From NCBI GenBank assembly GCA_002162955.1, contig MABD01000005.1, positions 29,949 through 71,126 of the forward strand: a stretch of 41,178 nucleotides of DNA, read 5' to 3'. The stretch comes from Gammaproteobacteria bacterium 45_16_T64. Lineage in GTDB: Bacteria > Pseudomonadota > Gammaproteobacteria > Pseudomonadales > Ketobacteraceae. A program made the translations under genes and the position numbers. Positions 1 to 41,178 of this stretch are shown here, piece after piece. The number at the start of each line of letters is the position of its first letter. The first letter of the stretch is position 1. The notes beneath the pieces were generated by a model, which was given only the letters and a program-made list of their open reading frames with translations, was not told where the DNA came from and did no database searches.

Positions 1-594
1 GAGATCGATGCAAGGATACCCGCCGCTACCGAAATACTGGACAACTTTATTAACACCGAAGGACTGGCTCCCTCGAATGGGAAGAATATAGCGTTTGTCG
101 GTCGCCTAAGTAAAGAAAAGGGCCCCGATCTATTTGTTGACCTAGCAAGAAGAATGCCCCAGGCCACCTTTTATATCTATGGCGATGGTCCAGAGCGCCA
201 AAACCTTCAAGAAGAGAAAACAGATAATGTTGTATTCTGCGGGGGGAAAAAGTCCATGGATCCCTACTGGTCTGAAATAGACATTCTGATTATGCCATCC
301 AGGCAAGAAGGTCTTCCACTATCTGCATTAGAAGCAATGGCTAGAGGTATTCCTGTATTAGCGACCAATGTAGGCCAACTAGGCAATCTAATCAATCACG
401 GGGCTGATGGTTGGTTAATACCACCCAATAGCACACAGCATCTAGTTGACGTACTACAGCAATGGTTTGAGATGGACAGCATAGAAAAAGCAGACATCAA
501 AAGATCGGCACAGGAAAAAATTGAAAATCGCTATAGCGCCAATATTGTTATCCCACAAATATTCGATTCCTATAATGAAATTGCAAAATGGTAA
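1..594 (+). CDS. GT4-family glycosyltransferase, C-terminal part (gene cut by window edge)
   Basis: The reading frame is open from base 1, so the N-terminal acceptor-binding half lies outside the window. What remains is the GT-B C-terminal domain of a GT4 (Glycos_transf_1) enzyme. Visible signs are the FVGRLSKEKGPD strand-loop for nucleotide-sugar binding, an IYGDGPE segment, and the EGLPLSALEAMARGIPV stretch that carries the two conserved glutamates (E-x7-E type). Such enzymes add one sugar to a lipid-linked repeat unit at the cytoplasmic face of the inner membrane. The stop is followed almost at once by a sigma-54 control region, so this is probably the last gene of an upstream syp-type operon. 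Donor and acceptor sugars cannot be told from sequence. Confidence 0.9.
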   Translation, partial: EIDARIPAATEILDNFINTEGLAPSNGKNIAFVGRLSKEKGPDLFVDLARRMPQATFYIYGDGPERQNLQEEKTDNVVFCGGKKSMDPYWSEIDILIMPSRQEGLPLSALEAMARGIPVLATNVGQLGNLINHGADGWLIPPNSTQHLVDVLQQWFEMDSIEKADIKRSAQEKIENRYSANIVIPQIFDSYNEIAKW

Positions 595-597
595 TTT

Positions 598-611
598 TTC
601 GCAATTTCGCT
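598..611 (+). promoter_or_regulatory. Weak enhancer box for the sigma-54 promoter at 698
   Basis: TTCGCA-ATT-TCGCT starts just after the stop of the glycosyltransferase and lies about 95 bp upstream of the -24 element. The left half matches the shared box TTYGCA-N3-TGCAA perfectly; the right half is degenerate. It is accepted mainly because its position matches the other boxes. Confidence 0.4.
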
Positions 612-697
612 ATTTTTAGCTTTGGGTGAAAACCACAAAAAACGTTTGGATACTAGAAATATAGATGAAATACAATAAGATATCGCAACTTCGTACT

Positions 698-714
698 TTG
701 GCTCAATGATTGCA
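698..714 (+). promoter_or_regulatory. Sigma-54 promoter of the LruC-lipoprotein unit
   Basis: TTGGCTCAATGATTGCA has GG and GC separated by exactly 10 bases and a good match to the RpoN consensus TGGCAC-N5-TTGCW. Transcription should start near 725, leaving a leader of roughly 85 nt before the LruC start. The core is almost identical to the promoter at 25331. Confidence 0.75.
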
Positions 715-767
715 ATCTCCTCCTTCAGCTTGACCACAGAGATAAATCAATCATATCGATACGGAGA

Positions 768-800
768 TTCCTATGATCTTGTTCGAAGCGATCATAGGAA
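768..800 (+). repeat. Leader hairpin just upstream of the LruC ribosome binding site
   Basis: TTCCTATGATC (768-778) and its exact reverse complement (790-800) flank an 11-nt loop. The right arm stops directly before the Shine-Dalgarno CGGAG at 801-805. The left arm contains an alternative in-frame ATG at 773 that has its own CGGAG at 762-766, so the hairpin would hide the first start and leave the second free. An RNA role is an inference. Confidence 0.6.
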
Positions 801-811
801 CGGAGAAAAAA

Positions 812-2692
812 ATGAGTCGAAAAATTGCAATTCTGTCCGCAATAATAATTTCCTTTCAAATCAATATTTCACATGCGATAACCTGGGAGTGGGTCGGAGC
901 AGATCAAACAGCCGTCAGCACTCCTCTCAATAATTATTCAGCGGGATCTGGCACACCTCTCACCTTAACCAATATTAACCATCTATTAGATGTGAATATG
1001 CTCGATAACTTCTATGGAATGGTTCCTGAGGGGCAGGAAGTTAGTAGCAATTTACTGAATAGCACATTCAATACTATATCAATCAAAGATGATCTAGCTG
1101 AAGGCGAGTTCGCAACCATTAAGGTCACCTTTCTAAATGAAGGTGCCGGTTACCGCAATGCGCTAGGGTATTTTATTTACGACACCGACACACCCCCTTC
1201 TTCCATTGCTGAAGTTGATCATATACTGGTATTCCCAAACAGCTCTAAGCTTGGTTCAGGAGGCGGGCTAATTCAAGGTGATCAGGTTGACCTTCAAATA
1301 GAGTTAGTTGGCGGGAAAAGCATTGGTTTCTTCGTAAATTCAAACGGCTGGAACTGGAGTTACGGTTATCAAAAAAGTAGCTTTCTCTATGATCAGCCCT
1401 TTTATACACTCCCAAGTTTGAACCCTAGTGTTGGTTTGGGTCAACGGTACCATGTCGTACTAAACGATGACCAAAGCGCTAGCGGCGATATTGGTTACTT
1501 TGTTTATGGCTTTGAAGATATTAGAACGAATGGTGGAGACAGAGACTATAACGATCTGATTTTTAACGTGGAAGTCAGCCCAGTCTCAGCGGTCGAAGGC
1601 GTTGAAGAAGCTATCGTTATCGAATCGGTAATCGACAAAGTAACGACTAAAGCAGGTACTCTTGCCTTTGAAGATAATTGGCCCTTAGCAGGAGATTATG
1701 ATTTTAATGATGCAGTATTGGCCTATAACATTACCCAAACTGACAACGGCGAAAGTACCAATGATTATGTCAAGAGTATCGTATTGGCATATGAGATCAA
1801 TGCCATTGGAGCAACCTTTCACAACGGTATAGCCCTTACTATACCCGGGCTCACCGCAGGAATGATTGATAGTGCTGTATTAGAAAAAACAAAAGATGGC
1901 GTCACCACAACTATCACTGAAGAGACCCAAGTGACTACCCATATAACATCAGCGGGATCAAGTGTAGAGCGCAGCTACCCATACCCGTTAATAAAGGACT
2001 CTGAGCTCGGAAACAGCAGTGTAACCTTTACTTTGTCAGAGAACCTTTTCGAGGAATTGAGCTCCTTTAATAGTAGCGCTTTGGTTTATGAAACCAACAG
2101 CTGTCTATATAAAACAATACCTTCCGGTGGGTGCTCAGGTTCAACCACCGCCGCCTCGCTCACACTCACTATAACCTTAGTGGTAGATGCCTTTCCCGTT
2201 GAGAATATCGGAAGTATGCCCTTTGACACCTATATGTTCGGTAGTCATAAGGGCGATATCTACCGGTTCGCACGAGGCTCCGGATCCAGCAACGACTGGT
2301 TTACGCCCTGGTCAAACTTCTTCTCTGAAAGAGATAGCGCCAACGGCCCTGGCCCCGGAAACTTTCTAGAAATCCACCTAAAGCAGTTCATTGGCAGTAA
2401 CGCTTTTGAAGAAGATTACAGTAGCGATTCTCATACTAACGCCAAAACAGTTGACGCCCAAAATGCATCTAACGGTGGAAACCGTTTTATTTCTCGACAG
2501 TTAACCCACCTTGGTGTCGAAACGGGTAATTTACCCTGGGTATTAGATTTGCCTGAGGACTGGAAGCACCCCAAAGAACGGGTGGATATAAACAAGGCCT
2601 ACCCAAACTTTATCAATTGGGTAGAAGACAATAGCACACACCAAGACTGGTATGAATCTGATGTACGTACAAACAAACTTTATAACAATTAA
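812..2692 (+). CDS. Secreted DUF4114/LruC-domain protein, candidate matrix protein
   Basis: This 626-residue exported protein has a Sec signal peptide ending at ISHA. Around residues 218-255 it shows the DUF4114 signature with GYFVYGFEDI and DRDYNDLIFNV. At about residues 283-301 it shows the start of the LruC/DUF4842 domain, with AFEDNWP and GDYDFNDAVL. Both contain D-x-D/N-x-N-D clusters of the kind that can bind calcium. There is no PEP-CTERM or membrane anchor at the C-terminus. I chose ATG 812 because it has GGAG six bases upstream and gives a normal signal peptide; ATG 773 in the same frame also has GGAG but adds 13 residues. The gene is followed by a lipoprotein and preceded by a sigma-54 promoter shared in type with the polysaccharide operons, so a role as a biofilm matrix or surface protein is inferred. 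Exact function is unknown. Confidence 0.88.
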   Translation: MSRKIAILSAIIISFQINISHAITWEWVGADQTAVSTPLNNYSAGSGTPLTLTNINHLLDVNMLDNFYGMVPEGQEVSSNLLNSTFNTISIKDDLAEGEFATIKVTFLNEGAGYRNALGYFIYDTDTPPSSIAEVDHILVFPNSSKLGSGGGLIQGDQVDLQIELVGGKSIGFFVNSNGWNWSYGYQKSSFLYDQPFYTLPSLNPSVGLGQRYHVVLNDDQSASGDIGYFVYGFEDIRTNGGDRDYNDLIFNVEVSPVSAVEGVEEAIVIESVIDKVTTKAGTLAFEDNWPLAGDYDFNDAVLAYNITQTDNGESTNDYVKSIVLAYEINAIGATFHNGIALTIPGLTAGMIDSAVLEKTKDGVTTTITEETQVTTHITSAGSSVERSYPYPLIKDSELGNSSVTFTLSENLFEELSSFNSSALVYETNSCLYKTIPSGGCSGSTTAASLTLTITLVVDAFPVENIGSMPFDTYMFGSHKGDIYRFARGSGSSNDWFTPWSNFFSERDSANGPGPGNFLEIHLKQFIGSNAFEEDYSSDSHTNAKTVDAQNASNGGNRFISRQLTHLGVETGNLPWVLDLPEDWKHPKERVDINKAYPNFINWVEDNSTHQDWYESDVRTNKLYNN

Positions 2693-2715
2693 ATCAAATG
2701 CTTCTGGAGCAAAAT

Positions 2716-3144
2716 ATGAGTAATTTATTCGAAAAATCAATCTTCATTATTCTGCCGATCATGATCACCGCCTGTGGGGGCGGTGGTGGTGGAGGCGGAA
2801 GCGATGAGAGTTCAGCTGTCACGCCTAGCGAGCCTACAGTGGTAGAGGCTGAGGCCGCCACCAAGGATTCATTAGCAAGCCCTGATGCGACCTTCAATAC
2901 AAGCAAAGACATGCGCTACACCGCATACAATACCAGCAATTACGATGTTACTCTCTTTGTCTATAACGATAGAAATACACTTATGAGCAGAGTCCACATT
3001 CCTTCGAATACACAGAAGAGCATGGAATATGAGGTCGCCATGGCTGACTCGTCTGTAACTCATACATGGCGGTATAGAGAACTAGTACATTCTGAGGATA
3101 CGAACACTTCTGATTTAGCCTCAGTAGAATTTTCGACGTTTTAA
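2716..3144 (+). CDS. Small Gly-rich lipoprotein of unknown function
   Basis: This is a predicted 142-residue lipoprotein. It has a short hydrophobic signal, a lipobox ITAC with the acylated cysteine at residue 20, and eight consecutive glycines followed by an acidic Ser/Glu/Thr linker. No aspartate directly follows the cysteine, so outer-membrane sorting is expected. The rest, about 100 residues rich in Thr, Ser and Asn, has no family I recognise. Start 2716 is preferred over 2698 because TGGAG lies seven bases upstream and the signal peptide then begins normally. It lies 23 bp behind the LruC gene and presumably shares its sigma-54 promoter; it may anchor or assist that protein. The Gly run is encoded by a GGN repeat that could slip. 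Confidence 0.8.
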   Translation: MSNLFEKSIFIILPIMITACGGGGGGGGSDESSAVTPSEPTVVEAEAATKDSLASPDATFNTSKDMRYTAYNTSNYDVTLFVYNDRNTLMSRVHIPSNTQKSMEYEVAMADSSVTHTWRYRELVHSEDTNTSDLASVEFSTF

Positions 3145-3157
3145 GCTAAGCCCCCTA

Positions 3158-3189
3158 CCATGGTCAACCCATTAATGGGTTGACCATGG
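3158..3189. repeat. Perfect 32-bp palindrome, possible terminator or binding site
   Basis: CCATGGTCAACCCATT is followed immediately by its exact reverse complement. As RNA it would form a 14-bp stem with a TTAA loop. No T-run follows, so it is not a classic intrinsic terminator. It lies 13 bp after the lipoprotein stop and 20 bp before the enhancer boxes, and it separates two sigma-54 units. Confidence 0.6.
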
Positions 3190-3209
3190 CCCTCCTCCAC
3201 TTCAATTTC

Positions 3210-3230
3210 ATTGCGCTTCGCAATCTGCAA
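3210..3230 (+). promoter_or_regulatory. Overlapping pair of enhancer boxes for the promoter at 3335
   Basis: ATTGCG-CTT-CGCAAT (3210-3224) is a perfect inverted repeat. It overlaps TTCGCA-ATC-TGCAA (3217-3230), the best match in the window to the shared box. Both lie about 115-125 bp upstream of the -24 element, a typical place for an enhancer-binding-protein site. Confidence 0.6.
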
Positions 3231-3334
3231 CAGAACCTACTCCGACTACCCCCTCTTTCTTTTTGTCCTTTACCCATACCTAAAATAACCCGATTTATCA
3301 AGGGTTTATATTTTCACATTGCCTATTTATTAAA

Positions 3335-3351
3335 CTGGCCTATCAATTGCA
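3335..3351 (+). promoter_or_regulatory. Sigma-54 promoter of the glycosyltransferase/Wzx/Wzy unit
   Basis: CTGGCCTATCAATTGCA has the invariant GG-N10-GC spacing and a full TTGCA -12 box. The predicted start near 3362 leaves a leader of about 29 nt before the ATG at 3391. Confidence 0.75.
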
Positions 3352-3390
3352 CCTACCCCACTAAATACAACGTCACGGCAAAGGATCAAC

Positions 3391-4632
3391 ATGTGGAATA
3401 GAAGTCTACCCACCATTTTATTTACACACTATGGCGACAACTGGATAAGGGGAAGCGAACGATGCCTTCTAGATTTGATGAACAACATCAACCGAAAGAA
3501 ATACAACATTGTTCTTTGGTGCAATAGTGAAATATTGTCCGAGGCAGCAACAAAACTCAAGATTGACGTCATTCTCACAAACTTTTCTGTTCTATTTTCA
3601 AGTGAATGTAGTATGCCCCTACCCGACTACACAAGGATCATTCAAATAGGAAATCACCTTGTCGAAAAGTACAAGGTCAATATTATTCACTCAAATAGTG
3701 GTGCTCCAAATATTTGGCTAAACCCTATATCACGATATCAACGACTTCCCCTTATCGTTCATCTTCATGCACATTACAGCTTACGGGATCGTGTAACACT
3801 GGGGCTGCATCATGTACCTATGACCGTTGGCGTTAGCCCAGCGGTACTTGCTGAGTTTCATCAGGACGGATCATCCCCACAACAATTGAGAATAATTCCC
3901 AACGGGCTAGACGTTCAGGAACTCAACAAACAACCAACATGCGACTTGCGCAATACCCTGGGATTAAATGACCAAACAATTCTTATTTCAACAACCGGCT
4001 CCCTTATTCATCGAAAAGGAATTGATATTGCCATTTCATCGGTAGTAAATCTTCATAAACAGGGTTTACCGGTACATCTCGTTATCTTTGGTGAAGGCCC
4101 TCAAAGGATAACATTACAACGTCAAATACACGCAGCTTGCGCACAAAAGTACATCCACTTATATGGCGAATCAGAGGAGATCGTTGGCTTATTAAAAAGT
4201 GGTGTTGATATATTTATATCGACAGCAAGAAAGGAGGCCTTTGGATTAGCGATAGCGGAAGCAAGCTTATCTGGCATTCCTGTTATCGCGCCAAGAAGTG
4301 GAGAGTTCCCCAACATCATCATCGAAGGAAAAACAGGATTATTATTCGATCCGAAAGACCCGTCAACGCTAGAAACTGAAATAAGAAAAATAATTTCAGA
4401 CAAAAAAATTGCGATGCTAATGGGAGAAAATGGAAAAAAGCACGTAGAGCAGAACTACGGATTATCCAACTACATTGCACAATTCGAAGAGCTATATGAC
4501 TCAATGTTGAAAGACAAGAACATGAGGATGAACTGGCTATCACATTGGAAAATAGTCGCAATTATAAAACTAAGCATTCGTAGAATATTCAAGCTACGCA
4601 AAGCAATAGACGTAAACGGGCTTACACAATGA
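3391..4632 (+). CDS. GT4-family glycosyltransferase
   Basis: This 413-residue cytoplasmic GT-B enzyme should transfer one sugar onto the lipid-linked exopolysaccharide repeat. The N-terminal domain begins with ILFTHYGDNWIRGSERCLLDL, where the loop before the Gly-Ser-Glu helix is typical of GT4 acceptor domains. The C-terminal domain shows STTGSLIHRKGID, VIFGEGPQ and EAFGLAIAEASLSGIPVIAP with the E-x7-E pair. The start has AAGGA five bases upstream. The stop overlaps the next gene by ATGA, which implies translational coupling. It is the first gene behind a sigma-54 promoter and corresponds in type to the SypH/I/J glycosyltransferases, but I cannot assign which one. The last 40 residues are basic and may touch the membrane. 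Confidence 0.9.
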   Translation: MWNRSLPTILFTHYGDNWIRGSERCLLDLMNNINRKKYNIVLWCNSEILSEAATKLKIDVILTNFSVLFSSECSMPLPDYTRIIQIGNHLVEKYKVNIIHSNSGAPNIWLNPISRYQRLPLIVHLHAHYSLRDRVTLGLHHVPMTVGVSPAVLAEFHQDGSSPQQLRIIPNGLDVQELNKQPTCDLRNTLGLNDQTILISTTGSLIHRKGIDIAISSVVNLHKQGLPVHLVIFGEGPQRITLQRQIHAACAQKYIHLYGESEEIVGLLKSGVDIFISTARKEAFGLAIAEASLSGIPVIAPRSGEFPNIIIEGKTGLLFDPKDPSTLETEIRKIISDKKIAMLMGENGKKHVEQNYGLSNYIAQFEELYDSMLKDKNMRMNWLSHWKIVAIIKLSIRRIFKLRKAIDVNGLTQ

Positions 4633-5762
4633 AAAAGACACGCATACTCATCATAGACCCCATTACGTTCAGGGGGGGATCTAAGGTCGCAACGGAAAGC
4701 ATCGTAAACCTATTGGATCCCAAAAAATACGAAATCATAGTGGTATCTTCGGACTCGCATTCCTGGAAAGAAGATTCATTCAAGAAATTCAGCCTGCTGG
4801 AGTTACAATACCTAAAGAATAAGGAACAAGGTATCTACTATTTTCTAAAGCACATATTTATCGCCATTAATATTGTATTCGCCCGATTACGGGTTGGGAA
4901 AATCGATATCGCGATCGGCGCATCAGGACCAGGCGTTGACCTATCGATCTATCTGCTGAAACGCGCGTTACGATACAAATTGGTACAATTCATACACGGC
5001 CCCGTTGCAAAATCCAAGACTATCGGAAAATGCTTGTACCGAGCTGATGAAATTTTTCATTTAGAAACAGCGATTAACTCGATAAAAGATGCACTTTCCA
5101 CACAACCATGCCAAACGAAAGATCTATATGAGAAACCGAGATTTAATATATTACACAATGGATTGAGCAAATCGAAATGGCCCAGTCAATGCCAGCAAGC
5201 GAAACCAAGAGTATTCTGGGCTTCATCTACGCTAAAATGGAAGGGACTGGACATTCTTTTAGATGCGTTAAAAAGCCTGGAAGAATGTTCGAAACCTGAC
5301 ACTCATATTTGCTATATCACTCCAAAAGACACTCCTCTTGCCACATCTGACACGAATATCGCGATAACTAATGTTCAATGGCACAACGAACCCAAAAATT
5401 TGGATACGCTTCGTGCCGAAAGTAACATCTTTGTGTCGACAAGTACGCAAGAACCGTTTGGCCTTTCCATTCTAGAAGCCATGGCCGCAGGTCACTGCAT
5501 AATCATTCCATCTGATGGTGCTTATTGGGACAAAAAATTGGTGAATGGTGTTAATTGTTTGAAATACCAGCCGGGTGATGCTTTGGATCTAGCAAAAACG
5601 ATCTCGTTAGCGGTATCACAGACGGAAATACGACAGAGCACGGGAAGGTTAGCCAAAAAGATTTCGGAAGGATACCAAGCAGAAGCCCTTTACCTCCCCG
5701 TAATTTTAGCCTTTGAGATAGATAGTGCTCAACCTTCCCAGTGTCCAAACGAGGACTATTAG
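4629..5762 (+). CDS. GT4-family glycosyltransferase
   Basis: This 377-residue GT-B glycosyltransferase is the second of a coupled pair. The N-terminus ILIIDPITFRGGSKVATESIVNLL carries the Gly-Gly-Ser loop and following helix of the acceptor domain. The C-terminal domain has FWASSTLKWKGLDILLDAL and EPFGLSILEAMAAGHCIIIPS with the conserved glutamates. It starts inside the stop codon of the preceding gene (ATGA), and its stop lies two bases before the chosen start of the Wzx gene. It probably acts on the same oligosaccharide as its neighbour. Sugar specificity is not predictable. Confidence 0.9.
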   Translation: MKKTRILIIDPITFRGGSKVATESIVNLLDPKKYEIIVVSSDSHSWKEDSFKKFSLLELQYLKNKEQGIYYFLKHIFIAINIVFARLRVGKIDIAIGASGPGVDLSIYLLKRALRYKLVQFIHGPVAKSKTIGKCLYRADEIFHLETAINSIKDALSTQPCQTKDLYEKPRFNILHNGLSKSKWPSQCQQAKPRVFWASSTLKWKGLDILLDALKSLEECSKPDTHICYITPKDTPLATSDTNIAITNVQWHNEPKNLDTLRAESNIFVSTSTQEPFGLSILEAMAAGHCIIIPSDGAYWDKKLVNGVNCLKYQPGDALDLAKTISLAVSQTEIRQSTGRLAKKISEGYQAEALYLPVILAFEIDSAQPSQCPNEDY

Positions 5763-5764
5763 CC

Positions 5765-7213
5765 ATGACCGCGATACGGCTTAGCTTATTTAAATTACCA
5801 AAAGCCATGCGACATACCATAATTTACGGTTTTAGCATTGCTTTTATGAAAGGGATTTCCCTAATAATGTTGCCTTTTATCGCAAACCATATGCCGGCAG
5901 CTGAATTTGGTCGACTAGAATTATTAAGCAGTATCGCGCTAATCGGAAGTGTCGTTATTGGAATGGGTCTTGAACAAACATTATTTCGTTTTGCAGGAAC
6001 AACTAATGACCCCATATTAAGAAAAGAGCTAGCAGCAAGTATTTTCGGTATAACCCTGCTTATCGGATGTTGTTCCATCATAATATCCATCCTATCATAC
6101 GAGAAAATTGCACAGCTACTCGCAGGTGATATCGAGAGCTACGATGTATTATTAATTTTATCCGTTCTTTCATTAGAAGGATGTATCGCAATTCCACTAG
6201 GTTGGATGAGAATGAATGACAAAGTAATGCCATTCTTCTGTGCAACAACCGGGCGCGCCTTACTCCATGCGATATTCACGATTATTTTCATACTATCTGG
6301 ACGAGGAATATCTGGAATTTTAGAAGCAGGTCTAATCGCAGCCGTTATTCAATCGGTATTTCTATTTTATCACCATATAAAGACAGCAGGACTATCTCTT
6401 AATCTCCGCACAACGAAAAAAACCTTGATTTATAGTATCCCCATCGTGGGAAGTGGCCTCGTAGCATTTGCTCTGAACGGCTTCGACCGTTGGGTGCTCG
6501 CCGATAACGTGTCGTTAGCCGATATAGCGCAATATGGAGTGGCAGCAAAATTCTCACTTGCCGTAGTACTGTTACTTCAACCCTTTACCATGTGGTGGAA
6601 TCCAAAGCGATTCCAAGTGTTATCTCAACCTAATGGTAAAGATAACATCGCAAAGTATGTTTCGATCGGGACAACGCTACTGCTGATCATCACCTCGTTG
6701 ATTTGTATAACCTCCCCGCTGATAATCGAACTATGGTTACCACAAGCCTATTGGAACGCAACATCCTATTTATTGGGCATAGCGCTGGCCATGTTCTTCA
6801 AAGAAATGTGCGAACTTTACAATATCGGATGTTTCGCTTCAAATAATACCCATGCACAGCTTGTTATTAATATCATTGGATCTGTAACGGGTATTGTTAT
6901 GATGCTAAGTCTATCTACTATACATTTTGTATGGGGCATTATCTACGCCCTAATAATCGCTCATGCGATTCGATTTGTTTTGTTTTATCTGGTTAGTCAA
7001 AGGATAACACTCATACAATATCCACACGTCAAACTGATGATATTCTCCATTTTTTGTATCACAACCGTAGCCTTTGGCTTAGACATTGAAGGCACTCTTA
7101 ATCGTTTGACCTATATCACGTTTACAATGCTAGCGCAGATATATGCGGCGACACGAATTGGGATCATTCCTCTTATAACAAAAGAAAAAGAGGAAAAAAC
7201 AACATGCGTATAA
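5765..7213 (+). CDS. Wzx-type polysaccharide flippase
   Basis: This integral membrane protein of about 482 residues has 12 or more hydrophobic helices and the look of the MATE/MOP polysaccharide transporters: an N-terminal GISLIMLPFIANHMPAAEFGRLELL segment and a central GFDRWVLADNVSLADIAQYGVAAKFS segment. It should flip the completed undecaprenyl-linked repeat unit to the periplasm, like SypK. ATG 5765 is preferred to an in-frame GTG at 5741 because GAGG lies 11 bases upstream and the GTG has no ribosome binding site. The stop overlaps the Wzy gene by 10 bp. Length and helix count are normal for the family. Confidence 0.88.
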   Translation: MTAIRLSLFKLPKAMRHTIIYGFSIAFMKGISLIMLPFIANHMPAAEFGRLELLSSIALIGSVVIGMGLEQTLFRFAGTTNDPILRKELAASIFGITLLIGCCSIIISILSYEKIAQLLAGDIESYDVLLILSVLSLEGCIAIPLGWMRMNDKVMPFFCATTGRALLHAIFTIIFILSGRGISGILEAGLIAAVIQSVFLFYHHIKTAGLSLNLRTTKKTLIYSIPIVGSGLVAFALNGFDRWVLADNVSLADIAQYGVAAKFSLAVVLLLQPFTMWWNPKRFQVLSQPNGKDNIAKYVSIGTTLLLIITSLICITSPLIIELWLPQAYWNATSYLLGIALAMFFKEMCELYNIGCFASNNTHAQLVINIIGSVTGIVMMLSLSTIHFVWGIIYALIIAHAIRFVLFYLVSQRITLIQYPHVKLMIFSIFCITTVAFGLDIEGTLNRLTYITFTMLAQIYAATRIGIIPLITKEKEEKTTCV

Positions 7214-8661
7214 TCACCCAACACCAAATATCCAATGCCATCCTCACTTCAGTATTCTGTTGTTTTATCTCGATTTGTTGGTTTCTCATTCCAAATCCGG
7301 CCATTGCATTAGTCATCAGCATTCTTCCTGTCGCAATACTCTTTGTGCTATGGAAACCGTTCCTCATGGTTCTGCTGTTTGTTGCATTTTCATTTTTTAG
7401 ACTACACGAGGTTTTTCCCGCGATATATAATTTCAAAATCCCGTTGCTTCTATCCTTAGCATCGCTATTAGCCCTAACGTGGCATGTAGGAATCAGTAGA
7501 AAAATCGAAATCTATTTTTCGAAAGAACTTATCGCCATTTCTGTATTTTTTGCCCTTGTTACCTTCGGAGTCCTTATGGCCAGCAATAGACCGGTCGCAA
7601 TTGAGTACTTCAAAGGCATTTATTGGAAAATTGCGTTGATGACCTATGCCATTGCTTTCCTCACGAGGCAAGCTAGCGACTTCGCACTCGCCGCGAAGGT
7701 TATTACATTTTCCGGCGTTCTTGTCGGTCTAGTCGCACTATCCAACAAGATGAACTCTATAGGTTTAGTCGAAGGTACCAGAGTCACTATTGGACGACAC
7801 ATTGGCTCGGTCCTTGGTGACCCAAATGATCTAGCATTAGTGTTAATGTTCCCAGCCTCATTTGCCGTCAGTCTTGCCATAACCAAAGGGCTTTCTCGCG
7901 GATCTCGCTGTTTAGGACTTATTAGTATTGTCGTGCTTTTCTCAGCCATTATCGCTACACAAAGCCGGGGCGGTTTACTCGGTGTTCTCGCGGTATTTGG
8001 AATCTATGGCTATAGAAAAATACAGTCAAAAGCACTATTTTTATCGATCGCAATTATCGGTGCAGGTTTACTCTATGGCGTTGCAGGAATATCCGATAGA
8101 TCAAGCGGAGGCGCTGCGGAGGACGGCATTGATGCCTCCGCAATGGGTCGATTGTACGCCTGGGAAGCAGCGTTTGGCATGGCGACACACAATCCATTAA
8201 CCGGTGTTGGTATCGATAATTTCTACTCGAATTACTACTACTACAGCCCCCATTGGGACGGGCTAAATCACGCCGTACATAGTACCTGGTTCGGCGTTCT
8301 GGCCGAAACAGGGTTTCTGGGATTATTCGTATTTGTGTTTAATATAATTTTACTGCTAAAGACTTCCTATCGATCCCTTACATTGATGGAAATACACCAA
8401 GATACTATCGATCCAGCAGTCATTGCCGCGGCTCAAGCAGTATTCGCAGGACTTATCGGAACGGTAATTTCTGGGACATTTCTAACCCAGGGTTTTACTT
8501 GGCCCATTTATATTTTAGCAGCACTTGTCGTCGCCACATCGCGCTGGACTCAAAACGTACTCCCCAGTGTAATAGATTCAAGTAATAGAGGAGAGAAATC
8601 ATGCAATACGCCCAACATCCAGCTTCAGAGTACGAATGCGTCTCTCCATTGTCGATATTGA
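7204..8661 (+). CDS. Wzy polymerase / O-antigen ligase-family membrane protein
   Basis: This 485-residue protein has about 10-12 membrane helices and the Wzy_C (O-antigen ligase/polymerase) signature. Supporting segments are GDPNDLALVLMFPASFA, ATQSRGGLLGVLAVFGIYGY, and a large periplasmic loop from NPLTGVGIDNFYSNYY through HAVHSTWFGVLAETGFLGL, which carries the conserved H and E of the family. It should polymerise repeat units in the periplasm, matching SypL in V. fischeri. It overlaps the Wzx gene by 10 bp upstream and the diguanylate cyclase gene by 61 bp downstream. Polymerase and ligase cannot be told apart by sequence alone; next to Wzx and Wzz a polymerase is the simpler reading. Confidence 0.88.
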   Translation: MRIITQHQISNAILTSVFCCFISICWFLIPNPAIALVISILPVAILFVLWKPFLMVLLFVAFSFFRLHEVFPAIYNFKIPLLLSLASLLALTWHVGISRKIEIYFSKELIAISVFFALVTFGVLMASNRPVAIEYFKGIYWKIALMTYAIAFLTRQASDFALAAKVITFSGVLVGLVALSNKMNSIGLVEGTRVTIGRHIGSVLGDPNDLALVLMFPASFAVSLAITKGLSRGSRCLGLISIVVLFSAIIATQSRGGLLGVLAVFGIYGYRKIQSKALFLSIAIIGAGLLYGVAGISDRSSGGAAEDGIDASAMGRLYAWEAAFGMATHNPLTGVGIDNFYSNYYYYSPHWDGLNHAVHSTWFGVLAETGFLGLFVFVFNIILLLKTSYRSLTLMEIHQDTIDPAVIAAAQAVFAGLIGTVISGTFLTQGFTWPIYILAALVVATSRWTQNVLPSVIDSSNRGEKSCNTPNIQLQSTNASLHCRY

Positions 8662-9563
8662 TAGTAGACGATTCAGAAAGCGAGCGAGCACTTATACGTT
8701 ATACATTGGAAAATTTGAATCACAACATAATTGAAGTTTCCAATGGTCAAGACGCATTGAAAATAATTGCAAAGAGCAAAGGAAGCATCGACCTTATCCT
8801 TCTTGATGTTCTAATGCCGATTCAGGATGGTTATAAAATCGCAACTAAAATCCGATGTCACGAAGAAAAATGCAACGATGAATGGTGCCCCATTATCTTT
8901 CTTAGCGGAAAAAACAATCCCGCTGATATTGCCCGAGGCATTTATTCCGGCGGTGATGATTATCTCGTCAAACCCGTCAATTCTGTCATTCTGAAAGCTA
9001 AGATTATCGCGATGCAACGTATCGCCATGATGAGGAGAAGACTGATTGAAACCAGAGAACAACTTAGAATCCTTGCGCATACCGATGAACTTACAAGAAT
9101 TCCAAACCGAAGAAAAATAAATGAAATCATCGACTCTGAGATTGCAAGATCCAATCGAAACCTAATTCCATTCACCGTCGCGATTCTTGATCTTGACCAT
9201 TTCAAAAACATCAACGATACCTATGGACATAAAGCAGGAGACCTTGTTCTTCAATCTATTTGCCTTGTTCTTAAAAAAACGCTACGCGCAGAAGACAGCA
9301 TAGGAAGAATAGGAGGTGAAGAGTTTTGTATCTGCTTACCAAGTTCCTGTAACGAACCACTCAAAGATCCGTTTGAACGCTTTCGTCAAGCCATTGAAAA
9401 TTCTCATGTCCTATTTGACGGTAAGAGGCTATCTATAACGGCAAGCTTTGGCATCACCTTATTTCAACCAAAGAATGACACTCCCGCGAGCGTCCTAGAG
9501 CGCGCAGATAAGGCCCTTTACATTGCTAAGAACCAAGGAAGAAATCGAGTTGAAATATTGTAA
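8601..9563 (+). CDS. Response-regulator diguanylate cyclase (REC-GGDEF)
   Basis: This 320-residue protein should make c-di-GMP from GTP when its receiver is phosphorylated. The REC domain spans about residues 17-140, with acidic pair D23/D24, phospho-acceptor D69 in LLDVLMP, a Ser at the switch position in IFLSGK, and Lys in YLVKP. The GGDEF domain follows a short helix and has DLDHFKNINDTYGH and an intact GGEEF catalytic loop. RAED five residues before the loop is an RxxD inhibitory site, so product feedback is likely. The start is fixed by a strong AGAGGAG just upstream, although the gene begins 61 bp inside the Wzy gene. Placement at the end of the Wzx/Wzy operon suggests that locus expression raises c-di-GMP. 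Confidence 0.92.
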   Translation: MQYAQHPASEYECVSPLSILIVDDSESERALIRYTLENLNHNIIEVSNGQDALKIIAKSKGSIDLILLDVLMPIQDGYKIATKIRCHEEKCNDEWCPIIFLSGKNNPADIARGIYSGGDDYLVKPVNSVILKAKIIAMQRIAMMRRRLIETREQLRILAHTDELTRIPNRRKINEIIDSEIARSNRNLIPFTVAILDLDHFKNINDTYGHKAGDLVLQSICLVLKKTLRAEDSIGRIGGEEFCICLPSSCNEPLKDPFERFRQAIENSHVLFDGKRLSITASFGITLFQPKNDTPASVLERADKALYIAKNQGRNRVEIL

Positions 9564-9580
9564 TCAACGTGCAGATATAT

Positions 9581-9593
9581 ATGCATATTGCGA
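9581..9593 (+). promoter_or_regulatory. Enhancer box for the promoter at 9675
   Basis: ATGCATATTGCGA reads on the other strand as TTCGCA-ATA-TGCAT with its neighbouring base, a close match to the shared box. Its centre lies about 90 bp upstream of the -24 element. Confidence 0.5.
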
Positions 9594-9674
9594 ATAGACC
9601 AACCCATAATTTAAGCCTCAACTAGCAATAAACCATAACCATTTGATTTCATACCATTTTATCTATTAGTCGTT

Positions 9675-9691
9675 CTGGTCTAAAAACTGCA
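9675..9691 (+). promoter_or_regulatory. Sigma-54 promoter of the acyltransferase unit
   Basis: CTGGTCTAAAAACTGCA keeps GG-N10-GC and a CTGCA -12 box; the T after GG is a departure from consensus. The predicted start near 9702 gives a leader of about 26 nt. Confidence 0.65.
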
Positions 9692-9727
9692 ATACAGGTT
9701 ATACAACCAATAAACCGTGGGAAAATC

Positions 9728-10471
9728 ATGAATACGCTAACACTCAATGGAACGAAACAATGGATCAAAACCAGCAATCATCCGATAGCCAAATTTCTAT
9801 TCGTAACAATAAAATCTCTACTCAATTTCGACATACCACTGCCAAAATTTTTTCTGAAGTTACTCTACCACTGCCACTGTTTCTTTCGAACATTATTCGC
9901 GTCACTTGCACGCGTATTCATATGGACACCATTACTGAAGGGTAGGCTTGATGGTGTTGGTAAAAGGCTCTATCTCTACGGTGGACTCCCCTTTATAAGT
10001 GGCGCAACCCAAATACATATCGGCAATGACTGTAGGATTTCTGGGCACACAACTATTAGTGGACGCGTCGTTTCTGATCCAGCCCCGGTTCTGATGGTTG
10101 GAGATAACGTTGATATTGGTTGGCTAACCACAATTGCGGTCGGCAGTAGAATCGAAATCGGCAATAACGTGAGAATTGCCGGCAGGGCATTTTTCGCCGG
10201 TTACCCAGGCCATCCCATTGATCCTATCGACCGCGCAAAAGGGCTACCCGACACCGATAACCAAGTGGGCGATATAATCCTTGAAGATGATGTTTGGCTG
10301 GCAACTGGCGTCTCTGTAATGGCAGGTGTACATATTGGTCATGGCACAATAGTAGCTGCAGACAGCGTCGTGACACATGACCTCCCATCCATGGTATTGG
10401 CCGCAGGGTCTCCCGCAAAAGTAATACGCTCGCTTTCCCCCTCCAGTAAAAAATTCAAGGACGACCTATGA
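9728..10471 (+). CDS. Left-handed beta-helix (hexapeptide) acyltransferase
   Basis: The protein has 247 residues. From about residue 95 it is built of hexapeptide repeats, such as IHIGNDCRISGHTTISG, VMVGDNVDIGW, IEIGNNVRIAG and VWLATGVSVMAGVHIGHGTIVAADSVV, and it ends in the typical AGSPAKVIR. These enzymes transfer acetyl or similar groups from a CoA donor to sugars, here probably to the exopolysaccharide repeat in the cytoplasm. The first 90 residues are hydrophobic and basic and may bind the membrane. It is first in a sigma-54 unit and corresponds in type to SypM. It overlaps the next gene by ATGA. Its acceptor is unknown. Confidence 0.88.
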   Translation: MNTLTLNGTKQWIKTSNHPIAKFLFVTIKSLLNFDIPLPKFFLKLLYHCHCFFRTLFASLARVFIWTPLLKGRLDGVGKRLYLYGGLPFISGATQIHIGNDCRISGHTTISGRVVSDPAPVLMVGDNVDIGWLTTIAVGSRIEIGNNVRIAGRAFFAGYPGHPIDPIDRAKGLPDTDNQVGDIILEDDVWLATGVSVMAGVHIGHGTIVAADSVVTHDLPSMVLAAGSPAKVIRSLSPSSKKFKDDL

Positions 10472-12066
10472 GAGTTTTGACGGTTATATTACTCGTGACA
10501 ATGTGTTCCATACTCTTTGTCGTGCCAGCTATTTCTAGTAATAACATAGAAATCAACAGTGTAAATATATACTTCAACACACTGAATATTATGATAGTTC
10601 TGTCTGCGCTTTTACTAACAGGCTGGACCGGTAAGCTGGCAAAGGCAATGCTACTGGCCTCTGCTTGTGTCTGCATTTTGTCGATACTAATTACAGGCGG
10701 CATGTTGAGTAGCGGCGCATTCCATTCTATATTAGCGACCAATATCGATGAAATTTACGGTTACTTCATGTTGATAGATTGGCTGCCAGTAATCGTATTT
10801 TCACTTATCTTCCTGTGCGCTTCCATTCTCATTTTCAGATGTCAATTATACTTGCCTAAACCGGTAAGAGTGATGGTGTTCGGATTAACCGTCGCTTTGC
10901 TATTCGGTTACCCTGGATTTAGATTCTCAGTAGATACCGCGTACTCAAAAGACGTTAGGGAAGATCCATTCTCTGCTCTCTATATATTCCCAGACATGCC
11001 TTCCTACAACCTGTACTTAGTCGCAAGCTTAGCGATGCACGAACGCAGTTTAAGTACCAGCCCCTATGGTACAAGTCTACCTGACCATGTTCACACGCTG
11101 CCTGTTGCCGAAGATAATAGTGGCGACCTTATACTTATTCTAGGTGAGTCCTCCCGCAGGCACTCTTATTCCATTTATGGGGAACCCATAAACACAACTC
11201 CCAACCTTAAGAAACGAGCGCTACATTCACCTAATTTCACAAAGATTGAGGACGTATTCTCTCCTGCACCAAATACCCGAGAATCGGTTGCCCGCTCCCT
11301 TTCATTCGCAACCAGCGATACCTACCTTCATGAGGGATTGCCATTCAAAACATTACTTGGCGCATTATCAGAAGCCGATTACCATACCGTGTGGATAACC
11401 ACTCAAGACCTGTACACCCGCTGGGACACTTTCAGCGCCAAAGTAGCCAACAGTGCAGATGAAGTTATCCATAAGAATCCTAATAACGGTCCCTGGACTG
11501 ACGAGATAGCCGCTAGCTACGCAGTTGAAGAGCTACGCAAGCCACGGAAATCATTTGTCATTCTGCACCTCTGGGGAGAACACAGCGACTATGGTATCAG
11601 AAATGGCCAACCTATCCCTGATACCAGTATCCAGGCTATTAAGGAGCATGACGATGCAAAAGAACGCTCTAAAGAAGAAATTGAATATCTCGCCTCCATT
11701 CATCATACCGATGAGATTATCGAATCCATATTCTCACATATAGACACCTCGGAAAGATCTGACCTCGCCATCTATTTCCCTGATCATGGCGAAGTTATTG
11801 GCAAAGGACACGGATTAGTGCCCATTGATATTGATTCTGAATTGTCGATCCCGATGGTTGCGCAAGGGAAACAAAGCCGAGAACTTATTGCAGAAATTGA
11901 TCGCTTTAGAGACTCCGAATATGGGATTTTCAATACATCCTACTTTCCTGAAGTCATGATCAATCTTCTCGGTGGAGAGGCGTCACCACCACTGGATAGT
12001 TTAACTCTGTCATTCTATTCGATTCAAGGTCACCCTTCACACGTGGGTAATCAATACTATGAATAA
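10468..12066 (+). CDS. Membrane phosphoethanolamine-transferase-like (sulfatase-fold) enzyme
   Basis: This 532-residue protein has an EptA/CptA-like plan: about five N-terminal membrane helices, then a periplasmic alkaline-phosphatase-fold domain. Signature parts are ILGESSRRHSYSIYGEP followed by NTTPNL near residues 222-245 (metal-binding Glu), a candidate nucleophilic Thr near residue 269 in PNTRESVARSL, and FPDHGE near residue 437 (metal-binding Asp-His). Family members move phosphoethanolamine or phosphoglycerol from phospholipids to periplasmic glycans or lipid A. Within this operon the likely acceptor is the exopolysaccharide, but lipid A is possible. It overlaps both neighbours (ATGA before, 8 bp after). 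The helical part is shorter than or divergent from classical EptA, so the donor group is uncertain. Confidence 0.8.
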   Translation: MRVLTVILLVTMCSILFVVPAISSNNIEINSVNIYFNTLNIMIVLSALLLTGWTGKLAKAMLLASACVCILSILITGGMLSSGAFHSILATNIDEIYGYFMLIDWLPVIVFSLIFLCASILIFRCQLYLPKPVRVMVFGLTVALLFGYPGFRFSVDTAYSKDVREDPFSALYIFPDMPSYNLYLVASLAMHERSLSTSPYGTSLPDHVHTLPVAEDNSGDLILILGESSRRHSYSIYGEPINTTPNLKKRALHSPNFTKIEDVFSPAPNTRESVARSLSFATSDTYLHEGLPFKTLLGALSEADYHTVWITTQDLYTRWDTFSAKVANSADEVIHKNPNNGPWTDEIAASYAVEELRKPRKSFVILHLWGEHSDYGIRNGQPIPDTSIQAIKEHDDAKERSKEEIEYLASIHHTDEIIESIFSHIDTSERSDLAIYFPDHGEVIGKGHGLVPIDIDSELSIPMVAQGKQSRELIAEIDRFRDSEYGIFNTSYFPEVMINLLGGEASPPLDSLTLSFYSIQGHPSHVGNQYYE

Positions 12067-12973
12067 CACCATTAAATATTCAATTCTCGCAAGTGTACTA
12101 TCTCTACTTGCCACTGTTATTGTAACGGTTATCGCGTTACATCATATCAATAAACTCAGGCCCATTAAGGTGTTTGTTGAATACTATACGTGCCGTATTG
12201 TAGATTATGTACAGCCTTCCGAAGACAAGTGTAAAACACTACCTACCGTATCGATTAATCTGCCCCAAAAGGTTAATGCGCAACAACTGGGTGCGCCTGA
12301 TCCTCAGGCGTTACAGGTATTTTTTAAATCAAATAGCATGGAAAAGCATATTTATGCACATCGCACTAACTCACCAGAGCGAGTGCTGCTCTATCGAAAG
12401 TATTATTCTGCTTTTGAGTTCGATGCCATTTGGGATGGCCAATCAGGCTCTATTGATATATTCCACTGGCCAGAGAGAGAATCGATGGACTTTCACCTAT
12501 CAGACTTCCTCACTTTAGCACCCGACAAAAGCCGTTACTGGATGGACCTAAAAAATCTAGACATGAATAATGTCAGGGAATTTTCCAACTACATGAATTT
12601 ACTCGTGAATAAGAATAACCAGTTATCAAAAGACAATATCATTATTGAATCCAAAAATGTTCAGGCGGTATCTTTTCTCGAAAATCAGGGGTTTAGAACG
12701 TCTTACTATTTGCCCACTAACGTAGACAAGGATAATTGTGATAACAATCGCATGTTAACGGATAGGATCATTGGGAACATCCAGGACTACCCTACCCGTT
12801 ATATTTCATTTCCCTACGCACAACAAAATTATGTCGATAACTGTTTACTTCCTATAACAGGCGAAATCGCGCAAATATCATGGGGGGGCTTACCATTTGC
12901 GATTCCCGAAGGGGCGTCACAACGCTATCACGCTTACATCGTAGATCATTCACTTGAATATAGTGAGCTGTAG
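12059..12973 (+). CDS. Membrane-anchored protein resembling GDPD-type phosphodiesterases
   Basis: This 304-residue protein has one N-terminal signal anchor (residues about 8-28) and a periplasmic body. The body starts with IYAHRTNSPERVLLYRKYY, then FEFDAIWD, then IFHWPE, LSDFL and YWMDLKNL. This order of His-Arg, acidic E-x-D and Asp-Leu-Lys motifs recalls the TIM-barrel glycerophosphodiester phosphodiesterase/menorin group, but the match is distant and by eye only. It overlaps the sulfatase-fold transferase gene by 8 bp, so the two are translationally coupled and may add and remove a phospho-substituent on the same polymer. Conserved cysteines (for example in YTCRIVDY and DKCKTL) suggest disulfides. 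Function is a hypothesis. Confidence 0.55.
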   Translation: MNNTIKYSILASVLSLLATVIVTVIALHHINKLRPIKVFVEYYTCRIVDYVQPSEDKCKTLPTVSINLPQKVNAQQLGAPDPQALQVFFKSNSMEKHIYAHRTNSPERVLLYRKYYSAFEFDAIWDGQSGSIDIFHWPERESMDFHLSDFLTLAPDKSRYWMDLKNLDMNNVREFSNYMNLLVNKNNQLSKDNIIIESKNVQAVSFLENQGFRTSYYLPTNVDKDNCDNNRMLTDRIIGNIQDYPTRYISFPYAQQNYVDNCLLPITGEIAQISWGGLPFAIPEGASQRYHAYIVDHSLEYSEL

Positions 12974-13007
12974 ACAATTTTTGTGATCACACCTTCGTTA
13001 CTTAGTT

Positions 13008-13026
13008 GGCCTATCTTTCATAGGCC
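13008..13026 (+). terminator. Short hairpin after the GDPD-like gene, weak terminator
   Basis: GGCCTAT-CTTTC-ATAGGCC is a perfect 7-bp stem with a 5-nt loop followed by only TTT. It ends one base before the enhancer box at 13028, so termination here would insulate the next sigma-54 unit. Confidence 0.4.
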
Positions 13027-13027
13027 T

Positions 13028-13040
13028 TTGCAATCCGCGA
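13028..13040 (+). promoter_or_regulatory. Enhancer box for the promoter at 13125
   Basis: TTGCAATCCGCGA fits the inverted-repeat frame TTGC-N5-GCRA. On the opposite strand, with flanking bases, it reads TTCGCG-GAT-TGCAA. It is centred about 93 bp before the -24 element. Confidence 0.5.
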
Positions 13041-13124
13041 AGTCAAATGCAAAAAAGTCATACCCACCCCCTTCCCTCCACCTCAAAAAACCTATAACTC
13101 ATTGTTTTAATTGTAGATTATAAA

Positions 13125-13141
13125 CTGGCCCGATCCCTGCA
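13125..13141 (+). promoter_or_regulatory. Sigma-54 promoter of the Wzz/SypQR unit
   Basis: CTGGCCCGATCCCTGCA has GG-N10-GC spacing and shares the preceding TAAA with the promoter at 3335. The predicted start near 13152 leaves a leader of about 25 nt. Confidence 0.72.
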
Positions 13142-13144
13142 AAG

Positions 13145-13170
13145 GTTCCTTTATATTCACTTGAAGGAAC
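13145..13170 (+). repeat. Inverted repeat covering the ribosome binding site of the next gene
   Basis: GTTCCTT (13145-13151) and AAGGAAC (13164-13170) are exact reverse complements around a 12-nt loop. The right arm contains the AAGGA Shine-Dalgarno of the gene at 13177. The left arm overlaps the predicted transcription start, so whether the hairpin exists in the mRNA depends on the exact start base. Confidence 0.45.
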
Positions 13171-13176
13171 TCCACA

Positions 13177-14310
13177 ATGAGCACAACAACAACTAGGGAT
13201 CTCATCGTATTCGGTGAAGATTGGGGCGCACTACCTAGCAGCACTCAACATCTGATACAACACTTAAGAAAAGATAGAAAAGTGCTGTGGGTTAATTCCA
13301 TCGGTCTTCGACAACCGTCACTGAATATCAAAGACATCCGACGGGTTGTAAGCAAACTCTTTGCAAAATCTCAACCGGTACCACCAGCGCCGCAGCTAGG
13401 AAGCAATCACTTCCAGATCCTTCACCCAAAAACACTACCGGCCCCAAGAAGCATATTCGCGCGCTGGATTTCTCGCCTTCTCTTGTTGGCCCAGCTTAAA
13501 CCGGTAATATCTAACATGGGATTAAAATCTCCCGTTTTATGGACGTCTCTACCTACTGCTGTAGATCTTTCCGGTTACTTAGATGAACACGCACTTGTGT
13601 ACTATTGCGGGGATGACTTCGGCTCACTGGCTGGGGTCGATCACGAAACGGTTTCCTCTCGAGAAGAAGAACTCATCTCCAAAGCGGACCTCATCTTTTC
13701 CGTAAGTCAGAAGCTTAACGCTCGATTCCCAAAAACTACGTCTCACTTGCTACCCCATGGAGTGGACTACCCGTTGTTTTCTACACCTACGAGTAGAGCG
13801 CCCGACTTCCCCGACAATGGAAAACCAACAGCAGGATTCTACGGTAGCATTTCAGATTGGATGGATATTCCGCTACTTGAAAAAACAATAAAGCAACTAC
13901 CTGATTGGAATTTCGTATTTATAGGGAAGTCGAATATTGATGTCGGTTGTCTTGAAGAATTAGACAATACCTTTTTCCTCGGCGAGAAGAAACACGCAGA
14001 CCTCCCCTCTTATAGCCAGCATTGGACTGCATCACTATTACCTTTCAAACGCAATCAGCAAATCGACTCGTGCAATCCATTAAAATTACGGGAGTACTTA
14101 GCAGTAGGAAAACCCATTATTAGCACAGCGTTCCCTTCCGCAAGCGAGTATCAAGCGTATATCCATATTATCGACAATGCCAGCTCGATGGTTGAAGCGC
14201 TTAAAGATTCCGTTACAGACCGAGATTGCTATTTTAGAAAGCAATCTGTTTCCAATCAGACATGGGAAATGCGAGCATCCAGTGTTTCAAGATGGTTAAA
14301 CGCATTATGA
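13177..14310 (+). CDS. Glycosyltransferase, SypN-like position
   Basis: This 377-residue GT-B type enzyme resembles the GT1/GT4-like glycosyltransferases of exopolysaccharide clusters. It begins DLIVFGEDWGALPSSTQHLIQHL. The central VYYCGDDFGSLAGVDHETVSSREEELISKADLIFSVS is characteristic of this subgroup, as are LLPHGVDYPLFS and NPLKLREYLAVGKPIIS near the C-terminus. AAGGA lies eight bases before the start. It heads the sigma-54 unit that continues with Wzz, GT4 and the SypQR fusion, the same order as sypN-O-P-Q-R. Its stop is in ATGA overlap with the Wzz gene. Confidence 0.85.
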   Translation: MSTTTTRDLIVFGEDWGALPSSTQHLIQHLRKDRKVLWVNSIGLRQPSLNIKDIRRVVSKLFAKSQPVPPAPQLGSNHFQILHPKTLPAPRSIFARWISRLLLLAQLKPVISNMGLKSPVLWTSLPTAVDLSGYLDEHALVYYCGDDFGSLAGVDHETVSSREEELISKADLIFSVSQKLNARFPKTTSHLLPHGVDYPLFSTPTSRAPDFPDNGKPTAGFYGSISDWMDIPLLEKTIKQLPDWNFVFIGKSNIDVGCLEELDNTFFLGEKKHADLPSYSQHWTASLLPFKRNQQIDSCNPLKLREYLAVGKPIISTAFPSASEYQAYIHIIDNASSMVEALKDSVTDRDCYFRKQSVSNQTWEMRASSVSRWLNAL

Positions 14311-15749
14311 AAAGTCTTAGCTATCGTTTTCACCTTATTTTTTCCGGTATCTGGAGGCGGAGATACGTTATTGTAATTCCCATTTTCACACTACCCTTCA
14401 TGGGCCTTTTGGTGGGAATATCATCCCCTAAACAATATGCATCACATACCAGCATGCTTATTCAGGAAACGGCAAAAATGAATCCATTCCTGGAGGATTT
14501 CGCCGTTTCCTCCATGTTAAAAGAAAGAATGGAGGCACTTAACACGCTACTACATAGCCGCCATATACTCGGGGCTGTCGCTGAGGAGATGAAACTCACT
14601 AAGGATTCAAATAGCCCCGCTGAAAATGATCAAATCATTAGTAAACTATCAAACTCTTTAACCGTCGTTTTGAAGGGAAAAGATCTTATTAGAATCGACT
14701 ACAAAACCGATTCCCCTTTGAAAATGAAAGAAACCCTAGAATCTATTAGTAATCAATTTATCGAACAGCTACTAGCACCAGAACGTTCATCAATGACGGA
14801 TTCAAGTAACTTTTTGAGAGAGCACCTGGAACATCGTCGAGCGGAACTCGATGCATCAGAACAGTCTCTAGCCGATTTTAAAAACAAGAATGCCACCGAA
14901 CTTCCAGAATTACATGTTGGAAACATCGCTCGCCTTACAAAACTAAAACAACGTCTCTCTGAACGAACATCCGAATTAGCAGGAGCAAAAAAGAGTCTAG
15001 GTGGGCTTGACCAGCAGCTATCAAAAACCAACCCAGTAGTAGGAATAATAGAGGACAACATCGTCCAGATTAGGAGTTCACTTGCTCTACTTCGGGCAAG
15101 ATATACCGACGGGCATAGCAAGATCAAAGGTGCACTGCGAAACCTAAAGAGACTCGAAGAAGAAAGACAACATATATTGAGCTTGTCCGAAAAAACCATC
15201 GACACCAATAAATTGTGGGACATAGCCAGTGTAGTGTCTATCCACAACGATAAAAACCAACCCTTACTCGTATCGCAGCTCGAAAATCTACAAAGTGCAC
15301 GAGGCAAGGTTATTGGGCTACAAGAAGAAGTAAAAAGCTTATCGAGTATAATTGAAGGCCTTGAAATAAAAGCGAAATTATATGGAGAACAAGAAAAGAA
15401 TCTATCGCAATTACAGCGTGATCTTAAAGTTAAGCGAGATCTTTATGACGAGCTTTTGCATCGCTACGAAATGGCTAGGGTAACAGGGTCCCTTGGGGTA
15501 TTTGAACAAGAGAAACGTATCAAAATCATTGATCGTCCCTACACACCTGGATACCCATCAAACTTCCCATTATTCATCTTTGTTATCAGCGGAGTATTTG
15601 CTGGAGTAATACTTGGATTTGGCCTTGCGCTGCTTTTCGAGCTCACTGACACGACCTTAAGAACCCGATTTCAAATTGAAGAACTCCTCAACATACCCGT
15701 TCTCAGTAGAATCCCCCCGTTACCGGAAAAAAATGGTAGTCCCCTATGA
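14307..15749 (+). CDS. sypO: Wzz-type polysaccharide co-polymerase (chain-length determinant)
   Basis: This 480-residue inner-membrane protein sets chain length and helps export. It has a first membrane helix near residues 17-38 (YVIVIPIFTLPFMGLLVGI), a long periplasmic coiled-coil region rich in Glu, Lys and Leu, and a Pro-rich RPYTPGYPSNFP leading into the second helix (FVISGVFAGVILGFGLALLF). It carries no fused kinase; the CpsD-like partner is separate, at 22352. I chose ATG 14307 because it overlaps the previous stop as ATGA; in-frame ATGs at 14262 and 14292 lack ribosome binding sites and would lengthen the cytoplasmic tail. The next gene again overlaps by ATGA. Size is larger than classical Wzz (about 330) and typical of exopolysaccharide PCP-2 proteins. 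Confidence 0.88.
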   Translation: MKSLSYRFHLIFSGIWRRRYVIVIPIFTLPFMGLLVGISSPKQYASHTSMLIQETAKMNPFLEDFAVSSMLKERMEALNTLLHSRHILGAVAEEMKLTKDSNSPAENDQIISKLSNSLTVVLKGKDLIRIDYKTDSPLKMKETLESISNQFIEQLLAPERSSMTDSSNFLREHLEHRRAELDASEQSLADFKNKNATELPELHVGNIARLTKLKQRLSERTSELAGAKKSLGGLDQQLSKTNPVVGIIEDNIVQIRSSLALLRARYTDGHSKIKGALRNLKRLEEERQHILSLSEKTIDTNKLWDIASVVSIHNDKNQPLLVSQLENLQSARGKVIGLQEEVKSLSSIIEGLEIKAKLYGEQEKNLSQLQRDLKVKRDLYDELLHRYEMARVTGSLGVFEQEKRIKIIDRPYTPGYPSNFPLFIFVISGVFAGVILGFGLALLFELTDTTLRTRFQIEELLNIPVLSRIPPLPEKNGSPL

Positions 15750-16843
15750 AAACGATAGTTCAAGTAGTACAACACTTAAATCCAGGAGGAATAGAGACAA
15801 TGGCACTCGATTTACTCCTGCATTCCGATAAGAATGAAAAATCCTATATTATTAGCCTTGAAGGTACCCTCGATGAAGCTATCGCCAATTGGCCAGTATT
15901 GCTTCCCTTTAAAGAAAGTCTTGTTTTTCTCGATAAGAAAGAAGGCATTAGTCCACGTACTTTTCTCAAATTACTATCCATTTTCAGGAAAATACATCCC
16001 GATAGCGTTCACACCCATCATATAGGCCCACTCTTCTACGCGGGGATCGCCTCTCGTATCATGGGTATCAAAAACTTACTACACACTGAACACGACGCTT
16101 GGCATCTAGAGGATCCCAAACGAAAAAAACTCCAAAAATTTGTCGTTAACGTTGCAAACCCTATTATTATTGCTGATGCCGTCACGGTAGCAAACAATCT
16201 TAGAAAACACCTGAATAAAGACAACATTTCCGTCATTCATAACGGCATAAATACCGAACGATTTATCCCCGGTAATATGTATGAAGCAAGAAAATCCATG
16301 GGCCTATCTACCCGTTCGAAGATAGTAGGATGCGGTGGGCGACTCGAACCTATTAAAGGGCAGAGTTTTCTAGTAGAAGCCCTAAGTATTCTTCCCGACA
16401 ATATCCACCTCGCGATTGCTGGTGATGGTTCGGAACGGGGTAATCTGCAAGATCAAGTAGAAAATCTGGGTATTAAACATCGAGTACACTTTCTTGGCCG
16501 CATCGACAACATGGAGACCTTCTATCAATCTTTGGACGTATTTTGTTTGCCTTCCCTGAACGAGGGTTTTCCTCTTTCACCCCTAGAAGCCCAATCTTGT
16601 GGTATTCGTACATTGGTAACACATGTCGGTGGAGCCCATGAAACTATTTGTCCAAAAACCGGAATGTTGGTTGAAGAAGCAAATCCAGAAGCTTTGGCAC
16701 TGTCTTTGCAACACATGTTAAAACAACCAAAAAGTCTATCTCCAAGAAACTATGTGAAACAACACGGCAACGTACAATTAATGGCATCAGCCTACCGTGA
16801 ATTGAGAAACACACCCCGATCCAACAAATTCATCATTAACTAG
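15746..16843 (+). CDS. sypP: GT4-family glycosyltransferase, SypP-like position
   Basis: This 365-residue GT-B enzyme is a clear GT4 member. The acceptor domain begins IVQVVQHLNPGGIETMALDLLL with the Gly-Gly-Ile-Glu loop and contains VHTHHIGPLFYAGIASR and TEHDAWHL. The donor domain has GCGGRLEPIKGQSFLVEAL, IAGDGSERGNL, and EGFPLSPLEAQSCGIRTLVTHVGG with E-x7-E. It overlaps the Wzz stop (ATGA) and is followed after 10 bp by the GT2/phosphotransferase fusion. The symbol rests on gene order (N-O-P-QR) more than on sequence; paralogous GT4 enzymes are hard to tell apart. Confidence 0.85.
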   Translation: MKTIVQVVQHLNPGGIETMALDLLLHSDKNEKSYIISLEGTLDEAIANWPVLLPFKESLVFLDKKEGISPRTFLKLLSIFRKIHPDSVHTHHIGPLFYAGIASRIMGIKNLLHTEHDAWHLEDPKRKKLQKFVVNVANPIIIADAVTVANNLRKHLNKDNISVIHNGINTERFIPGNMYEARKSMGLSTRSKIVGCGGRLEPIKGQSFLVEALSILPDNIHLAIAGDGSERGNLQDQVENLGIKHRVHFLGRIDNMETFYQSLDVFCLPSLNEGFPLSPLEAQSCGIRTLVTHVGGAHETICPKTGMLVEEANPEALALSLQHMLKQPKSLSPRNYVKQHGNVQLMASAYRELRNTPRSNKFIIN

Positions 16844-16853
16844 CGGAGCAATC

Positions 16854-18731
16854 ATGACTGACTCTATTGTTATTTTTATCACTGTTATTAGCTGTTTTCT
16901 TGTGGTCTATCACCATATTGGATATCCATTACTGCTCCGTCTAGTCAATAAACCGAAGACAAAAGAAACACTTAACAAACACAAGAGAAATTACACCGAT
17001 AGTGCTGCAGATATCATACTCCCTTCTGTCACGATCATTATCCCTGCATATAACGAAGAGAAATGGATTGCGGAAAAGATACGAAACCTCGCAGCCCTTG
17101 ACTACCCATCAGGTCTTCTTGATATCAAAGTAGGTTGTGATGGCTGCACTGATAATAGTTACGAAATTGCATTGCAAACTGCAGAGGAGGAGGAATGTAA
17201 GCACCTGAGAATTAGCGTTCTTGATTTCGAACGTAATCGTGGGAAAGTGTCTGTCATAAACGAATTAATCGCAGGATCTCACACCGAACTGGTGGCACTT
17301 AGTGACGTTTCTGCATTAATTTCAATAGACGCCCTCTTGATCGCTGCTGAGCGCTTTCAAGATAGTACTATAGGCGTTCTCAATAGCCATTATCGTTTAC
17401 TTAATCCAGGGTCTGACGGCGAACGAACATATTGGGAATATCAATGTGACATTAAATCTAAAGAAGCCTTACTGGGATCAACGCTAGGTGCCCATGGGGC
17501 GCTGTACCTATTTCGCAGAGAATTGTTCACTCAACTGGCTCCCGATACCATTAATGACGACTTCGTTCTTCCAATGAATATCGTCGCCAATGGGTTTAGG
17601 GCTGAATATGACGAAGGTATCAATGCCGTTGAGCTTGAAAAAAGCAACGATACAATGGATAGCCAGCGAAGAAAAAGAATTGCTGCTGGTAACCTTCAGC
17701 AACTATGGCGACTCAAGCGCCTGCTGTCCCCTTCTTATGGGGGCGTAGCATTCACCTTCTTCTCCGGTAAAGCACTTAGGGTGGTCATGCCATTCCTCAT
17801 GTTAACGACGTATTTTGGCTCGTTATTTCTATCAACCCATTACTTGGCGATGGCCAGTCTATTCGCCCTTCAATCCATCGCTTATGCTATCGCAATATTG
17901 TACATCTATGCTCCACTAAAAAAGCCCAATAAAATCGGAACGGCTCTCGCCTACTTGGTTAAGGGTCATGCTGCCAATCTTGTTGGTGTCGTACGATATA
18001 TTTTTCAGCTCGACAAGGGGCACTGGCAGAGCGTGAAAGAATCAAACCCCAATGAGTCTCTTGGTGACAACGTACAAGAAGCCAATACTTGCCAGAACAC
18101 TATGACAATGTCACAGTTCACTCATCGATCCAAACGCTGCTTTGATGTGATGGTATCCTCCATCAGTCTTATACTTTGCTTGCCTATCTTCCCAATTATA
18201 ATGTTGCTCATAAAATTGGATTCACCCGGTCCTATTTTCTTCAAACAAATGCGAATCGGGCGCGCAATGCCGGATCATACGGCTCTATTCCAAATGATAA
18301 AATTCAGAACTATGGTCTCGGACGCAGAGAAAAAAACAGGGGCAACCTGGGCCAAAAAAAATGACCCGCGTATCACGCCTTTTGGCCGGTTCATGCGGAA
18401 AACCAGGATCGATGAATTGCCTCAATTTATTAATGTTCTGATAGGCGATATGTCAATCATAGGCCCCCGCCCCGAACGGCCCGGATTCTATCAAAAGCTA
18501 GAAGATGCCATTCCATTTTTCGCCGAACGGACTTATGGTGTGAGCCCTGGAATCACAGGATTAGCACAGGTCAATCAAGGCTACGACACCTGTATCGATG
18601 ATGTAAGGACCAAAGTAGGCTATGACCATAGTTATGCTCTTGCGCTTAGCTCTACCGCATCTTGGATAAAAATGGATCTGACGATAGTACTTCGAACGAT
18701 CGCCGTTATGGTGTTAGGAAGAGGCCAGTAG
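16854..18731 (+). CDS. Fused GT2 glycosyltransferase and undecaprenyl-phosphate sugar-1-phosphate transferase (SypQ-SypR fusion)
   Basis: One continuous 625-residue frame carries two enzymes. Residues about 1-400 form a membrane GT2 glycosyltransferase: an N-terminal helix, SVTIIIPAYNEEKW near residue 58, a GCDGCTDNS donor site, SDVS near 151, NDDFVLP near 234 as the catalytic acidic motif, QRRKR near 271 in place of QxxRW, then two or three helices. Residues about 425-625 form a polyprenyl-phosphate sugar-1-phosphate transferase (PF02397): one helix, KFRTM, DELPQFINVLIGDMSIIGPRPE and PGITGLAQV. The second domain starts repeat-unit synthesis by loading the first sugar phosphate on undecaprenyl phosphate; the first likely adds a following sugar. 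In V. fischeri these are separate genes, sypQ and sypR. GGAG lies before the start. No frameshift signs at the junction (residues 400-424). Confidence 0.9.
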   Translation: MTDSIVIFITVISCFLVVYHHIGYPLLLRLVNKPKTKETLNKHKRNYTDSAADIILPSVTIIIPAYNEEKWIAEKIRNLAALDYPSGLLDIKVGCDGCTDNSYEIALQTAEEEECKHLRISVLDFERNRGKVSVINELIAGSHTELVALSDVSALISIDALLIAAERFQDSTIGVLNSHYRLLNPGSDGERTYWEYQCDIKSKEALLGSTLGAHGALYLFRRELFTQLAPDTINDDFVLPMNIVANGFRAEYDEGINAVELEKSNDTMDSQRRKRIAAGNLQQLWRLKRLLSPSYGGVAFTFFSGKALRVVMPFLMLTTYFGSLFLSTHYLAMASLFALQSIAYAIAILYIYAPLKKPNKIGTALAYLVKGHAANLVGVVRYIFQLDKGHWQSVKESNPNESLGDNVQEANTCQNTMTMSQFTHRSKRCFDVMVSSISLILCLPIFPIIMLLIKLDSPGPIFFKQMRIGRAMPDHTALFQMIKFRTMVSDAEKKTGATWAKKNDPRITPFGRFMRKTRIDELPQFINVLIGDMSIIGPRPERPGFYQKLEDAIPFFAERTYGVSPGITGLAQVNQGYDTCIDDVRTKVGYDHSYALALSSTASWIKMDLTIVLRTIAVMVLGRGQ

Positions 18732-18749
18732 GATCATACCCACTTCCTC

Positions 18750-18791
18750 GAAATGTATTATCTGAACCAACGGTTCCAGATAATACATTTC
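18750..18791 (+). terminator. Long hairpin after the SypQR gene, terminator-like without T-run
   Basis: GAAATGTATTATCTG (18750-18764) plus AACC pairs with GGTT plus CCAGATAATACATTTC (to 18791). There is one bulged base and an AAC loop, giving about 19 paired bases. It lies 18 bp after the stop. No U-tract follows, so it may act as a 3'-end stabiliser or as a processing site instead of a simple terminator. Confidence 0.55.
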
Positions 18792-18896
18792 CTATCAGTT
18801 CGCCCCTTCCCCTCCCTACAACGGTATCTCATTTCCCTAGAACCTCCACGAGTATCACCATTGTACTTTTGCATTCGGTTTCACTTGCAAACTCAA

Positions 18897-18909
18897 ATGC
18901 AATTTGCAA
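18897..18909 (+). promoter_or_regulatory. Enhancer box for the sypA promoter
   Basis: ATGCAATTTGCAA is an inverted repeat of the shared type, centred about 80 bp before the -24 element. The surrounding gap (18732-19035, 304 bp) holds only the hairpin, this box, several TTGCA-like words and the promoter; I see no gene in it. Confidence 0.55.
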
Positions 18910-18979
18910 AACACAATTCCTCCCTAGTTTGAGTAGCCTGCAATACATTGTTTTCACTCAAGATTATTAAACACCATGA

Positions 18980-18996
18980 TTGGCACATTCGATGCA
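18980..18996 (+). promoter_or_regulatory. Sigma-54 promoter of sypABCDE
   Basis: TTGGCACATTCGATGCA carries the full TTGGCAC -24 element and GC at the right distance (N10). The predicted start near 19007 lies inside the longest possible sypA frame, which argues for the downstream ATG at 19036. Confidence 0.78.
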
Positions 18997-19035
18997 GCTG
19001 TACCATTGACACATTCACTAGACAGGTATCAAACA

Positions 19036-19392
19036 ATGGAATATCAGAGCAGTTACTCAATGAACGGCGATCTTTTACTAGAACTCTACGGTGAAATGGA
19101 CGCACCAGGATGCACGCAACTACGACCGCTACTTGAAAAGCTAGTTAGCGCGAAGGAGTCATACAATGTTCTGCTCGACCTGAGTGAGGTCAACTTTATC
19201 GACTCCTCTGGTATTGGCGCCATTGTTTTCCTCTTTAAGCGTTTAAAAGCACAAGGACAATCATTGGTCATACGGGGTGTTCATGGGCAACCTCGCGAAT
19301 TGATGGAACTACTTCACGTAGGTAGCGCAATTCCCGTAAGCGTTGGAACTGACGCAAACTATGGATCAGGGGACGTGCAATGCAGCGTTTAG
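19036..19392 (+). CDS. sypA: STAS-domain anti-sigma-factor-antagonist-type protein (SypA)
   Basis: This 118-residue single STAS domain has LLDLSEVNFIDSSGIGAIVFLFKRLKAQGQSLVIRGV, with Ser57 at the position phosphorylated in SpoIIAA-type proteins. In V. fischeri SypA the regulated serine is Ser56; the near-identical number supports ATG 19036 over the upstream in-frame ATG 18976. The upstream ATG would also place the sigma-54 -24/-12 element inside the coding region. The known role of SypA is to promote biofilm formation when unphosphorylated, under control of SypE. sypB begins 13 bp before its end. The ribosome binding site is weak (CAGGT). Confidence 0.88.
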   Translation: MEYQSSYSMNGDLLLELYGEMDAPGCTQLRPLLEKLVSAKESYNVLLDLSEVNFIDSSGIGAIVFLFKRLKAQGQSLVIRGVHGQPRELMELLHVGSAIPVSVGTDANYGSGDVQCSV

Positions 19393-20192
19393 TTGGCACT
19401 GCACTCCTGATAGGCTCTTTAGGCCTGACAGGTTGCACTAGCTGGCCTCAGCTTGGTAGAGGCGGAATGGCAGAACATCATCGTGAAGATATCACTCCCG
19501 TAATGGCTGACCAACCGTTAGGTCCTGAGCACGGATTACGTTTTGATTTGGAACTAACAAGCCGGCATCTAGATATACTGGTACTTGAAGGCGCACAACT
19601 GTGCTTTCCAGCGTCAGTACTACAGGCGAAAAGACGGCAACATCGCATTGAGAGAGAGCTCATCGGAGATCTAGCTTTTGACGCTGCTAACGATTTGATA
19701 ATTCAACGGGGGCTACTCGCTCGTCTTGAAAGACAACTCGATTACGTAAGAAACGAAGGTCTTTGTACCCTAACCTCACAATTTTCAACGGAATCGTTGA
19801 ATGACGATATTGAGCACCTTGTAGACTTACTAAATAGCGACAATCAATTTGCCTTCGATTCACACGAATTGAACCCCAAATATGTTGTACGACTAGCAAA
19901 AGCATCACTTATTTTGAACAAATATAGACATTATCAGTTAAAAATAACGGGGCATTCTGATGCAAAAGGTAACGAAAACCATAATGCATCACTTTCGATA
20001 AAACGTGCTCAACAAGTGGGTCGCTATTTGCAAATATTAGGAATCAACAATTCTCGATTGTCATTTGACGCGGTAGGGTCGAAAGAACCATTTTTCGATG
20101 GAGACGAAGCACACGAAAGACTCGTCAATAGGCGCGTCACTATTGAAGTGGTAGAAGCCACTCACTACGCTAACGAAGAAAGGAATAAGTAG
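19380..20192 (+). CDS. sypB: OmpA-family outer-membrane lipoprotein (SypB)
   Basis: This 270-residue lipoprotein has lipobox LTGC with Cys19 and Thr at +2, predicting the outer membrane. The middle part (about 40-140) is helical without a known domain. The C-terminal 100 residues are an OmpA/MotB peptidoglycan-binding domain: ITGHSDAKGNENHNASLSIKRAQQVGRYL, GINNSRLSFDAVGSKEP and ERLVNRRVTIEV. The conserved Asp and Arg that grip diaminopimelate are present. It overlaps sypA by 13 bp and precedes sypC by 6 bp. The likely role is to tie the export machine to the cell wall, as inferred for SypB. Confidence 0.88.
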   Translation: MQRLVGTALLIGSLGLTGCTSWPQLGRGGMAEHHREDITPVMADQPLGPEHGLRFDLELTSRHLDILVLEGAQLCFPASVLQAKRRQHRIERELIGDLAFDAANDLIIQRGLLARLERQLDYVRNEGLCTLTSQFSTESLNDDIEHLVDLLNSDNQFAFDSHELNPKYVVRLAKASLILNKYRHYQLKITGHSDAKGNENHNASLSIKRAQQVGRYLQILGINNSRLSFDAVGSKEPFFDGDEAHERLVNRRVTIEVVEATHYANEERNK

Positions 20193-20198
20193 GATATC

Positions 20199-22352
20199 AT
20201 GAATAAGATACTTGCAAGAATCAAAATAGGTTTGGCGTTTGTCAAAAAGGCCGCGTTTCAAATAACACTCTACCTTGCCTTTAGCTTCTTTTGTTCCTTC
20301 GCTATCGCTGATGACTATGTCGTTCAAGTGGGCGACCAAATAAAAATATCACTGCCCGGCGAAGATACCTTGGATCAACCCTTTGATGTTGATCGTTCAG
20401 GAAAAATTATTCTTCCTGAAGTTGATTCTATCGTCGTAGCAGGGCTAGACGAAGGGGAATTAGAATCAGTAGTCGCTGAAAAATTAAGTACCATGTTCAA
20501 AGACCTCAATAATCTACACGTTTATGTCTATAAAAAACGAATTCTTATTACTGTACAAGGTTATGTTAAAAACCCTGGTGAATTCACCTTATCTTCTAAT
20601 AGTTCAATTCAATTAGCCCTACACGCCGCAGGGGGTCTAAGAGCTGGCGCTCAATTGGATAAAATACAGCTCATCAGAAACGACAAGCCAACTACATTCA
20701 ATTACAAACAATACCTTGATACAGGCAACCCTTCTATTTTACCCAACCTTCAATCGTTAGACACACTGTTTGTTCCCGCGTCACCGGTAACTGGAAACGT
20801 GGAAGTAGAATTTGACCCGCTAAAGGTCGCTGATTCTGGCGATGCGGCTGAAGATAGGAACGCTATCAAGGTCTTTGGGGAGGTAAATAGCCCAGGTAGT
20901 TTCTCCCACAGAGAATCTATAAATCTAGTGGACCTTCTTATGAGAGCTGGTGGTGTTACCCGCTTCGCTGGCGTTGAACAAATTCGGGTTATCACTAAGG
21001 GTCAACCCTCTCTGTTTAACTTAAAAAAATACCTCGATACTGGCGACGAAAAACTACTACCGCCAATCACTGAAGGTGCCACGATTTTTATTCCTAAACA
21101 GCAAGAGGAGATAAAAAGCGGTGCCAATATGGTGTATGTCATGGGTGAAGTACAGAGCCCCGGGGCATATGAGGGAAAAAAGGGTGCGACGTTTATGGAC
21201 ATACTTGCTAACGCTGGGGGGCCAACCCGGTTCGCCGAATCACGTCAAATTCGTATTATCAAAGCCGATGGTAGGGTTACACCCTTTGATCTAGCAGGGT
21301 ACACAGAAGGAACAGTACCCAGCTCTCCACCAACAATCGATCCAGGCGACGCAATTTTTGTACCCGAAAAAACCGATATGAATGAGAAGTCCTGGCTTAA
21401 AGTTGCACCTAATCGCGCCGTTAGAGTCATAGGGGCAGTAGTAAGACCAGGACGAATAGAATGGTCAGATGAAATGAACCTTCTCGATCTACTCGCGCAC
21501 GTAGGTGGACCGAGCTCCCGCGCAGATACCACAAATGTCGAAATTGTATCAAAAAACAGAGATAACGTCCTAGAGCACTCGGTGTTTGACTTGGATAAAT
21601 TTATCAAAGAAGGAAAAAATGATTCTGAATTACCCCACATACAGGCTGGAGCAACCGTTCGTATACATGACTTACCACAAGACCCAAGCGATAACAAAGC
21701 GCAGTGGGTCCGCCAAGCGTCAGAAAAATCCATCTATATTTTTGGTCAAGTAGGAGCGCCTGGACGGTATATGTTTACCGACGCAATGAATTTCCTGGAT
21801 ATAGTTTCTGCCGCAGATGGCCCGACTAGAAATGCAGATTTACATAATATTAGAGTCAGTCATCGTAACGAGGGGCATGCACGAGTATCTAAAACTAACC
21901 TAGCATTATATTTTGAAACAGGTGATGAGTCGCTACTACCCGATGTAGAACCCGGCGACACGATTTACATCCCAGAAAAAGACAGAATCTGGTTAGATCA
22001 AAGCAAAGAAAGTACTGTTCGTGTATTAGGTGCGATTAATAAACCGGGACGATATCGTTTTGACGATAGTATGACAATACTTGATCTACTGGCACAAGCT
22101 GGAGGCACTGATGAAAATGCCTATAGAGAAAAGATTAGTATTGTCAATTTATCATGCTGCAAGGATCAGGCAAGAACATTTAATCTCACCAAGTTTAGTA
22201 GAACCGCCGCATTTGGTGACCTTCCCGCACTGCGTGCAGGAGATACAATTTATATACCAAACAAGAGTGAAAGTGCAGTGGAGAAATTCAGAGTCACCTT
22301 GAATGATGTTTTTCAACTTGTCTCTCTAAGCACACTGCTAGGAGTTCTATAA
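20199..22352 (+). CDS. sypC: Wza-like polysaccharide export protein with six SLBB domains (SypC)
   Basis: The protein has 717 residues. A Sec signal ends near AIA before DDYVVQVGD. The polysaccharide export (Poly_export) domain follows (VQVGDQIKISLPGE to about residue 110). Six SLBB-type repeats come next, each with a G-x-V-x-x-PG-x-(Y/F) start and a GD/GA-x-I-(Y/F)-(I/V)-P end: near ITVQGYVKNPGEF, KVFGEVNSPGSF, YVMGEVQSPGAY, RVIGAVVRPGRI, YIFGQVGAPGRY and RVLGAINKPGRY. A short C-terminal helix ends the protein. No lipobox is present, unlike E. coli Wza. The role is the periplasmic/outer-membrane channel for exopolysaccharide. It abuts sypD by one base (taATG). Confidence 0.9.
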   Translation: MNKILARIKIGLAFVKKAAFQITLYLAFSFFCSFAIADDYVVQVGDQIKISLPGEDTLDQPFDVDRSGKIILPEVDSIVVAGLDEGELESVVAEKLSTMFKDLNNLHVYVYKKRILITVQGYVKNPGEFTLSSNSSIQLALHAAGGLRAGAQLDKIQLIRNDKPTTFNYKQYLDTGNPSILPNLQSLDTLFVPASPVTGNVEVEFDPLKVADSGDAAEDRNAIKVFGEVNSPGSFSHRESINLVDLLMRAGGVTRFAGVEQIRVITKGQPSLFNLKKYLDTGDEKLLPPITEGATIFIPKQQEEIKSGANMVYVMGEVQSPGAYEGKKGATFMDILANAGGPTRFAESRQIRIIKADGRVTPFDLAGYTEGTVPSSPPTIDPGDAIFVPEKTDMNEKSWLKVAPNRAVRVIGAVVRPGRIEWSDEMNLLDLLAHVGGPSSRADTTNVEIVSKNRDNVLEHSVFDLDKFIKEGKNDSELPHIQAGATVRIHDLPQDPSDNKAQWVRQASEKSIYIFGQVGAPGRYMFTDAMNFLDIVSAADGPTRNADLHNIRVSHRNEGHARVSKTNLALYFETGDESLLPDVEPGDTIYIPEKDRIWLDQSKESTVRVLGAINKPGRYRFDDSMTILDLLAQAGGTDENAYREKISIVNLSCCKDQARTFNLTKFSRTAAFGDLPALRAGDTIYIPNKSESAVEKFRVTLNDVFQLVSLSTLLGVL

Positions 22353-23065
22353 TGATTATTCCTCCGCACAATATGGAAATCGAGAACATTTACTCTCAGC
22401 TGTGTAGTGGACCACAGTGCGCGATATCATTAACGTCGGCCAATGCAAACGAGGGTGTATCGTCAATCGCCTTTGCCCTCGCGCAACGGAATCTTTTGGC
22501 AGGAAAGTCAACTTTACTGGTGGATCTAAATTTACACCACCCCTCCCTTAACACCCAACTCTGTATAGATTATGAAGAAAGAACTCATAGCATGTTACTT
22601 GCCCCTCCCCAGTTGGTAAGTCCAGGTACAAGAGATACAACCATTACCGGTATTACCGCCCCCACCTCGCGGGAAGCTATCATAAAACTGCGTAGACCTG
22701 GAGTACTTGAAGGCTGCATATCACAATGGCAAGAACACTTCGATTATATCATTATCGATAGCTCACCAATAAACAGAGTAAATTCAAATAACATCCCAGC
22801 TGAACGCGTGGCTGCGGCCTGTGATGGTTGTATTCTCGTTGTATTAGCAAGCCAGACAACAGAAACAATGGTTATGGAAGCCGCACACAAACTAAATACT
22901 GCAAAAGCATCAGTACTCGGGTGTGTATACAACGACAGGGACAACCCCCCTATTAACCAAGAATTACTCAGAGAAATTGATCGATTACCCAACTTTCTGC
23001 GCGGCATCGCGGATAAACTACGCTTGTGGGTGCTGCAAAATAGATTACTGTCGCTTAATGTCTAA
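22352..23065 (+). CDS. sypD: CpsD/BY-kinase-like protein with degenerate P-loop (SypD)
   Basis: The 237-residue fold is that of the cytoplasmic part of bacterial tyrosine kinases (CpsD/CapB, partner of Wzz). The P-loop region reads SANANEGVSSIAFALAQ, where GEGKST is usual; Val36 stands in for the catalytic Lys and the threonine is Ser. The Walker A' strand STLLVDLNLHHPSL (Asp58) and Walker B FDYIIIDSSPI are kept. There is no tyrosine cluster at the C-terminus. It is therefore probably not an active tyrosine kinase, although weak nucleotide binding is possible. It lies between sypC and sypE, the syp order. An alternative reading is a scaffold that couples Wzz to the exporter. Confidence 0.82.
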   Translation: MIIPPHNMEIENIYSQLCSGPQCAISLTSANANEGVSSIAFALAQRNLLAGKSTLLVDLNLHHPSLNTQLCIDYEERTHSMLLAPPQLVSPGTRDTTITGITAPTSREAIIKLRRPGVLEGCISQWQEHFDYIIIDSSPINRVNSNNIPAERVAAACDGCILVVLASQTTETMVMEAAHKLNTAKASVLGCVYNDRDNPPINQELLREIDRLPNFLRGIADKLRLWVLQNRLLSLNV

Positions 23066-23091
23066 GCGCCGACTCAACGGAAACCCCTCCT

Positions 23092-24639
23092 ATGGACCGA
23101 GTTCTACTTGATATTACAATTCCGACAATTCTGGAAAAAACCGCTCAGCTCAGGAAGAGCCTAACTGAAATGTTGTCGGTATGCGCTATAAAATCACCGC
23201 TAAAAGGCGACGTACAACTATGCTTCTCAGAAGCGATAAATAATATTATCAAACATAACCCTGTTGCTCGAAAAATCAGACTTCGATTCGGGCGCAATAG
23301 CAAACACTATTGGCTTGAGCTTCAAGATGATGGTCAACCTTGGAATCCATCATCTTATGACTCTCCCCCTCTTGCGAGCATTTCATGGGATGCAGAATAT
23401 GGGCGCGGGCTCCCCCTTATTCATAAGCTCTGTGAAAAACTAAACTATACGGATGGGATTGATCGAGAAGACGAATTCAACAATACTTTCGTTATGCAAT
23501 GGATTATACCTGAACGACGAATGTTGCCCACACTGCTTATAATCGACGATGATGAAAGTGCCGTAAGATTATATACCTCCTATCTTGAAGATTCATATAA
23601 CGTCACAGCAACCCACAATGCTAAAGAAGCAATAGAGCACTTAGAAGAAAACACTGTACATGTCATTGTATCTGATATCAGAATGCCCGGTATGGATGGC
23701 CTATCATTTCGAGAATATATCGGAAGAAGTAGCGCAAACACGGCACCTTTCATTTTTTTGACGTCTGTATGCGACAAAGAAACAATAACTAAGGCGAACA
23801 ACCTTGGAATAGATGATTTTCTATTAAAGCCTATCACCAAAGAACAATTAGTCCGCGCAATTGAAAGAATTAGCCATCGATCTACGCAAATAACATCCCT
23901 ACTTTCGTCACGCTTAAATCACAACATATGCAACCTTTTACAACCGACTTTACCGCAAGAGTCCCATGGTTGGAAACTGCGCTTTGCACATAGGAATACT
24001 GGGCATGGTGGTGGTGATCTCGTATTTTTTCAACAATCGATGGATACAATAAACATAACGCTTGTTGACATCATGGGTCATGATGAAGCAGCCAAATTCT
24101 TTGCATACGCATATGGAGGCTATGTTCGAGGACTAATGCAATCTTATACACCCCCGCTCGAACCAGGTACACTTCTAGAAAAGTTATCCGCCGTTGCACT
24201 TCAAGATGAATTATTGTCAAAAGTCATTCTAACATGTTGCACCTTATCACTACATAGAGATGGCAACATTACCATTGCCTGCGCTGGACATCCCGCACCA
24301 TTAATCATCCATGACAGTGGGGTCGATGAGGTTGATGTAGGGGGAGAACTTCCGGGGCTTTCGCAATATACAAAATATGAAAACACTCAATTTAAGTTAA
24401 CAGACGGAAATCGGTTAGCGCTTTACACCGACGGATTATTCGAATCCGCTTCAAACAACAGTGCACGCCTCTACCTAGAAAACCAGCTTTGTGGTCGTAT
24501 GCGTAGTAGTTTATCTTCAGATATCGACGCTTCCCTTCAAACCATCATGAGAGTATTCGACCGTTTAGCCGGAACACCACCCAATGATGATAGCTTACTT
24601 ATACTAATTGAACGGGATCTTTCAAGGCATGATTCATGA
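23092..24639 (+). CDS. sypE: Partner-switching regulator RsbW-REC-PP2C (SypE)
   Basis: This 515-residue protein has three domains in the SypE order. Residues 1-140 are an RsbW-like serine kinase: N-box E47, N51, H55; QDDGQPWNP; GRGLPLI. Residues about 145-265 are a receiver: IIDDDES, phospho-acceptor D195 in VSDIRMPGMDG, Thr in FLTSV, K246 in LLKP. Residues about 300-510 are an SpoIIE-type PP2C phosphatase: GGGDLVFF, LVDIMGHDEAA, CAGHPAPL, LYTDGLFES and NDDSLL, with the metal-binding aspartates present. Known role: SypE phosphorylates or dephosphorylates SypA according to receiver state. All active-site motifs look intact, so both activities are expected. Its end overlaps a convergent receiver gene by 41 bp. 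A 26-bp gap with a weak ribosome binding site separates it from sypD. Confidence 0.92.
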   Translation: MDRVLLDITIPTILEKTAQLRKSLTEMLSVCAIKSPLKGDVQLCFSEAINNIIKHNPVARKIRLRFGRNSKHYWLELQDDGQPWNPSSYDSPPLASISWDAEYGRGLPLIHKLCEKLNYTDGIDREDEFNNTFVMQWIIPERRMLPTLLIIDDDESAVRLYTSYLEDSYNVTATHNAKEAIEHLEENTVHVIVSDIRMPGMDGLSFREYIGRSSANTAPFIFLTSVCDKETITKANNLGIDDFLLKPITKEQLVRAIERISHRSTQITSLLSSRLNHNICNLLQPTLPQESHGWKLRFAHRNTGHGGGDLVFFQQSMDTINITLVDIMGHDEAAKFFAYAYGGYVRGLMQSYTPPLEPGTLLEKLSAVALQDELLSKVILTCCTLSLHRDGNITIACAGHPAPLIIHDSGVDEVDVGGELPGLSQYTKYENTQFKLTDGNRLALYTDGLFESASNNSARLYLENQLCGRMRSSLSSDIDASLQTIMRVFDRLAGTPPNDDSLLILIERDLSRHDS

Positions 24640-25057
24640 GAACACTACCTAAACGCTGTTTAAGTAAACTTCCCACAAATGGTTTCTGTAGAAAGTCACT
24701 CGCCCCAGAATTAAATGCTTCCTCTACAACATTAGGAACATATGCACCAGAAATAACAACTACAGGAATATCTAACGTCGCCGCATGATGGGTAACAAAA
24801 TCGCAGCCATGAACACCATTACCATCCGGAAGATTTACGTCCAATAACACTAAATCAAAATCGGGACGCGAAAATGCATCATGAGATGAATATTTTAATT
24901 TTCTCAGGCCATCAACCAGAGTCGATGCAAACGAAACCGAACTAACGCCAAATTTTTTTAGCATTTCTGATGTCAACATCTGAAACGGTTCTGAGTCATC
25001 AATGAGTAGGACTTTTGCATACTCCAAATAGCTTGCTGCGGTATCAGTTTCTATCAT
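24599..25057 (-). CDS. Single-domain response regulator
   Basis: A stand-alone receiver of 152 residues with no output domain. It has VLLIDDSEP (D20, D21), phospho-acceptor D73 in LLDVNLPDG, S103 at the switch position, and K125 in FLQKPF. It probably acts as a phosphate shuttle or binds a partner protein. It is convergent with sypE and overlaps its last 41 bp. GAGG lies seven bases before the start, and a sigma-54 promoter is found at 25109-25125 on this strand, so it belongs to the same regulon. Candidate partners are the hybrid kinase at 26668, SypE or the diguanylate cyclase. Confidence 0.88.
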   Translation of the reverse strand: MIETDTAASYLEYAKVLLIDDSEPFQMLTSEMLKKFGVSSVSFASTLVDGLRKLKYSSHDAFSRPDFDLVLLDVNLPDGNGVHGCDFVTHHAATLDIPVVVISGAYVPNVVEEAFNSGASDFLQKPFVGSLLKQRLGSVLMNHALKDPVQLV

Positions 25058-25108
25058 AATAAAGCCTCGTCATAACGTATGATAACTACAAGAATGTGGC
25101 ATTAACGC

Positions 25109-25125
25109 TGCAAGATTACCGCCAA
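25109..25125 (-). promoter_or_regulatory. Sigma-54 promoter, leftward, for the single-domain receiver
   Basis: Read on the minus strand, the site is TTGGCGGTAATCTTGCA: perfect TTGGC, N10 spacing between GG and GC, and perfect TTGCA. The predicted start near 25098 leaves about 40 nt of leader. Confidence 0.75.
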
Positions 25126-25208
25126 CCACCGGTATTTTTAAAATTTCTATATTTTTTAGTTACTTAGCGATAGTCACATAGATACCGATGCAAAAAGACT
25201 ATCTCGAA

Positions 25209-25221
25209 TTGCACATTGCAA
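25209..25221. promoter_or_regulatory. Enhancer box shared by two divergent sigma-54 promoters
   Basis: TTGCA-CAT-TGCAA is a perfect inverted repeat between the two promoters: about 92 bp from the leftward -24 element and about 118 bp from the rightward one. The 326-bp gap 25058-25383 holds no gene, only these regulatory sites. Confidence 0.6.
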
Positions 25222-25330
25222 CGCTAAATGAGAATCCCACCCCACTCTCCCTCGCAAGAACTCTCCGCATATTTTGTCACGAAATTATAACCTATTGAAA
25301 TACCGATAAATAACCCCCCTCTTGCCTGCG

Positions 25331-25347
25331 ATGGCTCAATAATTGCT
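25331..25347 (+). promoter_or_regulatory. Sigma-54 promoter, rightward, for the receiver/sensor unit
   Basis: ATGGCTCAATAATTGCT has GG-N10-GC and TTGCT, allowed by the TTGCW consensus. Its core TGGCTCAATRATTGC is shared with the promoter at 698. The predicted start near 25358 leaves about 26 nt of leader. Confidence 0.72.
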
Positions 25348-25383
25348 TCTATTAAAGTATTCTGGATCAATAGAGGTCTAACC

Positions 25384-25791
25384 ATGTTTTTTAAATCAAG
25401 CAAAAAGAGAGTCCTTGTTATTGACGATGACGAGTGCATGTTGCGACAAGTGCTTTTCCGACTGGAGCGGCATGAAAACGTAAAGGTTATCAAAGCCAAA
25501 AACGGTAAAAAGGGAATTCTATCGGCTGAAAAAAAGGAACCTGACCTCATCATTCTTGACTGGATGTTACCGGATCTCCGTGGGCCAGCTGTACTCAAGA
25601 GACTTAAAAAGGATGCCAAAACCAAGGACATCCCAGTGCTAATGCTCACGGGACGAAATAAGGTGGGCGATATCGAGGATGCATTTAGATTAGGGGCTGA
25701 GGGATATTTAACGAAACCAGTAATGCTACAGAGACTCGGCGAAAAAGTTGCACAAATGCTAGCCCAAATCGGCGATGACACTAGCCACTAA
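25384..25791 (+). CDS. Single-domain response regulator
   Basis: A stand-alone receiver of 135 residues. It has VLVIDDDE (D14-D16), phospho-acceptor D59 in ILDWMLPDLRG, T89 in MLTGR, and K111 in YLTKPV. There is no DNA-binding or enzymatic output. GAGG lies upstream of the start. It is first in a sigma-54 unit and is followed after 23 bp by a binding protein and then a hybrid kinase, so it may receive phosphate from that kinase or compete for it. It differs clearly from the other small receiver at 24599, so they are not a recent duplication. Confidence 0.9.
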   Translation: MFFKSSKKRVLVIDDDECMLRQVLFRLERHENVKVIKAKNGKKGILSAEKKEPDLIILDWMLPDLRGPAVLKRLKKDAKTKDIPVLMLTGRNKVGDIEDAFRLGAEGYLTKPVMLQRLGEKVAQMLAQIGDDTSH

Positions 25792-25814
25792 TTTAGTATA
25801 AGGAGGCCAATATT

Positions 25815-26666
25815 ATGGGTAAGAATTTCGCGATAATTTCATTACTATTGCTTTCTCTACCAGTATCAGCTGAGAAGACCATCAACTTTGGTGTTTACAC
25901 ATCAGACAAACCCACAACTATGGTTACCATGTTTAGACCGATCCTTAATTACCTTGAAAAAAACGTATCGGCAATGCTAGAGGAAAAAATATCAATCAAC
26001 CTGCAGGTTTCAAGTACCTATCAAGCGGGTATTGACGCCCTAATCACTGGAGAAGTAGATTTCGCTCGCATGGGACCGGCCTCCTATATCCTCAGTAAAA
26101 ACATTGAGCCAAACATCAAGCTCATAGCCATGGAAAACAAGAAAGGAAAACGATTTTTCTATGGAATAATCTGCGTGCCCAAAGACAGTAGAATACAGAA
26201 CATCGAACAACTGAAAGGGACTCGCTTTGCTTTTGGCAATGAAAACTCGACCATTGGCCGGTACCTATCCCAACACCATCTCTATCAGCAGGGTGTGTTA
26301 TCACACAATCTACAATCATTTTCTTACCTCCAGCGGCATGACAAAGTCGCTAGTTCAGTTGGGCTTGGCCACTACGATGCTGGCGCCCTAAAAGAAAGCA
26401 CATTCAACAAAATGAATAAAAAGGGATTTGATTTACGAGAGATTTCACGCTTTAAAAACACAACGAAACCCTGGATAGCAAGCAAAAAAATAGACGATGA
26501 TATTTTTTATGCCATTAAGACATCTCTGCTTAAATTACATGATCCATCTATTCTTAAATCCATAAAGAAGGATGGTTTTTTTGAGGCCTCAGACAGTGAC
26601 TATAAAACCATAAGGGAGTCTATAAATAAAAACCCTTTATTTTTCTCTAACATTGAAGAGCTTTAA
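25815..26666 (+). CDS. PhnD-like periplasmic substrate-binding protein, likely sensor partner
   Basis: This 283-residue secreted protein has a Sec signal ending near VSA before EKTINFGVYTSDKP. The body fits the phosphate/phosphonate-binding-like (PhnD, type 2 periplasmic) family: GVYTSDKPTTMVTMFRPILNYLEKNV, TYQAGIDALITGEVDFARMGPASYIL, LKGTRFAFGNENSTIGRYL and VGLGHYDAGALKESTF. A strong AAGGAGG ribosome binding site precedes it. No permease or ATPase gene lies nearby; the next gene, one base downstream, is a membrane histidine kinase. The protein therefore probably senses a small ligand for the kinase instead of feeding a transporter. The ligand is unknown; phosphonate or phosphate is only a family-level guess. 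Confidence 0.86.
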   Translation: MGKNFAIISLLLLSLPVSAEKTINFGVYTSDKPTTMVTMFRPILNYLEKNVSAMLEEKISINLQVSSTYQAGIDALITGEVDFARMGPASYILSKNIEPNIKLIAMENKKGKRFFYGIICVPKDSRIQNIEQLKGTRFAFGNENSTIGRYLSQHHLYQQGVLSHNLQSFSYLQRHDKVASSVGLGHYDAGALKESTFNKMNKKGFDLREISRFKNTTKPWIASKKIDDDIFYAIKTSLLKLHDPSILKSIKKDGFFEASDSDYKTIRESINKNPLFFSNIEEL

Positions 26667-26667
26667 C

Positions 26668-29034
26668 ATGAAAACTACAAAGAACCTACCGTTCACTAAT
26701 TTCTTCCCAAAGCGACTACCACTATGGTTACAGATTCCTATATCTCTTGCGATCTGCTTGCTGTGTATTAACATGCTGACGTCTCTTGTCATAAAAGACC
26801 TCGGTAGCGGTTTCTTGTTCCGTCAAATTGACCAACAAAATCAACATGTCCTTTCCTTCCTGGCAGCTACGGCCATGGACGCCGTGATATCGGAAGATAG
26901 ACCCATTCTAAGCACCGTTGTATCGCAATCCATGAATAAGTCCCCCAACATGTTGGAATTAACTATCGTTGACGAAAAAGGAACCACATTGGTTCAGAAA
27001 AAAAGAACACCGCCAACAAACGTTTCCGAAGTAAGACATTACAATATCCCAATAGTTTTCGAAGCGGAAACGTTCGGAAGCATCACAGCAGTTTGGAACC
27101 TTGACCCTGTGCATGCGGAAATCGAGAGGCAGGTTTCCATTGTCAGACTGTTTACTTCGACAACCCTCATGTTATTAGCAGGCCTTATGATAATTTTTTT
27201 CTACCTGTTAGCCATAAGCCCGATCAACATAATAAGTCGATATTTAACCTCCCTTTCTAAAGGCGATAGATCGCCATTAAGGCTGTCAATATTTGCCAGT
27301 AAAGAATTAGAACTTCTAGCCAAAGCCGCAAACGACCTATATGCCACAATAAAGCTCAAGGAACAAAAGGAATCCGAGTTACTTAAGACACGAGAAGAAC
27401 TACAAGTCGCTCATGATGAAGCGCTTGGCGCTACTCGGGCAAAATCGGGTTTTCTAGCCACGATGAGTCATGAAATACGAACGCCAATGAATGCTGTATT
27501 GGGAATTCTGGGGCTGCTCAGAGATACCGAACTTACCCCTAAGCAGCGGTTATTAGTACAAACAGGAAGAGATTCCGGCGAACATCTACTTACCATTATC
27601 AACGACATACTGGATTTTTCAAAAATGGAGGCCGATAGATTAAGCCTAGAAAACACCGACTTTAATTTGAAAGAACTACTTGACCAAACAATTAAACTGT
27701 TAACACCCCAAGCTAAAAGAAAATCCCTTGATCTTGGACTATCCCTTTCTCCAACGTCACCCACTTTCGTCAAAGGTGACCCCGACAGATTACGCCAAAT
27801 CCTATTAAACCTTATAAACAACGCGATCAAATTCACCCCTACGGGATCAGTTACCCTCAGCTGTTTTACGGCAACTAACAACACCAACACACATATCGTT
27901 CATTTTGCAATAGAAGACACCGGCATTGGTATCCCCACTCATCTACAACAAGATCTATTCGACGAATTTACGATGGTGGACCATACACATTCAAGACACC
28001 ATGAGGGCACAGGCCTGGGTTTAGCAATCTGCAAACGACTAGTCTCTCTGATGAAGGGTGAGATATCATTTACAAGCCAAGAAAATATTGGGAGTATATT
28101 TACTTTTACTGCATCGCTAGAGGCAACACAAGGCAATAGAGTCCAATCAAGACCCCATGTACAAACATCATATTCGCCTAAAAGTGGCACTCGAACACTG
28201 CTGGTAGAAGACAACCCAGCGAATCAATTCGTCATTAAAAACATACTAAATTATGCAGGTCTAAAAGTAGACATAGCGGCAAACGGCCAAGAAGCACTTG
28301 AGGCAATCATAGATCGACCGTACGACATTATTCTTATGGATATATCCATGCCGGTGATGGATGGAATATCGGCTACAAAAGCCATTCGAGAGTTATCCTC
28401 CGAACGCTCGCAAGTTCCCATTATCGCTCTCACCGCTCACGCGTTGTCCGGAGATAAGCAACGCTATCTGGATGCAGGCATGGATGATTATTTGGAAAAA
28501 CCCATCAATAGAGAAGCCACGTTAGAATGTATTGGCCGATGGTCACGGAATACCACGCCAAAAAGAGTGCCAACAATCCAACAGCCCCCGGTCCAGGAGC
28601 AAGTTCAACATCCCAATCAAGACAATCTACTCACAGTAGATCAATACTCAAATATAGACACCAGCATCCCAGAGCAACTTATTGAACGCACTTCTTCTTT
28701 ACATGCTACTGAACTTATCGAACTATTTATCTCTGATTGTAACCGAAGAATAAATCGTATGCTCACTGCATGTAATGAAAGCGGGCATACTTTACTAATA
28801 TCTGAGGCAAAGACCGTCAGCGGTACAGCCCATACCTACGGATTTCATTCACTTTATACAAAAGCAGATAATATCGTGTCCCTATGTAATAACGACCGGT
28901 ATAAAGAAGCCTATCAAGAAGCATCAACATTATCATCGATCAAAGACCAATCACTTTCTGAACTTAAGGATTGGACAGACCAGAACAACAGCACATTCCA
29001 AACCACAGATACAAAACGTCACAGCATTGGATAA
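26668..29034 (+). CDS. Hybrid sensor histidine kinase with degenerate Hpt-like tail
   Basis: This inner-membrane kinase has 788 residues: TM1 near 18-40, a periplasmic domain of about 115 residues, TM2 near 160-185, a HAMP-like linker and coiled coil, HisKA with H268 in MSHEIRTPMN, an HATPase with N-box LLNLINNAIKF, DTGIGIP and GTGLGLAI, and a receiver with VEDNPAN, D558 and K611. The tail (about 670-770) looks like an Hpt domain, but the motif expected as A-H-T-x-K-G-x-A reads A714-K715-T-V-S-G-T-A, so the phosphorylatable His is Lys. The plan resembles SypF, whose Hpt is needed for signalling. ATG 26668 with GAAGAG upstream is preferred to the in-frame TTG 26653. The periplasmic domain likely contacts the PhnD-like protein. 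Confidence 0.9.
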   Translation: MKTTKNLPFTNFFPKRLPLWLQIPISLAICLLCINMLTSLVIKDLGSGFLFRQIDQQNQHVLSFLAATAMDAVISEDRPILSTVVSQSMNKSPNMLELTIVDEKGTTLVQKKRTPPTNVSEVRHYNIPIVFEAETFGSITAVWNLDPVHAEIERQVSIVRLFTSTTLMLLAGLMIIFFYLLAISPINIISRYLTSLSKGDRSPLRLSIFASKELELLAKAANDLYATIKLKEQKESELLKTREELQVAHDEALGATRAKSGFLATMSHEIRTPMNAVLGILGLLRDTELTPKQRLLVQTGRDSGEHLLTIINDILDFSKMEADRLSLENTDFNLKELLDQTIKLLTPQAKRKSLDLGLSLSPTSPTFVKGDPDRLRQILLNLINNAIKFTPTGSVTLSCFTATNNTNTHIVHFAIEDTGIGIPTHLQQDLFDEFTMVDHTHSRHHEGTGLGLAICKRLVSLMKGEISFTSQENIGSIFTFTASLEATQGNRVQSRPHVQTSYSPKSGTRTLLVEDNPANQFVIKNILNYAGLKVDIAANGQEALEAIIDRPYDIILMDISMPVMDGISATKAIRELSSERSQVPIIALTAHALSGDKQRYLDAGMDDYLEKPINREATLECIGRWSRNTTPKRVPTIQQPPVQEQVQHPNQDNLLTVDQYSNIDTSIPEQLIERTSSLHATELIELFISDCNRRINRMLTACNESGHTLLISEAKTVSGTAHTYGFHSLYTKADNIVSLCNNDRYKEAYQEASTLSSIKDQSLSELKDWTDQNNSTFQTTDTKRHSIG

Positions 29035-29915
29035 GGATCTTGATGGACAATAACGTCCAATTCGGGGTAAACCTTTAACAGGTTTGCTTCAACTTTTTCC
29101 ACCACATCATGTGCTTTCCAAAGAGGCAGATCTCTATCAACCTCAACATGAAATTGAACAATTTTATTCCGACCAGACTGTCGTGTTCGAAGATCGTGAA
29201 CTCCTTTTATCTCCTTATGAGATTTCACTACCGCGAGAATTTTTTGTTGTATATCTTCGGATAATTCATGATCCAACAAATCGTTAGCGGCTTCCCGCAC
29301 AATTTCCCAAGCGCTATATAAAACATACAACGCAATCAATATCGCTAAAATTGGATCAACTCCTGACCAACCGAATTGAGCTAACAATAATGCTACGACA
29401 ATTCCAACATTGGTAATAAGATCCGCCAAATAATGAAGTGAATCCGCTTTAATAGCCACCGACTGAGTTCGTCGAATAGTATAGCGTTGAAACAAAATGA
29501 GCGCTGCAGTCGCAAATATAGAAAATATCATCACGGCAAGTGCAACATCAACCTGTACAATCTCTCTTGGGTTCAAGATTCGATCAACGCTATGAAACAA
29601 GAGGAAAACAGCTGACCCCGTAATAAACATAGCCTGTCCTAATCCCGCCAAGGACTCCGCTTTCCCATGGCCAAACCGATGATCTTCATCGGCGGGAATA
29701 AGCGCGTAACGAACGGCTATAAGACTAATAATTGACGCAGCAGTATCCATAATTGAATCAATAAGCGATGCCAACACACTTAATGAACCTGAGCTACCCC
29801 AGGCAAAAACCTTTGCCGCGATCAATATGACAGCCGTTAATACTGAGGCATATGTTGTGAGCTTCAGTAATTGATCATCATTCCGTATAAATGTAGTTTC
29901 TTGAGCTTTATCCAT
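29019..29915 (-). CDS. Cation diffusion facilitator (FieF/YiiP type)
   Basis: This inner-membrane antiporter has 298 residues and exports Zn(II), Fe(II) or similar ions for protons. It matches FieF closely: SLIDSIMDTAAS gives metal ligands D53 and D57, and DSLHYLADLITN gives H161 and D165, together the tetrahedral site A. HRFGHGKAESLAGL is the conserved cytoplasmic loop. The C-terminal domain (about 210-295) has HDLRTRQSGRNKIVQFHVEVD and ends with an H-x-D-P motif. The first possible start (29984) would add 23 residues with no ribosome binding site; the start at 29915 matches the family N-terminus. Its 3' end overlaps the convergent hybrid kinase gene by 16 bp. Confidence 0.92.
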   Translation of the reverse strand: MDKAQETTFIRNDDQLLKLTTYASVLTAVILIAAKVFAWGSSGSLSVLASLIDSIMDTAASIISLIAVRYALIPADEDHRFGHGKAESLAGLGQAMFITGSAVFLLFHSVDRILNPREIVQVDVALAVMIFSIFATAALILFQRYTIRRTQSVAIKADSLHYLADLITNVGIVVALLLAQFGWSGVDPILAILIALYVLYSAWEIVREAANDLLDHELSEDIQQKILAVVKSHKEIKGVHDLRTRQSGRNKIVQFHVEVDRDLPLWKAHDVVEKVEANLLKVYPELDVIVHQDPYPML

Positions 29916-30013
29916 TTTCTTATCATATCGTATTTTTAGTGTCGGCGAAGTATAAAGTGTTCCAAATTCACTGCCAACTCTCACCGCATAAAATTAACCA
30001 ACGATTATGGCGG

Positions 30014-31186
30014 TTAATGCGCGGTTTTTCTCCAGTAAACAATAACGAGAATCTGAATCAATATCAGTGGCAAGCAGATTATCAATAGCATCGACCAACC
30101 TATGCTCAATAGCAACCAACCCGACAACAATGACACCACTGCTTGGGCAACATATATACTCAAATCATTTATGGCCTGCATTTTAAACCGTTCACTATTG
30201 GTATAACTTTTAGGCAAAAGCGAAGTTCCACCAATAAACAAAAAATTCCATCCAATTCCCAATAACACCAACGCAAACCAATAGTGCATTATGTGCTGAT
30301 CCCAAACCCCTATTACAATGGTGACGACATAAGCAGTAAGCCCCAACAACATCATTCCAACTACCCCAACTCTACGAAAAATCCAAGCTGTTAATAGAGA
30401 AGGTAAAAACATTGCAGCAATATGACTCTGTATTACCCACTTGGTGTCGGCTAGGTTAAATCCATTTATTACATGCATACTGATCGGTGTGGCTGTCATG
30501 ATTAAGCTCATCACCGCGAAAGCGATCACTCCTGCAAACATGGCAGCCCATAGAATGGGTTGACGTAAAATCTCCTTCATTGGTCTTGGTGTCTCTGCAT
30601 CCTGCTCTACTGTCTGTGGAACTTCACGGTAACCCACAAGCAATAGAAAGAATGCAATAAGAAGCATCGCAGCCAAGGCATAAAATGATCCGCTATATTC
30701 CACGCCGCCCCCATCTTTAAAATACAGCGCAAGTTCTGGCCCTAAAAATGCGGCAATAACCCCTCCCAACAAAACCCGTGATGCTGCTTGAGTAATTAAC
30801 TCTGGTTTAACACTCTCCATGGCGGCAAAGCGAAATTGCTGCACAACCGCATTTGTCATACCCAGCAAAAAAACCGACACACAGTAGCCCCAAAACCACT
30901 GACGACTGATACATTGCGCCGCAAAAATGGCCGCAATCATAGCTGCCGCAGCCCCCAGCAAGAAAATAGGCTTACGGCCAACGCGCTGCATCAACAAAGC
31001 AGTCGGTATTGCAGATGTTGCAGCACCCACCACAAATAGCGCCACTGGCAATGTTGCCAAAGATTTATCTGGTGCCAACAGCCCACCGACAATACTGCCC
31101 ACAAATACAATAATAGGAGCACTACAGTTGGCGAATGCCAATACCCCCGCCAATACCCATACATTTTTGGCTAATGATTGCTCCAC
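30014..31186 (-). CDS. Major facilitator superfamily transporter
   Basis: This 390-residue protein has about 12 hydrophobic helices. Between helices 2 and 3 it has the MFS loop motif, here LLMQRVGRKPIFLLGA (consensus G-x-x-x-D-R-x-G-R-R; partly changed). A long central basic loop (EVPQTVEQDAETPRPMKEIL) separates the halves. I chose a GTG start at 31186 because AAGGAG lies eight bases upstream; an ATG at 31216 and a TTG at 31234 lie in the same frame without such a site. It is divergent from the AraC regulator at 31392, which may control it. Substrate unknown. Confidence 0.85.
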   Translation of the reverse strand: MEQSLAKNVWVLAGVLAFANCSAPIIVFVGSIVGGLLAPDKSLATLPVALFVVGAATSAIPTALLMQRVGRKPIFLLGAAAAMIAAIFAAQCISRQWFWGYCVSVFLLGMTNAVVQQFRFAAMESVKPELITQAASRVLLGGVIAAFLGPELALYFKDGGGVEYSGSFYALAAMLLIAFFLLLVGYREVPQTVEQDAETPRPMKEILRQPILWAAMFAGVIAFAVMSLIMTATPISMHVINGFNLADTKWVIQSHIAAMFLPSLLTAWIFRRVGVVGMMLLGLTAYVVTIVIGVWDQHIMHYWFALVLLGIGWNFLFIGGTSLLPKSYTNSERFKMQAINDLSIYVAQAVVSLLSGWLLLSIGWSMLLIICLPLILIQILVIVYWRKTAH

Positions 31187-31391
31187 AGAGACTACTCCTT
31201 CTGTCTTAACCACCATAAAAAGCCAACCTAACAAACTTCAGGACAAACCTAAAATGATTCAGGGTTAAATCTGGCAAAAGGGTTCCAAATTGGCCAATTA
31301 TCCGGTAGATTAACAATTAATGGAACGATAGTACGGCAAACAACGATATGGGCATTTACCAAACAATAATAACAACCCAAATGGCAGCGCT

Positions 31392-32441
31392 ATGTTTACA
31401 GACAAATTACATGAGTCGAAGCACAACCTAAACGATGTTAACTTACTCGTAAATCTCCTAGATGAATTCAATATTTCAGCAGAACGAGCGCTCGATGGTA
31501 CTGGTATCGAGCGCCACCAGCTGTCAGACCCCAGCGCGCTCGTATCCCACCAGCAAGAGTTAACGCTGTTCAATAACGTCCGAGCTCTAGCGCCGATAAA
31601 GGAAATTGGAATACTCGCTGCTCGCCGCTCAGATATTGCTTCGTTCGGAATCCTAGGGTATGCAATGCTAAGCTGTAGCTGCTTAAAAGAGGCTATCGAC
31701 CTAGGTATGCGTTATATCGATGTTGCAGGCCCAAAGCTTCATCATCAATTCATCCAGATGAACGGGAAAAGCACCTACCGCGTCACTGACCAGTATGGTG
31801 TTGGTGAACTCCTACCCTTTTGCGTAGAAGTGTCGCTAGGACCCATTTTTCTACTCACACAAGAGTTGTTAGAGATCGATGATGTCGCCGAAGAAATACA
31901 TTTCACCTTCCCCGAGCCCAGTTATATTTCCCATTATCGAGAACTCTTCAATACTCGACTGATATTCAACAGTCAGTACAATCAACTCATTTTAAGGGAT
32001 GGCTTACTCGAACAACCCTTGCCCAAAGCAAACCCCCTTTCAGCGAAACTATTAGAGAAGCTATGCGCCGAGGCAACCCAACAACATAGTTACCCACTAA
32101 ATCATGCAGTTGAAGTCAGGAACATCCTACTGGCAAAGCCAGGCTACTTCCCCAAAATTGATAAGGTGGCCGAGATCATGGATGTCGCACCACGCACTCT
32201 ACGTCGAAAGCTACAGATGGCTGACACCAGTTTTCAGCGTATTCTCGACGACGTCCGGCGCCAACTTTCTATCAACTACCTATCCAATACCAAGTTTTGC
32301 GTCGACGAAATAGCTAGCCTTGTTGGGTTCAGTGATGCGGCCAATTTTCGCCAAGCATTCAAACGCTGGACAGGAAAAACACCCAGCGAGGTCCGCCTAG
32401 ATGCCAATCGACTTGAACCTCAGGATAATGCAGTAGCCTAA
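31392..32441 (+). CDS. AraC-family transcriptional regulator (arabinose_bd N-domain type)
   Basis: This 349-residue DNA-binding regulator resembles the OruR/ArgR-like AraC group. Residues about 20-210 fit the N-terminal ligand-binding domain of PF12625 (SFGILGYAMLSCSCLKEAIDLGMRYIDV). Residues about 250-335 are the two-helix-turn-helix AraC domain: KIDKVAEIMDVAPRTLRRKLQ and CVDEIASLVGFSDAANFRQAFKRWTGKTPSEVR. The second motif is a full family signature. It is transcribed away from the MFS gene across a 205-bp gap and probably regulates it or the globin downstream. No clear ribosome binding site was seen; ATG 31392 gives normal length. Confidence 0.92.
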   Translation: MFTDKLHESKHNLNDVNLLVNLLDEFNISAERALDGTGIERHQLSDPSALVSHQQELTLFNNVRALAPIKEIGILAARRSDIASFGILGYAMLSCSCLKEAIDLGMRYIDVAGPKLHHQFIQMNGKSTYRVTDQYGVGELLPFCVEVSLGPIFLLTQELLEIDDVAEEIHFTFPEPSYISHYRELFNTRLIFNSQYNQLILRDGLLEQPLPKANPLSAKLLEKLCAEATQQHSYPLNHAVEVRNILLAKPGYFPKIDKVAEIMDVAPRTLRRKLQMADTSFQRILDDVRRQLSINYLSNTKFCVDEIASLVGFSDAANFRQAFKRWTGKTPSEVRLDANRLEPQDNAVA

Positions 32442-32481
32442 AACCCGAACGTTACTCTCATTCGTCTATCCATAATATTAT

Positions 32482-32515
32482 GGTAGAATCGTCGCCCGAT
32501 TTTGACGATTCTACC
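32482..32515 (+). repeat. 12-bp inverted repeat directly before the globin start
   Basis: GGTAGAATCGTC (32482-32493) and its exact reverse complement (32504-32515) flank a 10-nt loop and end two bases before the ATG. A -10-like TATTAT at 32476-32481 abuts the left arm, so the repeat covers the probable transcription start. It could be an operator or a leader hairpin; no Shine-Dalgarno is visible. Confidence 0.65.
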
Positions 32516-32517
32516 CT

Positions 32518-32907
32518 ATGACAACGACACAACTTGATCTTGATACCGTAAAAAACATCGATGCATTTGTGCACTCATTTTATCAAAAACTACTTGATGA
32601 TGAGGTTATGTCGCCACTATTTCTAAAGCATGCAGCGATTGATGTTACTGAACATCTTCCAACTATCAGTTTGTATTGGCAAAAAATGCTCTGGGGGGAC
32701 ACCCAATATAACAATCACATGATGTCAATGCATAGAAAGATCGATGCAAAGCACACATTCAATGAACAGCACTACCAACGCTGGCTCGATTATTTCAAAC
32801 AAACTGCCAGTGAATCTTATGATGGGTTCTACACGAACAAAGCCCTGAGGATTGCTGAAAAAGTTGTCGCCAATATGATGAAGCACATCTCATCGCTCCC
32901 CTGCTAA
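32518..32907 (+). CDS. Group III truncated haemoglobin
   Basis: This 129-residue haem protein matches the trHbIII pattern: FVHSFYQKLLDDEVMSPLF (A-B-C region), HLPTISLYWQKMLWG (E helix with the family's W), YNNHMMSMHRKI with the likely proximal His72, then HYQRWLDYFKQT. Such globins bind O2 or NO and are linked to nitrosative stress or redox chemistry. There is no upstream ribosome binding site, and a perfect inverted repeat reaches to two bases before the ATG, so translation may be leaderless or hairpin-controlled. It stands alone between the AraC gene and a convergent thioesterase-like gene. Confidence 0.9.
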   Translation: MTTTQLDLDTVKNIDAFVHSFYQKLLDDEVMSPLFLKHAAIDVTEHLPTISLYWQKMLWGDTQYNNHMMSMHRKIDAKHTFNEQHYQRWLDYFKQTASESYDGFYTNKALRIAEKVVANMMKHISSLPC

Positions 32908-32935
32908 CCCATGAGATGCGCCCGTAGACCAATAT

Positions 32936-33430
32936 CTATTTACGTACTTTAGGCACCCAAGCCCATATCATTTCACAGGATATATGTTCATTACCGGTTT
33001 CATCGGTCACGGTAATATCGACTGAGACCTCACCCTTTTCAGTTGTGGTAATTTGCTCGATTTGCTCTTTCGTCAGTCGCGCAACAGCCTTAATATCCCC
33101 TTTACACCGCTTTTCATAATCGACGTGTAATGTCTTGATCACTGGCACCGCGTTGTCTGGCACATTCATACCAACCAAAAGGCCTGTCGCAGATTCTGCA
33201 AGTAACCCCATTGCTGCAGCATGAATCGAACCAATATGATTCTGGACTTTCTTCTTATTCTTAAGGCGCATGATAGATTCGGTCGTTGTTAGCTTTTCTA
33301 TGTAGATATTACTGGTACCGGCATACCTCACTGTACGGCCAATCACGGCCGATATAGCATGACCTCGAACTGATTCAGGTAATGCGTTCAATTTCGATAT
33401 AATACGATTTAGTACATTTTTTTCAGCCAT
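32936..33430 (-). CDS. DUF4442 hotdog-fold thioesterase-like protein
   Basis: This 164-residue protein shows the hotdog core NHIGSIHAAAMGLLAESATGLLVG, where the Asn, His and Glu correspond to the PaaI/DUF4442 active-site helix. It is followed by beta strands VIKTLHVDYEKRCKGDIKAVARL and VSVDITVTDETGNEHISCEMIWAWVP. Family members hydrolyse or bind acyl-CoA thioesters. It is convergent with the globin gene and divergent from two acyl-CoA dehydrogenases, which fits a fatty-acid setting. The 274-bp gap to 33705 shows no other gene. Substrate unknown. Confidence 0.82.
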   Translation of the reverse strand: MAEKNVLNRIISKLNALPESVRGHAISAVIGRTVRYAGTSNIYIEKLTTTESIMRLKNKKKVQNHIGSIHAAAMGLLAESATGLLVGMNVPDNAVPVIKTLHVDYEKRCKGDIKAVARLTKEQIEQITTTEKGEVSVDITVTDETGNEHISCEMIWAWVPKVRK

Positions 33431-33704
33431 TACTACTACCTTCGCCTTCTTACTACTGGATTAAATAATGCCGGCAACTGTATCAGTTTCAGGCCAAAGG
33501 TCTATGGCCTAGATGCCCTAACTGGCTGCCCCAGGTAACAATTTTGTATTCGAACCAAACAAACGCCCCACGCACATTATCAACACAGCTTCTTCACCAA
33601 AATTGACCATACGGCCACGGCACTGAATCAATCGCGCCAATGCATTACCTCGCCTACAATCAGAGACTAATAGCGTCAATTAACAAACAATAAGGATGAT
33701 CGCA

Positions 33705-35021
33705 ATGAGCAGAGATCCAATGGGTATCGCTTTAGCTGCATTAAACAGCATCGCCTCTTCACCGGTCTTAGATAAGTTAGGATTACGTGAAACCCTTGAA
33801 AAAACCCTCTATCAAGGCACTAAATCGGGGTTCCAGGCAATCGGAGCCACATCCAGGCAGTTTAAGAATGTTGTAAAATTAGTGTCACCGGCCCGCCCAG
33901 CTGCTCCAGAGTCCACTACCGCAAAGAACTTGTTCGACTTAAGCCTCAGTGAAGAGCAGCAAATGATGCAGGAAAGCGTACAGCGGTTTGCCAGCGACGC
34001 TATTCGCCCAGCGGCAATGGACGCCGACGCGAACGCCTTCACTCCTGACGCTTTATCAGCAGAAATCGCCGAATTAGGCCTAACCTATTTTGCTGTCCCT
34101 GAAGAGCTTGGTGGGGCTGGCACAGAACGCTCTCCCATCACAAACATGATTGTCGCGGAGGAGCTCGCTTATGGAGACATGGGGATTGCGGTAGCGACAC
34201 TCGCGCCTATCGGCGTCGCCAATGCCCTCACCCATTGGGGCACTGCAGATCAGCAATCAAGATACTTGCCCGCTTTTTTAGATGAAAAGCCACTACTAGC
34301 ATCCATCGCTGTCGCGGAAAAAACCCCTCTGTTCGACCCGAATCAATTAAAAACATCGGCTAAATCCGTGGGCAACGGCTACATTTTGCACGGAGAGAAA
34401 GCGCTCGTGCCCTTAGCCGAAAACGCTGAACTATTCTTGGTTGCTGCCAACTTAGAAAACAAAGGCCCCCGTATATTTATTGTAGAAAGTAGCACAGAAG
34501 GTGTTACCGTTGCTGCTGACCCATCGATGGGGCTAAAAGCGGCTCAGCTAGGCAAAATAAGTTTTAATAATGTCAAAATAGAAAGTGACAATCTATTGGG
34601 TAACGATGATTTTGACTATCAAACATTTATTAATTTTTCTCGATTAAGCTGGTGCTCTCTTGCGCTAGGCACTGCCAGAGCGGTACTGGATTACACGGTG
34701 ACTTACTGTAACGAACGAGAAGCATTCGGCGAGCCCATAAGTCATCGCCAATCGGTCGCGTTCATGATCGCAAACATTGGCATTGAACTTGACAGCATGA
34801 AGGTCCTTACACAACGAGCTGTTGCGAAAGCAGAAAAAGGGCTGGATTTCACCCAAGAATCTTATCTTGCACGCGTGCTGTGTGGTGATAAATCCATGGA
34901 AATTGGCACCAATGGCGTTCAGTTATTAGGTGGGCATGGTTTCACAAAGGAACACCCTGTTGAGCGTTGGTACAGAGACCTTCGATCCATTGCGTTATTT
35001 GAAGGTGGTCTTCATCTGTAA
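33705..35021 (+). CDS. Acyl-CoA dehydrogenase family protein
   Basis: This 438-residue flavoenzyme family member carries an N-terminal extension of about 75 residues before the dehydrogenase N-domain (LSLSEEQQMMQESVQRFASDAIRP). The middle beta domain contains ASIAVAEKTPLFDP and the C-terminal helical domain contains REAFGEPISHRQSVAFMIA and VQLLGGHGFTKEHPVERWYRDLRSIALFEGGLHL. The Glu in FEGG is at the usual catalytic-base position; the protein ends five residues later, shorter than SCAD/MCAD types. AAGGA eight bases upstream supports ATG 33705 over ATG 33696. It probably oxidises acyl-CoA with FAD; it is followed by a second dehydrogenase after 33 bp. Confidence 0.88.
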   Translation: MSRDPMGIALAALNSIASSPVLDKLGLRETLEKTLYQGTKSGFQAIGATSRQFKNVVKLVSPARPAAPESTTAKNLFDLSLSEEQQMMQESVQRFASDAIRPAAMDADANAFTPDALSAEIAELGLTYFAVPEELGGAGTERSPITNMIVAEELAYGDMGIAVATLAPIGVANALTHWGTADQQSRYLPAFLDEKPLLASIAVAEKTPLFDPNQLKTSAKSVGNGYILHGEKALVPLAENAELFLVAANLENKGPRIFIVESSTEGVTVAADPSMGLKAAQLGKISFNNVKIESDNLLGNDDFDYQTFINFSRLSWCSLALGTARAVLDYTVTYCNEREAFGEPISHRQSVAFMIANIGIELDSMKVLTQRAVAKAEKGLDFTQESYLARVLCGDKSMEIGTNGVQLLGGHGFTKEHPVERWYRDLRSIALFEGGLHL

Positions 35022-35054
35022 TTCATTCTCCCCAACAGCGTAGAGGAAAAAAAC

Positions 35055-36257
35055 ATGTTATTAGAACTTCCAAAGAAATTACAAAATTTACAAGGTATGG
35101 CTTATCAGGTCGCCAACGAAATGTTGCGCCCAATATCTAGAAAGTATGATTTAGCAGAGCATGAGTACCCAAAAGAACTCGATATGGTTGCATCCATATT
35201 GGATGGCATGAATGCTGGAGATGATGACGGAGTTGGCGCAACAGAAGCGAGCAAAAAGAAAAAGAAAAAAGGCAGCGGCATAAGTAATGGCAGTAACATG
35301 GCTGCTGTTGTTGGGATCCAAGAATTCTGCTGGGGAGATACCGGTTTATTATTAACCCTACCCCGCCAAGGATTAGGCAACTCCGCCATTGCTGCTGTTG
35401 CTAATGAAGAACAACTCAAACGCTTCAAAGGCAAATGGGCGGCCATGGCAATCACTGAACCTAACACTGGATCAGATTCCGCTTCTATTCGCACTACCGC
35501 TAAAAAAGACGGCGATCATTACGTACTCAATGGTGAAAAAATATTTATCACTTCAGGCTCAAGAGCCGACATCATTGTAGTCTGGGCAACACTCGATAAA
35601 GACTTAGGCCGCTCTGCAATTAAGTCATTTGCGGTAGAACGAGGCACTCCCGGCATGGAGCTACTCCGACTAGAGCACAAACTTGGCATAAAGGCATCGG
35701 ACACCGCAGCAGTAATATTTGAAGATTGTCGCGTTCACAAAGACAACCTGCTAGGCGATGAAGAAATTGATGTAAAAAAAGGTTTCGCTGGTGTCATGGA
35801 GACGTTTGATAATACGCGTCCATTGGTTGCCGCTATGGCGGTAGGGCTTGCCAAAGCGTCTCTCGATCTTACACGGCAGACACTTAAATCCCATGTAAAA
35901 CAAGATTACTCAACACCGATCAATAGCGTCAGTGCCGCGGAAGCAGAACTTTACAGAATGGAAGCAGACTGGGAGGCAGCTCGCTTGCTTACTCTAAAAG
36001 CCGCATGGATGGCAGATAATTCAACGCCAAATTCAAAAGAAGCCTCTATCGCTAAGGCGAAAGCTGGGCGCGTATGTAATCACATCACGCTAAAATGTGT
36101 CGAGCTCTGTGCAAGCGCGGGTTACAGCGAAGACGACCTATTAGAGAAATGGGCGAGAGATTCCAAGATTCTCGACATATTTGAAGGCACTCAGCAGATC
36201 CAGCAACTTATTGTGGCACGCAGATTGTTAGGCAAGAGTTCATCAGAACTTAAATAA
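35055..36257 (+). CDS. Acyl-CoA dehydrogenase family protein
   Basis: This 400-residue acyl-CoA dehydrogenase has MAITEPNTGSDSASIRTTAKKDGDHYVLNGEKIFITSGS (FAD/substrate region), FEDCRVHKDNLLGDE, and a C-terminal DIFEGTQQIQQLIVARRLLG with the catalytic Glu. An unusual insert near residues 60-80 has six lysines in a row followed by a Gly/Ser/Asn stretch; it interrupts the N-terminal helical domain and is coded by an A-rich tract. AGAGG precedes the start. It is probably cotranscribed with the dehydrogenase upstream; the pair may act on different chain lengths or as partners. Confidence 0.9.
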   Translation: MLLELPKKLQNLQGMAYQVANEMLRPISRKYDLAEHEYPKELDMVASILDGMNAGDDDGVGATEASKKKKKKGSGISNGSNMAAVVGIQEFCWGDTGLLLTLPRQGLGNSAIAAVANEEQLKRFKGKWAAMAITEPNTGSDSASIRTTAKKDGDHYVLNGEKIFITSGSRADIIVVWATLDKDLGRSAIKSFAVERGTPGMELLRLEHKLGIKASDTAAVIFEDCRVHKDNLLGDEEIDVKKGFAGVMETFDNTRPLVAAMAVGLAKASLDLTRQTLKSHVKQDYSTPINSVSAAEAELYRMEADWEAARLLTLKAAWMADNSTPNSKEASIAKAKAGRVCNHITLKCVELCASAGYSEDDLLEKWARDSKILDIFEGTQQIQQLIVARRLLGKSSSELK

Positions 36258-36266
36258 AGGGAAAAC

Positions 36267-36297
36267 CGCCTTGTCTCTACGACCTAGAGCCAAGGCG
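36267..36297 (-). terminator. Hairpin terminator between convergent genes
   Basis: CGCCTTG pairs with CAAGGCG and, after one mismatch, CTCTA pairs with TAGAG around a 5-nt loop. On the minus strand it is followed by GTTTTCCCTTT, which fits termination of the leftward CapA gene; for the rightward dehydrogenase gene there is no T-run. Confidence 0.6.
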
Positions 36298-36305
36298 AAA
36301 CCTCA

Positions 36306-37793
36306 CTACTTCGGTGTATCCCGAAAAGATTTCCATTTGATCATTGCACCAATTGAATTTATGGCCGTTAACCCACTAATTTTCCACTGATCAAATAAAC
36401 CTAAGCCAGGCCCCTCCATATGCCTGCGAGGATACCCCGCCAACTCGCTTACGTCATTGACACAGAAATCCCACGGGCAATACTCTCCGCTCTCATCGAG
36501 CAATGTAAGCTTTTGAGCCCCATGGGGAGGGTTAAACGTGTAATCATAGGTGTAAGTATATTGTGGTGAATGCCAGTCAACGTCACCAGATTCACTTTTA
36601 TCCAACGACAACTCCGCTATCGTACCTAACTGCTGCCAGAAAAAGGGGGTGTATGACGTGAAATTCCCCAACGAATAATAAACCATCGACTTTCGAGGCT
36701 TACCATCAGGGGTGTTCATAAGGCACTGGTATTCATTACCAGAGACCGTAAGCTGAGGAAATAATTTTTCATACCCATTAAAGAAACAGACTTCCGCCGG
36801 CTGTGGCACATGGGTGTGAGCACCAACGACCACATCCGCTCCAAGACGCATCAACTCCCTCGCTATTTGCATCTGCTTAGGCTGTGGATACATATCATGC
36901 TCTACCCCCCAGTGAATACTGATGATTTTAAAATCAATACCATTTTTATCCATCTGCGCCAGCGCATTCTTTATCGGTGAATAATCTAAACTGCAAGGTT
37001 CCTGCCACTGCAAATAGGGCACCATCGCGAGCCCCTCTAAGATTGGATTAATCGGCCTTGCGCTTTTCTCTAATGCCCCGACATCATTCACAAAAGTGGT
37101 TACCGCATAATAACCAACACTCACCCCTTCGACTTCCACAACAGTGTAAGGAGTTGAAGCCCCCTCAATTACCACTCCATTGTGCTGAATACCCAACTTT
37201 TCCAGCAAATCAACGGTGTCATCAATTGCATCATCGGGATAATCGTAAATATGGTTATTCGCCAGTGATAATGCGCTGAAGATATTGCTCCCATCCTCGC
37301 GCCGAAAAGCGCTAAGCAGCGTTGGATCAGAGTTCATCATAAACAGACTTTCAGGAGGAAGCTCATAGCTTGGGGAGATTAATGTCTCTAAATTTCCCAA
37401 CACAATATCTATCGCGCCCAAGTGGCGATTCACTTTTTCATCCACAAAGAAAGGCTGCTCTGTGGGCATTCGCATAATATCCCCTACCGAAGCCAGCGAG
37501 ACGTTATGCATTGGTGTCGACACAGTAGAAATATCCGCAAGCGAAGCCAGTAGTTTCTTTTGATTGGTAAAATGCTGATTCATTGAATCAGATACCGACC
37601 ATCCCTTAGTCGCAATCTGATAGGGAACCGCGTTAAAAAGCCGAGGAATTGCCACGTCAGGTACATCATCAGGCACGCACCCATCCCCCATCGCCATTGC
37701 ATTACCCGTAACCATACATGACATAACACACCAAACTAGAACATTAAGGTGCGAAATAATTGCCACTCGTCTTTTTCTTGATCTTATTATCAC
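36306..37793 (-). CDS. CapA/PgsA-type metallophosphatase-fold protein
   Basis: This 495-residue secreted protein has a signal sequence ending near residue 35. The body matches the bacterial capsule synthesis protein CapA family (PF09587): SLASVGDIMRMP, DIVLGNLETLIS, ALSLANNHIYDY, IISIHWGVEHDMYP, VVVGAHTHVPQP and VYYSLGNF carry the expected Asp, Asn and His metal ligands in order. In Bacillus CapA takes part in poly-gamma-glutamate export; in Gram-negative bacteria many homologues have unknown roles. No other capB/capC genes are here. It overlaps a small membrane-protein gene by 4 bp, so the two form one unit. Confidence 0.88.
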   Translation of the reverse strand: MIIRSRKRRVAIISHLNVLVWCVMSCMVTGNAMAMGDGCVPDDVPDVAIPRLFNAVPYQIATKGWSVSDSMNQHFTNQKKLLASLADISTVSTPMHNVSLASVGDIMRMPTEQPFFVDEKVNRHLGAIDIVLGNLETLISPSYELPPESLFMMNSDPTLLSAFRREDGSNIFSALSLANNHIYDYPDDAIDDTVDLLEKLGIQHNGVVIEGASTPYTVVEVEGVSVGYYAVTTFVNDVGALEKSARPINPILEGLAMVPYLQWQEPCSLDYSPIKNALAQMDKNGIDFKIISIHWGVEHDMYPQPKQMQIARELMRLGADVVVGAHTHVPQPAEVCFFNGYEKLFPQLTVSGNEYQCLMNTPDGKPRKSMVYYSLGNFTSYTPFFWQQLGTIAELSLDKSESGDVDWHSPQYTYTYDYTFNPPHGAQKLTLLDESGEYCPWDFCVNDVSELAGYPRRHMEGPGLGLFDQWKISGLTAINSIGAMIKWKSFRDTPK

Positions 37794-38395
37794 TTCATAT
37801 CTCCTCGTGAAGAGAATTTATGCAATAACAATGCAGGCATCGCTAACAAAATCATCATTACCCAATTAACCCAATTTAACGGACTTAATAAATCGCCAAC
37901 CGCACCATAGCCTCGAACCATGAGCGTTCCAGCCATTGCCACAAAAACAAAAGCAAACACACTGAAAAAACACAGGTAACTTAACCATAGCAACACTCTA
38001 CTGAACAAAGACCTTGCCTGTTTCGACGGTTTCTTTGCTCCTTCATTACAACCCCTAATTGACCGATAAATTGATAGAGTCGCATAGATAGTAGGGGCCA
38101 AACTAAAGTAGTAAACCTGATCAAAACCACCCAGCTGACCATCAAAAAACAGATAAAGCATCCATGCGCCAGACATCGGTGTAAGCACAACCCCTAACCA
38201 TAATGGCCACGAAAGTTTGGCACTCCTCTTCAACGAAGCATCGAAAAAGACCTTCCACAAACAAAGAAAGCTATAGGACGCAACCACAAGCATCGCTATC
38301 CCCCCCACTTCGCCCCCCACCAACGTCAATACAATTGACAGTGAAAACATTAGCGTAGGCGGTAACAACAACAATAGAGACACAATGATATACAC
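37790..38395 (-). CDS. Multi-pass membrane protein of unknown function
   Basis: A 201-residue hydrophobic protein with about six predicted membrane helices, for example IIVSLLLLLPPTLMFSLSIV near the start and WVNWVMMILLAMPALLLH at the end. A basic cytoplasmic loop (GAKKPSKQARS) lies near the middle. No family was recognised. Its stop overlaps the start of the CapA-type gene, so it is cotranscribed and probably works with it. The start lies beside a long non-coding stretch. Confidence 0.72.
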   Translation of the reverse strand: MYIIVSLLLLLPPTLMFSLSIVLTLVGGEVGGIAMLVVASYSFLCLWKVFFDASLKRSAKLSWPLWLGVVLTPMSGAWMLYLFFDGQLGGFDQVYYFSLAPTIYATLSIYRSIRGCNEGAKKPSKQARSLFSRVLLWLSYLCFFSVFAFVFVAMAGTLMVRGYGAVGDLLSPLNWVNWVMMILLAMPALLLHKFSSRGDMK

Positions 38396-38981
38396 TGTTT
38401 GAATCCTTATATTAAGTCCATTCCAGAAAAATCAGATAATTCCATATAAACGAAAGATTACGGAAGAGTATACCAAGCAGGGCGAATTTGTGAACTCCTA
38501 AAACCGTACCCATGTTACTTTTTGTATTTATATATCAATAAGTTAGACTGAGTAAGTATAATCATTAATAGCGAAATAAACGGGCTCCTGCTGATATATA
38601 ATGGGCATTCAAGCCGGCCAAATTTGATTAGTTTGTCGACAACCATTAAAACTAAGGGATTTTCTTACACTCACTACACTTGACCGTTGCCGAATCCCAT
38701 AATATTATTGGTTGTAAGCCGAGATCATGTATTGAGATCTTGGCAATGTAGTAGCAGGTCGGTAGCAGACAGATTGTTCAAACTGCAGAGTAAGATCTTC
38801 CCATCAAACACGGAAGTCACGCAGAAGTTCTATTAAGTACTAAATTTTGACAGGTTAGATTACACTTGTTTTTTTTTAAGTAGTGCTGAAACAATGAAGT
38901 TTTAATGTTTAATACGACCGGTATTTGGACAATGCTATTCCGTTAATTCTATCAAAATCGAAAACGTAGACTGTAAGTTTT
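38396..38981. other. Long intergenic region, no gene seen
   Basis: This 586-bp gap between divergent genes is AT-rich and has stops in all frames. TATAAT-like -10 words lie near 38560 and 38595, and TTGACA is found near 38850. It contains one hairpin (38718-38744) and a run of nine or more T near 38872. A regulatory RNA is possible but I see no complete promoter-terminator pair. Confidence 0.5.
38718..38744. repeat. Intergenic hairpin
   Basis: GCCGAGATC and GATCTTGGC pair over nine bases with one G-T wobble around a 9-nt loop. It lies in the long gap and has no T-run; its role is unknown. Confidence 0.4.
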
Positions 38982-39827
38982 ATGACCAGAAGTGTACAGC
39001 AAGACGATAAACTCTTTTCCGAAAAACCGATTGATAAAGACACATTTTCGCGAGGTGTGTTAACCGGGTTGGGGCGTGATTTACAACTGCCTCAGTCTGT
39101 TGCATTAACTCAACTCCGAAAACACACGGATGAGATATTCCAGATGTGGTCTGATGGTTTTTCTGTCGTGGCCGCCACCAAGCATTTATGTGAAATTGTT
39201 CGCAAAGATGCCAAAGACGACCCGGAACTCAGCTGGCTGATTAAAGAAGAGGAAAGTAAACCTATCCTCTCTATCAAGCGGACCATTAAGAAGGAAAAGG
39301 CAGCACCAGCCCCTTCTAAAAAGGCGACCTCAACAGCCCCGGCTCGCTCCCCATCGGAACCAACCATTATTGATGGCTGGAATATATCGATGATTGATGG
39401 CACGGCCAAGCATGACAATGGCCTTGTACTTAATTTTGCGGGCAACCCAAACACAGACGATTTTTCAGTCAAACCAAGCAATCAGCCTAAAGATATTAAC
39501 GCGATAGAATCCGTAGCGTTTATCCGAGAAGGCGTGAACGCATATACAGAAGCGTTCAATAATACCACTAAGCGCAGCTTATCCAATGAACCTGCCATTC
39601 AATATGAATTGGAAGAAGGCGAGACTCAAGGCACCGTAAAGTGGTTTTCTGACAAAAAAGGCTTTGGCTTTATTTGCGCGGAACCATTTGAAGGCGACAT
39701 ATTTGTCCACCATAAAGATATTGTTGGTAAAGGCTTTCGAAAACTTCTTGTTGGACAGCAGGTTTCTTTTGTTGCTGTTGAGGGTGACCGAGGAATTCAA
39801 GCTTCAGAAGTCAAAGTACTCTCTTAG
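38982..39827 (+). CDS. Cold-shock-domain protein with unrecognised N-terminal region
   Basis: A 281-residue protein. Residues about 214-281 are a classic cold-shock domain: TVKWFSDKKGFGFICAE (RNP1) and DIFVHHKDI (RNP2). It should bind single-stranded RNA or DNA. Residues 1-90 are helical (TQLRKHTDEIFQMWSDGFSVVAATKHLCEIV) and then a Lys/Ala/Pro/Ser linker leads to a segment with WNISMIDGTAKHDNGLVLNF; neither part matches a family I know. Free CspA proteins are about 70 residues, so this is a fusion. It ends just before a strong shared terminator. Confidence 0.85.
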   Translation: MTRSVQQDDKLFSEKPIDKDTFSRGVLTGLGRDLQLPQSVALTQLRKHTDEIFQMWSDGFSVVAATKHLCEIVRKDAKDDPELSWLIKEEESKPILSIKRTIKKEKAAPAPSKKATSTAPARSPSEPTIIDGWNISMIDGTAKHDNGLVLNFAGNPNTDDFSVKPSNQPKDINAIESVAFIREGVNAYTEAFNNTTKRSLSNEPAIQYELEEGETQGTVKWFSDKKGFGFICAEPFEGDIFVHHKDIVGKGFRKLLVGQQVSFVAVEGDRGIQASEVKVLS

Positions 39828-39844
39828 CTGAAGCTCTTGAGCAC

Positions 39845-39872
39845 AAAAAAGCCGGCAAATGCCGGCTTTTTT
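39845..39872. terminator. Strong bidirectional intrinsic terminator
   Basis: Six A, GCCGGC, loop AAAT, GCCGGC and six T form a textbook stem that works on both strands. It serves the rightward cold-shock-domain gene and the leftward curlin-repeat gene. Confidence 0.92.
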
Positions 39873-39884
39873 GATGTGTATTTT

Positions 39885-40685
39885 CTAATTAGACTGGTAA
39901 ACATCCGCGCTATTGTGATTCCCCATTTGGGCAACCGTCGCTGCGTCATTGCTTCCATACTGACAAATAATCGAGTTGTTCATATTTCCAGCTTGTGATG
40001 CCAACGCATCATTGTTCATGCCTCCCTGAAGCATCACACTGCTGTTAAAGTTACCATTTTGAATGGTCAGCGCATCATTAGAATAACCGGTTTGAGAGAC
40101 GTAGTTACGGTTATTGTTTCCAGACTGACGCAAATCAGCTTCGTGATTTGAGCCTTCCTGAGCAATAGTACTCACATTTCTATCGCCCTGCTGAACCATA
40201 GTTACCCCATTTGACGACCCGGTCTGCCTAACATACGAATCATTCCCATTACCAGATTGATAACTTCTAATATCATTACCCGTACCGTGCTGCAACGTGG
40301 TTGATCGATTCCCTTCTCCTCTCTGAGCCGTACTCATTGAATTATTGTAGCCACGCTGCTCCTGGGTTGACACATTACGATCACCCGTCTGGCTTACCAT
40401 CGCCGTATTATTCGACCCATTTTGATTGCTTGATGAGGCGTTGTATGATCCTTGTTGAGACGTATATTGACGATTGCTGTAGCCTATTTGACCGCTTCGA
40501 GATGAGTTAAAGTCGCCTGCCTGGCGGGTATCTTGATCATTATTAGAGCCAACCTGATAGACCGAACCTCTATTCGCATTCCCCGTTTGCCTTACATCTG
40601 CATCATTATTGGCAGCAAAAACACTTGCCGACAATGTTGCAAAAGAAAAAACAGAAGCGATAGCAGCTAGTTTAACGTTATTCAT
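39885..40685 (-). CDS. Curlin-repeat (CsgA/CsgB-like) secreted protein
   Basis: This 266-residue secreted protein has a Sec signal ending near VFA before ANNDADV. The whole mature part is a run of 11-residue units of the form x4-Q-x-G-x2-N-x: I count 21 full units plus a partial one, with Q and G in all 21 and N in 19 (His and Asp in units 14 and 20). This is the curlin strand-turn repeat that stacks into a beta-helix amyloid; E. coli CsgA has about ten such units. One Cys is present in unit 20. No csgB, csgEFG or csgD genes are in the window. The ATG at 40685 is preferred over the GTG at 40697 because the signal peptide then begins MNNVK. It may be a subunit, a nucleator or another amyloid. 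Confidence 0.88.
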   Translation of the reverse strand: MNNVKLAAIASVFSFATLSASVFAANNDADVRQTGNANRGSVYQVGSNNDQDTRQAGDFNSSRSGQIGYSNRQYTSQQGSYNASSSNQNGSNNTAMVSQTGDRNVSTQEQRGYNNSMSTAQRGEGNRSTTLQHGTGNDIRSYQSGNGNDSYVRQTGSSNGVTMVQQGDRNVSTIAQEGSNHEADLRQSGNNNRNYVSQTGYSNDALTIQNGNFNSSVMLQGGMNNDALASQAGNMNNSIICQYGSNDAATVAQMGNHNSADVYQSN

Positions 40686-40772
40686 AATGACACCCACTTT
40701 TAGTACAGGAAAATTACATTAATAACCGAGTAATAATGAGTGACCTAAAGCACAAATCTATACTCGACCAAG

Positions 40773-40964
40773 TCACATTTTATTTTGCAGCAGATATGCC
40801 AACCCACTCACCAAACGATAAAAGTGGTGATATTCCCATTGCTTGGTTTGTTTTCTGATAAAAAGAGTTCGCGTTAGGTGAATCCCTACAAGGACAATAA
40901 CTACTAGACCTATAAGCCTAAGATGCATATTCCATTGCTGTAACGGGTCGTGCATAGCACCCAA
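40773..40964 (-). CDS. Possible small membrane protein, possibly 5'-damaged
   Basis: A 63-residue frame from a TTG (or 60 residues from ATG 40955) with one clear helix (LRLIGLVVIVLVGIHL) and a basic C-terminus. The frame stays open upstream to 41006 and encodes a second hydrophobic stretch (LSIIALPIFVSLLGA) but has no standard start there, so either the true gene begins with a rare codon or a frameshift has broken it. It lies in the same direction as the curlin gene, 87 bp away. The neighbouring stretch 40965-41110 shows no other gene. Confidence 0.35.
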   Translation of the reverse strand: MGAMHDPLQQWNMHLRLIGLVVIVLVGIHLTRTLFIRKQTKQWEYHHFYRLVSGLAYLLQNKM

Positions 40965-41110
40965 GAGCGAGACAAAAATGGGCAGCGCTATGATTGACAG
41001 ATTGCGTCACTTTCTCCCTTTAAGAAGCCCATCACATTTCAACAGAGAATTAGCAGACATAAAAAAAGCGCCTTACGGCACTGCTGTCCCACAGTGAGTG
41101 ACTAAATAAG

Positions 41111-41178
41111 AAAGCCTGAATCTAAATAGATATAATGTGAGTGCGAACAAACGTTATAGCTATAAGGATTCAGGCTTT
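41111..41178. repeat. 68-bp imperfect inverted repeat at the window end
   Basis: AAAGCCTGAATC at 41111-41122 has its exact reverse complement at 41167-41178, and similarity continues inward (ATAG, TATAA and GT matches) for about 28 bases on each arm around a loop of roughly 12 nt. There is no T-run and no open frame. It could be a mobile-element end, a small palindromic element or a strong hairpin. Confidence 0.6.

Follow-up and report, generated by a model that had tools for sequence, protein, structure and literature searches.

TTGCA-N3-TGCAA boxes lie upstream of sigma-54 promoters in a 41,178-nucleotide stretch of DNA from Gammaproteobacteria bacterium 45_16_T64 (the window), and they are very probably the upstream activating sites of a SypG-orthologous sigma-54 activator encoded beside the cluster. 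A previous sequence-only reading had given the consensus as TTYGCA-N3-TGCAA and likened it to the SypG enhancer of V. fischeri. As judged from the sequence, the boxes at the cluster operons are genuine, and the consensus and attribution are in need of correction.

Gene content of the locus

The syp/scv gene set was found: sypA-E, a SypF-like kinase, SypG, glycosyltransferases, Wzx, Wzy, Wzz and a sugar transferase. The window holds a rearranged exopolysaccharide locus that is syp/scv-like. The sypA-D genes were also matched within a Vibrio syp cluster. The activator and the cluster are syntenic in the sister genome G001; in G004, only the left part is. As in syp/SypG of V. (Aliivibrio) fischeri, scv/ScvE of V. 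parahaemolyticus and rbd/RbdG of V. vulnificus, an orthologous activator is located beside polysaccharide genes, and the STAS, OmpA, SLBB, Wzc-like, HATPase-REC-SpoIIE, glycosyltransferase and Wzx/Wzy genes are shared, together with several sigma-54 promoters that have boxes upstream. Unlike in those loci, the order is rearranged, with the kinase-activator module on the left and sypA-E on the right, and the locus additionally holds an epimerase, a DUF4114/LruC protein, a GGDEF regulator, a sulfatase-like protein, two single-domain regulators and an operon with PhnD and a hybrid kinase. The features are as follows (window coordinates).

581..593, weak enhancer box TTGCAAAATGGTA, 2 mismatches, in the end of the preceding gene; for the DUF4114/LruC gene
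699..714, + strand, sigma-54 promoter TGGCTCAATGATTGCA, before 773-2692 (DUF4114/LruC-domain protein)
3211..3230, two overlapping boxes, TTGCGCTTCGCAA at 3211-3223 (2 mismatches) and TCGCAATCTGCAA at 3218-3230 (1)
3336..3351, + strand, sigma-54 promoter TGGCCTATCAATTGCA, before the glycosyltransferase operon from 3391
9581..9593, enhancer box ATGCATATTGCGA, 2 mismatches
9676..9691, + strand, weak sigma-54 promoter TGGTCTAAAAACTGCA (TGGTC), before 9728 (hexapeptide transferase, sulfatase-like protein)
13028..13040, enhancer box TTGCAATCCGCGA, 2 mismatches; G001 has TCGCAAATTGCGA
13126..13141, + strand, sigma-54 promoter TGGCCCGATCCCTGCA, before the 13177 operon (glycosyltransferase, Wzz-like protein, glycosyltransferase, fused GT2-sugar transferase)
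18885..18916, three overlapping boxes, at 18885 (2 mismatches), 18897-18909 (ATGCAATTTGCAA, 1) and 18904 (2)
18981..18996, + strand, sigma-54 promoter TGGCACATTCGATGCA of the sypA-E operon
19036..24639, + strand, sypA (STAS), sypB (OmpA), sypC (SLBB), sypD (Wzc-like), sypE (HATPase-REC-SpoIIE)
24599..25057, - strand, single-domain response regulator, 152 aa, 62% identical to its G001 counterpart
25109..25124, - strand, reverse sigma-54 promoter TGGCGGTAATCTTGCA, for the 152-aa response regulator
25209..25221, exact LuxO-type enhancer TTGCACATTGCAA, 0 mismatches, between two divergent sigma-54 promoters
25332..25347, + strand, sigma-54 promoter TGGCTCAATAATTGCT, before the 25384 operon (response regulator, PhnD-type binding protein, hybrid histidine kinase)

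The GT2/sugar-transferase fusion is presumably the scvN-scvO fusion.

Boxes and promoters in the window

Five of the six box places named previously were recovered. The sixth, a weak box at 598, is absent; among starts 576 to 640, matches with ≤4 mismatches occur only at 581 (2) and 626 (4). Spacings counted from the first base of the box to the promoter TGG are 118 bp for the 581 box and 125/118, 95, 98, 84 and 123 bp for the following ones, so that the proposed enhancer distance of 80-120 bp becomes 84-125 bp. Six forward promoters of the window have the form TGGCAC-N5-TTGC with GG and GC, the 9676 promoter only as TGGTC; the gt_first promoter reads CGG. The promoter at 18981 overlaps the called start of the sypA ORF, and the sister-genome alignment places this start at 19036, 55 bp downstream. 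In the orthologous gaps, the place of the 581 box is taken in G004 by TCGCAAACTGCAT (2 mismatches; 85 bp to its sigma-54 site) and that of the 9581 box in G001 by TCGCAATTTGCAA (1 mismatch). The reverse promoter at 25109..25124, which reads TGGCACTAATATTGCT in G001, possibly shares the box at 25209; the G001 counterpart of the forward promoter at 25332 is weak (TGGTTTAAAATTTGCA, 4 mismatches). At both divergent promoter pairs, one enhancer may be common to the two sides.

The box is a LuxO-type palindrome

The best form of the box is the symmetrical TTGCA-N3-TGCAA (10 fixed positions scored). When 11,264 five-base palindromic words (spacers 0-10) are compared, it ranks first with a score of 78/90 on nine cluster promoters of this genome, which were hand-picked; the six from the window are those of the original finding, and the two reverse ones were found by searches demanding a box. 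This leaves G001 and G004 as the only held-out genomes. In 20 shuffles of these promoters, which preserve letter content only, the top word scores 64-68. A copy with ≤2 mismatches is present in 9/9 own promoters and 8/8 G001 promoters. The word ranks second on the eight G001 promoters, where TTGCA-N8-TGCAA scores one higher, and only 23rd on G004 by itself (2/3 promoters); with the three genomes pooled, it ranks first (19/20 promoters). This palindrome matches the LuxO site TTGCAWWWTGCAA published in PMC10162802. The own promoters show the same form, with a spacer that is not always A/T and 1-2 mismatches in most boxes.

Box and sigma-54 promoter together mark the cluster gaps

Bare motif counts were dropped as proof. 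TTYGCA-N3-TGCAA is weakly enriched in the window, with 46 matches at ≤2 mismatches compared with 29.8 +/- 6.4 after shuffling (1/100 shuffles as high), and the exact form of TTGCA-N3-TGCAA has 17 copies in 6.49 Mb, a single one of which is inside the window. The arrangement of box and promoter is more selective. With ≤2 mismatches allowed in the box, ≤3 in the sigma-54 site and the box placed 55-135 bp upstream, the pair was found in 4/7 automatically called cluster gaps versus 0/157 gaps in a 400-kb background taken from this genome (Fisher p = 1.2e-6). The sequence-only reading had named equal frequency across the genome as evidence against itself; this is partly the case for the bare motif but not for the box with its promoter. 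Its second refuting condition, that the genome lacks a SypG homologue, is false. The arrangement is present in 6/9 gaps of G001 and recurs in orthologous gaps. A gapped genome-wide search with the TGCA form gave 18 places, of which five fall in a 26-kb part of C54, the contig of the activator.

In favour of the assignment, none of four further sigma-54 promoters from 28 stretches of the same genome has a box with ≤2 mismatches. Against it, of 15 exact box places (out of 17) checked for a promoter downstream, 13 have none; the G004 gtA gap has a good sigma-54 site and no box with ≤3 mismatches, and the region upstream of the kinase-activator operon has none with ≤2.

A SypG orthologue adjoins the window

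The activator, previously considered missing, is encoded in this genome (G000) at C54:26921-28333, 1.6 kb left of the window, and is preceded by a SypF-like hybrid kinase with an Hpt domain. It comprises a REC domain, with D55 invariant in the alignment, an AAA+ domain with GAFTGA and a Fis-type HTH. It belongs to the LuxO/SypG family, with LuxO as its top PDB match (5ep0, E 2.9e-145), and its identity to the 11 other strong bEBPs of the genome is 32-44% over aligned stretches. In a tree whose Vibrionaceae members are one SypG and two LuxO, the activator groups with Vibrio SypG (95/94), apart from LuxO, in favour of the earlier idea that the boxes serve a sigma-54 activator of SypG type in a syp-like locus. 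Its HTH shares 9 of the 11 residues needed in V. cholerae LuxO, as identified by alanine scanning (PMC11407668). The NCBIfam LuxO equivalog gives 655.4 bits, below the cut-off of 800. The next gene is an epimerase on the opposite strand rather than the luxU (Hpt) gene expected after luxO. In L078 and L212, the gene downstream of luxO encodes a protein of 119 and 114 aa, respectively, which resembles LuxU by eye. We class the protein beside the window as a SypG orthologue whose site differs, and do not count it among V. fischeri-type SypG systems.

The genome also encodes rpoN. From the boxes, promoter matches, synteny, sister-genome recurrence, orthology and rpoN, we infer the following route. 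The SypF-like hybrid kinase, which has an Hpt domain, would phosphorylate the SypG orthologue, and the phosphorylated activator would bind the TTGCA-N3-TGCAA sites and contact RpoN-RNA polymerase by DNA looping over the 65-125 bp to the promoters. Nine promoters of the exopolysaccharide locus would thereby be opened for transcription, with a single enhancer zone serving both flanking promoters in the two divergent gaps.

Other candidate binders and readings

Another sigma-54 activator of the genome could own the boxes, and PrsR, which is associated with PEP-CTERM/exosortase and elsewhere linked to exopolysaccharide, is the example. A clear PrsR is encoded (L010; TIGR02915, 696 bits, cut-off 502.6), the SLBB protein exceeds the XrtA/PEP-CTERM export model (195.2 against a cut-off of 180), and one distal box precedes a PEP-CTERM-like gene. 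However, a second PEP-CTERM-like gene, whose end was read by eye, has a sigma-54 promoter with 1 mismatch and a best box with 3, and the SypG-like activator, whose HTH is LuxO-like, keeps its place beside the cluster in G001. PrsR, identified in a search that took in 10 of the 11 other strong bEBPs (all except L020), is an unlikely binder.

Binding by a LuxO-type quorum-sensing regulator instead of the SypG orthologue would explain a box identical to the LuxO consensus. Yet the sole strong homologue in the genome, in a search that for many genomes scored the first 28 candidates, is the syp-linked protein, which falls under the equivalog cut-off and outside the LuxO clade, and the other own activators reach ≤44% identity (over 290 residues). 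A LuxO-type gene may have been missed, since the assembly is 97% complete; this reading is quite improbable.

That the boxes are functionless A+T-rich palindromes arisen by chance would fit the mild over-representation of the bare motif and the boxes with ≤2 mismatches in 28/157 background gaps when no promoter is required, but the spacing to sigma-54 promoters, the palindromic-word rank and the sister-genome recurrence make it very improbable. V. fischeri-type SypG enhancers (TTCTCA-N3-TGC) are likewise very improbable: the activator is a SypG orthologue and TCTCA-N3-TGAGA occurs with ≤2 mismatches in 2/8 G001 promoters, but this word ranks 1387/11,264 and occurs so in 0/9 own promoters, whereas it is exact at 10/39 promoters in Vibrionaceae loci.

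Box types in two SypG groups

In the family of the Vibrio genome G057, 48/81 genomes have a SypC match; 20 of their loci were fetched, and L072 was added. Five fetched ones were dropped: L270-L272 and L274, whose stretch had no SypG homologue, and L273, where the best match reached 29%. With sigma-54 sites accepted at ≤2 mismatches and at most 160 bp from a called gene, the sampled Vibrionaceae loci have TTCTCA-type boxes and seven other genomes TTGCA-type, with the promoters of one family being related and not independent. The SypG helix-turn-helix differs alongside, and the boxes here likewise read TTGCA-N3-TGCAA versus TTCTCA-N3-TGM of V. fischeri SypG. SypG specificity may have changed in the family where LuxO coexists; the presence of LuxO beside SypG was checked in one genome, that of L072. 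We tentatively suggest that the ancestral SypG site could have been LuxO-type, with LuxO-less genomes keeping the TTGCA form. The idea that the site shifted for insulation where LuxO coexists is weakened because G001 and G004, among the candidates scored, have a second LuxO/SypG-family protein (55-57% identical; 66% over residues 139-394) and nevertheless TTGCA boxes.

The resemblance to LuxO/qrr of Vibrionaceae extends to the box about 100 bp before a sigma-54 promoter and a nearly identical recognition helix; the differences are that no LuxU-like gene follows the activator, that it belongs to another clade and falls under the NCBIfam LuxO cut-off, and that its predicted targets are polysaccharide operons. 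The consulted portion of PMC8941931 reports scv-like loci in 28 genera, the class to which this locus outside Vibrio belongs, and an scvN-scvO fusion; enhancer sites outside Vibrionaceae are not covered there, and the word 'enhancer' has 0 occurrences in its main text. The two natural SypG groups, set apart by their boxes and by a few positions in the helix, form a basis for direct experiment and provide a usable enhancer rule for syp/scv-like loci beyond Vibrionaceae.

Sites outside the cluster

One unlinked PEP-CTERM-like gene, on C47, has a box and a sigma-54 promoter as in the cluster and is a probable extra target of the activator, so the enhancer rule may add a surface protein gene to the regulon. 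It has no counterpart in the four other genomes of the genus. Surface-protein genes under sigma-54 recall the PrsK/PrsR-RpoN control of PEP-CTERM genes; unlike in that system, PrsR here is a separate protein, and the other PEP-CTERM-like sigma-54 promoter checked has no box. The exact box with a sigma-54 site at C39:57964 was rejected as a target, being inside a 256-aa ORF. The methyltransferase-like ORF called at C11:82420 (L174) encloses both a good promoter and its box, which has 1 mismatch.

The polysaccharide locus and its probable activator

Domain searches identified a polysaccharide locus encoding glycosyltransferases, Wzx, Wzy, a Wzz-like protein, a fused GT2/sugar transferase and a sypA-E set. 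Homologues of many of these genes are present in a Vibrio syp cluster (L072) and a Ferrimonas cluster (L075), and loci of this kind outside Vibrio are already published under the name scv, from 28 genera (PMC8941931). The sister genome (G001:C103) has the same gene order from the kinase through the right-hand hybrid kinase, except that the DUF4114 gene, the 2698 ORF and the GGDEF gene have no counterpart there and that about 2.8 kb separate the fused transferase from sypA. The left part of the locus is present in another genome (G004:C237), to the contig end.

The SypG-like activator, which the sequence-only reading took to be missing, lies left of the window at C54:26921-28333 (window -3027 to -1615), the window itself covering C54:29949-71126. 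This sigma-54 activator comprises REC, AAA+ and Fis-type HTH domains, with GAFTGA present. Its closest solved relative is LuxO (5ep0, E 2.9e-145), and its score against the NCBIfam LuxO model (655) is below the cut-off of 800. The 11 other strong sigma-54 activators of the genome share 32-44% identity with it over the aligned stretches. A tree of 20 proteins joins the activator and its genus to SypG from Vibrio sp. HI00D65 with 95/94 support; two LuxO proteins, each followed by a small protein judged LuxU-like by eye, stand apart, and deeper forks are mostly open. A hybrid kinase with Hpt (939 aa) precedes the activator gene, and we infer that the two form a SypF-like pair. The genome also encodes rpoN.

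Another activator of the LuxO/SypG family, with kinase-like matches ahead of it, was observed at G001:C121:3090 (L070) and G004:C233 (L071), the latter matching in pieces. Four alphaproteobacterial metagenome bins (L073, L074, L076, L077) carry SypG/LuxO-family activators that are 49-55% identical, with no syp structural gene match within the fetched stretches.

An inverted repeat is arranged with sigma-54 promoters

Boxes were scored by mismatches to the symmetrical consensus TTGCA-N3-TGCAA.

Boxes and the sypA-E set in the window
581: weak box, 2 mismatches
3211/3218: box pair, 2 and 1 mismatches
9581: box, 2 mismatches
13028: box, 2 mismatches
18897: box, 1 mismatch; two further boxes overlap
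19036-24639: sypA-E set by domain searches (STAS, OmpA, SLBB, Wzc-like, HATPase-REC-SpoIIE)
25209: box, exact match

Boxes had been proposed in six gaps. Five were recovered; at the sixth position, 598, no match lies within 4 mismatches, and the weak box at 581 stands instead. From box start to promoter TGG the spacing measures 84-125 bp; about 80-120 bp had been proposed. Perfect or near-perfect inverted repeats at 3160-3187, 13008-13026 and 18750-18791, terminator-like hairpins by eye, lie 3´ of the upstream gene and ahead of the enhancer boxes.

As a bare motif, the proposal held only in part. The consensus of the sequence-only reading was only weakly enriched in the window (46 vs 29.8 +/- 6.4, a count reached in 1 of 100 shuffles). 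Genome-wide there are 17 exact copies of TTGCA-N3-TGCAA, one of them inside the window. The non-random part of the signal is the arrangement of box and sigma-54 site. With automatic gene calls and a background of 157 gaps from 400 kb of the same genome, box plus sigma-54 site was found in 4/7 cluster gaps vs 0/157 background gaps (Fisher p 1.2e-6), and the box alone (<=2 mismatches) in 5/7 vs 28/157 (p 0.004). The sister genome shows the full arrangement in 6/9 gaps.

Of 11,264 palindromic words built from five-base half-sites and spacers of 0-10, TTGCA-N3-TGCAA ranked first in nine promoters of this genome (score 78/90; <=2 mismatches in 9/9), while the top word of all in 20 letter shuffles scored 64-68. 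These promoters had served in finding the box, and the independent tests are therefore those of G001 and G004. The word ranked second in eight G001 promoters (8/8), one point below TTGCA-N8-TGCAA, 23rd in three G004 promoters (2/3), and first in the pooled promoters (19/20).

Two gaps contain divergent promoters around boxes. Left of the window, between the divergent epimerase and the first glycosyltransferase, the box AGGCAATATGCAA (2 mismatches) lies 65 bp from the sigma-54 promoter TGGCACAGTGATTGCA in the epimerase direction and 87 bp from CGGCATCAAAATTGCT in the glycosyltransferase direction. The exact box at 25209 is flanked by a forward promoter at 25332 and a reverse promoter at 25109, which faces a 152-aa response regulator (62% conserved in G001). 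The G001 counterpart gap has a strong reverse promoter, TGGCACTAATATTGCT, a box with 2 mismatches and a weak forward promoter (4 mismatches). A single enhancer zone may thus serve both directions in each of the two gaps.

Boxes elsewhere in the genome

A downstream sigma-54 site was sought at 15 of the 17 exact boxes and found at two, one inside an ORF and one intergenic. At the intergenic locus, C47:31596, two boxes, one exact and one with 1 mismatch, stand 68 and 110 bp ahead of the sigma-54 site TGGCGCAATTTTTGCT. The gene that follows encodes a 185-aa protein whose end is PEP-CTERM-like (family matches below cut-offs) and has no counterpart in the 4 other genomes of the genus. Genome-wide gapped searches gave 18 places for the TGCA form, five of them in a 26-kb part of C54, and 20 rows for the TGCT form, two being the C47 promoter and none on C54.

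The genome also encodes PrsR (L010), the sigma-54 activator of the PEP-CTERM/exosortase system, which might bind the boxes in place of SypG. The control sample of 28 stretches of this genome (L190, 20 background stretches and 7 more) contained five sigma-54 promoters, with a box at the C47 promoter only. None of the other four has a box within 2 mismatches, although one of them precedes a gene whose product ends in a PEP-CTERM-like way; this argues against PrsR.

At C11:82420 (L174), a good sigma-54 site and a 1-mismatch box fall inside a called methyltransferase-like ORF, in its 5´ part; the true start of this ORF may lie farther downstream.

The boxes take the LuxO form

PMC10162802 gives the LuxO site as TTGCAWWWTGCAA and, citing Ray et al. 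2013, the SypG site as TTCTCANNNTGMDWN. The promoters of this genome fit the LuxO form, whereas the SypG form is plain in Vibrionaceae syp loci. Equal-length half-sites were scored at sigma-54 promoters near gene starts (G297 contributed none).

Promoters matching each form of the box
16 Vibrionaceae loci, TCTCA-N3-TGAGA: exact 10/39, <=1 mismatch 19/39
16 Vibrionaceae loci, TTGCA form: <=1 mismatch 1/39, <=2 mismatches 6/39
Nine stretches of seven other genomes, TCTCA form: <=1 mismatch 0/16, <=2 mismatches 4/16
Nine stretches of seven other genomes, TTGCA form: <=1 mismatch 7/16, <=2 mismatches 15/16

The groups differ by rank test (p 5e-8), with the caveat that the promoters are related rather than independent. 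Ferrimonas also carries an exact TTGCA box, 65 bp ahead of a sigma-54 site that was left out of the count because the next called gene is too far. Some Vibrionaceae sypA promoters carry mixed boxes, such as TTGCAATTTGAGA. By title and abstract start, the open-licence PMC matches listed include no earlier report of the difference.

Alanine scanning of V. cholerae LuxO identified 11 positions whose substitution abolished activity and binding (PMC11407668). Nine are kept in the activator and in G297, 10 in G001, G003, G004, G402 and Ferrimonas, and 7-8 in five tabulated Vibrionaceae SypG proteins (published residue numbers, counted along the ungapped motif; G145 left out). In Vibrionaceae SypG, positions 412-413 are L/I and N/K, position 416 is V and position 425 is L/V; at these positions the remaining proteins mostly carry P and K/R (Ferrimonas T and Q), A/N and I (G297 L). 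The G402 match contains one TAA, so this gene may be broken or mis-assembled.

On the simplest reading of these sequences, the locus would form a SypG regulon whose enhancers are of the LuxO type. More boldly, the SypG site may have changed in Vibrionaceae, where SypG must coexist with LuxO, the direction not being fixed by the tree. LuxO is reported, with a single exception, from each of 22 Vibrionaceae clades, and syp promoters are reported to be insulated from it by a mechanism left open (PMC10162802). Two points count against a site change: LuxO beside SypG was checked in only one Vibrionaceae genome, and a second LuxO/SypG-family member is present in G001 and G004, which nevertheless keep TTGCA boxes.

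Further genes of the locus

A DUF4114/LruC-domain protein (773-2692) is a candidate matrix protein of the SypG regulon. In four further genomes (G004, G035, G012, G014), the gene for such a protein and a SypG-family gene lie no more than about 9 kb apart; in G012 and G014 it is directly downstream, and both its sigma-54 site, which is conserved, and mixed boxes are present (TTGCAGCATGAAA and TTTCATTGTGCAG in G012). The REC-GGDEF protein at 8601-9563, within the polysaccharide operon, may be a recent addition, since no match is kept in the G001 cluster. At the right end, the operon 25384-29034 encodes a single-domain response regulator, a PhnD-type substrate-binding protein and a hybrid histidine kinase; it is conserved in G001 and possibly provides sensory input.
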